A DNA stretch of 64,000 bases from Bacteroidota bacterium (lineage in GTDB: Bacteria; Bacteroidota; Ignavibacteria; Kryptoniales; JAKASW01): NCBI GenBank assembly GCA_021811615.1, contig JAJZNW010000109.1, positions 1-64,000 of the forward strand, in the 5' to 3' direction. The notes below the pieces were generated by a model, which worked only from the letters and a program-made list of their open reading frames with translations, was not told the origin of the DNA and did not search any database. The position numbers and the translations under genes were made by a program. This document shows, piece by piece, positions 1 through 64,000 of this stretch (position 1 is the stretch's first letter; the number at the start of each line of letters is the position of its first letter).

Positions 1-1112
1 TAGTGAAGCATTGCCGCCGCTTCCAGCAGGAGCCTGTGTTCAAGCGCAAGATTGTGAAGCCCCTTCGTCTGATCGAATAGCTCGAGCGCATATCGCGCAA
101 CGCTCGCGCCATGCTGCTCGTCGAACGAATACTTCCTCCCGATTTCGACGGCAGATGTCATCACCTGGTCCCGGTTCGAAGATCTCTGCTCGCCGAGTAC
201 GGCCTGTCCCATGTCGATCATCAGGCCCTCTTTCAATCCGACTCCGGGGACGATCACTTCTTCGATCGCTGCCAGTTTCACAATCTCCTGGAGTATGATG
301 GACGCCGGGATAATCACGTCTGCTCGGTCGGGCCGAAGTCGGATCTGTCCGACCCTCTCTTCAAATGAAATTGACATCAATTTCTTCAGCATTGTGTTCA
401 GGTCGTCGGTTGAAAAGGAACCGTTGCGTTCTTTGCCGAGGAGATCCTTCCGGAGCGCGCCGAGCGCTTCTATGTTGCCGCCTGTGCCGATGCACAGATC
501 GATCTTCTTTCCGCTGATCTCCTTCTTCAACCTCTTCCTCGCGGATTCCACGTATTCCTGTACAAGGAGGTTGAACTTCTTTTCCCCCTGCTTCTTTTCT
601 TCGAGTACCTGCAGGAGTCTGACCGCCCCAAGCCGGTAACTCTCCGTCGTGATAATGCTTCCGTCGACCGTGAGAGTTATCTCCGTGCTCCCCCCGCCGA
701 TGTCTATCAGAAGTGCGGTCTTGTTTTTCAAACTTACTCTCTCGGCAACGGCGAGGTGGATGAGCCGTGCCTCTTCTTCGGAGTTTATGATCTCTATGTC
801 GATCCCGCAGGCATGTGAAATGTTGTCCGCGAACGAGTCCCGGTTCATCGCCTCCCGGAGAGCGCTGGTCGCGACTGCTCTCGTGAACAGCACATTGTTC
901 CTGTCGATGATCTCCCGGAACCGTTTGAATGTCTCAATCGCGGCATCCATCGTCTCTTCCGAAATTACGCGACCCGTGAACACGTCTCGCCCCAGTCGAA
1001 CCGGGTCGCGGAAATTGTCTATCACTGTGACCTTTCGGTCGTTTTCGATCTGACCGATCGAGAGTCTTATGGCGTTTGACCCGATATCGATTGCGGCAAG
1101 TGTGGTTGGCAT
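1..1112 (-). CDS. Ppx/GppA family phosphatase (3' end cut by window edge)
   Basis: The minus-strand frame is open from an ATG at 1112 to the window edge, so about 370 residues are visible and the C-terminus is missing. The protein begins MPTTLAAIDIGSNAIRLSIG, the phosphate-1 motif of the ASKHA-fold exopolyphosphatase/guanosine pentaphosphate phosphohydrolase family. A second signature, LLIDIGGGSTEI, lies near residue 130, and a third region contains CIGTGGNIEALG. The last visible residues, LLEAAAMLH, look like the start of the helical HD-type C-terminal domain found in longer Ppx proteins. Family members release phosphate from polyphosphate or convert pppGpp to ppGpp in the cytoplasm; which activity applies here cannot be told. 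The two PstS genes nearby fit a role in phosphate metabolism. The Shine-Dalgarno signal before the ATG is weak. Confidence 0.9.
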   Translation of the reverse strand, partial: MPTTLAAIDIGSNAIRLSIGQIENDRKVTVIDNFRDPVRLGRDVFTGRVISEETMDAAIETFKRFREIIDRNNVLFTRAVATSALREAMNRDSFADNISHACGIDIEIINSEEEARLIHLAVAERVSLKNKTALLIDIGGGSTEITLTVDGSIITTESYRLGAVRLLQVLEEKKQGEKKFNLLVQEYVESARKRLKKEISGKKIDLCIGTGGNIEALGALRKDLLGKERNGSFSTDDLNTMLKKLMSISFEERVGQIRLRPDRADVIIPASIILQEIVKLAAIEEVIVPGVGLKEGLMIDMGQAVLGEQRSSNRDQVMTSAVEIGRKYSFDEQHGASVARYALELFDQTKGLHNLALEHRLLLEAAAMLH

Positions 1113-1348
1113 ACTTGAAATTAGGCCCTCGCCCGTATTTTGTCAAACCGCTATACGTGGACTTGATGCATGGAGCTCAGGCGAGAGATAATATGAGACC
1201 GGCGGAAGCGCCGGAAGCCTACTGCCGGGATTGCGCTCGTTGCCTTCCTGGACACTTCCGCAGGTGGGGGAAGCACACTCTCGTTGCCATTTGCCGTCCG
1301 AATGCAGGAATGGACCCACCGTTCTCCGGCAGGCACGCCCGCGCCGCC

Positions 1349-1630
1349 TTACGATCCTTCGCCGGGTCCAGGCTCGCCTGCGTAAACTGAAGCCGCAGAC
1401 TCGATGGCCCTTCCGAATTCCGTGCAACATGAATCGACGATCTCCCATTTGCACCCGTAGCGGAAATTGCTCAGCCTTATCGTTGCCCGCGAATTAAGTG
1501 TGTGGTTCGGGCAGGGAAGCGATGCCGTCGTCGCATCGAGCTCTCCCTTGAGTTCGACCAGCACCGAAACCTGTCTTGTAACATCGCCCTTCCTGTTCCG
1601 CTCCCCCACGTCGAATATGTAGGTGATCAT
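1349..1630 (-). CDS. small cysteine/histidine protein of unknown family (paralogue A)
   Basis: This 93-residue protein starts at the ATG at 1630, nine bases after a GGAG; an in-frame ATG five codons upstream has no such signal. I recognise no named family. The protein carries LPCPNH, then SRATIRL, then WEIVDSCC, and it aligns with the protein at 7165-7458 over the same blocks (CPxH, SRAT, WEIVDxCC, then a basic helix ending AI). Three cysteines and one histidine at conserved positions would suit metal binding, but that is inference. There is no signal peptide or membrane segment, so it is probably cytoplasmic. It follows pstS1 on the same strand, and paired CTGTTAAC sites lie 60 bases before its start, suggesting phosphate control. 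Confidence 0.6.
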   Translation of the reverse strand: MITYIFDVGERNRKGDVTRQVSVLVELKGELDATTASLPCPNHTLNSRATIRLSNFRYGCKWEIVDSCCTEFGRAIESAASVYAGEPGPGEGS

Positions 1631-1689
1631 ATTTGAACGCTCCAATGTAAGCCCTTTCCTTATCGATCCGGTACCAAGATACGTCCGTA

Positions 1690-1719
1690 CTGTTAACCGA
1701 ACGCTACCGGCCTGTTAAC
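1690..1719 (-). promoter_or_regulatory. paired CTGTTAAC sites upstream of paralogue A (candidate Pho-type operator)
   Basis: CTGTTAAC occurs at 1690-1697 and again at 1712-1719, exactly 22 bp apart (two helical turns). A weaker match, CCGGTACC, continues the same phase at 1668. The site lies between the pstS1 stop and the start of the small gene at 1630. The same 22-bp arrangement precedes its paralogue at 7458. TTAACA-type direct repeats in multiples of 11 bp resemble PhoP/PhoB boxes; the regulator is inferred. Confidence 0.4.
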
Positions 1720-1743
1720 ATTCCGGTCGTCGGGCGCCGTAAC

Positions 1744-2790
1744 TTACTGCAGGATCCTTTCCCGGTTGAATGTGACGCTCTTGAGCTTCTCCAGGTTGAG
1801 CTTCTGTATATTGGCAGGTAATGGAGCATAGTCGAGACTTGCCGAATACTTCTGTCCTTCGGTGACCGCCCATTTCATGAATTCGAGTACGCCTTTGGCC
1901 TGGCTGTATTGGGTTTGTTCCTTGTATACGAGGAACCATGTGGCACTCGAAATGGGGTAAGATCTCTTTCCCGGAGCGTTCGTGATCGAGAACCTCAAAT
2001 CTTCTGGGAGCGTCCTTGCGGCGTTCGCCAGGGCTTCAGTAACTCCGGGGATTGAAGGGTGCACGAAGTTGCCGGCGGCGTTCTTTATGTCTCCGAACGA
2101 AATGTCGTTCTGAAGAGCGTAGATGAGTTCAACGTAGCCGATCGCACCCGGAGTCCGCGACACCTGTCCGGCAACCCCGTCGTTTCCTTTACCCCCGATG
2201 CCTGCCGGCCAGTCGAGGCTGGTTGACTTGCCGACCTTCGCGGACCATTCCGGACTCACCTTCGAAAGATAGTCGGCAAATATGTATGTCGTCCCGCTGC
2301 CGTCGGCACGATGGACGACAACGATCCTCGAGTCGGGAAGCTTCACGCCGGGATTGAGTGCCGCGATCCTGCCATCATTCCATACAGTTATTTTCCCGAG
2401 ATAGATGTCTGCTATCGTCTGACCGTCGAATCTCAGGCTCTGAGTTACACCAGGCAGGTTGTAGACAACGACCACGGCACCGAGCGTCTCCGGTATGTGA
2501 ATTACATCGCCGTGAGCCTTCTTCGCAGCGGCCAGTTGTTCCTCTGTCATCGGGGCGTCGCTTGCACCGAAGTTCACCGTCCCTGCGATGAGCTGCCTTA
2601 TGCCTCCGCCGCTCCCGATCGCCTGGTAGTTGATCCGGACGTTCGGATTGAACTTCTGGTATTCGCTGGACCATTTGGAAATCAGGGGATAGGGGAAAGT
2701 TGCACCCGCCCCGTTGATTACTTTCTGTGCTTTCGTCGTGCCTACCGACAGAAGCACCGCAGTTAATACAGTCACGACTCGTCTTAGCAT
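1744..2790 (-). CDS. pstS: phosphate-binding protein PstS, copy 1
   Basis: PstS is the periplasmic phosphate receptor of the PstSCAB ABC importer. The 348-residue protein starts at the ATG at 2790, six bases after a perfect AGGAGG; a longer reading frame upstream lacks this signal. A signal peptide (MLRRVVTVLTAVLLSVGTTKA) precedes the mature protein. Family hallmarks are INGAGATFPYPL, YQAIGSGGGI, FGASDAPM and VVHRADGSGTTYIF, which contain the phosphate-binding Ser/Asp/Arg loops, and a late NAPGKRSYPISSATW block. Length is normal for the family. The next gene upstream is a second PstS, and no pstCAB genes are in the window, so the permease must lie elsewhere. Three 11-bp-spaced repeats at 2892-2920 probably bind a PhoB-like regulator. 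Confidence 0.95.
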   Translation of the reverse strand: MLRRVVTVLTAVLLSVGTTKAQKVINGAGATFPYPLISKWSSEYQKFNPNVRINYQAIGSGGGIRQLIAGTVNFGASDAPMTEEQLAAAKKAHGDVIHIPETLGAVVVVYNLPGVTQSLRFDGQTIADIYLGKITVWNDGRIAALNPGVKLPDSRIVVVHRADGSGTTYIFADYLSKVSPEWSAKVGKSTSLDWPAGIGGKGNDGVAGQVSRTPGAIGYVELIYALQNDISFGDIKNAAGNFVHPSIPGVTEALANAARTLPEDLRFSITNAPGKRSYPISSATWFLVYKEQTQYSQAKGVLEFMKWAVTEGQKYSASLDYAPLPANIQKLNLEKLKSVTFNRERILQ

Positions 2791-2891
2791 GATTTGCCTC
2801 CTGACTTTTAGTAATGATGTTGTGAACGCCGGAATGAGCTTGTTATCGCGCACGATTTGCCCTTATGCACGATAGTAATTTACCACGGCAG

Positions 2892-2920
2892 GGTAACATC
2901 TGCATTAAGTCAGGATTAAG
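2892..2920 (-). promoter_or_regulatory. candidate Pho box before pstS1
   Basis: Read on the minus strand, three 7-mers CTTAATC, CTTAATG and TGTTACC begin exactly 11 bp apart (complements at 2914, 2903 and 2892). This 7+4 spacing is the format of PhoB/PhoP boxes. The block lies about 100 bases upstream of the pstS1 start codon. A similar array precedes the porin gene at 5254-5282. Binding by a PhoB homologue is inferred. Confidence 0.5.
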
Positions 2921-2963
2921 GAATTATGAAGGGGGTAACCTCAGCAACCTTTCGAAGGTTGTC

Positions 2964-3005
2964 ATAAAAAAAGCGGGGTCGCAGTTTTTATACCGCGGAC
3001 CCCGC
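2964..3005 (-). terminator. Rho-independent terminator of pstS2
   Basis: On the minus strand the perfect 8-bp stem GCGGGGTC (2998-3005) / GACCCCGC (2973-2980) is followed at once by seven T residues (complement of 2966-2972). It begins about 33 bases after the pstS2 stop at 3038 and separates pstS2 from pstS1, so pstS1 probably has its own promoter. Confidence 0.85.
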
Positions 3006-3037
3006 ATCCTCTTGCCCCGAAAACCGGGAATTGAATC

Positions 3038-4090
3038 TTAGTAAAGGCTCTTTCCGTTATAGTTAACCTTGCGGAGAAGGCCGAGCTCCATCTTCTGGAT
3101 CGGTCCGGGAATAGGAGCGTAATCCAGCGAGGGCTCCATCTTCTGACCTTCGGTTAGTACCCAGTGAAGAAACTGAACGGTCTCTTTGGCGATCTTGTAG
3201 CTCGTATAATGCCCCTGGTTGACGTAGACGATAAGCCATGTCGCGCTCGAGATGGGATAGGATGACTTTCCGGGAGCATTCGTTATTGAGAACCTGAGGT
3301 CCTTCGGAACGATCTTCGCTGCGTTGGCCGCCGCGTCGCTCACGCTCTGGATTGTCGGGTGGATGAATTCGCCCGCCTGGTTCTTCACAGCGCCGAATGG
3401 AACGTCGTTCTGAAGAGCATAAATCAAAGTGACATAACCGATCGAATAAGGAGTCTGCTCAATCTGTCCGGTCACTCCCTGGTTCCCTTTTGCGCCGATG
3501 CCCACCGGCCAGTCGACGCTCGTGCCCCTGCCGACTTTTTTGTCCCACTGCTTCGAGACCTTGCAGAGGAAGTCGACAAAGATGTATGTATCGCCGCTGC
3601 CGTCTGAGCGGTGGACGACGATGATCGGGCGGTCAGGAAGGTTCACGCCGGGGTTCAAAGCCTTCAGCTCGGGGTCGTTCCATTTCGTGATCTGCCCCAT
3701 GAAGATCTTGGCGATGACCGGTCCCGTGAACTTGAGAATTCCCTTATAGCCCGGAATGTGATAAGTAACCGCAACAGCACCCATGGCCTCCGGAAGATGA
3801 ACGACCAGGCCGTGTGCTTTATTAGCCGCCGCAATCTGCTCATTGTTTAGAGGCGCATCGCTGGCACCAATCTCTACCGTACCGGCTAACAACTGCTCGA
3901 TTCCGCCGCCGCTTCCGATAGCCTGGTAGTTGAATTCAATGTCCGGGTGCATCTTGTGGTACACGTCGGCCCATTTCGAAAACATCGGGTAGATGAAAGT
4001 TGATCCTGCGCCGTTGATGAGCGTCTGAGCCTTTACCATCGCGGTAGAGGCCAGGACGGCGACTAAAGCGATCAAGACTTTTTTAAGCAT
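3038..4090 (-). CDS. pstS: phosphate-binding protein PstS, copy 2
   Basis: This is a second PstS-family periplasmic phosphate receptor, 350 residues from the ATG at 4090. That ATG lies six bases after GGAG; a GTG one codon upstream is also in frame but too close to the signal. The signal peptide is MLKKVLIALVAVLASTAMVKA. The binding signatures match copy 1: INGAGSTFIYPM, YQAIGSGGGI, IGASDAPL and VVHRSDGSGDTYIF. The two copies align along their whole length and clearly arose by duplication, though they have diverged. A strong terminator follows, so the copies may be transcribed separately and could differ in affinity or expression. The beta-barrel gene upstream probably supplies phosphate across the outer membrane. 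Confidence 0.95.
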   Translation of the reverse strand: MLKKVLIALVAVLASTAMVKAQTLINGAGSTFIYPMFSKWADVYHKMHPDIEFNYQAIGSGGGIEQLLAGTVEIGASDAPLNNEQIAAANKAHGLVVHLPEAMGAVAVTYHIPGYKGILKFTGPVIAKIFMGQITKWNDPELKALNPGVNLPDRPIIVVHRSDGSGDTYIFVDFLCKVSKQWDKKVGRGTSVDWPVGIGAKGNQGVTGQIEQTPYSIGYVTLIYALQNDVPFGAVKNQAGEFIHPTIQSVSDAAANAAKIVPKDLRFSITNAPGKSSYPISSATWLIVYVNQGHYTSYKIAKETVQFLHWVLTEGQKMEPSLDYAPIPGPIQKMELGLLRKVNYNGKSLY

Positions 4091-4157
4091 CACATGCTCC
4101 TTTTTGGTTTTTGATTTGTTAATGAAAACAAAGAATCGCGAACTATCGTTTCAAATT

Positions 4158-5213
4158 CTAGAAGTCGAAGAAGTAAGTGACCCTGTACATGACGTCCGGC
4201 TTGGAGCCGCTCACTCCGTATGTAGTATACTCTAAGTTCGGCATGAGATGAAAGTTCTGATTGATCTTGTAATCAAGTGCCGCCATTAGGAAATTCTGGG
4301 TGCAGTAGAGAAACTGGTTGGATCCAAGCGTTACGTTCTGGTATGTTTTGTTTGTGTTCCCATCGTATATATCGTACCTGCCGACGAGGTTCAGATCCTT
4401 CACCAGTGTGACCCACCCGTTGAAGCTGACGCCGTTCCGGTTGAGATTGGAACCATCAAGGTTGGCTTTGTTTACGGTGTTGAGGAAGCCCTGGACGCCG
4501 ATCGAGTAAGTCTTCGTCTTGTAGTTCAATATAAGGTCGCCGGTCTGGATGTCCTGCTGGTTAGGTGCACCTGAATATTGACCGTCGAGGTATACGGTAA
4601 ATCCATTGGAGGTATAATCCAGGAAGAGGTATGCGCTCTTGTACCTGAAGGCCGGGTTCAAATTTGTCGGTGAGCCGTTGGCGTTGTCGGGGTAGAGACC
4701 GCCGCTGTTACCGCTGTTGTTTCCAACAAGGAGTCCGGCAGAAAACTCTTTCGTGAATCTTTCCGTCAGTGACACGCCTAAGTCTCTTGAGGCGCTGATT
4801 CCGTGCAAATCCTGGATCGTCTTCTCAAGAGGACGATATCCGAACAATGGTTCTGCAAAGTTGATGTTCCACGTGCCCTGCAAACCGATGACCAGATCGC
4901 TGTTCGGAATGGGATTCTTCCAGTCTATGAAGGCATCCTTGACCCATGTTGAAAGCTTTCCGTTACCCAGGTTGGAGGCGGTAGGATCGGATTCCAGGCG
5001 CATTCTCGCCCAAAGATCGCTGGATATGTTGTAATGAGCCGTGAGGTAAATTCTCCTGTAGTCAAAAGCCTGCATATTATTCTGCGACGGGACGTGATCC
5101 TGTGCTAGGAAGTAGTAGTCGCCGAACATGAGGCCGGAAAATTTCGGGAGGTTCTGTGCGAAAGCCGCTCCTTCAAAGAGCAAGAGAGCCACGAAGATGT
5201 AAATTGATCGCAT
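4158..5213 (-). CDS. outer-membrane beta-barrel porin, phosphate-selective (OprO/OprP)-like
   Basis: This 352-residue protein starts at the ATG at 5213, eight bases after AGGAG. A signal peptide (MRSIYIFVALLLFEGAAFA) is followed by alternating polar/aromatic strands with no long hydrophobic segment. The chain ends in VTYFFDF, the terminal aromatic typical of outer-membrane barrels. The early layout (FSGLMFGDYYF, then YRRIYLTAHYNISSDLWARM) resembles the OprO/OprP porin family. Its place directly upstream of two pstS genes supports phosphate entry as the role, and a Pho-box-like triple repeat lies 41 bases before the start. Family assignment is moderate because barrels diverge quickly; a general porin is the alternative. 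Confidence 0.75.
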   Translation of the reverse strand: MRSIYIFVALLLFEGAAFAQNLPKFSGLMFGDYYFLAQDHVPSQNNMQAFDYRRIYLTAHYNISSDLWARMRLESDPTASNLGNGKLSTWVKDAFIDWKNPIPNSDLVIGLQGTWNINFAEPLFGYRPLEKTIQDLHGISASRDLGVSLTERFTKEFSAGLLVGNNSGNSGGLYPDNANGSPTNLNPAFRYKSAYLFLDYTSNGFTVYLDGQYSGAPNQQDIQTGDLILNYKTKTYSIGVQGFLNTVNKANLDGSNLNRNGVSFNGWVTLVKDLNLVGRYDIYDGNTNKTYQNVTLGSNQFLYCTQNFLMAALDYKINQNFHLMPNLEYTTYGVSGSKPDVMYRVTYFFDF

Positions 5214-5253
5214 GAAGGTGTTCTCCTTTTTTGCAAACAATCTACCCATACGC

Positions 5254-5282
5254 TATAACCTCGACGTTAATAGCGTGTTAAG
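5254..5282 (-). promoter_or_regulatory. candidate Pho box before the porin gene
   Basis: On the minus strand CTTAACA, ATTAACG and GGTTATA begin exactly 11 bp apart (complements at 5276-5282, 5265-5271 and 5254-5260). They match the spacing and consensus of the array before pstS1. The last repeat is 41 bases from the porin start codon, a position that suits activation. Confidence 0.55.
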
Positions 5283-5430
5283 GATTTGTAAAGCGGAGTT
5301 GAAAGGCAGCAGTTATGGCCTGAGGGGGAATTATATTAGTGGATTGCTGGATTATTTGATCGCCTCTGAACGGCGACCGTCACCGGTGCTGCACATCGCC
5401 GGGCCAGTGCCGGTCGCCAGGACAAGACGG

Positions 5431-6792
5431 TTACATTTTGCTTATCGTTTCGAAGAACTTCGCGAATGTCTTGACGCCGACGGCGTATTGTCCGAAATCG
5501 AAATACTCGTTCGGCGCGTGGTAACCGTGCTCGGGAAGACTCAGACCTAAAATGGTTATCGGCGCTTTCAGGTGCTTTGCCATTGTCACGACCGCACCGA
5601 TCGAACCGCCTTCCCGTATGAACGCCGGTTTCTTGCCGAACGCGAACTCGACGGCATCCGATGCCGCCTTCGCGAGGGGCCCCGAGAAATCACCGAGATA
5701 TGGCCCAAGCGTGCTGTGCGGCTTCACCTTGACGTCGGGATTCAGCTTCCTTACATAGTCCGTCAGAAGCTTCAACACCTTCTTCGGCGACTGGTTTGGC
5801 ACAAGCCTCATACTGATCTTAGCCTCCGCCCTCGGCGGCACCACGGTCTTCACTCCCGGGCCGGTGTAGCCGCCGACGATGCCGTGAACTTCCAGTGTCG
5901 GCATACCCCAGATTCTCTTCAGTACTTCGGCGGGCTTTCTCGCGCGCATGCTCTTCAGACCGTGGACTCTCTGAAAATCGCTGACCTTGAATCCGCTCGC
6001 GAGAAAGTTGTCGAGCTCTTTCTTCTTGAGGGGAATTACGTCGTCGTAGAAATGCGGTATCTTCACTTTGCCCGTCTTGGCGTCGTAAAGCTCCGATATC
6101 AGCTGTGCCAGCTCGCCGATCGGATTCCTGGCCGCCCCTCCGGTTACACCCGAATGCGCGTCGTTCGTCCCGGTCTCCAGATGAAGCGTTGCTCCCTGTA
6201 GTCCCCTGAGCCCGTAGGTGATGGCCGGCTTCGTCCGGTCGAGCCAGAGCGTGTCGGATACCACGATGACATCCGACTTGAGTTCATCCTTCTTTTTTGT
6301 AATGAGAGTTTCGAAATTCGGACTCCCGATTTCTTCTTCGAACTCCCAGATGAAGTTTATGTTGACCGGGATGTTGTTCAGCATGGCATAGTTAGTGGCA
6401 TAGAGCACAGTCATGGCCGGACCTTTGTCGTCAGTCGCGCCGCGCGCATAGTACTTGTCCCCCTCCACCTGGAACTTGAAAGGCTCGCGTACCCATTCCG
6501 GCTCATTTGCAGGCTGGACGTCCAGATGGTTGTATACGGAAACCGTCTTCGCGTGCGGGAGGGACCCGAACTTCGCTATCACCGCCCGGTTTCCACCCGT
6601 CTCGACGATTTCTGCCGTCCCTCCCATAGATTCGACAATCTGCTTCGCCTTCTCCGCCCCGCGAAGCATGTCTTCCTTGTGAGACGGGTCCATAGATATT
6701 GTCTGTATCTCCGTAATCTCACCGAGTGTGTTCTCGAAATCAGATCTTGACGCCTGGACATACGTCTCGAGGCTTTCAAGTGCGGTGCTCAT
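5431..6792 (-). CDS. M20 family metallodipeptidase
   Basis: The 453-residue protein belongs to the M20 metallopeptidase family (PepV/carnosinase/CNDP2 type), which hydrolyses dipeptides with a two-metal centre in the cytoplasm. Metal ligands and catalytic residues are visible in YNHLDVQPAN (H89, D91), RGATDDKGP (D121) and WEFEEEIGSP (E153/E154). Later blocks include GTNDAHSGV with the dimerisation-domain histidine, IREGGSIGAV and LPEHGYHAPNEY with the last metal histidine. Length is normal and no signal peptide is present. The start is well supported by AAAGGAGAGGAG just before the ATG. The gene stands alone between the phosphate region and the small paralogue B gene. Confidence 0.93.
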   Translation of the reverse strand: MSTALESLETYVQASRSDFENTLGEITEIQTISMDPSHKEDMLRGAEKAKQIVESMGGTAEIVETGGNRAVIAKFGSLPHAKTVSVYNHLDVQPANEPEWVREPFKFQVEGDKYYARGATDDKGPAMTVLYATNYAMLNNIPVNINFIWEFEEEIGSPNFETLITKKKDELKSDVIVVSDTLWLDRTKPAITYGLRGLQGATLHLETGTNDAHSGVTGGAARNPIGELAQLISELYDAKTGKVKIPHFYDDVIPLKKKELDNFLASGFKVSDFQRVHGLKSMRARKPAEVLKRIWGMPTLEVHGIVGGYTGPGVKTVVPPRAEAKISMRLVPNQSPKKVLKLLTDYVRKLNPDVKVKPHSTLGPYLGDFSGPLAKAASDAVEFAFGKKPAFIREGGSIGAVVTMAKHLKAPITILGLSLPEHGYHAPNEYFDFGQYAVGVKTFAKFFETISKM

Positions 6793-7164
6793 CTCTCCTC
6801 TCCTTTCTGTTGGTCGTCACTGTACCTTGTCTCCATCCATGACGGATCAAAAGCCAAGTTACCAACTTGAAATATGAAATGCACTGTGGACTATGCAATG
6901 TAGCGGACTCTCTGTAACACCTGAGCACGAATCAGCCGAGTGGGTCTTTGGCAACGGCACGAATGGCCTTGCCTCTGAAGGGTCAATCGGGATATCTCCT
7001 GCGGTTAAATCTTATCCACCGGGATCGCCCCGAAACCGGCATATCAAAGAGTTCGTGTCGGAAGGGGAGAAGGACGAAACCGGTGATGTATCCGCAAATG
7101 GCGAGGAGGAGCATAGACTTGTCTCACCAAGTTTGCGGGTTTTGGGTTGGTCCTGACTGACTCT
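6793..7164. other. intergenic region with one possible small membrane ORF
   Basis: This 372-base gap holds no gene of recognisable family. The best candidate is a 43-codon minus-strand frame at 6983-7114, listed separately. The plus-strand frames in the gap have no start signal and no family character. No terminator or convincing promoter was seen. Confidence 0.4.
6983..7114 (-). CDS. possible 43-residue small membrane protein
   Basis: The frame runs from an ATG at 7114 to a TGA at 6983. Its product opens MLLLAICGYITGFVLLPF, a plausible single membrane segment, followed by an arginine-rich tail. No clear Shine-Dalgarno signal precedes the ATG, and I know no family. The membrane-like profile is the only support, so it may be chance. 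Confidence 0.2.
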   Translation of the reverse strand: MLLLAICGYITGFVLLPFRHELFDMPVSGRSRWIRFNRRRYPD

Positions 7165-7458
7165 CTACGCCGCGCGGTCGAAGCGCCTTGTGGCCGAAGG
7201 ATAATCGGATGGATACGGCATCTTCTCCGCTATAGCCGCCCTGATCCGCTCGCAGCAATAGTCAACAATTTCCCATGACTCGCGTCCGGGTCTGACATCG
7301 ATTAGGAGCGTGGCGCGCGACGCCGATCTGTGAACCGGGCAGGCGAGTAGCGAAACCTTGCTATTCACCACGCTTCTGCAACTCTCGATGAACTCAGGCC
7401 GCTTATCCCACACCGGATCGACGTGCCTGTTGCCTTCTCTGAATATCAGGTTTATCAT
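7165..7458 (-). CDS. small cysteine/histidine protein of unknown family (paralogue B)
   Basis: This 97-residue protein is chosen to start at the ATG at 7458, which follows GAGAGG by six bases and gives an N-terminus (MINLIF) matching paralogue A (MITYIF). The longer open frame upstream reads into the 42-bp tandem repeats and is unlikely to be translated. The shared core is LACPVH, SRATLL and WEIVDYCC, followed by a basic helix ending AI. Conserved Cys/His positions hint at metal or redox chemistry; function is unknown. It has no signal peptide. CTTAACAG/ATTAACCG sites spaced 22 bp lie 38 bases upstream, and beyond them begins the 42-bp repeat array. Confidence 0.6.
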   Translation of the reverse strand: MINLIFREGNRHVDPVWDKRPEFIESCRSVVNSKVSLLACPVHRSASRATLLIDVRPGRESWEIVDYCCERIRAAIAEKMPYPSDYPSATRRFDRAA

Positions 7459-7495
7459 ACGTTCCCTCTCTTTCTCACTTGAAAATATCGACCGT

Positions 7496-7525
7496 CTGTT
7501 AAGCGAAGATTTCGCTCCGGTTAAT
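7496..7525 (-). promoter_or_regulatory. paired CTGTTAA-type sites upstream of paralogue B
   Basis: CTGTTAAG (7496-7503) and CGGTTAAT (7518-7525) begin 22 bp apart, the same spacing as the CTGTTAAC pair before paralogue A. On the coding strand the nearer site reads CTTAACAG, containing the CTTAACA 7-mer seen in the porin Pho-box candidate. Shared control of the two small genes is inferred. Confidence 0.4.
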
Positions 7526-7563
7526 TTTCCATAAGGGGGCGAAAGAAGGACTGAATCCAACAT

Positions 7564-7790
7564 AGAAAGAGCTCACTCCAAGCCACCTTCATCTCATTTC
7601 AAATGAGAAAGAGGTCCCTCGGTGTGACCTTTTTCTCACCTGGAGGGAGAAAGAGCTCACTTAAAACGGCCTTTTTCTCACTCAGAGGCAGAAAGATCTC
7701 ACTTGGAATGAGCTCGTCCTCACTTGGAGATAGAAAAAGGCCACTTGGAAGTACCTCTTTCTCAGTCCAGATAGAAAAAGCTGCCCCTCC
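7564..7790. repeat. degenerate 42-bp tandem repeat, about 5.5 copies, each with internal dyad symmetry
   Basis: Units start at 7564, 7606, 7648, 7690 and 7732, with a decaying unit at 7773. The first four are exactly 42 bp and the fifth is 41. Each begins AGAAAGAG or similar, and most carry a middle TTTTTCTC-type block; unit two has GAGAAAGAGGT facing ACCTTTTTCTC, so each unit can fold into a hairpin on either strand. One plus-strand frame (7603-7794) stays open and reads as a 14-residue repeat of the type RKxSLGxTFFSxxG. I find no Shine-Dalgarno signal, so it is treated as a minisatellite rather than a gene. It lies about 100 bases upstream of the paralogue B gene. Confidence 0.85.
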
Positions 7791-7902
7791 GTAGGAAGTA
7801 GAGGAAAATCAGTGGATTGCAGACCTCTCTACTTGAACCCAGAATTCTCATCCGAGTAATATTCTCTTCCAATGACCAATTCGGGTTGAACCATCAGAAG
7901 AT

Positions 7903-7935
7903 AAAAAAAGGGAATGCCGTCCAGCCGGCATTCCC
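7903..7935 (-). terminator. Rho-independent terminator of the radical SAM gene
   Basis: A perfect 10-bp stem, GGGAATGCCG (7910-7919) with CGGCATTCCC (7926-7935), is followed on the minus strand by a run of seven T residues (complement of 7903-7909). It lies about 34 bases after the stop at 7969. Confidence 0.85.
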
Positions 7936-7968
7936 CTTCACTTGAATGGGAGAGCTTACCTCGCCCGC

Positions 7969-9255
7969 CTATTTAACTAATTCTTTTTCCTGTTCCTGCT
8001 CGACTTCTATCGCGTTCTTCGGCACCATTCTCAGGAAGTCGCCGTACTTCATGAGCTCCTCCAGTCTGCATGACCAGACGAGCTGCTCTCTGCCTTTGTC
8101 GTCCTTCCAGTAGGTGATGTCGGGGCAGCCGTCGCACATGCTCTGGTCGCCGTTCGGCATCAGGTCGACCGGCTGGATTATCATGATCGACTGCATGCGT
8201 ACCTTCTTGAAAAGCCGGAATGGGTTTGCCGCCAGGTACTTGAAATAGTTTCCTGCTGCCTTCCGCATCCCTTTGTCGACTCCCCACGAAGCGAGAAGCG
8301 TCGATCTTCCGAGTCCGAGCGTCTTCGGAGAAGCATAGGATATGTAGCGGTCGTGCCTGTAATGGTACAGCGTCATTACCAACTCGAGGAACTTGCTGCC
8401 GGCATACCCGAAGATCCTGTCTTTCGTTCCGACTCTCTCCGTCAGGAGCCATTTGAAATGGTCGGGCCTGTGTGTGCCGTTGAGATATGCGGCAGGCATG
8501 AAGTCAGGGTACTTCTCTCGAATCTTGTTCACGATGTCGGGGGCCATTATGTCCGTGACCTCGCTCTTGTCGGAATGGTAGTGGATGTCGTCCATTACGA
8601 CCTTCCTGTCGCCGGCATAGAAGTTAAACGGCGTGTCGGGCGTGATGTAACGGAAAAGGATAAACACCATCGTGTGGACGATGTCGATATGTTTCTGGGC
8701 CCACTCGACGAGTTGTGGGACATACTGGATTGTGTCTTCGTATACCGTCGAGTTGAAAGAGCACGCTATGTTGCCTTCCGATGCCAGCATCTCGGCGTAG
8801 TGCAGCCTGAGGTCGCAAAGCTCGAGCTCGTTCTTTCCCATCCATTCTTTCTCGCGTCCGCGGCCCTGCTTGCTGTCGATGTGGAATGTGAATCCGAATA
8901 CGCCTGCCTGCTTCAGCTCGTGGAGCAAATCCTTCGTCAGCGCGATCCCGTTCGTATTTAAGATCGGCTTCAACCCGCGGCGCTTGATATCAGCGACGAG
9001 CGGAACTATGTCCGGGTAGAGAAGCGGATCGCCTCCCGCTATGGAGACGCAGTCGGTTTTTCTCATTGACTGGAAGAAGTCGAGCTCGTGCTTGACATCT
9101 TCCAGCGGTTTATGTGAGTTCTTAATATTCTTCCGGTAGCATCCGTAGCAGTTCAGGTTGCACTGGGAAGTCGGTTCCAGCCACGTGATGCCGTTGTCCG
9201 GCATTGTCCAGGGCAGTCGATATAGATTCCTTGCGTCTACAACATGGTTTTCCAT
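7969..9255 (-). CDS. radical SAM protein with extra C-terminal cysteines
   Basis: The 428-residue protein has the radical SAM cluster motif CNLNCYGC (C32, C36, C39, a CX3CX2C), followed by SIAGGDPLLYP, the SAM-binding GGE-like motif with D in place of E, and ILNTNG. The family uses a [4Fe-4S] cluster to cleave S-adenosylmethionine and start radical chemistry. A C-terminal segment with MCDGCPD and a later WSC adds three cysteines, suggesting a second SPASM/Twitch-like cluster site. Substrate is not evident. The C-terminal 20 residues are acidic. It lies downstream of the DUF4915-like and cysNC genes on the same strand after a 369-base gap, so it may be separately transcribed; its own terminator follows. 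Confidence 0.88.
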   Translation of the reverse strand: MENHVVDARNLYRLPWTMPDNGITWLEPTSQCNLNCYGCYRKNIKNSHKPLEDVKHELDFFQSMRKTDCVSIAGGDPLLYPDIVPLVADIKRRGLKPILNTNGIALTKDLLHELKQAGVFGFTFHIDSKQGRGREKEWMGKNELELCDLRLHYAEMLASEGNIACSFNSTVYEDTIQYVPQLVEWAQKHIDIVHTMVFILFRYITPDTPFNFYAGDRKVVMDDIHYHSDKSEVTDIMAPDIVNKIREKYPDFMPAAYLNGTHRPDHFKWLLTERVGTKDRIFGYAGSKFLELVMTLYHYRHDRYISYASPKTLGLGRSTLLASWGVDKGMRKAAGNYFKYLAANPFRLFKKVRMQSIMIIQPVDLMPNGDQSMCDGCPDITYWKDDKGREQLVWSCRLEELMKYGDFLRMVPKNAIEVEQEQEKELVK

Positions 9256-9624
9256 GAAAAGCTCCTTCTGTATTCTCTCTGTTTTGGCGAAGTCTCTGAC
9301 GAATCGCCCGATCGTGCTAACGCCGTCTGATGGAAGCCAGGGCGTCCGGCTCTTTGCGAACGGTCGGATATCTATATGGAATACAGGTCTGATGCCCGCC
9401 GGGCCACGATTAGTGTCTCGGAAGACTGCCTGCGTGCTTCTCTAACCATGTTGACGAATCTTGTATCTATCTGCAAATCCGGGAGTCGTATTTTCTGCCC
9501 CCGGATCAATTATGAGATTTTACTAATGCCGCCGGGAAAAGTCAAGGCGAGCAGAATCTCGTGCAGGAACGCTATCGGCCCAACTCCACAAATACGATTG
9601 TCATCTCTCCCTGCACCTTCCGTT
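9256..9624. other. 369-base intergenic region, no gene recognised
   Basis: The gap between the radical SAM gene and the DUF4915-like gene holds several short open frames with no start signals or family resemblance. No clear terminator or promoter was identified. Confidence 0.4.
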
Positions 9625-10548
9625 TTACGACGTGAATGAAGCCGCTGTTTCGGTTTGGAGGGGACAGAGCTCGAGTGAAGCGGGCACCGCACAGATGTTG
9701 TATATCTCGGCGCAATCGAGGGTTATCTCATCTATACGCTCGAGAGTCTTCCTGTCCAGCGCGACCACTTTGCTTTCCCTCGTATGCTGTTCGATGTTCC
9801 TGGAGCTGCTGATACCGACGTATACGACGTTGTCGGTCTCCGCTATTCCCCTTGTATAATTCTCGAACTCGATGATTGTCATCTCGCCTGTCGCCGTGTC
9901 GATGCGACGGACAGTCTTTTCTTCGGAATTGCAGACGAAGAGTGCGCCGTCGATAATCCTGGGAGAGTGCGGTTGTGAAAATCCTTTGAAGAGAACCTCA
10001 CCCGACTCATAGTCGAAGATGATTCCTGCGCCGCGCGTTTTGTTCTTGTATCCGCGGTGTCGCCGGAATCTTCCGAACGCGGATACTATGAGACGGTTCC
10101 GGTAAATCTCGAGGCAGTTGAGATGCCACGCGTCTCCCTTGCCTTTCATCCGGACCCTGTTAAGAATTTCAAACCGGTCTGCCGAGATTTCGAATATTTC
10201 GTTAGTGCCGGTCGAGACGACGAATAGTTTTCCATCTAAGCCAATTATGTCGTGAGCGTCGCGAATTTCAGGAAAGACCAGTCTTTCACTCTGCCCTTCG
10301 CCGTACACAATCATTTCGAGCGGCGTGTCTATCGTGTTCTGGAGACACTGGTACACTCTTCCTTCATAAAAACAGATACCGGTGGTGTTTGTCCTGTCTA
10401 TGAAAGTGGAGCTGTCGTCATGGACCCGCACAAGCCCCCCTTCATTGGGGCATGAGATAATGAGATCGGTATTTCCACTCTCAGCGATCCTCAGATCTGT
10501 CACGCCTGCGCGGTTCCGTTGGGTCTGCAAATAATCAATCTTCGGCAA
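9625..10548 (-). CDS. DUF4915/TIGR03032-like beta-propeller protein
   Basis: The protein (307 residues from a TTG at 10548) lacks a signal peptide. Its blocks LIISCPNEGGLVRV, AHDIIGLDGKLFVVST, WHLNCLEIYRNRLIVSAFG and SQPHSPRIIDGALFVCNS resemble the DUF4915/TIGR03032 family, which is predicted to form a beta-propeller and has no settled function. The TTG start would overlap the end of cysNC by 14 bp, implying translational coupling. A GTG at 10503 is an alternative start and would leave a short gap. Coupling to the PAPS-forming enzymes suggests a role near sulfate activation or sulfo-group transfer, but this is inference only. Confidence 0.65.
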   Translation of the reverse strand: MPKIDYLQTQRNRAGVTDLRIAESGNTDLIISCPNEGGLVRVHDDSSTFIDRTNTTGICFYEGRVYQCLQNTIDTPLEMIVYGEGQSERLVFPEIRDAHDIIGLDGKLFVVSTGTNEIFEISADRFEILNRVRMKGKGDAWHLNCLEIYRNRLIVSAFGRFRRHRGYKNKTRGAGIIFDYESGEVLFKGFSQPHSPRIIDGALFVCNSEEKTVRRIDTATGEMTIIEFENYTRGIAETDNVVYVGISSSRNIEQHTRESKVVALDRKTLERIDEITLDCAEIYNICAVPASLELCPLQTETAASFTS

Positions 10549-12397
10549 GGTAATTCAGGATTTGTTCTACAGCCTCCTGCGGAGTGCAACGCGAGGTGTC
10601 AATGGTGATTTCCGGATTGACCGGCGGCTCGTACGGTGAGGTGATGCCGGTGAATTCGGCGATTTCTCCTCTCCGGACTTTCTCGTATAATCCCTTGGGG
10701 TCTCTTCTTATGCACTCTTCGATCGGGGCGCTTACGTAGACTTCGCAAAACTCCCCCTTCGCAAAAAGAGACCTCACGAGCGAGCGGTCCTTCATGAAAG
10801 GTGAAATGAAAGATGCTATTACTATTAATCCGGCATCTACCAGGAGTTTCGCGGCTTCTCCCGCGCGCCGGATGTTTTCTCGCCTGCTCGCCGCGTCGAA
10901 ACCGAGATCGCCGTTTAGGCCGTTCCGCAGTATGTCTCCGTCAAGCAGATAAGTATGATAGCCGCTCTCGTACATTCGCTGTTCGAGCAGGTTGCCGATC
11001 GTCGATTTACCCGCACCGCTGAGGCCGGTCATCCAGATGAGCATAGGATGTTGACTCTTCATCGAAGCGCGCATCGATTTGTTCACGATGGTAGCGTAAG
11101 GGAAAGTCGGACCGGTGCTCTCGACCGAATCTATCGTACCCAGCCCGACTGTATCGCCCGATCCGAGATCGACGACGAGAAACGAGCCGAGATCCTTTGA
11201 ATCGTTGAAGGGGAGGCAGAAGTGTGCAGCCGACAACACGATGCGACCGAATCCGATCTCGTTTTGATTCAGGACGTCTGCCGGTATCCTCCTAACGGTA
11301 TCCAAATCGAATTTTTCCCTGATCTGCGAGATCGTTCCGCGGATTCTGCGGGAATAAAATTTCATCTCGCAGACATTACCGGCAGCTGCAGGCTTCTCGC
11401 CGAACCAGAAAAGTCTGCACGACAGCGTGTTGCCCTGCGCCAGGTCTTTCTCGGATTTGACGAGCCGGTCTCCACGCGAGACATCGATATCGTCTGCGAG
11501 TTCGACCATGACAGGGTCGCCCTCTTCAGCGCCGGTGACGTCACGTCCCGCAACCGAGAGCCGCTTCACGGTTGTCCTCTTGGAAGAAGGGAGGACAATT
11601 ATATCGTCGCCGGCCGAAAAGGAGCCTGAGATAACGGTGCCTGCATAATAACGTTTACCCGAATCGCGCGCAACAAACTGCACCGGGAGGCAGAAAGGGG
11701 AAGCTTTACTGTCATCCACTTCCAGCTCCTCTAATAGCTCAAGGACACTCTTTCCGCCGTACCATGGCATGTTCGCCGATCTCCGTACGACGTTGTCTCC
11801 CTCCTTTGCCGATATGGGCACGAACTCAAATGAACAAGGATGATCGTATACGCTCTGAATCGTCCTGGCGGTTTCATCCTTGATTTTCCTGAATTGCTTC
11901 CGGCTGAATCCGGCGAGGTCCATCTTGTTCACCGCTATTATCAGGCGGTCGATTCTCAGCATCGACAGGATGGAGAGGTGCCGCTTGGTCTGGACCTTTA
12001 CTCCGGACGTGGCATCTACCAGGACAATGGCGGCGTCGGAGTTGGAAGCGGCCACAGCCATATTCCTGGTGTACTGTGCGTGGCCCGGAGCGTCGGCGAC
12101 GATGAACTTTCTCTTCTGCGTGAAAAAATAGCGGTAAGAGACATCTATGGTTATCCCCTGCTCGATTTCGGCCTTGAGACCGTCGATAAGGAAAGCGAGC
12201 TCGGGAGCATTTCTGTTTGAACCCGTTCCCCGGCCAGTGTTCTCAATTGCCTTCAGCTGATCGTTGAATACGTTGCCGCTGTCGAGGAGGAGCCGGCCGA
12301 GGAAAGTGCTCTTGCCGTCGTCGACGCTGCCGCAGGTCATGATTCTCAAAACCGGTGTTTCGAGATAATTCGAAACGCGTAAATTGGTATCGCTCAA
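10535..12397 (-). CDS. cysNC: bifunctional sulfate adenylyltransferase subunit 1 / adenylylsulfate kinase
   Basis: This 620-residue fusion makes PAPS from sulfate with CysD. The N-terminal part is an EF-Tu-like GTPase with [15 protein letters not shown] (P-loop, residues ~22-36), [12 protein letters not shown] and the NKMD guanine-specificity motif. The C-terminal part from about residue 450 is APS kinase, with GLSGAGKST (lysine 464), LLDGD and [15 protein letters not shown] place the start at the TTG at 12397, whose TTGA overlaps the cysD stop by four bases; this gives the normal CysN N-terminus. The open frame runs on another 145 codons inside cysD, but that part has no family character. 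The absence of cysH nearby makes sulfation as likely as assimilation. Confidence 0.93.
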
Positions 12398-13290
12398 AAG
12401 TATCCCATCACTTTTTTCTCTTCCATCGAATTCGGCTCGTCGTGATCGATCAGGCGGCCTGAACGCTCCGGGTTGCCGCTCACGAAAAGTTCGTCGATGA
12501 TCTGAGGGATCGTCTCCGCCTCCGATTCGATCGCGGCGGTGAGCGGGTAACATCCGAGCGTCCGGAACCGGACTTTCTTCATCTGAGGCGTCTCGTTCTC
12601 GCCTAACTTGAAGCGGTCGTCGTCGACCATTATAAGGCTGCCGTTTCGGATTACCACCGGCCTTTCCGCAGCGAAGTAGAGCGGCACGACCGGAATGTTC
12701 TCTTCGTGAATGTAAAGCCAGATATCCAGCTCGGTCCAGTTCGAAAGAGGGAAGACCCTCATGGTCTGCCCGGGGAGGAGACGTGAGTTGTGCAGTTTCC
12801 AGAACTCGGGCCTCTGACTCCTTGGATCCCACCTGTGGCCGTTTTCGCGCAGCGAGAAGATGCGCTCCTTCGCTCTCGATTTTTCCTCGTCCCTTCTGGA
12901 ACCTCCGATAATCATGTCGAACTTGTGAAGGTCGAGCGCCTGCTTCAGAGCTTCAGTTTTCATGACCGAGGTGTAGTGAGCGCTCCCCGTCGAAAAAGGA
13001 TTGATCCCTTTCTTGAGCCCATCTGCGTTCGTGTAGGTGAGGAGACTGGCTCCCAGTTCACTCGCCATTCTGTCCCGGAATTGGATCATCTCCCGGAATT
13101 TCCACGTCGTGTCTATGTGAAGGAGCGGGCAGGGGAGTTTTACAGGATGGAATGCTTTGGTCGCAAGGTGGAGAAGCACCGAGGAGTCTTTGCCTATCGA
13201 ATACAGCAGCACGGGGTTCTGCGATTCGGCAATAGCTTCTCTTATTATGTAGATGCTCTCGTCTTCCAGTCTTCGTAGAACCGGACCCAT
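12394..13290 (-). CDS. cysD: sulfate adenylyltransferase subunit 2
   Basis: CysD is the catalytic adenylyltransferase subunit that joins sulfate to ATP. The 298-residue protein has the PP-loop motif [13 protein letters not shown] near residue 31, then [33 protein letters not shown] and [12 protein letters not shown], all family signatures. Length matches E. coli CysD. Two adjacent ATG codons occur at 13293 and 13290; only the second lies a normal five bases after GGAGG. Its A is shared with the TGA of a short upstream frame (a TGATG junction). The stop overlaps the cysNC start by four bases, so the pair is translationally coupled. Confidence 0.95.
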
Positions 13291-13667
13291 CATCGCCTCC
13301 GGACCCGTCTTCTCTGAGAGCGCCCGAAGGTGGACTGAAGCTTCATCAGCATTTCCTTATTGGTTCTTCTTCATAACAATTGCCAGGTATTCCGTCCGAA
13401 TTCGTCCCGACGCCACCGCGCCGGGAAAAATGTCCCTTACATCGCCGGCAACCTCGTAAGGCCCCTTCCGGCAGATTCCGGAACACGTACAGGTTAATTC
13501 ATCGAACCCAAAAGCGTAACAAGACCGTCTTCAGTTCAATAATATACTAAGTAATAGACGAAATCGGTTTTCATTGGTTTATTATGGAAGGATCTTTTTT
13601 GGGAAGATGGGATTTCCGGGAATGCCCGCGGCCGATTATCGGTATTCCATGCCGGCCGGCGATGAAC
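13291..13667 (-). other. cysD upstream region with two coding-like short frames
   Basis: Two minus-strand frames lie in this gap. One runs open from 13530 to a TAA at 13357; its predicted 57 residues include LTCTCSGICRKGPYEV and EYLAIVMKKNQ, and codon choice resembles the neighbours, but no ATG, GTG or TTG is suitably placed. Thirteen bases past that frame's stop region an 18-codon frame (13346-13290) begins after AAGGA and ends in an arginine-rich tail, with its TGA overlapping the cysD ATG. Either could be a leader or a decayed gene. Nothing else was recognised. Confidence 0.3.
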
Positions 13668-14708
13668 CTACGCGCCGTCGACTTCGTCTGCCGCTTTCAT
13701 AAGCTTTCTGAGCGAACCAATTCTGAGCCTCCTCATGAATATGAATGCGAAGATCGATCCGACAATCGTGATGGCTATATATCCGAAGAAATATGTCAGG
13801 GTGGCGTAAGTAAGCGCTTCGGCCGCGGAGACACCCGAGATTATGACGAGTGCCTGCGAGACGAGAAGATGGTAGACTCCCATGCCTCCAGGGGTGGGAA
13901 GAGCCCAGGCTATCGTCGTTACAAGAAGAAGCAGGAAAGCATCGTAGAAAGTGAGATGGAGCCTCGCACCGAATGGAAACGCGAAAAAAGGAATGTACAT
14001 GGTAAATACATAGACCAGCCAAATCACCGCAGTGTAAACCGATACGATGCCGACTCGTTTACCCGATCGAAGGAGCCTGAAGGAGGTGAGGAACGAGAGC
14101 AACATCGACTCTACCTTGTGCGCAAACTTCTTCGGAAGCATGATCGTGATAATACGCATCGTTATCTTCTGTATCTTTTCCGAGATGGACGCGGCGTAGA
14201 GGACACCGCCGACCGCGAGAGACGCCGCGACGAGAATTATCCCGGCGACGCGAAGAAACGGAAACGATTTCACCAGACTCCCCCGGTAAAGAAAAAGCGC
14301 TACGCCGAAGAGTATTCCCGATGACATCATGTCGAAAAGCCTCTCGAGTACGATTGTGCCGAACACCCCGCTCACGCTTACCTTCTCGAGCCGTCCGGTC
14401 GTGTAACCCCTGACGACTTCTCCCAGACGAGGGATGAAGTTGTTGAAAAGGTACCCGACCATTATGCTTCCCCACGTATCGATCAGAGATATATCCGATT
14501 TCAGCTCCTGCAATATCGCACGCCATCTCAGCGCCCTGAAAAAGTGACTCAGCAGGACGACCAGAACCGTGAGTATGAGTATCCAGTAGTTCGCGCGGAG
14601 CGCATCGTGAAGGAGAGATTTGAAAGATATACCGCGGAAGGCGAAGTAGATGAAGAGCGCCGCGATCAGAAGACCCACGATTGTGCGCAGAAGATTAGAT
14701 CTTCTCAA
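13668..14708 (-). CDS. LPG-synthase-type transmembrane protein (UPF0104)
   Basis: This 346-residue membrane protein has about eight hydrophobic segments and the features of the lysylphosphatidylglycerol-synthase transmembrane family: FFRALRWRAIL, the NNFIPRLGEVVRG loop and the later ALPTPGGMGVYHLL segment. Stand-alone proteins of this family lack the aminoacyl-transfer domain of MprF and are thought to act as lipid flippases or in glycolipid transport; the exact substrate is unknown. The likely start is a TTG at 14708, which begins RRSNLLRTIVGLLIAAL, and the upstream signal is weak. It lies 41 bases after lolA, so the two are probably cotranscribed envelope genes. Confidence 0.82.
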   Translation of the reverse strand: MRRSNLLRTIVGLLIAALFIYFAFRGISFKSLLHDALRANYWILILTVLVVLLSHFFRALRWRAILQELKSDISLIDTWGSIMVGYLFNNFIPRLGEVVRGYTTGRLEKVSVSGVFGTIVLERLFDMMSSGILFGVALFLYRGSLVKSFPFLRVAGIILVAASLAVGGVLYAASISEKIQKITMRIITIMLPKKFAHKVESMLLSFLTSFRLLRSGKRVGIVSVYTAVIWLVYVFTMYIPFFAFPFGARLHLTFYDAFLLLLVTTIAWALPTPGGMGVYHLLVSQALVIISGVSAAEALTYATLTYFFGYIAITIVGSIFAFIFMRRLRIGSLRKLMKAADEVDGA

Positions 14709-14749
14709 TAGTCGCCCCGCGTAAGTCTGTTTGAGGTGTCAACGGCCCG

Positions 14750-15400
14750 TCAATGCTGGCGAAGATCCACTACCTGGGCCCCCTTCGGCGGTACGAATTC
14801 AAACTCCGAATTCGGAAGACCCGTATTCGTCTTGAGGCTCTCGACCTTGTAGGTATATCGAGTGTCGTTCATGTCCGATATCACGGCGTTCTTTATCGTC
14901 CAGCTGCTGTCCTGGATTTCGATAGTGATCGCTCTAATGAACGAGTTGTCGCTCTTCGGGGTGAGCCGGAGCACGTAAACGTTACCCGTCGTCGTCTTAT
15001 TCGTCGAAAGAAGCACGGCAAAATAGTCCTCCGGAACGTCCAACAGGAATTTCTCAGGCGTTATCGTGTTCTTGTCATTGCGGAAATTGTCTATCAATAC
15101 CTGCTGCGATTGCGGCAGGTAAACCCACGACGTCTTGCCGTCCGTGACTATCACCTTGTCCCCCGTGTCGATCCTGTATTTGTTCCCCTTCTTGATGTAC
15201 AAAGTACCCGAGGTGGTTCTCGAAACTTTTGACAAAGGGAATACGACGGTCTGCGTGAATTTTATGGTGGCGTCCTCGATCCGGTTGTAATTGTCCTGGA
15301 CATTCTTCACGATCTGCATCGCCGACGGCGGTTCTGCCAGCGAGGGGAGCGAGGACAGCATTAGAATTGCGAATACGATTGTTAGTTTTCTCATGAGCAT
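14750..15400 (-). CDS. lolA: outer-membrane lipoprotein carrier protein LolA
   Basis: LolA carries lipoproteins across the periplasm to the outer membrane. The 216-residue protein has a signal peptide (MRKLTIVFAILMLSSLPSLA), and then the typical VKNVQDNYNRIEDATIKFTQT opening, GTLYIKKGNKYRID, and WVYLPQSQQVLIDNF. The half-open barrel pattern continues to EFEFVPPKGAQVVDL near the C-terminus, as usual in the family. Start at 15400 (ATG) or two codons on at 15394; neither has a strong Shine-Dalgarno signal. It follows ftsK by 113 bases on the same strand. Confidence 0.9.
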   Translation of the reverse strand: MLMRKLTIVFAILMLSSLPSLAEPPSAMQIVKNVQDNYNRIEDATIKFTQTVVFPLSKVSRTTSGTLYIKKGNKYRIDTGDKVIVTDGKTSWVYLPQSQQVLIDNFRNDKNTITPEKFLLDVPEDYFAVLLSTNKTTTGNVYVLRLTPKSDNSFIRAITIEIQDSSWTIKNAVISDMNDTRYTYKVESLKTNTGLPNSEFEFVPPKGAQVVDLRQH

Positions 15401-15513
15401 ATCGGTAAACTATACTGGGTTAGGGGTGAAAATTCAAGCTAACAAAACGACAATCAAAGATGGCAAAGATCGACGAGGGTTATCTCTGACGCGCCACACC
15501 GGACGTGCCTTCG

Positions 15514-17994
15514 TCACATCCCCAATTCCGTTAGTCTCGCGTCCAGGTCCGCCTCGCTCTCCATCAGTACTTCGCGTCCTTTGCTCCCTTCGAACGGCCC
15601 TATTATACCGGCCTCTTCCAGCTCATCGACAACTCGCGCCGCTCTGCCATAGCCGAGCTTAAGCCTTCTTTGCAGGAACGAGGTCGATGCCTGTTGGTGG
15701 CGGACGACAAGCCGGGCCGCCTCTTCAAACATTTCGTCGAACTCGGAGGCGAGCGAGCCGCCGTTCTTCTTCCTGTTTAATACCGAAGGAAGTTGATACG
15801 GCCTTGAGAATCCCTCCTGTCCCGCTATGTAATCGACAACCCTTTCGGTCTCTTCCGTGGAGAGGAAAGAATTTTGCAGTCTCTCCGGCTTCGAGCTCCC
15901 GGCCGCTAAGTAAAGCATGTCGCCGTTGCCGAGAAGCTGTTCCGCTCCATTCTGGTCGAGTATCGTGCGGGAGTCGATGCGGGATGCGACCTGGTAAGCT
16001 ATGCGAGCGGGGAAGTTGGCTTTGATAAGGCCCGTGATTACGTCCACCGAAGGCCTCTGCGTGGCAAGCACGAGGTGTATCCCGATCGCGCGCGCAAGTT
16101 GTGCCAATCTAGTGATCGGGTCTTCTACTTCCCGTGCGGCCGTGAGCATGAGATCTGCCAGCTCGTCTATTACTATTACGATGTACGGCAGCTTGATGAA
16201 CTTCGTCTCTTCCGTATCCAGCAGTTTCCCTTCGGCGAGCTTCTTATTGTAATCCTGAATGTTCCTTACGCCGGCCTTCGCAAGCAGCGAGTACCGGTTG
16301 TCCATCTCAGCCTCGGCACACTTCAGGGCAAGAACAGCATTGCCGGATTCCGTTATGATCTCTTCGGGCACGTCGGGTGAAATCGCGAGGAAGTGCCTGC
16401 TCAACTTCCTGTAAATCGATAATTCGATCTTCTTCGGGTCGATTATAACGAACTTTATCTCGCTCGGATGAAGCTTGTAGAGCATGCTCATCATTATGGT
16501 GTTGATGCCGACGCTTTTCCCGGAGCCGGTCGCGCCCGCTATCAAGAGATGCGGCATCTTCGAAAGATCGTCGACGACAATTTCGCCGGTCGTTGTCTTG
16601 CCCATTGCGATGGGAAGGTTGAATCTCATATCCTTGAACTTGGGGGAAGAGACGATGCTCTTGAACTTCACAATTTGCGGCTTCCTGTTCGGTATCTCGA
16701 CGCCGACAGCCCCTTTTCCCGGAATCGGCGCGATTATCCTGATCCCGCGTGCCTGCAATGCAAGCGCGAGGTCGTCCGCCAGACTTGTGATCCTGCTTAT
16801 TTTTACACCTTCGGCCGGGACAAGCTCGTAGAGGGTAACGACCGGTCCGGGTATCACACTCACACTTTCGATCTGGATCCCGAAGACTTCGAGCTTCGAA
16901 CGGAGGAGGTCTGCATTCGACCGGAGCTCTTCGTCCGAGACCTTATCGACCTCCACCGGCACATCGAGAAGATCGACTGACGGCTTGGTGTACTCTATCT
17001 CTTCGTCGACATTCCCGGTATCACTTGTCACGTCTGAGGGAACGGCTGCCGCCGCCCTTCTGGCGGGAGTTGGACGTGCAACCTCTTCTTCCTTTTCCTC
17101 TTCTTCTTCCGGTTCAGGCCGCTCCTGGTCGACATCCTCATCCTCTTTCAGTTCCGGCTTGGTCATCACTCGTTTCACAAGGTCTTTCGCTTCCTCGATC
17201 AGGCCTGCGTCCTGTTTCGGCTTCACATCCTCACGGACAATTTTCACGGGCGCCGCCTCGGCTTTCAATCCGTTTTGTTTTCCCGCCGCAGGCCGCGCGA
17301 CTTTTACCGCACCTTTATCTCCGCTTCTCATCGATGCAAACGTCCCTTTTATCGATTCTGCCGTCCAGGCTGCGGCCGAGCCGAGAGCGTCTATGAGTTC
17401 GCGCGGAGAAATCTTCAGAGTGTAAACCACGAGTGCGAAAACGAGTATGAAGATGACGCCACCCCCACCGATTGCACCGAAGGCACGCGTAAGCGCCGTG
17501 GCCGCCTGCAAACCGATTAACCCGTACCATTGAGTACCGAACCTGTCGGATCCGATGAGCGTCTTGAGATAACCGGAGAGAACGGCAACTGCCGCCGCAT
17601 ATAGAAGCACCATCGTGCTGATGCGAGCGGCATCCCTGTAATCCTTCTTTAGAAGCGCTGTCCAGCTGAAGATAAACAGCACGATTGGAAATGCGATGGA
17701 GAAATAACCGAGTGTGTAATTGACGAAGAAGTGCGCGACATACGCGCCGAAGAGGCCCAGCCAGTTGTTTATCGTCGCCGCTTTCGCGCGGACGGTTTCG
17801 TCTCCTATAAGGAGCCTGAAGGTATCGAAGAAACCTATCTCCGATCTCGCGTCATCCGCCGGCGAAAATGAGAGAACGCTTAATCCGATAAGGATCGATA
17901 TTACCAGTAAAGAGAAATTGATTACCTCGGAACGGATCGATTTCTTCTGTTTCTTCTTCCCGTTCCTATCCTTTGTGTCTTTTTCTTCAGCCAT
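15514..17994 (-). CDS. ftsK: DNA translocase FtsK/SpoIIIE
   Basis: FtsK pumps chromosomal DNA through the closing septum and activates dimer resolution. The 826-residue protein has a basic N-terminal tail, four membrane segments (about residues 25-195), an acidic linker (230-330) and a motor domain. The Walker A motif AGATGSGKSVGIN has its lysine near 493, and VIVIDELADLM gives Walker B. A C-terminal gamma winged-helix (LKLGYGRAARVVDELEEAG) would read the polar KOPS-like sequences. The length is typical of the short-linker FtsK seen in Bacteroidota. The start ATG lies six bases after the comB stop. Confidence 0.96.
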   Translation of the reverse strand: MAEEKDTKDRNGKKKQKKSIRSEVINFSLLVISILIGLSVLSFSPADDARSEIGFFDTFRLLIGDETVRAKAATINNWLGLFGAYVAHFFVNYTLGYFSIAFPIVLFIFSWTALLKKDYRDAARISTMVLLYAAAVAVLSGYLKTLIGSDRFGTQWYGLIGLQAATALTRAFGAIGGGGVIFILVFALVVYTLKISPRELIDALGSAAAWTAESIKGTFASMRSGDKGAVKVARPAAGKQNGLKAEAAPVKIVREDVKPKQDAGLIEEAKDLVKRVMTKPELKEDEDVDQERPEPEEEEEKEEEVARPTPARRAAAAVPSDVTSDTGNVDEEIEYTKPSVDLLDVPVEVDKVSDEELRSNADLLRSKLEVFGIQIESVSVIPGPVVTLYELVPAEGVKISRITSLADDLALALQARGIRIIAPIPGKGAVGVEIPNRKPQIVKFKSIVSSPKFKDMRFNLPIAMGKTTTGEIVVDDLSKMPHLLIAGATGSGKSVGINTIMMSMLYKLHPSEIKFVIIDPKKIELSIYRKLSRHFLAISPDVPEEIITESGNAVLALKCAEAEMDNRYSLLAKAGVRNIQDYNKKLAEGKLLDTEETKFIKLPYIVIVIDELADLMLTAAREVEDPITRLAQLARAIGIHLVLATQRPSVDVITGLIKANFPARIAYQVASRIDSRTILDQNGAEQLLGNGDMLYLAAGSSKPERLQNSFLSTEETERVVDYIAGQEGFSRPYQLPSVLNRKKNGGSLASEFDEMFEEAARLVVRHQQASTSFLQRRLKLGYGRAARVVDELEEAGIIGPFEGSKGREVLMESEADLDARLTELGM

Positions 17995-18000
17995 CTATAG

Positions 18001-18759
18001 TTATGGGGTTTGGCCCGTGATTGATTGGGCGGAGGAGCCAGGCTGCTTTATCCTGACGACGAGGCCGGAAACGACCGGTACGACCGGAACGCCGTCGACG
18101 TTGGAACAGAACTTCAGATCCTCTTCGAAGCCGATTGACACCAGGTATTGTCCGTGCTGCGACTTCTTCATCATGCCGAGTATGCTTTTCTTGTAGTTTT
18201 TGTAGAGTATGAGCGTTGTCAGCCCCGCGTCCTCCGTATCGACTTCGGAAACCTCTTTCACTTTGGAAATGATCATCCCTGCACACGTGGCATCTTCGAC
18301 GGAGAAGGCGCCCTGCCTGCCTGAACAGAGTATCGTCCAGGTACCGCCGATCTCAACTATCGTTTCCACGATTGCGGAGACATTCACGAAGCTTGCGACA
18401 AGCGCCGTCGAAGCGTACCTGCATTTGTGAATCGCCCCCGCGCCGTTTGTAGTCGTGAAGATGATCGACTTGTTCCGCACTTTCTCCGGAGAGTACTCCG
18501 CCGGAGAATTTCCGAGATCGAAACCGTCTATCTTCTTTCCCTGCCTCTCGCCGCCGAGGAGACGCGAATCGCTGCTCAGGTTCGAAGATATTTTAGTGGC
18601 GTTCTCGATATCCGCTGTCGGAATGACCTCACGCGCGCCGTTGCTCAACGCCGTACAGATGGTAGTCGTGGCCCGCAAAACATCTATTATTATGACATTC
18701 CGTCCGCGCATACCGAGTTCGTCGATCCCTACGGGCGAAAAGAATACTTCGATCTTCAT
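18001..18759 (-). CDS. comB: 2-phosphosulfolactate phosphatase family protein (ComB-like)
   Basis: The 252-residue cytoplasmic protein matches the ComB family: IIIDVLRATTTICTAL, LLGGERQGKKIDGFDLGNSP with the following EY, TTTNGAGAIHKC, and LCSGRQGAFSVEDATCAG. The founding enzyme removes phosphate from 2-phosphosulfolactate on the way to coenzyme M in archaea. Many bacteria that lack coenzyme M carry ComB homologues, so the substrate here is uncertain; sulfolactate-type sulfonolipid metabolism is one option. It begins eight bases after gcvT and ends six bases before ftsK, in a tight run of same-strand genes. Confidence 0.88.
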   Translation of the reverse strand: MKIEVFFSPVGIDELGMRGRNVIIIDVLRATTTICTALSNGAREVIPTADIENATKISSNLSSDSRLLGGERQGKKIDGFDLGNSPAEYSPEKVRNKSIIFTTTNGAGAIHKCRYASTALVASFVNVSAIVETIVEIGGTWTILCSGRQGAFSVEDATCAGMIISKVKEVSEVDTEDAGLTTLILYKNYKKSILGMMKKSQHGQYLVSIGFEEDLKFCSNVDGVPVVPVVSGLVVRIKQPGSSAQSITGQTP

Positions 18760-18767
18760 CTATCCTC

Positions 18768-19856
18768 TCAATTTTTCTTCGCGACGAAAGGCAGTTTCAC
18801 GACGTGCGCGCGCGTCTGCTTTCCGCGAATATCGACGGTAATCGGCGTGTTCTCAGCCGCCAGGGAACTGTCGACGTAGCCCATGCCGATTCCTACTCCG
18901 AGCGTCGGGGAGAAAGTCCCGCTCGTCACGACGCCTGTCTTGACGCCGTCGCCGGAACGAATCTCGTAGCCGTGTCGCGGGATCGCATTCTCGTCCATCC
19001 TGAACCCGACGAGCCTGCGCGCAACGTTCTGTCTTGCCCTAACGATCGCTTCTTTGCCGAAGAAATCACCTTTGTCTATCTTCGTGATCCATCCGAGGCC
19101 GGCCTCGATCGGATTGGTAGTCTCGTCAATATCGTTGCCGTAAAGGCAGTATCCCATCTCGAGCCTCAGCGTGTCTCTCGCGCCGAGTCCGATGGGAAGG
19201 ATGCCGTTCTCCTTGCCTGCATCGAAAATGGCTTCCCACATCTTCTCGCAGTCTTTCGCTTTCGCGCCGAAGAACACTTCGAATCCTACTTCACCGGTGT
19301 ATCCGGTCCGCGAGATGATCGCATCGATGCCGGCAATCTTACCTTCGGCGAAATGGTAGTATTGGATCACCGAGAGATCGACATCCGAGATCTTTTGAAG
19401 AGCAACAGTGGAAGCCGGCCCCTGGATAGAAAGAAGCGCGGTCGCGTCGCTCGCGTTTTCGAGTTTGACATCGCCGTTCTTCCTCGAGGAGAACGCACTG
19501 AAATCCTTCTCGACATTCGAAGCGTTTGCGACTATCATGTACGCATTGTCCAGCCTGTAAACTATCAGGTCGTCGAGGAGGAGACCGTCGTCGTTAACCA
19601 GTGCCGTGTATTGCGCCCTCCCGGGGGTCAGCTTGGTTACGTCGTTCAACGTGTTCCGCTCAAGAAAGGCCTCGGCGTCTTTACCATGGACGAAAAATTC
19701 ACCCATGTGGGAGACATCGAACACTCCGATGCCCTCCCGGACCGCCTTGTGCTCGTTTACAATTCCGGAATATTGTATCGGCATTTCGAATCCGGCAAAC
19801 TCGACAAGCTTGGCGCCGAGCCTCCTGTGAATCTCGTTGAACGGTGTCTTTTTCAT
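18768..19856 (-). CDS. gcvT: aminomethyltransferase (glycine cleavage system T protein)
   Basis: GcvT moves the aminomethyl carbon of glycine from lipoyl-GcvH to tetrahydrofolate, releasing ammonia. The 362-residue protein contains [25 protein letters not shown], the folate-binding [15 protein letters not shown] and a C-terminal beta-barrel with [20 protein letters not shown], all typical. Length is normal. Its ATGA start overlaps the transaldolase stop by four bases, so translation is coupled. The other glycine-cleavage genes (gcvH, gcvP) are not in the window. Confidence 0.95.
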
Positions 19857-20506
19857 TTACGGTTCGTCTTCTTCCAGTCGGCTAAAAATCTCTCGAGCCC
19901 TATGTCGGTCAGCGGATGCTTGATCAGCTGGTCGATAACCTTGAAAGGCATCGTCACGATATCGGCTCCGAGAAGGGCCGCATCTACTACGTGCATCGGA
20001 TGCCTGACGCTGGCAACCAGAACTTCGGTATCGTACCCGTAGTTCCCATAGATGGTGACTATTTGTTCGATGAGCTCCATGCCTTCCGTACTTATGTCGT
20101 CAAGCCTGCCGATGAAAGGACTGATGAATGATGCTCCTGCCTTCGCAGCAAGGAGTGCCTGATTCGGGGAAAAGCAGAGCGTCACGTTCGTCTTGATCCC
20201 TTCTCCCTTCAGCCTCTTAACGGCTTTCAACCCGTCTTTGATGAGCGGTATTTTCACAACCACGTTGCTTGCGATCTTTGCCAGGTCGTGTGCCTCGTTC
20301 ATCATCCCTTCGACGTCGGTGGAGACAACTTCCGCGCTAACCGGTCCCGGGACTATCTTGCAAATTTCACCGATCAGCTCCTTGAAACTTATGTCGTATT
20401 TCTCTTTTGCTACCAGGCTGGGATTCGTTGTGACACCGTCCAGTACGCCGAGCTCGGCAGCTTCCTTAATCTCGTCGAGATTTGCCGTGTCTATGAAGAA
20501 TTTCAT
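19853..20506 (-). CDS. tal: transaldolase / fructose-6-phosphate aldolase family
   Basis: This 217-residue protein is of the short transaldolase type, which transfers a dihydroxyacetone group in the non-oxidative pentose phosphate pathway. Visible signatures are [13 protein letters not shown] at the start, DGVTTNPSL, and NVVVKIPL with the Schiff-base lysine K85; [11 protein letters not shown] lies further on. A start eight bases after GGAGG is clear. The short form is hard to separate from fructose-6-phosphate aldolase by eye, so activity is given at family level. It is the first gene of the run that continues with gcvT, comB and ftsK. Confidence 0.93.
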
Positions 20507-20740
20507 TGCTGTTACCTCCGTTTGCGTTCAATTAATCATGCGGAACAAGATCAACAACATCTCACCATGTCAGTTCGTCGCTTGTCCTCATCTGTATTTG
20601 AATATCGAAAATTAGCAATTGGAGCCCTAAAATGAAAGGGAAAGGGGAGAGAGGGCTGGCCGGTTATGATTCAAGGCAAGATTGTGTTGTACCGCCTTCC
20701 GAATCAGGGAAATAATACTCGGAATGGAGGCTACGACCGT

Positions 20741-20785
20741 GTAAAATAAAAGCGGGACACCGGAAGAATTCTCAAGTGTCCCGCT
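20741..20785 (-). terminator. Rho-independent terminator of pyrG
   Basis: A perfect 10-bp stem, AGCGGGACAC (20751-20760) with GTGTCCCGCT (20776-20785), is followed on the minus strand by TTTATTTTAC. It lies about 40 bases after the pyrG stop and closes the minus-strand run that begins at 25.5 kb. Confidence 0.8.
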
Positions 20786-20825
20786 CCGCTCCACTACGAA
20801 CTTGTGCCTCGTACCGCGCCCGCGG

Positions 20826-22442
20826 TTAGTCGGCCAGCATTCGCTCCACAGCCGCCTTCACGAATTCCCTGAACAACGGATGAGACTTCGTCGCCCGCGA
20901 CTTCAACTCAGGGTGGAACTGACACCCGACAAACCAGGGATGCTCGGGTATCTCCACCATCTCGACAAGCTCGTTATCAGGAGATAGTCCGCTGAATTTC
21001 ATCCCTTCATCCGCGAGCTTCCGGCGGAACTTGTTGTTGACTTCGAAACGATGTCTGTGTCGCTCGCTTATTACTTCGGTCCCGTATGCATGGTAGGCCT
21101 TTGTCCCTTTCTGCAGCATACATATATATGCTCCGAGCCTCATAGTCCCGCCTTTTTCTTTCACATTCTTCTGACCCGGCATAATATCTATCACGTTATG
21201 CGAAGTCTTCTTGAATTCCGTCGAGTTCGCATCCATCCATCCGACTACATGGCGGGCGTACTCGATGATCGCAGTCTGCATGCCGAGACAGATGCCGAAG
21301 TAAGGGAGCTTGTTCACGCGCGCATACTCAATCGCCTTGATCATCCCTTCGATTCCGCGCTCGCCGAATCCACCGGGTACGAGGAGACCGTCGACGTCAG
21401 AAAGGTGCGCCTCCGCCCCTTCCTTCTCGACGTCCTCCGCGGCAACCCATTTCAACTCGACCTTCGCGTTGTTTTCAGCACCGGCGTGGATGAACGATTC
21501 TCTTATGCTCTTGTACGCGTCGAGCAGTTCGGTGTATTTGCCGCAAACTCCGATCCTGACCGTATGCTGCGGGTTCTTTATACGCTGGACAAGTTCCTCC
21601 CAATCCGATAGGTTGGGCTCTTTGGCCTGGAGATTCAGCTTCTGCAGGACTATCTGGTCGAGTCGCTGCTTCCGGAGAATGAGGGGCATTTCGTAGATAG
21701 TGTCCACGTCCCGTCCTTCAATGACCGAGTCGGGCTCGATGTTTGTGAACATCGCTATCTTTTCTTTGAGGTCGCGCGTAATTCGTTTCGAAGTCCTGCA
21801 GATCAAGATCTCGGGCTGAACACCGATCTCGAGGAGGTTCTTCACACTGTGCTGCGTCGGTTTCGTCTTTATCTCGCCCGCTGCCTCGATATACGGCACG
21901 AGGGTTACGTGGATGTTGAGAGCGTTCTTCCTGCCCACCTTGAGCATGAACTGCCTCATCGCTTCGAGAAAGGGAAGACCCTCGATATCGCCGACCGTTC
22001 CGCCAATCTCCGTTATTACCACGTCGTAATTGCCGTTCTCGTATGCCGCGGAGAATCGTCTTCGGATTTCATCCGTGATATGAGGAACGACCTGCACACA
22101 CGCTCCGAGGTAGTCGCCGCGCCTTTCTTTGCTGATGACCTCGTAATAAATCTGCCCGGTTGTCGTGTTGCTCGCCCGCGTCGTGGTGACGTCGAGAAAT
22201 CGCTCATAGTGACCCAGGTCCAGATCCGCCTCAGCCCCATCGTCGGTCACGTAAACCTCGCCGTGTTGGAACGGGTTCATCGTGCCGGCGTCTACATTTA
22301 TATACGGGTCGAACTTCTGCATCGCGACCCTGAGTCCGCGGGATTTCAAAAGAAGGCCGAGCGATGCCGCCGCTATGCCTTTTCCTAGCGACGATACCAC
22401 CCCGCCGGTTACGAAAATATACTTTACGCTATGCCTTGCCAA
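20826..22442 (-). CDS. pyrG: CTP synthase
   Basis: PyrG aminates UTP to CTP with ATP and glutamine. The 538-residue protein is full length. Its synthetase domain begins [20 protein letters not shown] (P-loop), followed by [19 protein letters not shown]. The class I glutamine amidotransferase domain from about residue 300 has [18 protein letters not shown] with the nucleophile cysteine, and CQFHPELKS with the catalytic histidine; the glutamate follows three residues later. The start overlaps the end of kdsB by 14 bases, and a strong terminator lies downstream. Confidence 0.97.
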
Positions 22443-23208
22443 TTCCAGTCCTCTTTTCTTTTGAGGTTATGTTCATCATGTATTCTTCTACCGCCGCGAT
22501 GTCCGAAGGGACATCGACCGAAATCGTGTCTTGCTCGACTACTGCGACTCTTATGCTGTGCCCGTTTTCAAGTACGCGAAGCTGTTCCAGCTTCTCTGCC
22601 GACTCGAGCGGCGTCTCGGTCAGCGTCGTCAGCTTCTTAAGAAACTTCCGCCTGTAAACGTATATGCCCAGGTGCTTCAGGAATTCGTGTTGTGCCAGGT
22701 AGTGGTTACGATCGACCCCTCTTAAGCAGGGGACTACCGATCTCGTAAAATAAAGAGCATCCCCGTTTTTTGTGAGAACGACCTTCACGACGTTTTCGGA
22801 TTCGAGGAGCGCCGGATCCTTAATTCTCACTGCGGCCGTGGACATGACGTTCTTCGGGGACCTCGTGAGCGCGGAGATAACAGCGTCTATCGTCGCAGGC
22901 GAAATTACCGGTTCGTCTCCCTGGATGTTTGCGATAATGTCGGCTTTCACCTTTCCCGCGGCCTCAGCGCAGCGATCGGTGCCGCTCCTTAGAGTCGGGG
23001 AAGTCATGATACAATTCCCGCCGAAACTTGCGACGACATCGGCGATCCGCCTGTCATCGGTCGCGACATAAACCTCATCGACTCTTCTCGCTTCACTTAC
23101 TCTCTCATAAACATGCTGTATCATGGGTTTGCCGGCGATGAGAGCCACCGGTTTCCCGGGAAAACGCGTCGACGCGTACCGCGCCGGTATGAAAGCGACT
23201 GTTCTCAT
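22429..23208 (-). CDS. kdsB: 3-deoxy-manno-octulosonate cytidylyltransferase
   Basis: KdsB couples CTP to Kdo, activating it for lipid A-core synthesis. The protein (259 residues from the ATG at 23208, six bases after AGGA) begins [20 protein letters not shown], the nucleotidyltransferase motif. [27 protein letters not shown] and [25 protein letters not shown] cut by family spacing follow as expected; the last gives the HxGxY block. An in-frame GTG at 23223 is less likely as start. Its overlap with pyrG is sensible, since PyrG supplies the CTP it uses. Presence of KdsB shows a Gram-negative envelope with Kdo. Confidence 0.95.
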
Positions 23209-23233
23209 TGATCGTCCTGGCACATTTCTATTT

Positions 23234-23524
23234 TTATCTGTCGATCACCTTGGGGACCTTGAAAAATTGCTCCGTATGTGACGGTGCGTTTTTAAGCGCG
23301 TCATCTGTAGGGAGTGATTCCTTCACGATATCTTCGCGCAAGACGTTCCGGAGTTCGATTACGTGCGAGAGAGGCTCGACGTTTGTAGTGTCGAGTTCGT
23401 TCAGCTTTTCCATGAAAGACAATATTTCGTTGAACTGTCTGGTGAAATCAGACTTCTCGTCCTCTGTGAAGTTGAGCTTCGCCAGTTTTGCGATATGCTC
23501 GACGTCATTTATTGTCACGGCCAT
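23234..23524 (-). CDS. gatC: Asp-tRNA(Asn)/Glu-tRNA(Gln) amidotransferase subunit C
   Basis: GatC is the small subunit that holds the GatAB transamidosome together in making Gln-tRNA and Asn-tRNA. The 96-residue protein matches throughout: VEHIAKLAKLNFTEDEK, FNEILSFMEKLNELDT and the late DDALKNAPS. The ATG lies eight bases after AAGGAG. gatA and gatB are not adjacent, which is common outside Firmicutes. Twenty-five bases separate it from kdsB. Confidence 0.93.
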   Translation of the reverse strand: MAVTINDVEHIAKLAKLNFTEDEKSDFTRQFNEILSFMEKLNELDTTNVEPLSHVIELRNVLREDIVKESLPTDDALKNAPSHTEQFFKVPKVIDR

Positions 23525-23634
23525 TATCTAATCTCCTTGGGGTGCGCGTCATACGGCAGGGCGCATCCGACAATTTTTGTTTGAACAGAACAGATTCTAT
23601 ACGACAGAATATTGCAGGCCGTCCCGGGTGAGTA

Positions 23635-24363
23635 TCAAGACGACGGCTGGACAGAGAGGAGATTTCCACTCTTGTAATTCCTCTCTATAATTTCGCGAAC
23701 CCTTTTCATAAGTGCCAGAGTTCCATGTTTGGCATCGTAGTGGCGCACATCCAAAGGCGAATCGACCAGAATCGTGATCTCTCCCTTGTTGATTCGCAAC
23801 TCTCCTCTTCTCATGATCCTGTAGCTTCCCAATATCGTCAATGGGACAATCGGAACACCCGCCCGCACTGCGAGCGCGAAGGCGCCGCGTTTGAATGGGA
23901 GGAGGTTCCCGTCCCTCGTTCGCGTCCCTTCGGCGAAAAGGATCACACTCTCTCCCTGCGAAATCCTCTCTGCCGCCTTCTCAAGGCTGCGCACCGCATC
24001 GGTCGGACTCTTTCTGTCGATCATTATATTGGCACGCGCGATCGCCCAACCGAAAACGGGAATCCGCGATATCTCTTTCTTCGCTACGAACCTGATGTGC
24101 CTGTCGATGACTACGACTACCGAAACGATGTCGAACAGACTCGCATGGTTAGATACATATATGTAAGGCTTCGATTTATCCAGCTTCTCCAGGCCGATGG
24201 CTTTCACTTTTATGCCTGTGGCTGCGAAGACCGCCTTTGCCCACCAATATGCGATGAAGAAGAACGCTTTGTTTTTGGCGTCGAAGGGAATCCAAACGAA
24301 GTACATTGAGCCGAGGATAATCGTCATGATAAACCCCGTGACCGCACCCAGAAGGAATCTCAT
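23635..24363 (-). CDS. plsC: 1-acyl-sn-glycerol-3-phosphate acyltransferase
   Basis: PlsC adds the second acyl chain to lysophosphatidic acid at the inner membrane. The 242-residue protein has an N-terminal membrane segment, the catalytic HX4D motif in NHASLFD (H73, D78), the EGTRTRDG glycerol-phosphate-binding motif and VPIVPLTILGS. All are at normal positions. Its ATGA start overlaps the stop of the M48 protease gene by four bases. Confidence 0.93.
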   Translation of the reverse strand: MRFLLGAVTGFIMTIILGSMYFVWIPFDAKNKAFFFIAYWWAKAVFAATGIKVKAIGLEKLDKSKPYIYVSNHASLFDIVSVVVVIDRHIRFVAKKEISRIPVFGWAIARANIMIDRKSPTDAVRSLEKAAERISQGESVILFAEGTRTRDGNLLPFKRGAFALAVRAGVPIVPLTILGSYRIMRRGELRINKGEITILVDSPLDVRHYDAKHGTLALMKRVREIIERNYKSGNLLSVQPSS

Positions 24364-25553
24364 CCGACGGTCCCTTCCGTCGGCTTCCCCGAAACAGGAG
24401 CATCTCTTTCGAGTGCGGACTTAATCCGCGCCCCGATAGATGGGTGACTGAAAAATATCTTCTCGATCCAGGCAGGCGGGTTTTCCGGCGTCATGTTCAG
24501 TTTACCGAGTTTCCTCATTGATTCGGCGAACTCATCCCTCATCCCCGTGGTATCGAGCGCGAACATGTCCGCCTCATGTTCGATCCTTCGAGAATAGAAA
24601 TTTCCGATGGGCATCGCGATGATGCCGAACAGTGTAACCAGCAGTGCCAGAAAAGGCATCGTCGCCAGACTATTCACTGGTTGCCCAAGGGAAGCAGCAT
24701 ATGCCGAGTATACCCTGGCCATCACGAAAAATCCCACGAGACCGGCGATGCCGCTTGCGATTATGCCCTTCATCACGTGGTGCTTGACGAGATGTCCCAG
24801 TTCGTGAGACATTACCACCTCGATCTCATCTTCCGAGAAATTCTCGAGTAGAGTGTCGCTTATTATGATCTTCCGCGTTTTGCCGAGACCGGTAAGTGCC
24901 GCGTTGGCTTTCTTCGTCTCCTGGCTCAGGTTGAATGAGAAGACACCGCTCATTCTATATCCGAATTTCTCTACAAGCGCCTTCAGGCGTGTGCCAAGCC
25001 TTTCGTTTTCTATCGGCTTCAACTTATAAAAGATCGGGAGTATCAGGGTCGGAAACAGCTGGGCAACGAGTATCTGGAAGAGGAAGAAGAATAATGCAAA
25101 GAGGAGCCACCACATATCGGGGAAGTGGACAAGAAGGAAGTAGAAGGCGGTCAGGACAATGAGTCCCAGGACAGCCCCGACAAGGGCAGCCTTCAGTTTG
25201 CGCGTGAACCAATTCCCGAAGTTCTGATTGGATAGGTCGAAGCGATGTTCGAGGACGAACTCGCCGTAGTAATCCAAAGGAAATTTGACTATCGACAGGA
25301 GTATCTCGATTGCAAATACGAAAATGATGAAGCACAAATAGATGTTTCGGGCGACGCTTGCCAGCTCAATGAAAGGTTCGACCGCACCGGTGAAAGCAAG
25401 GGCCGAAAGGTATATGATCGAGAGGACTATGCCGGTCGCCGAAATCAGGATTTTCTTCTTCAGGTATGAATCAGACTGGGCGGGATTATCAAGAGACAGT
25501 TGGGGTGTAAAGTAGAAAAATTCTCGCTTCGAGAAATAGACTCCGCTTTGCAC
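24360..25553 (-). CDS. M48 family membrane metalloprotease (Ste24/CAAX-protease type)
   Basis: The 397-residue protein has several membrane helices and the zinc motif HELGH (residues 250-254) in VVMSHELGHLVKHH, with the third ligand in RRIEHEADMFALD. The N-terminal transmembrane layout and FSEDEIEVV before the zinc site fit the Ste24-like M48A branch, which clips membrane or misfolded proteins. The start is uncertain: a GTG at 25553 opens the frame but has no Shine-Dalgarno signal, and the N-terminal 30 residues look atypical. It is the first gene of the minus-strand run; the strands diverge beyond it. Confidence 0.88.
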   Translation of the reverse strand: MQSGVYFSKREFFYFTPQLSLDNPAQSDSYLKKKILISATGIVLSIIYLSALAFTGAVEPFIELASVARNIYLCFIIFVFAIEILLSIVKFPLDYYGEFVLEHRFDLSNQNFGNWFTRKLKAALVGAVLGLIVLTAFYFLLVHFPDMWWLLFALFFFLFQILVAQLFPTLILPIFYKLKPIENERLGTRLKALVEKFGYRMSGVFSFNLSQETKKANAALTGLGKTRKIIISDTLLENFSEDEIEVVMSHELGHLVKHHVMKGIIASGIAGLVGFFVMARVYSAYAASLGQPVNSLATMPFLALLVTLFGIIAMPIGNFYSRRIEHEADMFALDTTGMRDEFAESMRKLGKLNMTPENPPAWIEKIFFSHPSIGARIKSALERDAPVSGKPTEGTVG

Positions 25554-25860
25554 TTGATAAAATAAAGAGGGGAGGGGATAAAACCAAATTCAGGTAGTGA
25601 CTCATTTGGCCACTCTCAACGAATGCAGACTGCGAAGCCGTAATATTACTATAGATTGCTTTTCAACCCGATATGAAATCCTGTTCGGATCCAATCCCTG
25701 ATTAAGACGGGAGTTGAGCGCAATACTAGCGCAATTGTAGCGCAATACAAACCCGGCTAAAGACAGGTTAAGATGGAATCTTATCGGTGGATATCTCGTG
25801 TTTTGTTCCGTGTTTTGAGTGCATTGCTGGTTCTGGAGCGTACCCTGCTATCGTCACCGG
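25554..25860. other. divergent intergenic region between the protease and the polysaccharide region
   Basis: No gene was recognised. The notable content is the triple 11-bp repeat at 25717-25749, listed separately. The sequence just before 25861 would be the missing N-terminal part of the methyltransferase fragment, but no methyltransferase motif is readable there. Confidence 0.4.
25717..25749. promoter_or_regulatory. three AGCGCAAT repeats spaced 11 bp
   Basis: AGCGCAATACT, AGCGCAATTGT and AGCGCAATACA begin at 25717, 25728 and 25739. The perfect 8-bp core and 11-bp period place all copies on one face of the helix, as for a regulator-binding site. It lies about 165 bases before the M48 start and 915 bases before the first TonB receptor. 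The bound protein is unknown. Confidence 0.4.
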
Positions 25861-26157
25861 ATGGAGAAGCTTCGGGACCCTTCGCATGTTCGGGCGCTAA
25901 CCGTGGAAGAACTCGAGGCGATCGTTATGGAATCCGGGCTCAGAATACTCGACCGGAGTTCTTACAAGCTTGAGATGGAATTGGAACTACAACTCTCCTC
26001 ATCATTTCCAAGGGAAGGCGACGCAGAGAAGATAAGAGAGATGTTCCGCGCTGATTTGCGGACCGATTCGATGGGAGTCGGCGCAACGATGCGTGATGAC
26101 AGGATACACTTTGCATACCCGGTCGAGATTTTCGTCGGGAGTAAAGACAGACGGTAA
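25861..26157 (+). pseudogene. C-terminal fragment of a class I SAM methyltransferase
   Basis: The 98-codon frame from the ATG at 25861 reads MEKLRDPSHVRALTVEEL, then a helix with MESGLRILDRSS, and ends in FAYPVEIFVG. This is the last third of UbiE-like methyltransferases; the SAM-binding Rossmann half is absent and cannot be found upstream. There is no Shine-Dalgarno signal. Codon use is like the neighbours, so truncation is probably recent. A short genuine protein is possible but less likely. Confidence 0.6.
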
Positions 26158-26232
26158 AGTAACCCTGCGGTCGCCGTGCCGTGCCGGGCAACTGAGCCGA
26201 TGTGCGTGCTAGCGCTGAAGTGAAGAAAAGAC

Positions 26233-26261
26233 TTGCGTGGTGATTGGTTACTTTGTATAAT
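26233..26261 (+). promoter_or_regulatory. sigma-70-type promoter for the first receptor module
   Basis: TTGCGT (26233-26238), a 17-base spacer and a perfect TATAAT (26256-26261) match a housekeeping promoter. Transcription would begin near 26268, upstream of the receptor gene at 26632. Confidence 0.55.
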
Positions 26262-26308
26262 TACACTGTCGTGTTAGCGGACTACCGTAGAATTCCTATT
26301 TAGCATTC

Positions 26309-26333
26309 CTCTTCGCAGGAGTGGAGCGAAGAG
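26309..26333 (+). other. RNA hairpin in the receptor leader
   Basis: CTCTTCGC (26309-26316) pairs perfectly with GCGAAGAG (26326-26333) around a nine-base loop AGGAGTGGA. The loop shows an AGGAG, so the element could present or hide a ribosome-binding-like sequence. There is no T run, so it is not a simple terminator. Confidence 0.4.
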
Positions 26334-26631
26334 TGATGTGCTTGTTTTAATGTGTTGCAGGGATTACGGACTTTGCTTGTCAGGGAGGCAATGTTGAAAG
26401 TCCCGCGGTTTGCGGCGGTGATCATGGGCGGTCTGCCGTACTTGCCTGAACCAAATCGCCAAAGTACCCTTCTTATCCGGCAGTCTTTTCGAAATACTCT
26501 TTCCAGTGATTTGTCTCTTCTGATATGCGATCCTGAGCAGGGGACTCCTTGTCCTAGCTCGTTTCCATGGAACAGGTGGCCTGTGACGTAAGAAGCTTCA
26601 GGTCTTCATTCATCTACTTAGGGAGAAGCAA

Positions 26632-29600
26632 ATGTCGTGCATTGGTTACAGAGGTAGTATTCGCACGCTGCTTGTGGTCTGCGGAGTGTTTTTGCTGGGG
26701 CACCCGATATCGGCAAAAGCGAGCGGCATCGTCAAGGGCAGGATTCTCGACCGGGAAACCCGGGAGGCCTTACCGGGGGCAACGGTGCTCGTGAAAGGAA
26801 CAAACATAGGGGCGGCCTCAAACATTAACGGGGAATATACGATTCAGGCGGCACCTGGCGGCAAGCAGATTTTGAATGTGTCCTATGTCGGCTACGTGTC
26901 GAGGGCAATTGAGGTGGAAATTGTCGAAAACAAGGAGACCGTCGAAGATATTTTCCTGGAACCTACGGCGATAACGGGCAAGGCGGTTGTCGTCACCGCA
27001 CAGGCTCAGGGTCAACTGGGTGCAATCAACCAGCAGCTTTCGTCGAACACGATTGAGAATGTCGTGTCGAAAGCGCGCATTCAGGAGATGCCGGACGTGA
27101 ACGCGGCTGAGTCCGTCGGACGTCTGCCGGGGGTATCGATCGAGCGTTCGGGGGGCGAGGCGACGAAAATTGAGATTCGCGGGCTCGATCCGAAGTATAA
27201 TCTTATTACAGTTAACGGAGTTCAACTCCCGGCCACCGGCTCGATCGGTATACTGCCTAATGGCCAGACTGTGCGTTCCGGCGACCGGAGCGTTGATCTG
27301 TCTCTCATTCCATCGAACATGCTGGACGGCATTACGCTAAAGAAGGTAGTCACTGCGGATATGGACCCGGCTGTCTTGGGAGGCACTGTCGATCTTACTC
27401 TGAAAGAAGCTCCAGCCGGCCTCCAAGGCAATTTCTCCGCGCAGGGCGGTTACAACCAGCTTCAGAAATATTACGGCGACTATAATTTTCAGGGAAGTCT
27501 AAGCGACAGATTTTTCGACGATAAGCTTGGAATCATAGCAAGTCTCCACGCCGACAATTATGACCGCAGTTCCGATAAGTTCGGCGGACAAGGCTCCGGT
27601 GGTTACCAACAGCAGGTATATAATGGCGTGACGCAAGCCCAGATCCAGGAGCTGACACTTACCGAGTCGAAAGTCAACAGAAAGCGAGCGGGCGCCAGCC
27701 TGTTCCTCGATTATGTCATACCGAGCGGAAAGGTTACCGCAAACGGTTTCATCAATCAACTTTACACGACAGGACTCAATCGCATCAACGACATGTGGGT
27801 CCCAGGGGCCGGCTACAACAGCAACCGCGATTATTATACTACGGACCAGTACACGAGTACGACCAATATCTTCACCAGTTCCCTCGGTTTCAGGCAGGAC
27901 TTAGGATGGATCAGTTATGATGCATCTGTATCGAGATCCGGCACTGAGAACGATGAGCCCAACGATCGCCAATGGCAGTTCGTACAGGATCAGTTTGCAT
28001 TCAGCGATCACCTGGTTCTCTTCCCGGGCGAAAATCCCATCGCAATTGCGGACTCGGCCACAGTCTCCCCAAGCAGTACCAAGCTGGCTTTCATTTATGT
28101 CAATAGCTACAGGCTTGTCGAAAATCAGACCTCCGCGCAGGCGAACTTCAGAATCCCTTTCCGGGCCGGCGATTTGGTCAGCGGCTATATGAAATTCGGA
28201 GGAGTCGCCAGGTGGGTCGCGAGGAGGTCTGACCAGGGCCAGCAAGGTCAGAACGGAATAAACTACAGTACAGGACAGAACGCCACCATCAATTACATCG
28301 GAACGTTCAGCCAGAAGTTGTGGGGCATCAATGCTGATTCGATAAACGGCCAATTGGGGTGGCTCCCAATAACTCCCTTCCTGATTGATTATTCTCGATC
28401 CAATTTTTTGAACGGCGATTACAAGCTCGGTATGGTGATCAATCAAGGAATCATGAACCGGATCTCCGATTCGCTTATGGCCAACGGCCGCCCTCTCAAT
28501 ATCTGGCGGACTTATTACATAAACAGCTGGGGTTTCGATTACGACGGAATTGAAAACTATGGCGCCGGATATGTAATGGGGGAGTTTAATTTGGGCCGAT
28601 ATTTCACGTTGCTTCCGGGCATCCGGTATGAAAACGAGTACACATTGTACCATGGCCAGACGTTCGCGCAATATACCCAGAACAATCAGGAACTGAGACC
28701 GGTAATATGGATCCCGGATACAACGAGCCGCGCGAAATCTTTCTGGCTCCCCGACGTGAACCTGATAGTAAGGCCTACTGAGTGGCTGCAGGTCAAAATG
28801 GCTCGGACAGAAACGCTCGCGCGACCCGACTATATCGAATATGCCCCGATAACGTATATCGACGCTTTGGGTCAGAACCTGACCGCATCCAATACAGGTC
28901 TTCAGACGGCTCACGCCGTGAATTATGATCTTGCCGCATCGATCTACGGGAGCGCGATCGGCCTTTTCTCAGTGGACGGTTTCTACAAGAAGATCGATAA
29001 CCTCATCTTTTTTGCAACGTTTAAGGCGAATCCAGGTGTGACGATCCCGGATAGCGCAGGCCTGGCCATTCCACCTGGCTTTCTCACGACTAACCCGAGA
29101 ATAAGCACCTTCCTGAACAATCCGAATCCTGCCTATTACAGCGGATACTCGGTTGAATGGCAGACGAACTTCTGGTATTTGCCGAGCGTCCTTCACGGCC
29201 TTGTGCTGGATATTAACTACACTCACATCTTCTCTAAGATGAAGCTGCAGTATTATAAGAGTGTTTCACAGATAGGTACTTCCCCGACCGACCCGAGACC
29301 TCATCTTGTCTATTCGTACGTCGACACTTCTACCGAGACGCGAATGCCGGATCAGCCCTCACACATTTTTAACGTCACTCTCGGCTACGACCTGGAAGGA
29401 TTCTCAGCACGATTGTCCTATTTGTACCAGACCGATAAGCTGACTTCCATCGGTTACGATGCCAGCGGATATCCTAGTCCGGTGTTAAGCACGTATGCAG
29501 GCCCCTATGGACGATGGGATCTCACGCTCCAGCAGAAACTCGGGACGCACATTCAACTGTTTGCGAATTTCAACAACATTAACGCTCAGCCCGACAGGAG

Positions 29601-29685
29601 CCTCGTTGGAATGAATCCGAACGATCCGTCGTATATCGAGTACTACGGATTTACGATAGATCTCGGCTTTCGTTATACGCTATGA
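26632..29685 (+). CDS. TonB-dependent receptor with N-terminal regulatory-like domain (module 1)
   Basis: The 1017-residue protein has a signal peptide to about residue 30, a carboxypeptidase-regulatory-like domain (GIVKGRILDRETREALPGA onward, about 33-115), a plug domain and a C-terminal barrel. Plug signatures VVVTAQAQGQL, AAESVGRLPGVSIER and IEIRGLDPKYNLITVNGVQL fit the TonB-Xanth-Caul group (TIGR01782), often linked to carbohydrate uptake. It resembles the receptor at 35258 throughout the N-terminal domains. No SusD gene follows; instead a T9SS-sorted beta-helix protein begins 60 bases on. The ATG is preceded by GGGAGAAGC. The likely ligand is an oligosaccharide from the enzymes downstream, by inference. 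Confidence 0.93.
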   Translation: MSCIGYRGSIRTLLVVCGVFLLGHPISAKASGIVKGRILDRETREALPGATVLVKGTNIGAASNINGEYTIQAAPGGKQILNVSYVGYVSRAIEVEIVENKETVEDIFLEPTAITGKAVVVTAQAQGQLGAINQQLSSNTIENVVSKARIQEMPDVNAAESVGRLPGVSIERSGGEATKIEIRGLDPKYNLITVNGVQLPATGSIGILPNGQTVRSGDRSVDLSLIPSNMLDGITLKKVVTADMDPAVLGGTVDLTLKEAPAGLQGNFSAQGGYNQLQKYYGDYNFQGSLSDRFFDDKLGIIASLHADNYDRSSDKFGGQGSGGYQQQVYNGVTQAQIQELTLTESKVNRKRAGASLFLDYVIPSGKVTANGFINQLYTTGLNRINDMWVPGAGYNSNRDYYTTDQYTSTTNIFTSSLGFRQDLGWISYDASVSRSGTENDEPNDRQWQFVQDQFAFSDHLVLFPGENPIAIADSATVSPSSTKLAFIYVNSYRLVENQTSAQANFRIPFRAGDLVSGYMKFGGVARWVARRSDQGQQGQNGINYSTGQNATINYIGTFSQKLWGINADSINGQLGWLPITPFLIDYSRSNFLNGDYKLGMVINQGIMNRISDSLMANGRPLNIWRTYYINSWGFDYDGIENYGAGYVMGEFNLGRYFTLLPGIRYENEYTLYHGQTFAQYTQNNQELRPVIWIPDTTSRAKSFWLPDVNLIVRPTEWLQVKMARTETLARPDYIEYAPITYIDALGQNLTASNTGLQTAHAVNYDLAASIYGSAIGLFSVDGFYKKIDNLIFFATFKANPGVTIPDSAGLAIPPGFLTTNPRISTFLNNPNPAYYSGYSVEWQTNFWYLPSVLHGLVLDINYTHIFSKMKLQYYKSVSQIGTSPTDPRPHLVYSYVDTSTETRMPDQPSHIFNVTLGYDLEGFSARLSYLYQTDKLTSIGYDASGYPSPVLSTYAGPYGRWDLTLQQKLGTHIQLFANFNNINAQPDRSLVGMNPNDPSYIEYYGFTIDLGFRYTL

Positions 29686-29744
29686 TATGGCTGTATGCAG
29701 GGCCAACTAATGTCAAAAAAAAACAAAAGAACTGGAGGAACGGT

Positions 29745-32369
29745 ATGAAGCTATTTTACAAAGTCATGCTCACGGCTTTCGCCATGGGTATTGCTTTCCT
29801 TTGGGTACCGAATGCACGCGCTCAGGGAGATACGCTTGTGGTCCCCTGGTCGGATTCTCAAGGGAATCTTGCTGTGGATACGCTTTACAATACCATCATG
29901 GGAGACACGCTTTCTAACGGTACGAGGAAGAATCTCAACCGTGTGTATCTCCTGCAAAAAGGCGGAGAATATTGGAATGATCTTACGATCAAGAATCAGG
30001 ACAGGTTCGGAAATTCTTTTGCACTTCGCCTGGTCGGCGAGACGCCTGATCCAACCAAAGTTCTTGGCAACCCTCCGACGCTGCAATTGCTTTCGACCAA
30101 CGGGCAGACGCACATCCTGCAGGGATACGGTGATGTCTACTTCAAGAATCTCTATATCATCGAATGCGACGAAGTGGGAAATCAATCGAAATATTACCAG
30201 ACGATAGAATTTGATGCGGGTAATACTCACTGCGTATTCGACAGCTGCATTTTTGAACGAGCCAACTTTGCCACGGTAGCATACACGACAAAGAACAACG
30301 ATATCACCTTTACCAATTGCGTGTTCCGTAATCTCGTCGAATACCCGATGACGCAGGAATGGACAGGACGCGGAATTTCGTGCTGGGCTGATCAGGACAG
30401 CGTTATCGTTGAGAACTGCACTTTCTTCAATGTCGGCATGTGTGCTCTTCAGATCGAGGGCGGCGCAGCAAAATATGTCCGCTTCAATCACAATACGCTG
30501 GTAGATGTCGGACACGGCATCAACAGCGGCTATAGCGGACCATGGTGGCGTGAGGCTTATTTCACGAACAACCTTTTCATCAACCAGTATTGGCATGGTG
30601 AGAGCAATCTTGAATATTCACTAGTTCTCAATCCGTCCCGTTATTGGGGTCCGTTGTCCGGTATGTTTACTATCGGGCCTTTGCCGGCACAGTACGGTGC
30701 AGACCTGGGGCGCAGAATTGCTTTTTCGTACAACGCGGGTTACCTCGCATCGTACTTCACCAGCCATTACGGTGACTCCGTGCGTGCACAACCCTTCACG
30801 AATGCATACACGGACTCTTTCTTCAACGCATACAGTCCCGCGAATGGCGGCCAAATGGTCAACTTAAACAACGTCACGCTCGGCGCTTACCCGCAGTTCC
30901 CGGCCGCTGTAGTCGATTCGCTCAATGCGCTTGCGCCGGTCCAGTGGACAAGCATAGTGGACGTGAGGGATGCAATAGCTAATCCTCCGTCGTATTTCTA
31001 TGACTACAACCCGGTGACCGCCACTGTGTTTACCAATCCGACGTGGCCTCTACCGGAAAGCTTCACCTATTCCGATGCATCGCTCATGAGCGGAAAGACG
31101 AGCGACAACCTCCCTCTGGGCGACCTGAGGTGGTTCCCGAGTTCGCTTTCGACTTTCAATGCGAACAAAGCACAGTATGTCAAGGGAGTTGAAACGATAC
31201 CAGGCAAGCAGTTTTACTTCAATGTCGATACGCTCGCGGAGGCTGAGGCCGGCACTGTGGGCGGCACAGCCGTCAAGAAGGCGACACCCGGTCTGACTTA
31301 CTACACTCAATCTAACGGCGCCGGAACAATTACCTGGACATTCACCGCCACGACTGCCGGGCAGTATGATACAAAATGGTACGTCAATGAAACGGGGCGC
31401 GGTCAGAGCGGTCCATGCCTCGCGATTGACGGGCAGCAATTCGTCGACAAAGCCCACGGCTGGGGCCAATTTGTGCTTGATTCGCTTTCCGGGCCTGCCA
31501 AGGGTCTGTCCAAGACAAACTGGATTTGGATGCCTGTTGTCGCCGATTCAATGGAACTCTCGTCTCCCGGGCCATTCGGAAATCCGGCCACGAGTCTGTT
31601 CACCTTCGCGGCGGGAAGTCAGCATACCATCGGCGTGATGGGAGGCGGCTGGGGAACTGTCCAGTTTGCGGAAGTCGATATTGTTGTCCATGGAGGAACA
31701 GATACCCTGAAGTTGAAGGCACCTGATGCAGTTACCACTCTCGTTACTCCGGGAGCCGTCGGAGTCAGTTGGGTTGCCTCAGGCTTCAAGTTTGATTCGC
31801 TCGGTTCCGCCGGTACGATAACCTGGTCACTGAACGCATCGAATGCGGGGAGTTATGCGATCAGCGTGAATTACCAGAATACCGGCGCAAACACGACGGC
31901 ACAAATCAAAGTGGACAACGGAACTCCTATCAGCGTTGATCTTCCGTCAAACAGCGATGGGCTCGGCCATGGCGTCCTCTCGAGCGTTGTGCCGCTTACT
32001 GCCGGTAGTCATACAATTGTCCTTTCTGGAGGCGGAGCAAACATCGACTTCATCCAGCTACAGGAAAAAGTGACCGGGATAAGACAGACATCCGTAGAGA
32101 TACCCGGCAAATTCGCGCTTGAACAGAACTTCCCCAATCCATTCAACCCGACTACTACGATAAACTACTCGATACCGAAGAGAAGCAATGTGACCTTGGA
32201 AGTGTACAACGTATTGGGACAGAAGGTCATGACACTCTTCACCGGTGTCCAGGCTGCAGGCTCGTACCAGTGTAACTTCGAAGCGGCCAGGTTTGCCAGT
32301 GGTGTGTATTTCTACCGGCTGCAGGCGGGAAGTTATTCTGTGGTTAAGAAGATGATGTTGCTTAAATAG
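29745..32369 (+). CDS. T9SS-sorted parallel beta-helix protein with two CBM-like domains (module 1)
   Basis: I start this 874-residue protein at the ATG at 29745, six bases after GGAGG; the frame is open upstream but without a signal. A signal peptide ends at about residue 27. Short repeats such as FTNCVFRN, VENCTFFN, FNHNTLV and FTNNLFINQ mark a right-handed beta-helix (about 90-300). Two beta-sandwich domains follow: one opening AEAEAG (about 500-640), CBM6/35-like, and another (about 660-775) ending in IDFIQLQE. The last 80 residues, FALEQNFPNPFNPTTTINYS to VVKKMMLLK, are a type A T9SS sorting tail, so the protein is exported and fixed at the cell surface. No pectate-lyase catalytic set was seen; a glycan-binding partner for the receptor is my inference. 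Confidence 0.88.
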   Translation: MKLFYKVMLTAFAMGIAFLWVPNARAQGDTLVVPWSDSQGNLAVDTLYNTIMGDTLSNGTRKNLNRVYLLQKGGEYWNDLTIKNQDRFGNSFALRLVGETPDPTKVLGNPPTLQLLSTNGQTHILQGYGDVYFKNLYIIECDEVGNQSKYYQTIEFDAGNTHCVFDSCIFERANFATVAYTTKNNDITFTNCVFRNLVEYPMTQEWTGRGISCWADQDSVIVENCTFFNVGMCALQIEGGAAKYVRFNHNTLVDVGHGINSGYSGPWWREAYFTNNLFINQYWHGESNLEYSLVLNPSRYWGPLSGMFTIGPLPAQYGADLGRRIAFSYNAGYLASYFTSHYGDSVRAQPFTNAYTDSFFNAYSPANGGQMVNLNNVTLGAYPQFPAAVVDSLNALAPVQWTSIVDVRDAIANPPSYFYDYNPVTATVFTNPTWPLPESFTYSDASLMSGKTSDNLPLGDLRWFPSSLSTFNANKAQYVKGVETIPGKQFYFNVDTLAEAEAGTVGGTAVKKATPGLTYYTQSNGAGTITWTFTATTAGQYDTKWYVNETGRGQSGPCLAIDGQQFVDKAHGWGQFVLDSLSGPAKGLSKTNWIWMPVVADSMELSSPGPFGNPATSLFTFAAGSQHTIGVMGGGWGTVQFAEVDIVVHGGTDTLKLKAPDAVTTLVTPGAVGVSWVASGFKFDSLGSAGTITWSLNASNAGSYAISVNYQNTGANTTAQIKVDNGTPISVDLPSNSDGLGHGVLSSVVPLTAGSHTIVLSGGGANIDFIQLQEKVTGIRQTSVEIPGKFALEQNFPNPFNPTTTINYSIPKRSNVTLEVYNVLGQKVMTLFTGVQAAGSYQCNFEAARFASGVYFYRLQAGSYSVVKKMMLLK

Positions 32370-32426
32370 TACCAAACGAACAGCCGCCAGACTGCTGTTA
32401 GAGCTGGCTGCCAATTTGTGAATCCG

Positions 32427-32455
32427 GGGCCGGGATGGTAAATGCCTCCCGGCCC
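32427..32455 (+). other. GC-rich hairpin after the first beta-helix gene
   Basis: GGGCCGGGA (32427-32435) and TCCCGGCCC (32447-32455) form a perfect 9-bp stem with an 11-base loop, 57 bases after the stop. No T run follows, so it may stabilise the mRNA end or act as a partial terminator. Confidence 0.5.
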
Positions 32456-32520
32456 ATATAAGCTGATCAAGATACACACGAACGATTAGCGGACGAATAA
32501 CTTAACGGACAAGAAGCACT

Positions 32521-34221
32521 ATGTGGAGTCGATTGATATCTCTCAGGGGCCGATCGCCGTGGTCAACACCAACCGGGAACATCACGTTAAATATTCTCGC
32601 CATGATGTTTTCTTTTTTTCTACCCTTTTCATCTGCCTGGTCCAAGACCATTGTGAGCGGGAAAATAACTGGAACCCGCGGAGAACAGATTCCTTTGGCG
32701 ATTGTATTCATCGGCGTGCCGGATCATCTGCAACCGGAGCGCCGAGTCAAGGCGGGGAGGAACGGCGCCTACGAAGTTGCTATCGAAACTAAAGGCGTTA
32801 AGTTGCTTCGCTTCACGGGAGCTCTTCATAAGGACTATACGATAGCCGTCTACGTGGACGAGCCTAAGACGATTCATCTCGATGTCAGGCTTCAGACATA
32901 CGATTACGGTGGAGACTTTGATGGGATGAAGGTTTTGGGTAGTTTCAACGATTGGTACCCACCGTCGGCTGTTTCACTCCAGAAGCAACTTGATGGTACG
33001 TACGCAGCTGACATCAGGAGTGAAGTTAAAAAAATAACCTATCGGTTGATAGGAGTCCCCGGCGGCGGCTTGGCCGGTACCGGGGCAGATCGATTTGTGT
33101 ATGTGCAATCGCAAGGCTATGCGGCTGTCGCGGTCCCGAGCCGTGGAATTGCTCGCATAGTTTTCGACCCCCGGAGACTTGTGAACCCTGGTGAACTCGC
33201 CGGTTGCGCATTCGGAGCTGACGATTCGGTGGAATCGAGATTTACGCGCGTGTATGATGAAGTTAGGTTGTGGAACAGTGCGTACGCCAGTTACCTAATA
33301 AAGTCTGTCAGCGATCGAAGATCCGGTCTGAAACAAGAGCCTTTTGATTTCGAAAGCATCCTTTCAAATCTCGAACGACAGATGCGGTCCGAGCCGAACA
33401 ATATCGTGCGGGCGGAATTGCATCTGGCGTATTTTGAAGTTCTCATGAAGGGAAAAATGGCAGACTCGCTGAGTGCAAGGGCATTACTGCAGGAGGTACA
33501 TCCGGGGTCTGTCGTCTGGTCGCTTTCACCAGGCATGATTTCGTCTGCTCTTGATGTCGCACAATATGATGACAGGATGAGAAATGACTACGTCGCAAAT
33601 ATGATCCATGATAATCCGAGCGTCGAAACGGTCGTGAGGGTCTTGTCCTATGAATTCCTTAGGAGCCTTTACGGTGGCGACAAGGAATCAGCTTTGCGCT
33701 CCTATGACATCGTGGTAAACCAATATGGAGAGACCCCTGGAGCAGAAGAAGTTGCACGCTACCATAATGTGAGCGCGGTCGATATCGGAAAAACAGCGCC
33801 TCTATTCTCCGTGAGTTCGATGCGGGATTCGAGCGTTGTTCTCACGCAGAAAAACTTTAAAGGCAAATATCTCCTGATCGACTTCTGGGCAACGTGGAGC
33901 AAGTCTTCTGTGGATGAGATGAAATACTTGGCAAAAGCGTACCGTGAATTCGGCGGGAACACTTTTGAGATACTGAGTATGTCTCTGGACAGCTCACGAA
34001 AAGCGGTGGACGATTCCTATTCGTTCAAATATGTGATGAAGTGGGTAAACGCTTTTGTACTCGGCGGAGTCGAGAGCAAAATCTGCAGAGACTATGAAGT
34101 CTTTGCAATCCCCAAGCCGATTCTGATCGATCCTCAGGGAAGAATTGTGGCAGTTGGCCTGGAGTTGCGCGGGGAACGATTGAGGAAGACACTCGCGAGA
34201 TTTCTCGATAAACGACATTAG
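32521..34221 (+). CDS. secreted regulatory-like/CBM48-like/thioredoxin-fold protein lacking CxxC (module 1)
   Basis: The 566-residue protein has an N-terminal hydrophobic export segment (about residues 22-41), then a carboxypeptidase-regulatory-like domain starting TIVSGKITGTRGEQIPLA, then a glycogen-binding (CBM48/E-set) domain with KVLGSFNDWYPPS. An alpha-helical region precedes a C-terminal TlpA/AhpC-like thioredoxin fold (about 425-560). There the active site is LIDFWATWSKSSVDE: serines at 460 and 463 replace both cysteines, so disulfide chemistry is not possible. The cis-proline loop IPKPILIDPQGRIV is kept. A paralogue of identical design lies at 40847. A role in sugar binding within the receptor module is inferred. 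Confidence 0.78.
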   Translation: MWSRLISLRGRSPWSTPTGNITLNILAMMFSFFLPFSSAWSKTIVSGKITGTRGEQIPLAIVFIGVPDHLQPERRVKAGRNGAYEVAIETKGVKLLRFTGALHKDYTIAVYVDEPKTIHLDVRLQTYDYGGDFDGMKVLGSFNDWYPPSAVSLQKQLDGTYAADIRSEVKKITYRLIGVPGGGLAGTGADRFVYVQSQGYAAVAVPSRGIARIVFDPRRLVNPGELAGCAFGADDSVESRFTRVYDEVRLWNSAYASYLIKSVSDRRSGLKQEPFDFESILSNLERQMRSEPNNIVRAELHLAYFEVLMKGKMADSLSARALLQEVHPGSVVWSLSPGMISSALDVAQYDDRMRNDYVANMIHDNPSVETVVRVLSYEFLRSLYGGDKESALRSYDIVVNQYGETPGAEEVARYHNVSAVDIGKTAPLFSVSSMRDSSVVLTQKNFKGKYLLIDFWATWSKSSVDEMKYLAKAYREFGGNTFEILSMSLDSSRKAVDDSYSFKYVMKWVNAFVLGGVESKICRDYEVFAIPKPILIDPQGRIVAVGLELRGERLRKTLARFLDKRH

Positions 34222-34236
34222 ACAAACGGGCACAGA

Positions 34237-34308
34237 CTAATCCAAACCGGCCAGTCTCTTCTCGGTAAGGAGCTGGAGAAAACTCTGGCCAGGTACCTGA
34301 AAGACTGA
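34237..34308 (+). pseudogene. remnant of a third thioredoxin-fold paralogue C-terminus
   Basis: Translated to its TGA, this piece reads LIQTGQSLLGKELEKTLARY and three more residues, LKD. It matches the end of the gene just upstream (the GERLRKTLARFLDK segment) in order and stop position. Only the last two dozen codons survive, 15 bases after that gene's stop. Confidence 0.6.
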
Positions 34309-34509
34309 GCTCCCGGCGGCCGGAGAATCATGGGCTGTACCATCTTCCTGGATGCGGCCCGGTTCGCGCGGCGAGTGATAAGCTGGCTTGGACGGATGGT
34401 GTGGCTTTCACACCGCTGATGGAAGGGGCCCATACCTGCACCTCTCCTCGGCGGCCGAATGGCAGCGCGCATTAATCGCCCTCCCCAGCTTCTTTTCTTT
34501 GCAGAGAGC

Positions 34510-34538
34510 TTGACATTTTGCCGGGCATCTCCTATAAT
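34510..34538 (+). promoter_or_regulatory. perfect sigma-70 consensus promoter
   Basis: TTGACA (34510-34515), a 17-base spacer and TATAAT (34533-34538) match the housekeeping consensus exactly. Transcription should start near 34545 and run to the ORF at 34621 and the second receptor at 35258. Confidence 0.75.
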
Positions 34539-34620
34539 TTGCACACAGAGAGAGTTCCAAAGTTCTTTACATTTCGCGGTCAACGAAGCACAATTACTTT
34601 CATGAAAGAGGGAGAAGCAC

Positions 34621-35121
34621 ATGCAAGTTTTTTGGTACCGCAATTTTTCTGTAGCCCGGGAAAAAGACCGATGCGGGCTCGACATCTCTAACCGAAGGAC
34701 GGCGGATGAAGGCCGCACCTACGATAGCCTGGAGATGCGATCGAGCGAAAGCACCTTGTCTCATCCCGCCCCCGGCCAGTATTCCGGGAAACGGATCGAC
34801 GGGCGAAATTTGGGATTATTTAGTTGGCGTTTTTTCAGTAGCCTCGCACAAAGCGTACTTTCAACATCAACGATAAGCAAATCTGTCACGCTCAGTGGAA
34901 ACCAAACCCACGCCAGCGTGAAGGAAAAATCGGATAGCACAGACCTGACTTACCGTAGTTTTGCTCGAATCTACGGATTCATTCAACGCACGGGGACTTT
35001 TTCCGGTAGACCAACCAAAGGGTTTCGATTGAAGCCAAGGTTAGTAGGGTCATTCAATAGTGACGCTGGTCTCTGCGAAAAGCCGAGCTTCTGTTACGCA
35101 TACTCCACTCGAAGACCTTAA
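34621..35121 (+). CDS. uncertain 166-residue ORF before the second receptor
   Basis: The ATG is preceded by GGAGAAGCAC, nearly the same signal used by the TonB receptor genes, and a consensus promoter lies about 80 bases upstream. The product (MQVFWYRNFSVAREK onward) has no signal peptide, no membrane segment and no family I recognise. Codon choice is mixed. It could be a real short gene, or a receptor gene start whose body has decayed, leaving a translated or untranslated leader for the receptor at 35258. Confidence 0.3.
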   Translation: MQVFWYRNFSVAREKDRCGLDISNRRTADEGRTYDSLEMRSSESTLSHPAPGQYSGKRIDGRNLGLFSWRFFSSLAQSVLSTSTISKSVTLSGNQTHASVKEKSDSTDLTYRSFARIYGFIQRTGTFSGRPTKGFRLKPRLVGSFNSDAGLCEKPSFCYAYSTRRP

Positions 35122-35257
35122 GTAATTCTGGAGCCTGCCTTCATTTTCGCATGATCCGGAGTCATGATCCGGCGCGGCGAATTGAAGATGCTCGCGTATG
35201 AAGCGTTCGAGAAGTCTCCAATAGACCGGATCTGTTTTAAAAAATAGGGAGAAGCTA

Positions 35258-38200
35258 ATGATCACAAAATCTTACAGATTTATGAAAGAATGCGTCCTTC
35301 TTTTCGGTGTCGCGGTGCTATTTGCTGCCGCCCCGGCACTGGCCGCCGGAACGGGGACTATCCAGGGTAAGGTGCTGGATAAAGGAACCAGGGGAGCACT
35401 TCCTGGAGCCAACGTGCTGGTGAAAGGGACGAGCATCGGTGCGGCGACAGACCTCAATGGAAATTTCACAATTGGCAACGCGCCCGCAGGGGAGCAGACT
35501 CTCGTCGTGTCTTACGTCGGCTATTCATCTTTGACCGAGAAAGTCGATGTCAGGCCCAACGAGACTTCTAACCTGGTAATCTACCTCGAACCGAAGGCTG
35601 TCAAAGGAAAGACGGTCGTCGTTACCGCTCAGGCCATCGGCCAGCTGGAGACGATCAACCAACAACTCGCCTCCAATAAGATTGCGAACTTCGTGTCCGC
35701 CGAGAAGATGAAACAACTTCCGGACATCGATCTTGCCGAGTCCATCGGCAGGTTGCCGGGCGTTTCGCTGGCAAGGTATGCCGGTCAAGGCTATGGCCTG
35801 ATAATTCGGGGGCTTTCGCCTCAGTATAATAGGGTGACTGTCGAGGGAGTCTCTATGGCGCCACAGGGTGAAGGCGACAGGTCGATCGATTTGAGTTTGC
35901 TGGGGAATAACCTGATCAGCAGCGTCCAGCTTTACAAGACACTTACGCCCGATATGAATCCGGATGAACTTGGTGGTACCGCCAACCTGGGACTCGCTAC
36001 CGCGCCCAAAGGGCTTCACATCGACGCGTCGGGAGACGGAGGATATAACCACGTTAGAAATACCTACAACAACTACGATTTGTCGCTCGGCGTGAGCAAC
36101 CGCTATTTCGGCGGCAAGTTCGGCGTCATGCTGAAAGGGAGTTACCAGCGGCTGCAACTTCCCTACGATGAGGCGAGTATCGGCTATTCCGGTCCGACGC
36201 ATTCCTCCGGCAATGCCAGTAATCTTTTTTATATAACCACCAACTCTGCGACGCTCATTGATAATAATGTCAATCGTCAGGACTACGGAGCCAGTTTAGT
36301 ACTCGATTATGAATCCAGTCTTGTCGACCTCAAACTGTTCAATCTGTATGAACAGAAGGTAGACGCAGTTACCCAGTTCAAGAATTTGTCGAACTTCGCC
36401 GGAGTGGGTTCATTCGATGATTCGGTTCTCGTCGGCACGAACAAAACAAATGAAGGTACGACCATACTCAACGCGCTGTTCAAACTCGGGGAGACTCGCC
36501 TGCCGATCACGCTCGCTTATACGACGGCAAACAACTATTCGCCTGACAATCAGACCTTTGCGATCACCGAGACCAACGTTCCTGGACCTTCAACCTCCCA
36601 GACGATTTATGCCACCCCGCTGCCGTTGCTCAATTACATGGGCGTTCTTAATCCTAAGAATTCAAACACGCTCCTGACCGCAATGTACATGGGCCAGTCT
36701 AAGGTCCTTGATAACGACTACGAGGCGAAAGCCGATTGGGATGTCCCGCTTACTATATCCAAGGAAGTTTCAATAGGACTTAAGATCGGAGGAGATTACA
36801 AATACAGAAATCGGTCTGCCGAAGCTACGCAGATCTATCCTCTGATACAGTATGGTGCCGGAGCGACCAACAGAGCGAATCTCGTCAATCTGATACCGCA
36901 ACTTCATGGAACGACGGTCAGTCAGCAATTGGGCGTCGTGGTGTACCCCTTTGTCAACACGGCTTACACTCGAACCAACCTGCTGGGCTATCCGATAGGG
37001 CCGGGCTTCAGTCCATCGCAACTTGTAACGATGCAGGATCTTTTCTATAGTCAATATCCGAAGGCTTTCTGGCAAAATGGCCCTGCAGATTTCAGCGGTG
37101 ATTATCTGGACAAAGAAAATACTGTCGCGGGCTTTGGAATGGCAACCGTCCATATCGGTAGAGCCCTGGATATCGTAGGTGGGGCTCGCTACCAGCAGGA
37201 CGCAACGCAGATTAGCGCGTATCATATGGATCTTAACAGCTCAAACCAGAGCGGACTCGCGGGCCAGGTGCCGGTATTGGTGACTGTCAAACGCCATATT
37301 CACAACTGGTTCCCCTCAGTCAATGTCATTTACAATACGGACAATGACCGGATACAAATCCGTGGAGCCGCTTACAAGAGTGCCTCCTTGCCCAGCTTCG
37401 GTCAGATATCTCCTCTGGTCGAGCTTAACATCGGCTATGTGTCTGCACTCAATAACCCGTTCCTGTCTGAAGCCACGGCGTGGAATTATGATGTCGGGGC
37501 GTCGTACAGGGACACGTACCTGGGCCTTTTCACGATCGACGGTTTCTATAAAGACATCAGCAACCTGGTGTATGGCGTCAGCTACATGCCGTTTGTCTCT
37601 CTCGGAAGCCTGCACGTTATTACTGAGGCCCCGGCTGAAGTGCTGAATAGACTTCCTTCACTCGCCTATTTCGATACAAGCTACGTTAAGGCGACTACAG
37701 CCATGAATGCGACCGTAGGTATACCTATCAATGAGACGAACGATGCTTACCTGAGAGGCCTGGAGCTGTCATGGCAGACCCGCTTCTGGTACCTGCCGGG
37801 AGTGCTCAGCGGTTTGATTCTGGACCTGAACTATACGGTGATGAGTTCAAACGAATGGTATCCATGGTTCGGATTCTATACGGGAGGTACTTTCGCAAGG
37901 CCGGTAGACACGCTTCGATATCAGACGACTGAGGGGCCGATATTGAACCAGCCCAAAGCCATATACAATGCAGTGTTGGGATGGGACTACAAAGGCTTCA
38001 GTGCGCGGTTCTCGGCTCAGTTGCAGGGCAATGTCCTCGAATACGTTGATACGAGATTCAATCTGCAGAACACCTATTACGGCGACGTGTTTTTGCTGGA
38101 CGTGGCCTTGAAGCAGCGGATCAATAGTTTATTATCCATCTACGCTAACGCTACGAACTTAACCAACCACAGCGATCAGTATTATTTCCAGCATCCATCG

Positions 38201-38299
38201 TACACCAGCGGCAGCAATATCTACCCGGCAGGGCAGCTGCCAACCGATCAACAGTTGTACGGGTGGATTCTACAGTTAGGCCTCTCATTCAATTATTGA
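35258..38299 (+). CDS. TonB-dependent receptor with N-terminal regulatory-like domain (module 2)
   Basis: This 1013-residue receptor has a signal peptide to about residue 30, a carboxypeptidase-regulatory-like domain (GTIQGKVLDKGTRGALPGAN onward), a plug with VVVTAQAIGQLETINQQL, LAESIGRLPGVSLARY and LIIRGLSPQYNRVTVEGV, and a long barrel ending GLSFNY. It is the same TonB-Xanth-Caul type as module 1, and the two N-terminal thirds align closely while the barrels and loops differ, which suggests different ligands. The ATG follows GGGAGAAGC. A hairpin pair and a beta-helix gene follow. No SusD partner is present. Confidence 0.94.
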   Translation: MITKSYRFMKECVLLFGVAVLFAAAPALAAGTGTIQGKVLDKGTRGALPGANVLVKGTSIGAATDLNGNFTIGNAPAGEQTLVVSYVGYSSLTEKVDVRPNETSNLVIYLEPKAVKGKTVVVTAQAIGQLETINQQLASNKIANFVSAEKMKQLPDIDLAESIGRLPGVSLARYAGQGYGLIIRGLSPQYNRVTVEGVSMAPQGEGDRSIDLSLLGNNLISSVQLYKTLTPDMNPDELGGTANLGLATAPKGLHIDASGDGGYNHVRNTYNNYDLSLGVSNRYFGGKFGVMLKGSYQRLQLPYDEASIGYSGPTHSSGNASNLFYITTNSATLIDNNVNRQDYGASLVLDYESSLVDLKLFNLYEQKVDAVTQFKNLSNFAGVGSFDDSVLVGTNKTNEGTTILNALFKLGETRLPITLAYTTANNYSPDNQTFAITETNVPGPSTSQTIYATPLPLLNYMGVLNPKNSNTLLTAMYMGQSKVLDNDYEAKADWDVPLTISKEVSIGLKIGGDYKYRNRSAEATQIYPLIQYGAGATNRANLVNLIPQLHGTTVSQQLGVVVYPFVNTAYTRTNLLGYPIGPGFSPSQLVTMQDLFYSQYPKAFWQNGPADFSGDYLDKENTVAGFGMATVHIGRALDIVGGARYQQDATQISAYHMDLNSSNQSGLAGQVPVLVTVKRHIHNWFPSVNVIYNTDNDRIQIRGAAYKSASLPSFGQISPLVELNIGYVSALNNPFLSEATAWNYDVGASYRDTYLGLFTIDGFYKDISNLVYGVSYMPFVSLGSLHVITEAPAEVLNRLPSLAYFDTSYVKATTAMNATVGIPINETNDAYLRGLELSWQTRFWYLPGVLSGLILDLNYTVMSSNEWYPWFGFYTGGTFARPVDTLRYQTTEGPILNQPKAIYNAVLGWDYKGFSARFSAQLQGNVLEYVDTRFNLQNTYYGDVFLLDVALKQRINSLLSIYANATNLTNHSDQYYFQHPSYTSGSNIYPAGQLPTDQQLYGWILQLGLSFNY

Positions 38300-38357
38300 C
38301 AAGAGATGTCGGATACAAAAATTGAAGCGAGAAACGGAATACCTGTACGTGATAAAT

Positions 38358-38420
38358 GGGAGCCGCGCTTTGACGCGCGGCCCCTTATTGCAAAACTGTG
38401 TCCTGGAGTTGTTCCAGGAC
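38358..38420 (+). other. two hairpins between receptor 2 and its beta-helix gene
   Basis: The first pairs CCGCGC (38363-38368) with GCGCGG (38375-38380), with outer GGG/CCC pairs possible. The second pairs GTCCTGGA (38400-38407) with TCCAGGAC (38413-38420), followed by AATTTTC. Neither has a full T run; partial termination or mRNA protection could give different levels of the two proteins, as occurs in susCD-type operons. Confidence 0.5.
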
Positions 38421-38462
38421 AATTTTCACACCAACACAACTCAAAAAACTTAAGGAGAAGTC

Positions 38463-40493
38463 ATGAAAGGAAAGATGCTACTGATCTTACTTTTGGGAAT
38501 GGCAATGGCCGGTTACGCCAATGCCGGAACCAGATTTCATTTCGGTAAGGTCAACGCAACGGGAATAACGGCGCCTGCAAGCCAGGATACGATATTTATC
38601 CCGGGAGATTCGCTGAACGGCACGACCAATAACGGTCTGCTTGAAGCGACCATCAACGGCGATACCACCACGTCTGGAGCCCGCGTCAATCCCAACCGTG
38701 TTTACGCACTCTACGAGGGTCAGATATACTACCAGTTCGCAATTCTCCAGGTGACGGATCCGAACGGCACCCTGTCGATCGTCGGCGTCCCGAATCCAAA
38801 AGATCCGAGCGCAACTGAAAAACCTATGATACTCATGGTCCCGACTTCGGGCGTGGATCTCAACGCGAACCAGGTGTACGGAAGCGTCAATATCGACAAT
38901 GTCTACTGGAGCGCAATGCAGCTCGACGGCTACAGGAATTGGGATTTGTTCCAGCTCGGTACGATGAATCAGCTGCCCCAAAGACTCACAGTCAACAACT
39001 GCGTCTTTGAGTTTGCCTACGGCTCTCTTTTCACCGCGAATGTCTCGTACATCGGCGGCTGGCCTTACGGCGCGAGCTTCTTCATAAAGAACTCGTACTT
39101 CAGAAACCTGATGGATGCCAGCCAGTGGTGGAGCTCAAGGGTGATCTCCTGCAAGGAACCAACGGATACGCTGTGGATCGAAAACAGTACATTCACTACT
39201 GGCGGTCTTCTCTTCCTGCAACAGAACGAGCTGACAGATTTCACCTACATCAATCATAACACCATCGTGAACAACAGGAAGTATTGGCTGCTTTCCCCGT
39301 ACAGACATGTTGCATATATCGCGAACAACATCTTCATCAACCAGAACTGGGTCGGTGAGGATACGAACGTGACGAACAGCGGCCAGGATCCCGACAAGGC
39401 GTATATGAGTACGATCAATATCGATACGCTCAATTCTCCCTGGCAACTTCAGCATAATGGGCTCGTGGTCAATCCGCAGTACATGATCAACGGCGATACC
39501 ACGAACGTTTCCTCGGCTCTGGCGCTCAACAAGCTCAAGATTTTCGTCGCTGACAATATCAATTACTACAGCCCGTCGCTTATCAGTGGCTACTACAATT
39601 CATCGACCTATGAGCTTGCGACGAATCCCCGTACGGGAGCCGCTTTCAACGCTCTTCCGTCATACCTGACATGGGCGGGCGATACTCTTACCCCGTTCCC
39701 GATCCACAACGTGCCCGGCATGTGGATGAACTCCCGTACGCAGGCTCTCTTCAAGGCTTATTCACCGGCGAACGGCGGCGGCTTCGTCGAGTACCACGAT
39801 AGCACCGAAGATCCCGGCACGAAAACCCCCGGTATCCAGGATCCTTCTGTAGTCGTACCCCTGATGGCAGAGTGGAACCAGAATCAGTGGGGCGATCCGA
39901 GATTTGCGACGTCTCCTAATATCACAGGTTCTCCATACATTTACGGCGACTATACAGCCACAACTGTTCCAGGACTTGTGAACGGCGTGCCCAGCGACAC
40001 TATTACTCAGACAGATCCCGGTGTTCAGGTCGGAATCACGAACTTCTGGGACTTCACTGAGAACTTCGGCCAGTCGAGCCATATCTCGGACATCGATGGT
40101 TATCCGATCGGCTCGCTTATCTGGAGCAAAACTGCGATGGCGAATTATAACCCCGCGATGGCGTTGCAGGATGTTGAGAACAAGTACCAGAGCCTCACGC
40201 CTGTACTGTCCCGCCCGACAGTCGCGAATTCTTTTGCGCTTTCGCAAAACTATCCCAATCCTTTCAACCCGACTACGCAGATCGCCTATTCGGTACCGGA
40301 GAAAGGCGCGAATGTGACCCTGGCAGTCTACAACGTCCTCGGCGAGAAGGTCGCCACTCTCTTTGAGGGTCACCAGGCCGGCGGCGAGCATTTTGCTACC
40401 TTCAACGGCGCGAGACTGGCCAGCGGCGTCTACTTCTACCGCCTGCAGGCCGGCTCCGTCAACATCACTAAGAAGATGATGATGATCAAGTAA
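38463..40493 (+). CDS. T9SS-sorted parallel beta-helix protein (module 2)
   Basis: The 676-residue protein has a signal peptide (MKGKMLLILLLGMAMAGYANA), beta-helix repeats (VNNCVFEF, IKNSYFRN, IENSTFTT, INHNTIVN, IANNIFINQ) and a C-terminal T9SS type A tail from FALSQNYPNPFNPTTQIAYS to NITKKMMMIK. It is a paralogue of the module 1 protein: the opening NPNRVYALYEG block, the repeat order and a shared AYSPANGG motif all align. It lacks the two CBM-like domains seen there, so those are insertions or losses. No catalytic residues of known polysaccharide lyases are evident. The ATG lies after AAGGAGAAGTC; a strong terminator follows the gene. Confidence 0.88.
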   Translation: MKGKMLLILLLGMAMAGYANAGTRFHFGKVNATGITAPASQDTIFIPGDSLNGTTNNGLLEATINGDTTTSGARVNPNRVYALYEGQIYYQFAILQVTDPNGTLSIVGVPNPKDPSATEKPMILMVPTSGVDLNANQVYGSVNIDNVYWSAMQLDGYRNWDLFQLGTMNQLPQRLTVNNCVFEFAYGSLFTANVSYIGGWPYGASFFIKNSYFRNLMDASQWWSSRVISCKEPTDTLWIENSTFTTGGLLFLQQNELTDFTYINHNTIVNNRKYWLLSPYRHVAYIANNIFINQNWVGEDTNVTNSGQDPDKAYMSTINIDTLNSPWQLQHNGLVVNPQYMINGDTTNVSSALALNKLKIFVADNINYYSPSLISGYYNSSTYELATNPRTGAAFNALPSYLTWAGDTLTPFPIHNVPGMWMNSRTQALFKAYSPANGGGFVEYHDSTEDPGTKTPGIQDPSVVVPLMAEWNQNQWGDPRFATSPNITGSPYIYGDYTATTVPGLVNGVPSDTITQTDPGVQVGITNFWDFTENFGQSSHISDIDGYPIGSLIWSKTAMANYNPAMALQDVENKYQSLTPVLSRPTVANSFALSQNYPNPFNPTTQIAYSVPEKGANVTLAVYNVLGEKVATLFEGHQAGGEHFATFNGARLASGVYFYRLQAGSVNITKKMMMIK

Positions 40494-40560
40494 TCGGCTT
40501 GAAACTTCATTCCCTTACTGTCTCTTTCATTTGAGAGACGGGAGAGAAAAGTGATTTGAT

Positions 40561-40597
40561 AAAACTGGGAGATGGATATTATCTCCCAGTTTTATTA
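40561..40597 (+). terminator. strong terminator after the second beta-helix gene
   Basis: AAAACTGGGAGAT (40561-40573) pairs perfectly with ATCTCCCAGTTTT (40581-40593) over 13 bp with a seven-base loop, ending in TTTTATTA. The A/T flanks make it able to act in both directions. It ends the receptor-beta-helix transcript. Confidence 0.85.
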
Positions 40598-40846
40598 TTA
40601 AGGTATCGTGGTATTACTCCGCATAAACCACTTTGGCATGTCCCGGTCGAGCAACTATCCGGCAGCCTGTCGGCCTTCCCTCCAAGCCCAATCGACAGAT
40701 CGGGAAGACTCCCGTGATACTTGATTGCAGCCGGATTCCGGGAGATTCGTTCCGTTTCATTTTTTTGGTGCGGGTGAACCCGGAGGATTGTTCCGGCAAT
40801 CCGGGTAGTCAGAATTTTTCCTTATTTAGATTGAAGGTGTGTTTTT
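40598..40846 (+). other. leader of the second thioredoxin-fold gene
   Basis: Together with the terminator this completes a 353-base gap. It holds a hairpin, ACCCGGA (40778-40784) with TCCGGGT (40800-40806), and an AAGG signal nine bases before the ATG at 40847. No gene or clear promoter was recognised. Confidence 0.4.
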
Positions 40847-42478
40847 ATGATCAAAAGGTTCTTTGGTGTTCTGTTCATCGCCGGCATCGTTTCGACTTCC
40901 TCGCTGGCACGGACGGTTGTCTATGGCAGAGTCAGCGGCACGGACGGTAAACCAATTCCGGCTGCAAATGTATTTCTGTGCCATCCGGGCGATGACCATC
41001 CCGTTAGGAGCTTCACGGTTCGCAAGGACGGCGGCTACGAGGTAGACATTCCTTCGCCGGGAATTTGGCTGCTCCGTTTTACAGGGATATTCCACCGCGA
41101 GTATCCGATCGCCATCTACGCAATCAACGGGGCCCGGTCACGCCTAAACGTTAGTTTGCGGACCTATAACTACGGAGGCGTCTTTACTCCGGCGGTCATT
41201 GGGAATTTCAACGGCTGGTCCGTATCGAAGAGGATACCTTTCAAAAAGGGACCTGACGGCATTTACTTCGCCACCGTACCGTGCAGTTCGGATACACTCG
41301 TTTACCGGTTGGTGAACGTAAGGTCCGGCGGGGAAGTCGAGGGTACCGACGCCGCAGGGTATGTTCCCAATGGGATGGAGAATTACAACTCCTTCCTCAT
41401 CGCACGCAAGAGTGAGGTCAGAGTAGAGTTTGATCCCAACCGCCTTCCCTATTCAAAAAAGCCTACCGCTTTCGAGTTTGCCAACTCAGGCTCGTTCGAA
41501 GCAAGATTCGCTCGTGCGTACGCTGGGTTCGAGGCTGCAAAGCAGGATTCCAGAGCGTCTTTTTTCAAAAGCGTGGTGAACCACCGTATGATGGGTCATA
41601 AGTTCGACTATCGTCCATATATAGATAGAGTGGAGTCTATGCTGCACGGAGAACGCAACAGACTGGTCCGTCAGGCGCTTGAGCTCAGCTATTTCTCAAT
41701 CAGCTACATCAGCACCAACGGCGATTATGTGAAACCGAAGTTGTGCCAGCTTCTACTGACGAGCATTCCTCCCGACTCCCCGGTGTGGTCGCTTCGACCT
41801 TCCTCTATTTCGGAGGCCATAGATTTCTCCGGCTATCCCATGTACAAGAGAATGGACTATATTCGGGAAGTGTTGAATACTAATCCTGTCTCCCAGACCA
41901 AGATCACTCTCCTCGCAAATCGAATCCTCATCATGTCCCGCTCGTTGAATCCCGGCGAGATGATTCCATATCTGTCGATGCTCGTCGATCAATACGGCGA
42001 TTCGCCTGAAGCGATTGCCGATGCCAGGGCCTATTCAAAATACATCCAGCCGAAGGATGGTAAGCCCGCTCCTCAGTTCTCCATAAATTCGTATCCCGAC
42101 ACATCCTCGCACATAACGAATAATCTCTTCAATGGGAAGTACTGTCTGCTCTACTTTTGGTCGCCGTCCAACCGGAGTTCAATTGAGGAAACCGAACGCC
42201 TTCAAAGGCTTCAGGAGAAACTTGGGGACGAAAAGATCGCGATGGTGAGCGTTGCTTTGAATTTTCCTTCCAAATCCAGGAAGAAGCGCGTGGTACCCGG
42301 GAAGATTCTTCGCTATAACGCCGAGGTTCAGAACGGTTTCAACAACAAGATTTGCGAAGATTACGAAGTATACTCTCTTCCCAAGCTTGTGCTTATCGGC
42401 CCGACGGGAAATGTCGTGGCCTCAGGCTGGGAGCTTCATGGAAACAGGCTCGACACACTATTGAGGAGCCTGCGCTGA
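40847..42478 (+). CDS. secreted regulatory-like/CBM48-like/thioredoxin-fold protein lacking CxxC (module 2)
   Basis: This 543-residue protein repeats the design at 32521. A signal peptide (MIKRFFGVLFIAGIVSTSSLA) leads to a regulatory-like domain (TVVYGRVSGTDGKPIPAANV), a CBM48-like domain (AVIGNFNGWSVSK), a helical middle and a C-terminal thioredoxin fold. The active-site strand reads YFWSPSNRSSIEE: N442 and S445 stand where the CxxC cysteines would be, so it too is redox-inactive. The loop LPKLVLIGPTGNVVA keeps the cis-proline. The two proteins align over full length. The gene has its own leader after the terminator and ends 38 bases before the next glycosidase. Confidence 0.78.
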   Translation: MIKRFFGVLFIAGIVSTSSLARTVVYGRVSGTDGKPIPAANVFLCHPGDDHPVRSFTVRKDGGYEVDIPSPGIWLLRFTGIFHREYPIAIYAINGARSRLNVSLRTYNYGGVFTPAVIGNFNGWSVSKRIPFKKGPDGIYFATVPCSSDTLVYRLVNVRSGGEVEGTDAAGYVPNGMENYNSFLIARKSEVRVEFDPNRLPYSKKPTAFEFANSGSFEARFARAYAGFEAAKQDSRASFFKSVVNHRMMGHKFDYRPYIDRVESMLHGERNRLVRQALELSYFSISYISTNGDYVKPKLCQLLLTSIPPDSPVWSLRPSSISEAIDFSGYPMYKRMDYIREVLNTNPVSQTKITLLANRILIMSRSLNPGEMIPYLSMLVDQYGDSPEAIADARAYSKYIQPKDGKPAPQFSINSYPDTSSHITNNLFNGKYCLLYFWSPSNRSSIEETERLQRLQEKLGDEKIAMVSVALNFPSKSRKKRVVPGKILRYNAEVQNGFNNKICEDYEVYSLPKLVLIGPTGNVVASGWELHGNRLDTLLRSLR

Positions 42479-42516
42479 AGATAATCGTTCACCTCGAAAC
42501 TAAACTGGACTGAACT

Positions 42517-45500
42517 ATGCGTCCCAAAATACTTTTCTATTTCTGCCTGATGATAACTGCCGGTCTTGCCTTGCCGCCGCTTGGAATTGCGAACTCGCAA
42601 CAGGTTCGTCCACAAGGCACCACAACAGAGATCGCGTGTTTTCGCTCGACAGGTTTTCCTACGGCCGACGCCCCCGCGATCGGTGCGGAGATACTGAATG
42701 AAGCCTTTACCGGGCTGAAGGTGGACTACCTCTCGGCTCGCCGGTTGAAAGAGCAGCTTAATGCGGGGCGATTCTCGGCTTTGGTCCTTCCTTACGGCAG
42801 CGCGTTCCCGGCGGAAGACTGGGGGACGATCCGGAAATTTCTATCGGAGGGCGGCAATCTTGTCCTCCTCGGGGGTTATCCGTTCCATCAGCCAGTTCTG
42901 CGGGAGAACGGCAAGTGGGTTCTCGGGACACCTCAACCGACTTACGCATACCAACTCTTAATAGGACCCGCCGACAAAATCGAGACCGATTCGTCGCCAT
43001 ATTATTCCCGCGGGGCTAAAATTATTTCTGTGCAAGGATCCGGCTTCGACGCTAATGAATTCCGTTTCCCGGGAAGAGTGTACGAGCTCACTGTTCGATT
43101 CACGACGACTAACGATTTTCCGGATGAGATCGGCAGCGCCGGACCGCGCGATGCGGTACTGAGACCTTTGATTCAGGTCGTCAACGGAGAAGGCCTTCCT
43201 GTCGCCTGTCCGCTCCTTGAGATCGACAGGCTGCGTGGATTCGGTGCCGGCGGAAGATGGGTATTGGAGCCGTCAAACTCGCAACTAAATGCGGCCACGA
43301 TCAGGAAGTGTGTTGAGACTGCTATGCAGGGGGCCGCGCGGTTAGAGGCATTTCCCATTTACTCATGTGTAGATAAGGGAGAAGCACCTCTCTTGAGGGT
43401 CAATGAGTTTCGTCCAAAACCCGAGCTGACGGATCCACCCAATTCAGAAGTCTCGATCGACGTCCGGAACGCGAATGGCCTTGTCGTGTTCAGGTCGTCG
43501 ATAAACCTTGCCGGCACGCGGAAATTCAAGACAGGCGTAGTACAAGTCAGGCCGGACAAGACTCTTGAGCCGGGATTTTACAAAGTACGAATCACGGCCG
43601 CTGATGCGAGCTGGCGGCCAAATTCCTTCACTACAGGTTTCTGGGTGATGGACAGGAAACTTCTTGAGTCAGGCCCGCGTATGTCGGTTTCGAAAGACTG
43701 GATTATGAAGGATGGGAAAGTATTCCCGATAATAGGGACAAGCTACATGGCAGGGAACGCGGGAAGGAAATTTCTTCTGGAACCCAACCCATACTTGTGG
43801 CAGAAAGACTTCGCCAGGATGGAGAAACTCGGAATCAATTATGTGCGGACAGGATTCTGGACCGGTTGGCGGATGGCAATGCTCGATCCGGGATGGATGA
43901 ACGAGGAATTCCTGAGGTCGCTCGACGCCCTCCTTCTGACCGCGGCAAGTCATCACATCGTGGTATGCTTCAATCTCTTTGCGTTCCTTCCGCCCGCAAA
44001 CGGCGGCGTGAATCCTTACCTCGATCCGAAATCGCTCGAGTGGCAAAACGCATTCACGACAATGATCGCCTCGCGTTACAAGGGAATCGGATGGATTAAT
44101 TACGATTTGATTAACGAGCCGTCATATTCGCCGCCCGACAAAGTCTGGCAGGAAGTCCCGATAGGAGATAAGTTCGAAAAGGCTGCGTGGAAGAAATGGG
44201 TTCTCAAAACGCATAGTGATGACCGGGACGCAATTTTGGACGACTGGCGGCAGGCAAGCAGCGACACGTTTTCTCTTCCCACCGATGCGGACCTGGCTTA
44301 CTCCATGATAAGAGGTGACAGGTTGCCGAGGAAAGGCCTGGACTTCAATATGTTTGCGCAGGATGTCGTATCGGACTGGGCCGGGAACCTCAGTGACATC
44401 ATAGATTCTGCCGGCGGAAGCCCGCTGGTAACTCTCGGGCAGGATGAGGGTGGGATGTCAGGACGCCTTTCCCAGCAGTGGTATTATCCATTTGTCAGTT
44501 ATACTTCGGTCCATACGTGGTGGCTGAACAACGACCTTCTGTGGGATGTCGTCTCGACAAAGGTTCCCGAAAAGCCGGACCTCGTGGAGGAGACCGGACT
44601 AATGCGTCTGGAAAACGTTGACGGTGAATCCTGGCGAACTCCCGAAGCGGCCAGGAGACTCCTCGAAAGAAAATTCGCATACGCGTTTATGGGAGAAGGC
44701 GCCGGTGCCGTCGAGTGGTGCTGGAACATAAACGAGTACCAGTCGACTGACAATGAAGTCTCGATCGGGCTGACGCGGGCCGACGGCACCATGAAGATTG
44801 AAACCGAGGTGCTAAGTGAGTTCGCGAATTTCTTCAGGAAAGCCGGGCCGTATCTGCAAGATTATCCGGTAGATCCAATCGTGGTCGTTATACCGAACTC
44901 GAGTTTCTTCACCGGCATGCCTCACGCTTATGCCGGGGCGAAGCGCCTGGTGAGAGTCCTGGGTGAGAATTTCGGCGTCGCGCCATCGATGCTTTCTGAA
45001 TACAAACTGACCGCGGGTCGCTTGAAGGGAGTCAAGCTCGTCATAGTACCCGACGCCGGGATGATATCGGATTCCGCGGCGTATGAGCTTCACCAGGCAT
45101 CGCTTCATGGCACGAAGGTCCTCTTCACCGGCGCCGTCACGGGAAACGAGTACGGTAAGGTGACGCCGGACTTCAAGCTTCTGGGGATAAATCCGGGAAG
45201 CGCCCCGGTAAGCAGGTATGAACCTACTAACTGGGGGACACGGAAAAATAACTCCGGAAATTTTGTAACATTTGGTTCCGAAAAACCTGAACATCTTCTC
45301 AAAAGCATTTCGCCTCCGCTTGCGGCCCTGAAGGGAAACATTATGGACGAGCCGCTGCCTCTCGAGATGGCAAAGCAAAAAGGTCCGCTGATAGATATGC
45401 TCGCAGCGGTGATGAAGTACGCCGGTATCAAGCCGCATTTGTTCGACTCACCACTGATGTCGCGGGTATTGTATACGGGCGACGCCGCGTTGATCGTGTG

Positions 45501-45663
45501 TGTCAACGAATCCTCCGCCTCTCTGAGCAGAACCGTCCCGGCAGGCGACTACAAGTATGAGATTCCGGTAGAACCTGGACGTTCCAGGCTCGCTCTGGTT
45601 AATCTTAGAGACGGCAGGATAATCGTTGCCACTGAAGGAAAACCGATCGTCAGAGTGAAATAG
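42517..45663 (+). CDS. large secreted clan GH-A glycoside hydrolase
   Basis: The 1048-residue protein has a signal peptide (to about residue 27), a flavodoxin/GATase-like domain (about 45-150, with FSALVLPYGSAFP and GGNLVLLGGYP), a sandwich domain, a TIM barrel (about 390-760) and a C-terminal beta-galactosidase-trimerisation-like domain with GVKLVIVPDAGMISD. In the barrel DLINEPS places a likely acid/base at E534, and DLVEETG a likely nucleophile at E691 or E692. Sequence is between GH5 and GH42/GH164-like enzymes, and I cannot name the family. Beta-mannosidase or beta-glucosidase activity suits the locus but is inferred. It is probably cotranscribed with the gene at 40847. Confidence 0.75.
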   Translation: MRPKILFYFCLMITAGLALPPLGIANSQQVRPQGTTTEIACFRSTGFPTADAPAIGAEILNEAFTGLKVDYLSARRLKEQLNAGRFSALVLPYGSAFPAEDWGTIRKFLSEGGNLVLLGGYPFHQPVLRENGKWVLGTPQPTYAYQLLIGPADKIETDSSPYYSRGAKIISVQGSGFDANEFRFPGRVYELTVRFTTTNDFPDEIGSAGPRDAVLRPLIQVVNGEGLPVACPLLEIDRLRGFGAGGRWVLEPSNSQLNAATIRKCVETAMQGAARLEAFPIYSCVDKGEAPLLRVNEFRPKPELTDPPNSEVSIDVRNANGLVVFRSSINLAGTRKFKTGVVQVRPDKTLEPGFYKVRITAADASWRPNSFTTGFWVMDRKLLESGPRMSVSKDWIMKDGKVFPIIGTSYMAGNAGRKFLLEPNPYLWQKDFARMEKLGINYVRTGFWTGWRMAMLDPGWMNEEFLRSLDALLLTAASHHIVVCFNLFAFLPPANGGVNPYLDPKSLEWQNAFTTMIASRYKGIGWINYDLINEPSYSPPDKVWQEVPIGDKFEKAAWKKWVLKTHSDDRDAILDDWRQASSDTFSLPTDADLAYSMIRGDRLPRKGLDFNMFAQDVVSDWAGNLSDIIDSAGGSPLVTLGQDEGGMSGRLSQQWYYPFVSYTSVHTWWLNNDLLWDVVSTKVPEKPDLVEETGLMRLENVDGESWRTPEAARRLLERKFAYAFMGEGAGAVEWCWNINEYQSTDNEVSIGLTRADGTMKIETEVLSEFANFFRKAGPYLQDYPVDPIVVVIPNSSFFTGMPHAYAGAKRLVRVLGENFGVAPSMLSEYKLTAGRLKGVKLVIVPDAGMISDSAAYELHQASLHGTKVLFTGAVTGNEYGKVTPDFKLLGINPGSAPVSRYEPTNWGTRKNNSGNFVTFGSEKPEHLLKSISPPLAALKGNIMDEPLPLEMAKQKGPLIDMLAAVMKYAGIKPHLFDSPLMSRVLYTGDAALIVCVNESSASLSRTVPAGDYKYEIPVEPGRSRLALVNLRDGRIIVATEGKPIVRVK

Positions 45664-45869
45664 CCGTTTCTCACGAGAGGTTGACTTAGGTACCGCCCGG
45701 CAGCCGGTGCGAAGATGTGGCCGGTAAGTCAGGCAGGCTCCTGAAGCTTGTATTTATCCGGCTTGCTTGTTAAGTAGTGATGATTTGTCGGGAGCTCCGG
45801 GGGGAACTCTGCCGTTTCCCCGGGAGGCTTTCTAAATCTAAAGTCGATGGAAGGAGGGCTTTCGGATTT

Positions 45870-48416
45870 ATGAAATCGAGTCACAGGTTAAGATTGCGGG
45901 TTCAGCTCAGGTTATTGCGCAGCTCTATGCTGCAGGAATTTCCCCGATTCCTCATCGCCTGTTTTATCACAATGTTAACGGGTGGAGCTGCGTTCAGTAA
46001 GTCAGCCGGCCTTTCGGATTCCCTGCGTATCAACAGGGAAGGCTATTTCGCGATGCAGGGACTTAACGTAATGGCGTACAGTGATTTCTATCCTGAAGGG
46101 CACCAGGGCGGGATTACTATCGTCCAGTTTGGTGAGCGTGACGCCGCGAACGGAGATGTCCGAATAGATCCGACTCCCGGACAGTGGTCGCCGGTGCCGA
46201 AGATGGGGCCGCGCATCGTGGACCGCAAGGATGGGATTATCAAAGTAACGCTATGGTATCCCGACTCGAGTCAGGATGGAAAAGGCTTCAATCCGCTCGT
46301 CTACCCAAGACTTAATTTCAAATACACCGTCGAAACAAAGGCGGTCGGCTCCAGCGTCGAAGTCACGGTAGACCTGGACAAGCCTCTTCCGGAGAAATGG
46401 TCCAACCGGGTCGGTTTCAATATGGAACTTTTCCCTGCGAGCTATTTCGGGAAGTACTATCTGATGGATGGAAAATCGGGCGTGTTCCCGAGACAGGAGG
46501 ACAGCCCCGTCTGCCGTAACGCCGAAGGTAAGCTCGAAGTCCGACCGATGGCTGTTGGGAAGGAGCTGATCGTTTCGCCGGGAGACCCTAAGACCGGGAT
46601 AAAGTTCGTCAGCATGAAAGGGAATCTCGAGCTGATAGACGGCCGCGGATTGTACAACAACGGTTGGTTCGTAGTACGCTCCACGATCCCTGCGGGCGAG
46701 ACGAGAAACGTCGTCAGGTGGGTGATCAGCCCGAGGACGGATACGAGCTGGAGGTACACGCCGGTCGTACAGGTGTCCCAGGTTGGCTACGCGCCTTCAC
46801 AGGGAAAGCTCGCCGTAATCGAATTGGACAAACTCACCGACAGCTACCTCCCCATTCAACTCGTGAAGATAACGCCCGATTCCGAGATCGTCGTGAAGAC
46901 AGATTACCATCCGGTCCCCTGGGGAGATTTCCTCAGGTACAAATACCTGAAATTCGATTTCACAGACGTGAAGACTCCGGGAATTTATAAGGTTAAATAT
47001 GGGAAGGAAGAGTCGAACGAGTTTCAAATAGCGGCAAACGTGTTTGCTCAGAACGTCTGGCAGCCGACACTTGAATATTTCCTCGCCGAACAGATGTGCC
47101 ACATGAAAGTCGAAGACAGATACAGGGTATGGCACGGTCTCTGTCATATGGACGACGCCACGATGGCGCCCGTCAACAAGGATCACTTCGACGGATACTT
47201 CCAGGGGCCGTCCACGCTCTGTAAATGGAAGTCCGGGCAACATGTCCCGGGCCTCAACATCGGAGGATGGCACGATGCCGGCGATTACGATCTCAGGGTC
47301 GAATCACAGGCAGGAACTGTCTACAGGCTCGGCCTTATGTACGAGCTCTTCCACAACGACATCGACCAGACTTCGATTAACGAGACCAAGAGGCTGACTC
47401 AGATACACGTTCCCGACGGGAAGCCGGACATACTCGAGCAGATGGAACACGGACTCCTTGCGATAGTCGCGGGATACACCGAATGCGGCATCCACTTCAG
47501 GGGAATCCAGGAAGCCACGCTGCACCAGTATACTCTGCTGGGCGACGGGATGAACGCGACTGATAATCTCGTTTACCGGCCCGGGGCTACGGACCCGATT
47601 CTGCATCGGCCGCTGAAGCCGGATGACAGGATGGTCTTTACACAGATAGACCCGAAGCGCGAGCTGTATGTCGCCGCGGCACTCGCCGAGTCGTACAGGG
47701 TGATGAAAGACTTTAACCGCCCTCTTGCCGAGAAGAGCCTTGCCCTTGCGGAGAAGGTGTTCAGGGAAGACGCTCACGCTCCGGTCCCGTACAAAATAAA
47801 CGCAGCTGCGGAGCTGTACCTGACGACGGGGAAGAATGTGTATAGGGACTTCCTTCTTGCGAGTGTCGACACTATCTGCGAAAACGTCATACCGTACAGC
47901 ATTGAACTGGGAAGAATCACTTCCAGGATCAACAGCAGCGGGTTCACCACGAAAGTGGAACGGGCCGTAGAATCGACAGTAGCAGAAGTAGACCGTATGA
48001 TGGAGCAGAATCCATACGGCGTTCCTTACAAACCGTACATCTGGGGAGCGGGCTGGCAGATACAGGAATTCGGAGTCGATATGCTGTTCCTCCATCTCGG
48101 TTTCCCGAGACTTGTCAGCGCCCAATACGCATGGAACGCACTCGATTTCGTCCTCGGCTGTCATCCTGGGAGCAACACCGCTTCCTTTGTTTCGGGAGTC
48201 GGTGTAAATTCCATGACCGTGGCGTATGGCGCGAACAGGGCAGATTTGTCGTATATCCCGGGAGGTGTCGCAAGCGGCACGGCGCTTATCAGACCCGACC
48301 TGCCGGAATTGAAAGTCTGGCCGTATTTCTGGCAGCAGGGCGAATACGTTATGGGAGGCGGAGCGACGAACTTCATGCTGCTTGCCATGGCAGCGGATAA
48401 TCTATTGAACAAATAG
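45870..48416 (+). CDS. GH9 family glycoside hydrolase
   Basis: GH9 enzymes cleave beta-1,4-glucans by inversion. I start at the ATG at 45870, after GGAGG (12 bases away); the frame is open for 31 more codons upstream. The 848-residue protein has a basic N-terminal segment and a hydrophobic export signal, a sandwich domain, a CelD-type immunoglobulin-like domain beginning VVQVSQVGYAPSQ, and an (alpha/alpha)6 catalytic domain. GGWHDAGDYDLR gives the catalytic base aspartates, VLGCHPGSNTASFVSGVGV the conserved late motif, and QQGEYVMGGGATNF the likely acid glutamate. In this locus it may act on glucomannan. The next gene begins 24 bases on. Confidence 0.88.
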   Translation: MKSSHRLRLRVQLRLLRSSMLQEFPRFLIACFITMLTGGAAFSKSAGLSDSLRINREGYFAMQGLNVMAYSDFYPEGHQGGITIVQFGERDAANGDVRIDPTPGQWSPVPKMGPRIVDRKDGIIKVTLWYPDSSQDGKGFNPLVYPRLNFKYTVETKAVGSSVEVTVDLDKPLPEKWSNRVGFNMELFPASYFGKYYLMDGKSGVFPRQEDSPVCRNAEGKLEVRPMAVGKELIVSPGDPKTGIKFVSMKGNLELIDGRGLYNNGWFVVRSTIPAGETRNVVRWVISPRTDTSWRYTPVVQVSQVGYAPSQGKLAVIELDKLTDSYLPIQLVKITPDSEIVVKTDYHPVPWGDFLRYKYLKFDFTDVKTPGIYKVKYGKEESNEFQIAANVFAQNVWQPTLEYFLAEQMCHMKVEDRYRVWHGLCHMDDATMAPVNKDHFDGYFQGPSTLCKWKSGQHVPGLNIGGWHDAGDYDLRVESQAGTVYRLGLMYELFHNDIDQTSINETKRLTQIHVPDGKPDILEQMEHGLLAIVAGYTECGIHFRGIQEATLHQYTLLGDGMNATDNLVYRPGATDPILHRPLKPDDRMVFTQIDPKRELYVAAALAESYRVMKDFNRPLAEKSLALAEKVFREDAHAPVPYKINAAAELYLTTGKNVYRDFLLASVDTICENVIPYSIELGRITSRINSSGFTTKVERAVESTVAEVDRMMEQNPYGVPYKPYIWGAGWQIQEFGVDMLFLHLGFPRLVSAQYAWNALDFVLGCHPGSNTASFVSGVGVNSMTVAYGANRADLSYIPGGVASGTALIRPDLPELKVWPYFWQQGEYVMGGGATNFMLLAMAADNLLNK

Positions 48417-48440
48417 AAAATCAAATGAGGAGTTGCAGTC

Positions 48441-50012
48441 ATGGGCGAGCAAATACAACCGTGTGAACGGACTGGAAAGTTGATGCGGGCGCTGCTGGCT
48501 GTGGTTTGCGGCTGTACCATGATGGGAAGTGTCGCCTGGTGTCAGCAGGAATTCCCTCTCGGTTCCATGAAATTCACCGGGGAGACCAACGTCGGCAACG
48601 TTAAATTGCCGGGCTCCGCAGTTTACGACTCGGCGAACCGTACCTACCGCGTGACAGGAAGCGGCAACAACATGTGGTTCAACGAGGACGATTTCTTCTT
48701 TGTCTGGAGGAAGGCGAGCGGGGATTTCAGGGTGGAGACCGAAGTTACCTGGATCGGCAAGGGAAAAATGGAAGACCGGAAGGCGGCCTGGGTCATAAGG
48801 GCGGGACTCGCCAAAAACGATCCATACGTCGACGCGGTCGACCACGGCCGTGGACTCATTTGCCTGCAGTACAGGCTCGTCAAGGGAGGGACGACGCTCG
48901 AAGTGCGATCTCCGATCTGGGCCCCCGTGAGACCTGAAGGAGTCACGAACTGGAGCCCGCACACACAGATGATACTCGAACGCGACGGAAACCAGTTTAC
49001 AATGTGGGTCGTCCAGGATGGGAAGAAGTACAATGTCGGGACTGTAACGGTAAACCTGCCGGAGAATGTGTACGCGGGCCTCGGCGTCTGCTCACACGAC
49101 TCCACGATTTCCGAAACTGCCGTTTTCTCACATCTGACATTCAAAGAAATCGGAGTAATACCCATGGAAAAGCGGGAAGTGGAAAGTACGCTCGAGGCTA
49201 TCTCGATCAGCACAGGAGTAAGAACGACCGTCTACACGGCGAAGGAACATTTCGAGGCCCCTAACTGGAGCCGCGATGGCAGGTCGCTTTACTTCAACAT
49301 GGATGGAAGGATCTATACGATCCCCGCCAGCGGCGGAACACCGAAGATCCTGAAAACGGGATTTGCCGACAAGTGCAATAACGACCATGGCCTTTCTCCG
49401 GACGGGAAGGACCTTGCCGTAAGCGACCAGAGCAAGGACGGCAAGTCGCGCATCTATATCCTGCCGAGCGGAGGAGGGACACCGCGTCTTATCACCGAAC
49501 TCGGACCATCTTATTGGCACGGCTGGTCTCCCGACGGGAAGACTCTCGCCTACTGCGCCGAGCGCGGAGGGAACTTCGGCATTTACACCATTTCTGTTCA
49601 CGGTGGAACGGAGACAAGACTGACCACTGCACCGGGCCTCGATGACGGACCTGATTACTCCCCCGACGGCAAATACATCTATTTCAATTCCGATCGAGCC
49701 GGCCAGATGAAAATATGGCGCATGAACGCGGACGGGTCGGACCAGGTACAATTCACACCCGACGACGACTACAACGATTGGTTTGCCCACCCATCGCCCG
49801 ATGGGAAATGGATCGTATTCCTTTCCTACGATAAGAGCGTGAAAGGTCATCTGCCCGATAAGGATGTCGTGCTTAGAATCATGTCCACCTCGGGAGGCGC
49901 GCCGAAGGTCCTGGCGAGTTTGTTCGGCGGACAGGGAACGATCAACGTCCCTTCGTGGTCTCCTGACAGCAAATACGTCGCCTTCGTCAGCTACAGGCTC
50001 GTTAAGCCGTGA
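48441..50012 (+). CDS. secreted TolB-like beta-propeller protein with N-terminal sandwich domain
   Basis: The 523-residue protein carries a signal-type hydrophobic stretch (about residues 17-34). An N-terminal jelly-roll domain, about 40-235, has the DUF1349/LamG look (FFFVWRKASGDFRVETEVTW). The C-terminal half contains repeated PD40/TolB motifs such as NWSRDGRSLYF, GLSPDGKDLAV, GWSPDGKTLAY, DYSPDGKYIYF and SWSPDSKYVAF, forming a beta-propeller. Such proteins often bind sugars or partner proteins at the surface and have no known catalysis. The ATG follows GAGGAG by eight bases. It lies in a probable operon with the GH9 gene. Confidence 0.8.
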   Translation: MGEQIQPCERTGKLMRALLAVVCGCTMMGSVAWCQQEFPLGSMKFTGETNVGNVKLPGSAVYDSANRTYRVTGSGNNMWFNEDDFFFVWRKASGDFRVETEVTWIGKGKMEDRKAAWVIRAGLAKNDPYVDAVDHGRGLICLQYRLVKGGTTLEVRSPIWAPVRPEGVTNWSPHTQMILERDGNQFTMWVVQDGKKYNVGTVTVNLPENVYAGLGVCSHDSTISETAVFSHLTFKEIGVIPMEKREVESTLEAISISTGVRTTVYTAKEHFEAPNWSRDGRSLYFNMDGRIYTIPASGGTPKILKTGFADKCNNDHGLSPDGKDLAVSDQSKDGKSRIYILPSGGGTPRLITELGPSYWHGWSPDGKTLAYCAERGGNFGIYTISVHGGTETRLTTAPGLDDGPDYSPDGKYIYFNSDRAGQMKIWRMNADGSDQVQFTPDDDYNDWFAHPSPDGKWIVFLSYDKSVKGHLPDKDVVLRIMSTSGGAPKVLASLFGGQGTINVPSWSPDSKYVAFVSYRLVKP

Positions 50013-50101
50013 TGAGTACGCCGGGGCCATCTTCGATGGAATATGGGCGAGTTGTTCTTATCTTACGGAAAATGAGACGGCCCGTGGCAGGGCATCAACC
50101 G

Positions 50102-50130
50102 TTGTCTCTTTCAGTCATATATTATATAAA
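50102..50130 (+). promoter_or_regulatory. sigma-70-type promoter for the SDR gene
   Basis: TTGTCT (50102-50107), a 17-base spacer and TATAAA (50125-50130) lie 37 bases before the ATG at 50167. The predicted start near 50137 gives a 30-base leader. Confidence 0.55.
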
Positions 50131-50166
50131 TGAATTATCGGTTATCACTATTGAGGATGCAAGGAT

Positions 50167-51156
50167 ATGAAGGTATTATTTATCGGTGGAACGGGAAACA
50201 TCAGCACATCGGTCAGCAGGCTTTGTATTGAAAAGGGGATCGACCTCTATCTCCTCAACCGCGGAAAAAGGGGGGTCAGGATAAAGGGTGCCAAGACGCT
50301 GGTCGGCGATGTATCGAAACCGGGCCAACTGTCGAGTGTGTTGAAAGGCCATAAATGGGACGCAGTCGTGAACTGGATCGCTTTCACGCCGGAGGATGTC
50401 GAAAGGGACATCGAACTCTTCCGCGGGAAGACCGGGCAGTATGTGTTCATAAGCTCGGCTTCGGCTTACCAGAAGCCGCCCACTTTTTCCATCATTACCG
50501 AGTCCACTCCTTTGTATAATCCGCACTGGGAATATTCACGAAACAAAATCGCATGCGAAGAGAGACTCAATCATGCCTACCGGGATGAAGACTTCCCGAT
50601 CACGGTAGTTCGTCCATCATTTACTTATGACACCGTCATCCCGCTGGCCATCGGAGGATGGAACGAATACACGGCGGTCGACCGTATGAAGAAGGGGAAG
50701 AAAATTATAGTCCACGGAGACGGAACCTCGTTATGGACGATTACTCACGCCGAAGATTTCGCGAAGGGATTCGCCGGCCTCCTCGGTCATCAACAGGCGA
50801 TTGGTCAGCCATTCACAATTACTTCCGACGAGGTGCTGACCTGGGACCAGATATACCGGACGGTGGCGGAGGCCGCCGGAGCGGAAGCGAACATCGTACA
50901 CATCGCGACCGATTTCCTCGTGAAGTTCGACGAGTCGTTCGAGGGTTCTCTTCTCGGCGACAAATCACATTGCGCGATCTTCGATAATTCCAAGATCAAA
51001 TCGTTCGTACCGGATTTCAAGGCGACGATAACCCTGAAAGAGGGCGTGAAGAAGACACTGGCATGGTTCGACGCACACCCGAAGCGGAAGGTGGTCCTGG
51101 ATAGTACGAACAAAATGATGGACCGAATAATAGAAACGTATGAGAGGATGAAGTGA
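50167..51156 (+). CDS. NAD-dependent epimerase/dehydratase (extended SDR)
   Basis: The 329-residue cytoplasmic protein begins MKVLFIGGTGNISTSVSRLC, with the Rossmann GGTGxIS nucleotide motif. ISSASAYQ carries the serine, and YSRNKIACE the YxxxK catalytic pair. FTITSDEVLTWDQIYRTVAE is typical of the C-terminal part. Extended SDRs epimerise, dehydrate or oxidise nucleotide sugars and free sugars; which applies cannot be read from sequence. It has its own promoter and sits among sugar-processing genes, which suggests a monosaccharide or glycoside substrate. Confidence 0.87.
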   Translation: MKVLFIGGTGNISTSVSRLCIEKGIDLYLLNRGKRGVRIKGAKTLVGDVSKPGQLSSVLKGHKWDAVVNWIAFTPEDVERDIELFRGKTGQYVFISSASAYQKPPTFSIITESTPLYNPHWEYSRNKIACEERLNHAYRDEDFPITVVRPSFTYDTVIPLAIGGWNEYTAVDRMKKGKKIIVHGDGTSLWTITHAEDFAKGFAGLLGHQQAIGQPFTITSDEVLTWDQIYRTVAEAAGAEANIVHIATDFLVKFDESFEGSLLGDKSHCAIFDNSKIKSFVPDFKATITLKEGVKKTLAWFDAHPKRKVVLDSTNKMMDRIIETYERMK

Positions 51157-51489
51157 AAAAGCTTCCGGACAAAGCGATAGATGACGGTTCGGCCGACAAT
51201 TCGAAATCCGGGAAAGCTGGGACTGATGATGGAACGCGTTCCTTCTTTTCCTGAGGATGTCCGGTGATCGACTCGCCGGGCTTCCGGAATATGGACATTC
51301 CAATTGGAGTCGGTCCCATTCTGGAAGACGGCCATGATTGATAATGCCGCCGATGCTGGCTAATTTAGGTTGAAATTTCGGTAAATGCCTCGAAGGGAGA
51401 GAGGAAGAATAGGTTTTGGAACTACGTCGTTCGAGATCGGATGGATCTTAACCTGCCAGTGATGCAATAAACCAACCAAGGGAGAAGCC
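51157..51489 (+). other. 333-base gap with a broken coding-like frame
   Basis: A GTG overlapping the SDR stop (GTGA) opens a 33-codon frame reading VKKLPDKAIDDGSADNSK and on to a TGA. The same frame continues beyond it with DIPIGVGPILEDGHD before the next stop. This may be the eroded start of a lost gene. Near 51480 the leader GGGAGAAGC precedes the next gene. No promoter was seen. Confidence 0.3.
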
Positions 51490-52869
51490 ATGAACGTAGA
51501 CCTTAAGAAAATACTCGTCAAGCTTTCTTTATTTCTGATAATCGTGTCTCCGATATTCGCCGCTGTTGCGAGAGCGAAAGAGCCGGAGGTGATGGAGGGA
51601 CTTGAGACAAACAAAAAGGTCATCATCGCCGAGATGAAGCAGCAGCTGAAGGATGAGCTGGAACATTTCGGCGCACCGACGATCGACCACAAGTACGGCG
51701 GCTATTTTACCGACATGAACTACAAATGGCAGCTCAAAGGGCCGCAAGACAAAATGATCGTCACACAGGCACGGCTTGTCTGGGCCAACGCTCACGCCTC
51801 CATGTACTATCATCAGAAAGAACCGTATCTCAAGTACGCCACACACGGTTTGAAATTTCTTGAGAACGTCATGTGGGACAAGAAATACGGCGGCTTCTAC
51901 GATATCGTGAACAGGGAGGGAAAGCCTCTCGGACGGAACGGCAATTATGTCAAGACCGCATACGGAAACGCTTTCGGAATATACGGCCTGGCCGGGTACT
52001 ACAAGGCTTTCGGCGATACTTCCGCACTTGACCTTGCCATCAAGACGTACAAATGGATGGACGAGCACAGCTACGACCCGAAATACGGCGGCTACTTCCA
52101 GTATATGTCGAGGGAAGGTGTCCCTTACAAGAACGGTTTCCACGGTACGCCCCCCAAAGATCAAAATTCCATGATACATATTATGGAGGCGTTTACGGAG
52201 CTGTACGAGGTGTGGCCCAACCCGGAGCTGCGTGTGCGCCTCGACTCGCTGTTCCATGATGTCAGGGACATAGCGATCGGGAACCATCCTTGGCTGACAC
52301 TCTTCTTCGAACGCAACTGGACCCCGGTCTCCTACCGCGATTCGAACAACTATCTCAGGACCGCGCATTTTGAAGAAGACCATATATCGTTCGGGCACAA
52401 TGTCGAGACAGCCTGGCTTCTCCTTCAGACATCGAAAGCGCTCGGTTTGAAGAACGAAGCCAAGACGCTCAGGATCGCGAAATGGATGGACGACTTCGCA
52501 CTCGAAAACGGCTGGGACAAGGATCTCGGCGGCATTTACGACGGCGGCTATATTTTCCAGGGGGAGCATCATGTGACCATCATTATGCCGACGAAGCAGT
52601 GGTGGAGTCAGGTGGAAGCCCTGAATTCCTTCCTGATGATGTCAGAACTCTATCCGCATGACAAAATGGACTATTACATGAAATTCTGTGAGCAATGGAA
52701 TTACGTCAAGAAATATCTGCTCGACCACAAGTACGGCGGCTGGTATTGGGGGGGCATCGACAAAGCTCCTCAAAACATAAAGGGGCCCAAGGCGACAATA
52801 TGGAAAGTGGACTACCACACTACCAGGGGCCTTATAAACTGTATCCGTAGATTGGAAGGAAAGCTGTGA
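51490..52869 (+). CDS. AGE-family (cellobiose/mannobiose 2-epimerase-like) protein with signal peptide
   Basis: The 459-residue protein belongs to the N-acylglucosamine 2-epimerase superfamily, (alpha/alpha)6 barrels that epimerise C2 of reducing sugars. Family signatures include YGGYFTDMNYKW, QARLVWANAHA, DKKYGGFYD, SFGHNVETAWLLL (H303), KQWWSQVEALN and KVDYHTTRG (H443), which supply the catalytic histidines of cellobiose 2-epimerase. Unlike typical members, it starts with a hydrophobic export signal (about residues 8-29, LVKLSLFLIIVSPIFAAV), so it should act outside the cytoplasm. A second copy without the signal begins 15 bases downstream. The likely substrate is mannobiose or cellobiose, by inference. 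Confidence 0.88.
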   Translation: MNVDLKKILVKLSLFLIIVSPIFAAVARAKEPEVMEGLETNKKVIIAEMKQQLKDELEHFGAPTIDHKYGGYFTDMNYKWQLKGPQDKMIVTQARLVWANAHASMYYHQKEPYLKYATHGLKFLENVMWDKKYGGFYDIVNREGKPLGRNGNYVKTAYGNAFGIYGLAGYYKAFGDTSALDLAIKTYKWMDEHSYDPKYGGYFQYMSREGVPYKNGFHGTPPKDQNSMIHIMEAFTELYEVWPNPELRVRLDSLFHDVRDIAIGNHPWLTLFFERNWTPVSYRDSNNYLRTAHFEEDHISFGHNVETAWLLLQTSKALGLKNEAKTLRIAKWMDDFALENGWDKDLGGIYDGGYIFQGEHHVTIIMPTKQWWSQVEALNSFLMMSELYPHDKMDYYMKFCEQWNYVKKYLLDHKYGGWYWGGIDKAPQNIKGPKATIWKVDYHTTRGLINCIRRLEGKL

Positions 52870-52884
52870 GGAAGGAATTCATGC

Positions 52885-54300
52885 ATGCCATTTGAAGATC
52901 TCAAGCGGGCCGAAATCAAGGACGGTGACAGGATACTGGAACAGATTTCGGCATACATCGGGAAGGATCTGCTGGACAAGTGGTATCCTCTCTCGATCGA
53001 TAGGCAGTACGGTGGTTATTTCACCGACATTTCGTACGACTGGAAAATTCTGCCGGAGCAGCACAAGATGATCGTCACCCAGGCCCGGTATGTCTGGACA
53101 GCTTCGAGAGCCGCACGAATGTTCGGTAAAGATGTCTATGCCGAGGCCGCGATGCACGGTTACGATTTCCTGAGAAACTCCATGTGGGATCAGAAGAACG
53201 GAGGATTCTACCAGATGCGGGACCGTCGCGGACAGGTATGTGACTTCCTCGGTTTCTTTGACGAGAAACGAACGTATGGGAACGCATTCGCTGTCTACGG
53301 CCTCGCTGCACTGTACGAGCTGACGCATGACGGGAAGGTCCTCGATTTAGCCCGCGAGGGATTCAAATGGATAGAAGCACACGCCTGCGACGTGAAACAG
53401 AAAGGCTACTTTCAGTTCCTGGCGCCCGATGGAAATCCATACGACAGATCGAGTAGTTACAAGACGAAGGCGTATGACGATGTCGAGCTGGGTTATAAAG
53501 ATCAGAATTCATCGATCCACCTCCTTGAAGCTTATACCGAGCTGTACAAGGTCTGGCCGGACCCGGAGTTGAAGCGAAAGTTGACCGACCTTCTTACGCT
53601 CATTCGGGATGTCATAACGACGAAGAAGGGGTATATGAACCTCTTTTTCCACAACGATTGGACGCCGCTCTCGTTCAGGGATACGCCGAAGGAAATCCGG
53701 GAAAAGAACTACAGGCTGGATCATGTCTCTTTCGGACACGACTACGAAACCGGGTTCCTTATGCTGGAGGCGTCACATGTTCTCGGCCTGAAGGACGACA
53801 CCGCGACACTTTCCACCGCTAAGAGGATGGTGGACCACGCGATAGAGAACGGGTGGGACAAAGAGAACGGCGGTTTCTTCGACGCGGGCTACTATTTCGC
53901 CGGCGAAAGCAAGTGTACCATAATACAACCGACGAAGAATTGGTGGGCCCAGGCCGAAGCCCTCAACGTGCTCCTCCTCATGTCCAGGATCTTTCCTGAA
54001 AGCGGCGTTTACCCTGAATACTTCGCCAGGCAATGGCGATATGTCGATAAATTCCTGCTCGATCACGAGCATGGAGACTGGTTCGAGGGAGGCCTCGACA
54101 AAGAGCCTCATTTCAAGACGGGGCCGAAGGGCCATATCTGGAAATGTAACTACCACACCGGCCGGGCAATGATGAATTGCATGAAGATGCTCGCACATAA
54201 CAGCTCCGCTACCATGAAGCAGGAGAGATTCAAGAGGCTGAAAGAAGAGTCCGATGAATTCATATCCCACTGGCAGAACACAGCCAAGAAAATTGCCTGA
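52885..54300 (+). CDS. AGE-family (cellobiose/mannobiose 2-epimerase-like) protein, cytoplasmic
   Basis: This 471-residue paralogue lacks a signal peptide (MPFEDLKRAEIKDGD) and so should be cytoplasmic. The same signatures appear: YGGYFTDISYDWK, QARYVWTASRA, SFGHDYETGFLML, KNWWAQAEALN and KCNYHTGRAMMNC, containing the catalytic histidines. It has about 30 extra C-terminal residues forming a helix. In mannan-degrading Bacteroides a cytoplasmic mannobiose 2-epimerase makes mannosyl-glucose for a GH130 phosphorylase; a GH130 gene lies at 62986, so that role fits. GGAAGG lies shortly before the ATG. It is surely cotranscribed with the exported copy. Confidence 0.9.
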   Translation: MPFEDLKRAEIKDGDRILEQISAYIGKDLLDKWYPLSIDRQYGGYFTDISYDWKILPEQHKMIVTQARYVWTASRAARMFGKDVYAEAAMHGYDFLRNSMWDQKNGGFYQMRDRRGQVCDFLGFFDEKRTYGNAFAVYGLAALYELTHDGKVLDLAREGFKWIEAHACDVKQKGYFQFLAPDGNPYDRSSSYKTKAYDDVELGYKDQNSSIHLLEAYTELYKVWPDPELKRKLTDLLTLIRDVITTKKGYMNLFFHNDWTPLSFRDTPKEIREKNYRLDHVSFGHDYETGFLMLEASHVLGLKDDTATLSTAKRMVDHAIENGWDKENGGFFDAGYYFAGESKCTIIQPTKNWWAQAEALNVLLLMSRIFPESGVYPEYFARQWRYVDKFLLDHEHGDWFEGGLDKEPHFKTGPKGHIWKCNYHTGRAMMNCMKMLAHNSSATMKQERFKRLKEESDEFISHWQNTAKKIA

Positions 54301-54352
54301 TATTTGCTCCAACAGGTAATTTAGCGGTACTACGCGGACACAGCCTTCGAAA

Positions 54353-54387
54353 CCGCCGGTCGCTTGCATTTTGCGGATGACCGGCGG
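54353..54387 (+). other. GC-rich intergenic hairpin
   Basis: CCGCCGGTC (54353-54361) pairs perfectly with GACCGGCGG (54379-54387) around a 17-base loop, 52 bases after the epimerase stop. No T run follows. It is of the same style as the elements at 32427 and 58412. Confidence 0.5.
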
Positions 54388-54446
54388 CGTGCATCAAACA
54401 AGACGCCCGACCAACTCTGTTCAAACAACAATTCTCTGGAGAAATG

Positions 54447-56294
54447 ATGAAGAGACTCCCTATACTGCTGCTGCCGCTCCTCAGTCTGTTCTTAGTTCAG
54501 TGCGCAAGCGAAAGTAAATTCGAATATTTCGTGACGGCGAAAAAAGACAAGCTGATGGATGGGAACAAGGTGCTGCGTTTTGTCTCCTACGACATTCCGA
54601 ACCTAACATACATCGAAGACTATGATGCATTCAGAGCGCAGAGCCCTTGGAGATTTCCAGATACATATGAAATCAGAGACGCGCTGAGGACGATCAGGAT
54701 GGACGGCGGAAAGGTAGCCCGCATCTACACCTTTTCGGTGAAGCAGGCCGGAATGTCCAGCCATATCCCCCGCGCCGTCGAAGCACCGGGCGAATTCAAC
54801 GAGAAGGCTTTCAGGACGTTCGATAAGGTCCTGCAGATTGCAAACCGGGAGGGTGTGAGGCTGATTGTTCCGCTTGTCGACAACTGGTGGTGGTGGGGAG
54901 GAGCGGGAGCGTACGCCGCATTTCGCGGGAAGGAACCGAAGGCTTTCTGGACCGATCCTCAGATCATACACGATTTCGAGAAGACGATCAGATTTGTCCT
55001 CAACAGGAAGAACACCTACACCGGAGTAAAGTACAAGGACGACAAGGCCATCCTCGGCTGGGAGACCGGAAACGAGCTTCAGGCCCCTCAATCCTGGCAG
55101 GATACGATCGCTGCCTATATCAGAAGCATCGACAAGAACCATCTCATCATAGAATGCACTAATCATAAGCGCCTTACCGAGAGGGAAGTCGCGGACACTA
55201 ACTTCGATGTGCTGACGACTCACTTCTATACCGATCTGAAGACTGCAGTCCATGATGTGAAGCTGGACAGAGAGATGACTGAAGGGAAAAAGCCGTACTA
55301 CGTCGGCGAGTTCGGCCTACGCAATCCCCGCAACACGAAGGCTTTTCTGGATACCGTCATAAACAACGGCATTTCGGGAATAATGATATGGAGTCTGAGG
55401 TTTCACTCCAGGGACGGAGGCTTCTATCAGCACGGTCTGGCTTATCACTTCCCGGGCTTTGCGAGCGATTCCGGCATCGACGGGAAGCAGGTGGTCGGGT
55501 GGATGAGAGCGGCGGCTTACAAGATCAATGGTGAACCCGAACCGCCGCTGCCGGTTCCGGACCCGCCTCATCTGCTGGACATCAACAACGTCTACGAAAT
55601 ATCATGGCAGGGTTCCGCCGGTGCATCCTCGTATGAAATCCAGCGAAGATCCGGCGATTCAAAAGACTGGAAGACTATCGCGGACAGCGTCAGCGATGCC
55701 GATGTCGTCTTCAGACCGCTGTACGAAGATACCACCGCCCAGCTCGGAAAGAGTTATTACTACAGGGTTGTCGCGCAGAACAGCTCGGGCAAATCGGATC
55801 CGTCGAATGCCGTCGGACCGGTCGATGTGAAATATAAGATGCTCGTAGACGAACTCGCGGATACGTCGCATATATATGAAATGTCCGACAGCCTGAAGTT
55901 TGCATCGCTCAGGACGGCAGTCCTGGCGAAGTACGACTACAGCAGGTTGGACGGCGCAAAGGGTGCATATGTCATTTATAAGGTACCCGAGAATATCGAT
56001 TCGATTGCGGTGGAGGCTTTCTTCACGAAGGGACAATGCGGCATGACCTTCTTTGCTTCCGATTCCCTGAACACCTTCACGCCTATCGCCGCGAAGCTTG
56101 AAACTTTCCCGCCGTATACCAATTTCTATCATTTATATACGCCGGCACTGTACACTTGTTCGGAGTTTCCGGCTGACAGCAAGTATCTCAAGATACAGTT
56201 CAATGGAGACTCGGAGCTCAGCAGAGTCGAAATAATCTACGACACGATACCCGTACCGGATCGTGACATTGTGACACTCTCACAGGAGAAGTGA
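54447..56294 (+). CDS. GH5-like (mannanase-type) surface or periplasmic lipoprotein
   Basis: The 615-residue protein starts MKRLPILLLPLLSLFLVQCA with a lipobox cysteine at 19, so it is lipid-anchored. The second of two adjacent ATGs has the better spacing from GGAG. A TIM barrel (about 25-365) carries LGWETGNELQ with the likely acid/base E210 and YYVGEFGLR with the likely nucleophile E288; LVDNWWWWGGAGAY is an aromatic-rich substrate loop. This layout suits GH5 endo-beta-mannanases. A fibronectin III-like domain (about 370-455) and a C-terminal sandwich follow. It would cut mannan chains at the envelope; the substrate is inferred from motifs and neighbours. Confidence 0.8.
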   Translation: MKRLPILLLPLLSLFLVQCASESKFEYFVTAKKDKLMDGNKVLRFVSYDIPNLTYIEDYDAFRAQSPWRFPDTYEIRDALRTIRMDGGKVARIYTFSVKQAGMSSHIPRAVEAPGEFNEKAFRTFDKVLQIANREGVRLIVPLVDNWWWWGGAGAYAAFRGKEPKAFWTDPQIIHDFEKTIRFVLNRKNTYTGVKYKDDKAILGWETGNELQAPQSWQDTIAAYIRSIDKNHLIIECTNHKRLTEREVADTNFDVLTTHFYTDLKTAVHDVKLDREMTEGKKPYYVGEFGLRNPRNTKAFLDTVINNGISGIMIWSLRFHSRDGGFYQHGLAYHFPGFASDSGIDGKQVVGWMRAAAYKINGEPEPPLPVPDPPHLLDINNVYEISWQGSAGASSYEIQRRSGDSKDWKTIADSVSDADVVFRPLYEDTTAQLGKSYYYRVVAQNSSGKSDPSNAVGPVDVKYKMLVDELADTSHIYEMSDSLKFASLRTAVLAKYDYSRLDGAKGAYVIYKVPENIDSIAVEAFFTKGQCGMTFFASDSLNTFTPIAAKLETFPPYTNFYHLYTPALYTCSEFPADSKYLKIQFNGDSELSRVEIIYDTIPVPDRDIVTLSQEK

Positions 56295-56343
56295 CAGAAG
56301 GCGTTTTCCCATAGCAGCGACATATTTTCAAAAATCTGAGGGC

Positions 56344-58380
56344 ATGAAAATGAAAGCCGTTATCTTTCTCTTCGCTCTAGCATCGGTCGTTCGGGCCCAG
56401 GTTCCCTCTTCGCGTTACCTGGAGATGCCCGCTTTGTTTTCGGACAACATGGTCCTCCAGCAGAAATCGAATGTTCCGGTCTGGGGGAAGGCCCTGCCGG
56501 GAGAGCAGGTAGCTGTTAAAGCCGGCTGGGGAGCGGCTGCAAGCACGACCGTAAACCCGGACAGCAGCTGGGAGGTGCATTTGAAAACCGTGAAGGCCGG
56601 CGGACCCTACGAGATGCGGGTTATGGTGGGCGATTCCACTGTCGTGTATAAGAATGTGATGCTCGGAGAAGTCTGGCTCTGCTCCGGTCAGTCGAACATG
56701 GAGATCCCGATGGAAGGATGGCCGCCACAGTACCCGATCAGGAACTCCGCGGAAGAAATCCGTAATGCGGACTATCCTGATATACGCCTGTTCCATGTTG
56801 CAAGGGATTTTTCAGCGAATCCTCAATTCAACTGCGTCGGTACGTGGAACGAGTGCAATCCCACGACAGTCGCATCCTTCAGCGCCGTCGGCTATTTTTT
56901 CGGACGGGAATTGTACGAGAAACTCCACGTCCCGATAGGTCTCATCATGTCGGTCTGGGGCGGGACGAAGATACAGCCCTGGATCAGCGCCGGATACCTT
57001 TCGGAGCTGCCTGATTATAAGACGATTGCTCAGCAGATCGAACATGGAGCCGGTCTTGTTGCCGCGCAGAAAGCGTGGATACATTCTCATCCCGTCATCA
57101 ATACCGCGACAAGAAATCCAGACAGCATGTATGTCGGGTTGAACTTCGGCGACGCCGCCTTATCCGGGAAGAATTACAACGACTCATCATGGAAAACCAT
57201 GAAACTGCCTGTGTACTGGCAGATGACATCGGCCGGAATGTTCAATGGAGCCGTCTGGTTCAGGAAGAACATACAGATCCCGAAAAGCTGGGTCGGGTCG
57301 ACTCTGGTTCTTCATCTGGGACCGATCGACGACATGGATGAGACATGGGTAAACGGTACGAAGGTCGGTGGGTATCTGACGACCGGCTATTACGCCTACC
57401 CTCGTGTCTACGATGTGCCGGCTGACATAGTAACCGATACTTCTTTAACGATAGCGGTCCGCGTTCTGGACATCGGCGGCTTCGGAGGGATCTGGGGCGA
57501 CGGCGTGAAGATGGAAATTAACCCGAAGTCCGATTCGTCTCAGACTATTCCATTGTCCGGTGAATGGAAATATATGCCCGTCGCGGAGTTCACCAACTCG
57601 AAGTTCTACGTGTACGGACCGGACGGAGAGTTCTATGACCGGCCGAGACTTCCATTCAGGTTCGACTACGACTCGCCGACCGTGCTGTTTAACGGAATGA
57701 TTGCCCCCATCATACCTTACCATATCAGGGGCGTCATTTGGTACCAGGGCGAGTCCAACTCCGGCACTCCGGGCGATTACAATAACTACAAATACCTTTT
57801 CCCTTTGTTGATAAAGAACTGGCGCGCCGATTGGAAGGAAGGAGACTTCCCGTTCTACTGGGTACAGATCGCACCGTTCAACTACGGTCCGTCGGGCAAA
57901 TCCTACATTGTGCGCGACGCTCAGCGCCGGACGCTTTCAGTTCCCAATACGGGCATGGCGGTCACGCTCGATATAGGCACCGTGGATAATATTCATCCGC
58001 CTGATAAGCAGGATGTCGGACATCGTCTTGCACTCTGGGCGCTGGACAAAACCTACGGTAAGCGGCTTGTCTATTCCGGTCCGCTTTATAGATCGATGAG
58101 AGTGGAAGGCGACAAAGCCATCATCTCTTTCCGGGATGTGGACGGCGGGTTGGTATATAAACCTCTTGACGGGAAATCGAACTTCATCATTGCAGGAAAA
58201 GACAGCAGCTTCGTCGACGCAGATGTTAAAATCGTAGGAAGGACTTTAGTCGTTTACAGTCCTGAGGTGAAGCATCCCGTTGCAGTTAGATACGCATGGG
58301 GAAATACCGATGAAGCGACGCTGTTCAACAAGGCGGGACTTCCCGCTTCGACATTCAGAACCGATGATTGGCCGCGGTGA
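56344..58380 (+). CDS. sialate O-acetylesterase-type carbohydrate esterase
   Basis: The 678-residue secreted protein (signal peptide to about residue 20) matches the SASA family of SGNH esterases. LFSDNMVLQQKSNVPVWG opens the family's N-terminal sandwich; WLCSGQSNMEI has the nucleophile S117, VIWYQGESNSG the oxyanion block, and VDNIHPPDK the catalytic aspartate/histidine (D548, H551). An inserted jelly-roll domain lies between (about 255-400). Close relatives remove acetyl groups from sialic acid, xylan or mannan; acetylated mannan suits this locus. An ATG two codons downstream (56350) has better spacing from GAGGG. Confidence 0.88.
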   Translation: MKMKAVIFLFALASVVRAQVPSSRYLEMPALFSDNMVLQQKSNVPVWGKALPGEQVAVKAGWGAAASTTVNPDSSWEVHLKTVKAGGPYEMRVMVGDSTVVYKNVMLGEVWLCSGQSNMEIPMEGWPPQYPIRNSAEEIRNADYPDIRLFHVARDFSANPQFNCVGTWNECNPTTVASFSAVGYFFGRELYEKLHVPIGLIMSVWGGTKIQPWISAGYLSELPDYKTIAQQIEHGAGLVAAQKAWIHSHPVINTATRNPDSMYVGLNFGDAALSGKNYNDSSWKTMKLPVYWQMTSAGMFNGAVWFRKNIQIPKSWVGSTLVLHLGPIDDMDETWVNGTKVGGYLTTGYYAYPRVYDVPADIVTDTSLTIAVRVLDIGGFGGIWGDGVKMEINPKSDSSQTIPLSGEWKYMPVAEFTNSKFYVYGPDGEFYDRPRLPFRFDYDSPTVLFNGMIAPIIPYHIRGVIWYQGESNSGTPGDYNNYKYLFPLLIKNWRADWKEGDFPFYWVQIAPFNYGPSGKSYIVRDAQRRTLSVPNTGMAVTLDIGTVDNIHPPDKQDVGHRLALWALDKTYGKRLVYSGPLYRSMRVEGDKAIISFRDVDGGLVYKPLDGKSNFIIAGKDSSFVDADVKIVGRTLVVYSPEVKHPVAVRYAWGNTDEATLFNKAGLPASTFRTDDWPR

Positions 58381-58411
58381 GTTTTCTCACCGGCACCCGA
58401 ATTCTGTCACA

Positions 58412-58463
58412 GCCCGCCGGATCGAAGGTGTAAGAGAACCGGCGGGCCGACTTTCCCGGCCCG
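58412..58463 (+). other. two overlapping, mutually exclusive hairpins
   Basis: GCCCGCCGG (58412-58420) pairs perfectly with CCGGCGGGC (58439-58447). CGGGCC (58443-58448), which overlaps that right arm, can instead pair with GGCCCG (58458-58463). The two folds exclude each other. They lie in the 172-base gap before the DUF4965 gene; an attenuator-like switch is possible. Confidence 0.45.
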
Positions 58464-58552
58464 TGACTTATATTGTCTTCCGATGAACATCCGCATCGGT
58501 CTTTCAGGCGCCATCGATTCAGACGGCAGAAAAACACATCCGGAAGGTGACA

Positions 58553-60598
58553 ATGCGACCATTAGTTAGATTCAGCATACTCTCTATTATTACTTTCTTC
58601 TCTTTCACTCTCTTCGCACAAAGCACAATTACCCGACCTCCGGCAGTTCCACTTATGGTGACCGACCCATACTTCAGCGTCTGGTCGTTTGTGAACAATC
58701 CTGCCGACGATTACACGCGGCACTGGACGGGGAACACGATGGGGATCTGTCTGATGATGAAGATAGATGGAAAATCCTACCGCGTCGTCGGAAGCAACGA
58801 GCAGTCTCTGCCCGTTCTCCATTTGAGCCAAACGATTGTCGATCCAACTCAGACGACCTACGTCTTCGACCAGGCAGGAATTGAGCTTCAACTTATCTTC
58901 ACGACGCCGCTGTTGCCGGATTCCCTCGACCTCATATCGGAGGACGCCTCATACATAACCTGGCGGGTCCATTCAATAGACGGCCAGAAGCATGATGTCT
59001 CCTTCTATTTCGACGGTGACGCCGAGTTCTGCCTCGATAATCCGAACGAGAAAGTGGTCTGGGGACGGCTGAAGCTTCCCGGGATAGATGTAATGCAGAT
59101 GGGCTCCCAAAGACAGGATGTTCTCGGCAGCCGTGGCGACAGGGTTCAGATAAACTGGGGCTACGTTTATTTTTGTTCGCCGAAGGATCAGAATGCCGAG
59201 AGCGTGATCGCGCCGGCTAATTCAGCCCGCGAGGCGTTCATGAGAAACAGCACTCTGCCATCGTCAGATGATTTCGATATGCCCGTCCAGGGAAATGACG
59301 GCTGGCCGGTGGCAGCTTACGTTTTCAACCTCGGCGAGGTCGGACCGCAGGTCAGCCAAAGGTTCGTCATGGTAGCTTACAACGAAATTTACTCGATAGA
59401 CTTTTTCCGGAGAGAGCTTCCCGCGTACTGGAAGCGAAACGGTAAGACGATCGATGAGATGATAACCGAGCGAGTGGACGAGCACGGGAAGCTGATGGAC
59501 GAATGCAGGAGCTTCGACAGCAGGCTGGTTGCAGCTCTGGCGGAAAAAGGAGGGAAGAACTATGCATCCATCTGTGCACTCGCCTACCGCCAGGTGTTTG
59601 GAGCAACGAAGCTCGCAGCTGACGCCGACGGGACACCGATGCTCTTCACTAAGGAGAACTCGAGCAACGGATGCATTAGCACCGTGGATGTGATCTACCC
59701 GACCGCACCTTTCTTCATGTACCTGAACAGCGCGCTGCTCAAAGCTATGCTGACCCCGGTGTTCAAGTACGCGGAAATGCCGAGATGGAAGTTCCCGTTC
59801 GCGCCGCACGATCTCGGGACTTATCCTGACGCCAACGGCCAGGTCTACGGCGGCGGAGAGAAGAGCGCTGTCGACCAGATGCCCGTTGAAGAATCGGGGA
59901 ACATGATCATACTGACTTATGCCCTTTGCAGGGAGGATCACAACGCGAACTATGCCGAGAAGTACTGGCCCTGCCTGCAAAAGTGGGCGGATTATCTGAA
60001 AAAGGAGGGACTCGATCCGGCTAACCAGCTCTGCACCGACGACTTTACCGGCCACCTGGCACATAACGCGAACCTGTCGGTGAAAGCTATCGTCGCGCTC
60101 GGGTGCTTCTCAAAGATCTGCGACATGGCGGGCAAACCGGAAGAGGCGAAAGAGTTCGGAACGCTCGCGAAAGGGTACGCAAAAAAATGGGCAGCGATGG
60201 ATATCGACGGCGACCATTACAAGCTGGCGTTCGACAAGCCGGGCACATGGAGCCAGAAGTACAATATGGTCTGGGACAAAATATTCGGACTGGGATTGTT
60301 TTCCCCCGACGTCTACAATAGGGAACTCGCCTTCTACAAGACGAAAATGAACAAGTACGGTCTGCCGCTCGACTCGCGCGCCGCGTTCACTAAACCCGAG
60401 TGGATGACGTGGGTGGCGACGATGTATCCGGGCCGGGAAGACTTCGAATTGTATATGCACAAAATTGCGGAATACCTGAACGATACTCCCGACAGGGTCC
60501 CGTTCAGCGACTTGTTCGATACGAAGACCGCGAGGCAGGTCATGTTCCAGGCAAGAAGTGTCGTGGGCGGAATGTATATAAAGATGCTCAGCAAATAG
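58553..60598 (+). CDS. DUF5127/DUF4965 (glutaminase A-like) secreted protein
   Basis: The 681-residue protein starts at the ATG at 58553, soon after GGAAGG, with a signal peptide to about residue 24. ITRPPAVPLMVTDPYFSVWS and TRHWTGNTMGICLMM are openings of the DUF5127 sandwich; the C-terminal half is an (alpha/alpha)6 barrel with FPFAPHDLGTYPDANGQ, EESGNMIILTYA, LCTDDFTGHLAHNANLS and QKYNMVWDKIFGL, as in DUF4965/DUF1793. Fungal relatives are called glutaminase A, but bacterial ones turn up in polysaccharide loci and are suspected glycosidases. The true reaction is unknown. It ends 12 bases before the GH36-like gene. Confidence 0.87.
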   Translation: MRPLVRFSILSIITFFSFTLFAQSTITRPPAVPLMVTDPYFSVWSFVNNPADDYTRHWTGNTMGICLMMKIDGKSYRVVGSNEQSLPVLHLSQTIVDPTQTTYVFDQAGIELQLIFTTPLLPDSLDLISEDASYITWRVHSIDGQKHDVSFYFDGDAEFCLDNPNEKVVWGRLKLPGIDVMQMGSQRQDVLGSRGDRVQINWGYVYFCSPKDQNAESVIAPANSAREAFMRNSTLPSSDDFDMPVQGNDGWPVAAYVFNLGEVGPQVSQRFVMVAYNEIYSIDFFRRELPAYWKRNGKTIDEMITERVDEHGKLMDECRSFDSRLVAALAEKGGKNYASICALAYRQVFGATKLAADADGTPMLFTKENSSNGCISTVDVIYPTAPFFMYLNSALLKAMLTPVFKYAEMPRWKFPFAPHDLGTYPDANGQVYGGGEKSAVDQMPVEESGNMIILTYALCREDHNANYAEKYWPCLQKWADYLKKEGLDPANQLCTDDFTGHLAHNANLSVKAIVALGCFSKICDMAGKPEEAKEFGTLAKGYAKKWAAMDIDGDHYKLAFDKPGTWSQKYNMVWDKIFGLGLFSPDVYNRELAFYKTKMNKYGLPLDSRAAFTKPEWMTWVATMYPGREDFELYMHKIAEYLNDTPDRVPFSDLFDTKTARQVMFQARSVVGGMYIKMLSK

Positions 60599-60610
60599 GA
60601 GGGATTTTCT

Positions 60611-62827
60611 ATGTCGCGCAGGTTGGTCGTTGTACTGACTTTCTTATTTCTTTTCGCTTCAAAAGGATTTGCTCAGAATACCTCTTCAGAGAACTCATGC
60701 ACAGTCAAAGCGGAGAACGGAAGCGTCAGTATTTACTATGGGGGAAAGGCGAGACTGACCGGCGGATTGCCGGTCCTCCAGTCGGGTAATTCATCGACAA
60801 GCGGCGTCTCTCAGTCGAACGACGATATAAGATTTGAGACATCGTCAAAGCCGATAGATATCAGCATCGTGCCGGGGAAGAGCGGAGATGTCGTCTCGAT
60901 TTTCCTTTCTCCAAACGGTAACGAGTCCGACAGCGGGAGCAATTTCATGGGACTGTTCTTCAGGGAAATACCCGGATTTGATGAAGGAGTCTCTCTCTGG
61001 AGATACGGCCCGTATTACTGCTGGTCGACGCCTGTAAAGATCGACAGCCTCGGTCAGCTTGAGAAGTGGGATGTGCAATTCTTTTACTGGAGGTATTCCG
61101 ACGGCATCTACGGCGCCGCTATGCCGCTTTCCGGCCGAGGTTACAGGACGACTCTCGGTCAAAAGGATGGAAGGTTCGGCTGTGAATCGGTGAGCTACTA
61201 CGACGGCATGAAAGAGGAGAACATACCGCAAATGGCGATCGGTTTCGGGAGGAACCCCTACAAACTCTTCACGGATATTTATGAGGATGGACTTAGGTCG
61301 ATAGGCAAGAGTCAGGACCTCATCGCAAACAAGACTTACCCGAGAATATTCGACGGCATAGGTTGGTGTTCTTGGAACGCATCGGTTTACGGTACCAAAC
61401 TCAACGAGCACCTCCTTCTCGGTGCTGCGAAGAGTTTCGAAGACGGCGGTTTCCCGGTGAAGTGGTTCCTCGTCGATGACGGATGGTTCAATAACACGAA
61501 AGGCGAGTTGAATTCATTCGTCCCTGACACTTCGAAATTTCCGAAAGGGTTCAAGCCGGTAATCGAAAGACTGAAAAGCGAGTATCATATCGATTATGTC
61601 GGGGTCTGGCATACTCTCGACGGGTATTGGAACGGTATAAATCCCGACTCCCCCCTCGGGAGAGAATTCAAAGACTATTTGTTCGCCTGGCCGCGTGAGG
61701 CGAAGTCGGCCGCGGACAAACATTACTTTATCTCTCCGGACTCGAAAGGGATCACGAAGTTCTACGACGATTTTCACAAATACCTCGCCGGCCAGGGATT
61801 CTCGTTTGTGAAAGTGGACAACCAACTTGTCACCCAGACCATGGCTCCCGGCAACTTCCCGATATTCAAAGGAGCGGAGGAGATCCACGACGCGCTAAAC
61901 GCTTCGGTGGCAAAGTATTTTCACGATACGATGATCAACTGCATGGACATGACTCCCGACGCCTATCTCAATTTCGGCTCGACCGCGGTCGCCCGTGCCG
62001 AGGACGACTATTGGCCGGAGTACGATACCGTACACGCGAGAAACTACTGGTTCCAGCGCGCGGGCCAGCACATTCTGCAGGAAGTCTACAACTCCATCTA
62101 TTTCTCGCAGATGGTCTATCCGGACTACGATATGTTCGAGTCCGTAAATCCCGCCGCACCGATTTACGCCATCGCGCATGCGATCAACGACGGCCCGACA
62201 TATATCACCGATAAGGTCGGCGAACACAACTTCTCCGTCCTCCGCCCGCTCGTCTATAGCGACGGCACACTCCTTCGCCCGGATAAAGCCCTCCTCCCGA
62301 CCGAAGATTGTCTCTTCAATGTCGATGCTCCGAAACCGTTCAAGGCGTTTTCGATGGATGGGAAGATCGGGCTCATTGGAGTATGGAACTGCGTCGACTC
62401 GAACGACCTCTCGGGCAGCCTGAAGCCTTCGGATGTCAATGGGATAGAGGGCGACAGATTCGCGGTGTATGAATACTTCGGCAAATCACTTGTTATCGCG
62501 GACAAAAACCAGTCGATCCCGTTCTCGCTCCCGGGATACGGCTACAAACTTTACTATGTCGTTCCGCTTGAAGATGGAAACGCAGTCATTGGCCTGGTTG
62601 GTAAATACAATGCTCCGGCCGCGGTTATCGGTTCGAGAATCACCACGCATGAGATTCGAGCCGTCCTCCATGAAGGAGGAAGATTTGCAGCGGTCGTGGC
62701 TACCATGCCCGAGAGTGTGGAGGTTGACGGGAAGGAATCGGCATTCACCTACGACAATCATCTCCTTACCGTGAATATCCCGGTTTCGTTGAAATCGGGC
62801 CGTGTAAGTGTCGAGATTAAGTTGTAG
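60611..62827 (+). CDS. GH36-like enzyme (raffinose synthase/Sip1 branch), probable alpha-galactosidase
   Basis: The 738-residue protein has a signal peptide (to about residue 24), an N-terminal sandwich and a TIM barrel. GIGWCSWNAS, WFLVDDGWF and YVGVWHTLDGYW are motifs of the raffinose synthase/seed imbibition branch of clan GH-D. The nucleophile is likely D403 in FVKVDNQ, and the acid/base D465 or D466 in ARAEDDYWPE. DVDAPKPFKAFS-type C-terminal sandwich follows. Secreted bacterial members are probably alpha-galactosidases; here it would trim galactose from mannan. The gene is tightly linked to the DUF4965 gene. Confidence 0.83.
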   Translation: MSRRLVVVLTFLFLFASKGFAQNTSSENSCTVKAENGSVSIYYGGKARLTGGLPVLQSGNSSTSGVSQSNDDIRFETSSKPIDISIVPGKSGDVVSIFLSPNGNESDSGSNFMGLFFREIPGFDEGVSLWRYGPYYCWSTPVKIDSLGQLEKWDVQFFYWRYSDGIYGAAMPLSGRGYRTTLGQKDGRFGCESVSYYDGMKEENIPQMAIGFGRNPYKLFTDIYEDGLRSIGKSQDLIANKTYPRIFDGIGWCSWNASVYGTKLNEHLLLGAAKSFEDGGFPVKWFLVDDGWFNNTKGELNSFVPDTSKFPKGFKPVIERLKSEYHIDYVGVWHTLDGYWNGINPDSPLGREFKDYLFAWPREAKSAADKHYFISPDSKGITKFYDDFHKYLAGQGFSFVKVDNQLVTQTMAPGNFPIFKGAEEIHDALNASVAKYFHDTMINCMDMTPDAYLNFGSTAVARAEDDYWPEYDTVHARNYWFQRAGQHILQEVYNSIYFSQMVYPDYDMFESVNPAAPIYAIAHAINDGPTYITDKVGEHNFSVLRPLVYSDGTLLRPDKALLPTEDCLFNVDAPKPFKAFSMDGKIGLIGVWNCVDSNDLSGSLKPSDVNGIEGDRFAVYEYFGKSLVIADKNQSIPFSLPGYGYKLYYVVPLEDGNAVIGLVGKYNAPAAVIGSRITTHEIRAVLHEGGRFAAVVATMPESVEVDGKESAFTYDNHLLTVNIPVSLKSGRVSVEIKL

Positions 62828-62985
62828 CTTCTGATATTGCAGCAGAAGTCTTTGTATAGACCTGGTCAGGGAACATCGGGCAGATATCTATGCCGTTCGC
62901 CTAGAGAACTGAAGGCGGATGGCTCCACCATATTCCGGTCTCGTCCCGAAGTTCACAATTCACATTCCATATTCGCGAGGATAAT

Positions 62986-63978
62986 ATGAGCTCAGTCAGA
63001 ATCGTAAATGAAAAAGGAATACCCAACATTCCATGGGAGGAAAAACCTTCCGGTTACAATAAGCCGGTATGGCGTTATTCGGAGAATCCGGTCATACCAC
63101 GGGATCTCCTTCCGACTTCCAACAGCATATTCAACAGCGCGGTGGTTGCGCGGGACGGTCAATTCGCAGGAGTGTTCCGGTGCGACAATTGGGCAAGACA
63201 GATGAGATTGCATCGGGGCTTCAGCAACGACGGCCTTAAATGGAACATCGATCCGGACCCGCTGAGGTTCGAATGTGAAGACGAGGAGATCGGCAATTTC
63301 GTCTACGGTTATGACCCGCGTGTCGTGTGGATTGAGGACAGGTACTACGTTACGTGGTGCAACTACTACCACGGGCCTACGATCGGAATCGGGTGGACGA
63401 AAGATTTTCAGACATTTCATCAGTTTGAAAATGCTCTACTTCCTTATAACCGGAACGGGGTTCTCTTTCCGAGAAAGATTAACGGCAATTATGTTCTCCT
63501 GTCGAGGCCGTCCGACAGGGGCCACACTCCTTTCGGCGACATATTCCTGAGCGAAAGCCCCGACATGACTTACTGGGGAAAACACAGGTTTGTAATGGGA
63601 ACGGTCGGAGATTCGTGGCAGTACACCAAGATCGGAAGCGGGCCGATACCGATCGAGACTTCCGAAGGGTGGCTTCTTATTTATCATGGTGTCCTTCAGT
63701 CATGCAATGGATTCGTCTACAGCATGGGAGCGGTCCTCCTTGATCTCGACAAACCCTGGAAGGTAGTGGCACGGGCTCAGCCGTACCTTCTTTCCCCGCA
63801 GACGCAGTACGAATGTGTCGGCGATGTTCCGAACGTCGTGTTCCCGTGTGCCATGTTGTGCGACGCGCCTACAGGGAGACTTGCCATCTATTACGGTGCG
63901 GCCGACACGGTGACTGGCCTTGCGTTCGCCAGGGTCGACGAACTGGCGGATTTCATAAAGAGTCATCAGCAAAGATGA
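62986..63978 (+). CDS. GH130 beta-mannoside phosphorylase-type protein
   Basis: The 330-residue protein has no signal peptide and is a single five-bladed propeller. [32 protein letters not shown] with the general-acid aspartate D110, [21 protein letters not shown], and [12 protein letters not shown] are GH130 blocks. Family members phosphorolyse Man-beta-1,4-Glc or mannooligosaccharides to mannose-1-phosphate, or hydrolyse mannosides; subfamily is not settled here, though length and basic residues favour phosphorylase. With the cytoplasmic epimerase at 52885 it would complete mannobiose use. It ends just before the window edge. Confidence 0.9.
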
Positions 63979-64000
63979 ATCGGGCGTTGTAACGCCGGAA

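Follow-up and report, generated by a model that had tools for sequence, protein, structure and literature searches.

A TonB-Xanth-Caul receptor and a T9SS-tailed beta-helix protein form a recurrent gene pair and a probable two-part nutrient uptake unit in Bacteroidota

Our analysis revealed that receptors of the TonB-Xanth-Caul type are regularly followed by the gene for a beta-helix protein with a type IX secretion (T9SS) sorting tail, and we consider it probable that the two proteins form a two-part nutrient uptake unit in which the beta-helix partner stands in SusD's place. In the window (the whole stretch of DNA analysed, 64,000 nucleotides), the order receptor, beta-helix protein, thioredoxin-fold protein is present twice (modules A and B; Table 1), as the first-pass annotation had described with correct coordinates. 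All three A/B pairs are alignable: the receptors are 32% identical over 997 columns (E 3e-128), the thioredoxin-fold proteins 34% over 534 (E 2e-92), and the beta-helix partners 26% over 565 columns in their bodies (E 2e-23) and 63% over 90 in their tails, with homology persisting when the 90 C-terminal residues are removed. The true start of partner A is likely 29745, ahead of its signal peptide. The promoter consensus before module B also occurs in a relative (L044), and the 166-aa ORF behind it is probably not a gene. The locus is glucomannan-like, and GH94, MFS, and GH2 genes lie beyond the window on the same contig. Rfam gave no match above gathering score within the window.

Table 1. Features of the two modules and the downstream genes (window coordinates)
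Feature	Coordinates	Strand	Basis or remark
Receptor A, TonB-Xanth-Caul type, N-terminal CarboxypepD_reg_2 domain and plug	26632..29685	+	TIGR01782 317.4 bits, cut-off 310
Beta-helix partner A, 895 aa, T9SS tail	29682..32369	+	Profile and ORF
Partner A body	about 29745-31184	+	Precedes an additional C-terminal segment (Golvesin_C weak, CBM_35 in trace) and the T9SS tail
T9SS type A sorting tail, partner A	32130..32357	+	Residues 817-892, PF18962 / TIGR04183
Thioredoxin-fold protein A	32521..34221	+	Beta domains, helical domain, TlpA/ResA-like C-terminal domain; WSKSS where WCxxC expected
Perfect sigma-70-like promoter consensus (TTGACA-17-TATAAT) before module B	34510..34538	+	Consensus match only
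ORF, 166 aa, in long leader of module B	34621..35121	+	No Pfam match; C-terminal end not conserved in L044
Receptor B, TonB-Xanth-Caul type	35258..38299	+	TIGR01782 311.3 bits, cut-off 310
Beta-helix partner B, 676 aa, T9SS tail	38463..40493	+	Profile and ORF
T9SS type A sorting tail, partner B	40251..40481	+	Residues 597-673, PF18962 / TIGR04183
Thioredoxin-fold protein B, no CxxC (SPSNRSS)	40847..42478	+	Profile and alignment
Further locus genes, including others besides those listed singly	42517..63978	+	Domain matches
GH5-like (weak)	42517-45663	+	
GH9	45777-48416	+	
Two GlcNAc_2-epim	51490-54300	+	
GH5	54444-56294	+	
SASA esterase	56344-58380	+	
Raffinose_syn	60611-62827	+	
GH130	62986-63978	+	

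Both window receptors exceed the TIGR01782 cut-off (Table 1), bearing out their earlier assignment to the TonB-Xanth-Caul type, as do 8/8 partner-linked receptors from other genomes (337.9-419.6 bits); several other receptors, from this genome and from relatives, score below it. On the SusC/RagA model TIGR04056, each window receptor reaches 69.6 bits, under the cut-off of 368.25, versus 487.4 bits for a SusC from the same genome. The absence of SusD from the locus, also claimed earlier, was confirmed: the contig (C18) contains no SusD match, and the partner family has no SusD Pfam match. The genome holds two SusD-like_2 proteins, each adjoining a receptor; testing showed one of the two receptors to be SusC-type, and the other is known from its Pfam domains and position. 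By-eye comparison across seven genomes, using the receptor matches listed and the SusD families PF12771 and PF14322 (plus PF07980 in the own genome only), found no SusD within about 6.8 kb of a TonB-Xanth-Caul receptor, so that no rival candidate for the primary partner is apparent. Within six genomes of the genus, each SusD family search returned 0-2 matches, and partner matches per genus-mate genome numbered 0-25 among the matches listed.

The beta-helix protein proved to be a regular neighbour of this receptor type. In its own genome, a partner lies directly 3' of 14 of the 16 TonB-Xanth-Caul receptors (a count omitting five matches of 19-41 bits), the two receptors lacking one being L030 and L036. 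Among the matches listed for 12 relatives, coordinates placed a partner within 1.5 kb 3' of 60/79 receptors (57 within 360 bp), and local profiles added six more to give 66/79; receptor matches below 92 bits, which are fragments or other receptor types, were left out of this count. Three of the six additional pairs are weak (L118, L125, and L131; 108-126 bits), and the other three (L120, L121, and L130) have one intervening gene. For seven of the 79 listed receptors, the neighbourhood shows no such partner, no other T9SS protein, and no contig end. Seen from the partner side, 60 of the 70 matches listed in these relatives are so placed, and ten have no receptor directly 5'. Likewise, across 22 genomes of the class, 35/43 listed partner matches have a receptor 35-330 bp 5' of them and 8/43 have none directly 5'. 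When 40 regions from 32 genomes were chosen around partner matches, 39 contained a same-strand receptor adjoining the partner (three in reversed order, one with a 191-aa ORF between). Moreover, a receptor above cut-off occurs in 18/22 class genomes with a partner versus 2/20 without (Fisher p 2.8e-6); two of the genomes lacking a partner contain receptors scoring 512 and 525 bits, and in 17 of the 20 at least one receptor match reaches E 1e-30, most of these being under the cut-off. Adjacency in other genomes is thus common, not rare. An amino-acid permease gene comes after one of the own-genome pairs, so substrates other than glycans are conceivable.

Receptor and partner have descended together. 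For 109 pairs (receptor >500 bits and 850 aa, partner >100 bits; 13 of the 14 own pairs included; reversed-order, shadowed-ORF, and region-split pairs left out), the tree distances of receptor and partner correlate at 0.903, compared with a mean of 0.275 and a largest value of 0.429 in 1000 shufflings of partners within genomes. Such co-descent shows that the two are inherited together and does not show that they touch. The same trees bear on the earlier proposal that modules A and B are recent tandem copies of a single three-gene unit. Such an origin would fit the repeated order and the alignability of all three pairs, and in the partner tree B is closer to A than all but 14 of the 107 others are. 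In the receptor tree, however, B is farther from A than 88 of the 107 others are, and A and B fall in separate clades of 12 and 5 (of 109; support 1.0), whose membership is identical in both trees and each of which includes genomes outside the class. Gene order in relatives also speaks against it: G009 (L065) has module A, then a 152-aa ORF and homologues of 50166-52070 with no module B, and L044 is common over 34489-44090 but has a different upstream gene, 33% identical to thioredoxin-fold protein A. The separate supported clades in both trees lead us to reject tandem duplication, to which we attach almost no probability; the window instead contains two adjacent units, each from a separate ancient subfamily.

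Both window partners carry T9SS tails (TIGR04183, 44.6 and 39.8 bits; cut-off 23), the genome has two copies of the T9SS component SprA, and a hydrophobic N-terminal stretch is present in 109/109 partners according to a rough count made without a signal-peptide predictor. Taken singly, only partner A scores above the Pfam Beta_helix cut-off. As a structure model built from a three-sequence alignment had a mean pLDDT of 35.9 and was not used, the beta-helix fold rests on profiles. A narrower partner alignment failed to reach a convincing relative in the PDB (best E 0.24), whereas a wider one succeeded: a profile of 27 partners matches residues 445-681 of BcAlyPL6 (7dmk, a PL6 alginate lyase) at E 8.9e-11, while stretches matching its catalytic half score below zero. 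NCBIfam searched with the wider alignment gave nothing useful besides T9SS tails, and our own motif search came up empty. Of five long partners searched, three have a CBM_35 match above cut-off. Across the 109 partners, the best Arg column reaches 74% and the best Lys column 69%, the latter at the signal-peptide start. The partner thus departs from a PL6 lyase in that only the second domain is matched and no Lys or Arg is conserved. According to an excerpt of PMC8618178, that second domain reportedly fixes the substrate in place. Because the match is to this domain and comes without conserved Lys/Arg, the beta-helix protein most likely catches substrate at the surface, as a partner that occupies SusD's position without being related to it in sequence.

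For the third protein, assistance in binding at the surface had been proposed, a role that its features do not support. The thioredoxin-fold protein is the next gene after only 7/115 receptor-linked beta-helix genes (other T9SS-tailed proteins occupy that position in 25/115) and is not a constant part of the module. No T9SS tail was found by profile and no lipobox by pattern. CxxC is absent from 9/9 copies in or beside modules (L079 retains one Cys) and kept by 10/11 homologues examined elsewhere, counts that omit two matches in genus mates (G008:C30 and G006:C16); match numbers from two of the genome scans, the one in genus mates included, are lower bounds and their zeros not strict, at most three candidates having been scored per genome. 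The CBM48-like label first suggested has weak backing: the window copies had no Pfam match to it, and CBM_48 reached 18.7 bits (cut-off 22.4) in a third own-genome paralogue, L137. These proteins are more likely periplasmic than surface-exposed. One relative comes from a Melioribacteraceae MAG. A PPIC rotamase was considered as a third module gene and rejected, being the next gene in only 2/115.

In the mechanism that we favour, the receptor would act as a TonB-powered outer-membrane channel; the partner would be exported by the type IX system, retained at the cell surface, and bind incoming glycan or other polymer for the receptor, as SusD does beside SusC. Each window unit would then add a thioredoxin-fold protein without redox cysteines, acting in the periplasm more probably than at the surface. 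The glycan-catching role proposed earlier is one that we infer.

Beta-helix folds are common in lyases, and the partner could alternatively be an extracellular enzyme (lyase, hydrolase, or epimerase) trimming polymer at the receptor mouth. Asp239 and His270 are conserved in 107/109 (98%) and 105/109 (96%) partners, and the second domain of its PL6 relative is itself reportedly weakly lyase-active (excerpt of PMC8618178). In contrast, the significant match stops short of the catalytic half, and the conserved Lys and Arg that PL6 lyases use (PMC6879350, in part) are missing; partner loci are also diverse (xylan, GH88, glucomannan-like), which would seem too varied for one activity. We therefore regard an enzyme as unlikely. 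SusE/SusF-type binding proteins also lie near a receptor, and a partner that binds surface glycan alone, without touching the receptor, would fit its position, the further T9SS-tailed proteins in many loci, and weak matches among 27 partners to DUF5123 (6/27) and DUF4957 (3/27), which are families found in Bacteroidetes glycan loci. This reading is less likely still, as the partner is nearly always the receptor's nearest gene, in a nearly one-to-one relation, the two trees are congruent, and in the seven genomes compared these receptors have no SusD beside them that could fill the primary role. Capture on behalf of the receptor remains the preferred explanation.

SusC/SusD is treated as the mark of Bacteroidota glycan loci. 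The receptor and beta-helix pair, recurring in many Bacteroidota relatives, points to a second, unrecognised two-part nutrient-capture system; if so, such loci go uncounted wherever glycan loci are called by SusC/SusD, and many could be found by sequence. A bolder reading, tentative and slightly harder to back than to doubt, is that of a phylum-wide second importer class, the main one in this genus, in which a TonB-Xanth-Caul receptor with a type IX-secreted beta-helix lid derived from a substrate-holding domain would do the SusC/SusD job with an unrelated partner, some modules adding a redox-dead thioredoxin as periplasmic cargo receiver. A search of titles and abstract openings, covering few subscription journals and no preprints, found no description of the pairing; for DUF4957/DUF5123, the literature yielded a listing on iron deficiency. 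Glycan uptake is left open for groups including Kapabacteria in an excerpt of PMC10576277; if the present genome lies near those groups, the pair would be a direct candidate answer.

Among known systems, SusC/SusD (RagA/RagB) is close in layout: a TonB-dependent receptor directly 5' of a dedicated surface protein, glycan-cleaving enzymes in the locus, and a CarboxypepD_reg_2 N-terminal domain in both receptor kinds. It differs in that the window receptors belong to TIGR01782 rather than TIGR04056 and their partner is a T9SS-tailed beta-helix protein. The TonB-Xanth-Caul receptors of Proteobacteria share the receptor subfamily model and occur in carbohydrate loci; we know of no such T9SS partner for them. 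The second beta-helix domain of BcAlyPL6 is the significant profile match, and the partner differs by its T9SS tail in addition to its lack of the catalytic half and conserved Lys/Arg. TlpA/ResA thiol-disulfide oxidoreductases share the fold of the third protein's C-terminal domain (best Foldseek E 1.2e-12), with the difference that module copies have no CxxC. Finally, Rmar_1070/Rmar_1071 of the Rhodothermus marinus xylan locus correspond to one of the pairs, whose region (L164) agrees with Table 1 of PMC6987092 in gene order and domains, and this pair could be tested in a cultured organism. In the excerpted part of that paper, the two genes lie between GH10 xylanase genes, the receptor is predicted to be co-transcribed with Xyn10A, and the locus also contains a SusC/SusD pair, Rmar_1077/1078; Rmar_1071 is listed as a hypothetical protein and is not paired there with the receptor, whereas here the two belong to the same receptor and beta-helix pair family.

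All six genes of modules A and B lie where the first-pass annotation had placed them, and its assignment of the receptors to the TonB-Xanth-Caul type was confirmed, as receptors A and B both scored above the TIGR01782 cut-off; both fell far below the cut-off of the SusC/RagA model. Partners A and B alike carry a type IX sorting (T9SS) tail and are homologous also with the tail removed; when each was searched singly, only partner A reached the Pfam beta-helix cut-off. The third genes encode thioredoxin-fold proteins with a C-terminal domain of the TlpA/AhpC type. Farther downstream the window encodes two GlcNAc_2-epimerase-type proteins, GH9, GH5 and GH130 enzymes and an esterase, among others; beyond the window the contig continues with GH94, MFS and GH2 genes, a combination suggesting a glucomannan-like locus. 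The 1048-aa protein encoded directly 3' of module B matches GH5 only weakly and is possibly an undescribed glycosidase; DNA homology of the fetched regions L044 and L043 extends into its gene.

Coordinates of features in the window and in fetched regions (L numbers)
Region	Position	Strand	Feature
Window	26632-34221	+	Module A genes
Window	34489-44090		Stretch matched by L044 DNA at 83-89% identity
Window	34510-34538		Perfect promoter consensus ahead of module B
Window	35258-42478	+	Module B genes
Window	42517-45663		Gene for the 1048-aa protein
Window	50166-52070		Stretch with homologues in L065 (genome G009)
L023			TTGACA-17-TATAAT-like site 323 bp 5' of receptor at 6544
L026	5168-6958		PPIC-type rotamase (~590 aa)
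L137 (G000:C56)	513-2147		Third own-genome thioredoxin-fold copy
L164	10267-12042		PPIC-type rotamase (~590 aa)

We read receptor and partner as a two-part nutrient uptake unit, in which the partner would take the place of SusD. The source draft genome (4.49 Mb, 150 contigs, 84% complete), whose contig C18 carries the window at bases 1-64000, gave 25 TIGR01782 matches, which merged into 16 full receptors, five weak matches (19-41 bits) being omitted. Inspection of the region around each revealed a T9SS-tailed partner directly 3' on the same strand for 14 of the 16, and these partners, compared after removal of 90 C-terminal residues, form one family. The two exceptions are followed by what we take to be a glucose-1-phosphate adenylyltransferase (L030) and by a 369-aa protein (L036). 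The genome also encodes two SusD-like_2 proteins (L035, G000:C133; L037, G000:C25), each adjoining a receptor that lacks a beta-helix partner. Ten genes sampled downstream of own-genome pairs comprised three glycosidases (GH94, GH2, GH76), an MFS protein, an amino-acid permease, a rotamase, FG-GAP and RCC1 proteins, a protein whose sole match was to a T9SS tail, and another that matched nothing. Some neighbours are not carbohydrate enzymes, such as the permease after the L025 partner and a sodium:solute symporter after the L149 partner; this weighs against the reading in that the substrate might be something other than a glycan.

Among the matches listed, a profile of the 14 own-genome partner bodies (A2) matched in 17 of 41 genomes, with 0-25 partner matches in each genus mate; one, G004, had neither a partner nor a receptor above 40 bits. 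We placed 79 receptors in 12 relatives, and 60 had a same-strand partner match no more than 1.5 kb to the 3' side (up to 360 bp in 57), again among the matches listed; these account for 60 of the 70 listed partner matches. In the fetched DNA, local profiles found a partner for six further receptors (three weakly, three with an intervening gene) and none for seven (L119, L124, L126, L128, L133-L135); two receptors lie at contig ends (L127, L129). The next gene encodes a different T9SS-tailed protein for four receptors, which are more distant (L122, G006:C28; L123, G008:C10; L132, G031:C31; L136, G040:C14). Later genes of L136 presumably encode PstS-like phosphate-binding and Pst transporter proteins, which would point to another two-part design of receptor and T9SS-tailed partner, serving phosphate compounds.

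Across the phylum sample, partner matches occurred in at least 57 of 395 genomes and at least 39 of 170 genera, lower bounds since at most three candidates were scored per genome. A receptor adjoins the partner in 39 of 40 regions fetched around partner matches from 32 genomes (L157 being the exception), although regions so selected are uninformative on partner-less receptors. The L148 receptor lies beside a further, third partner copy rather than either of the two on which the region was selected, and in L176 a 191-aa ORF intervenes. The partner precedes the receptor in L168, L175 and L177, where a separate short N-terminal receptor piece (225-247 aa) lies between them. Adjacency of receptor and partner, one of the points that the first-pass annotation singled out for checking, is common in other genomes. 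Within the class, a receptor above cut-off was present in 18 of 22 genomes with a partner match versus 2 of 20 without (Fisher p 2.8e-6); of the four exceptions among the 22, three (G094, G225, G383) have marginal partner matches (E 1e-13 to 1e-5), and in G279 the receptor is truncated by a contig end. Some TIGR01782 match at E <=1e-30, mostly under cut-off, was found in 17 of the 20 partner-less genomes, and strong receptors in G106 (525 bits) and G156 (512 bits); thus, the model includes receptors that manage without a partner. In the 22 genomes, 35 of 43 listed partner matches sit 35-330 bp 3' of a receptor, whereas 8 of these 43, and 10 of the 70 listed in the 12 relatives, have no receptor immediately 5', which tells against the two-part reading.

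Tree distances of receptors and partners were correlated (r=0.903, 109 pairs), compared with a mean r of 0.275 (sd 0.043; largest 0.429 of 1000) upon within-genome shuffling of partners; for each of six genomes analysed singly, at most 1 of 2000 shuffles reached the observed value. Such congruence is evidence of joint inheritance, not of physical contact. The first-pass annotation had read the two modules as a tandem duplication, which the trees contradict: receptors A and B fall in separate clades (n=12 and n=5, support 1.0 each), the same members recur in the partner tree, and both clades extend to genomes outside the class. Receptor A has 88 of the 107 other receptors nearer to it in the tree than receptor B; for partner A the figure is only 14 of 107, and partners A and B share a clade of 33 (support 0.73). 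From these clades and distances, the modules appear old and distinct, their partners less divergent from each other than their receptors. In G009 (L065), module A is followed by a 152-aa ORF and then by homologues of a later window stretch; in L044 (MAG Bacteroidetes bacterium SKS5.bin54), the gene 5' of the shared DNA encodes a thioredoxin-fold protein other than that of module A (33% identity between the two). Cassettes placed side by side would account for these arrangements better than duplication.

The promoter consensus ahead of module B is preserved in L044. Sites scoring >=9/12 numbered 21 in the stretch holding it versus ~15 in shuffled sequence, so that only the 12/12 score is notable. 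Upstream of receptors, TTGACA-17-TATAAT-like sites look enriched (>=10/12 in 38 of 126, compared with 19 when the letters were shuffled and 15 within receptor genes, each again of 126).

The thioredoxin-fold protein, previously proposed as a surface binding aid, has neither T9SS tail nor lipobox and is thus likely periplasmic; its gene comes next after the partner in only 7 of 115 cases. Some modules carry it as an accessory, and it does not belong to the core. Its structure model (mean pLDDT 76.5, pTM 0.65) combines beta domains with a helical part and ends in a TlpA/ResA-like domain. CxxC is absent from all nine copies examined in or beside modules (seven directly 3' of a partner gene; L043 and L044a included by DNA homology or contig-end position) and present in 10 of 11 homologues from elsewhere, the own genome's third copy among them. 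This copy matches CBM_48 weakly, and its 5.2-kb contig holds no receptor or partner.

Against solved structures, a profile of 27 diverse partners (A5) gave one good match, residues 445-681 of the PL6 alginate lyase BcAlyPL6 (E 8.9e-11); two stretches of its first half scored below 0. According to a review, both halves are right-handed beta-helices, and the second holds substrate, helps form the pocket and is itself weakly active (PMC8618178). PL6 enzymes use conserved Lys and Arg (PMC6879350), whereas across 109 partners neither Lys nor Arg reaches more than 74% in any column; the residues conserved best there are Gly480, Asp239, Tyr97, Leu91, Trp484 and His270, followed by several Asn and others. 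Pfam matches among the 27 (E up to 1) were Beta_helix (12), DUF5123 (6), CBM_35 (5) and DUF4957 (3). Five long partners, searched singly, gave CBM_35 scores above cut-off in three cases (L149, L152, L155) and below it in two (L182, L065); the C-terminal part of partner A showed only a trace (E 0.032). On this evidence, the partner would most plausibly bind substrate without cleaving it, a role we favor with some reserve.

A PPIC-type rotamase is encoded near the partner in few loci (L026, L164, L159, L163), which include Rhodothermus marinus and the window's own genome. L164 reads GH43-CBM6, CBM4-CBM4-GH10 (997 aa), receptor, Por-tailed partner, PPIC rotamase, T9SS-tailed protein and GH10, a gene order and domain content fitting Rmar_1068 to Rmar_1074. 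In PMC6987092, Table 1 lists Rmar_1070 as 'TonB-dependent receptor' and Rmar_1071 as 'Hypothetical protein'; the receptor gene is predicted to share a transcript with RmXyn10A, and the locus has a SusC/SusD pair farther along. By this match L164 is identified with the R. marinus xylan locus, which would then carry the same receptor-partner pair, the partner labelled there as hypothetical.
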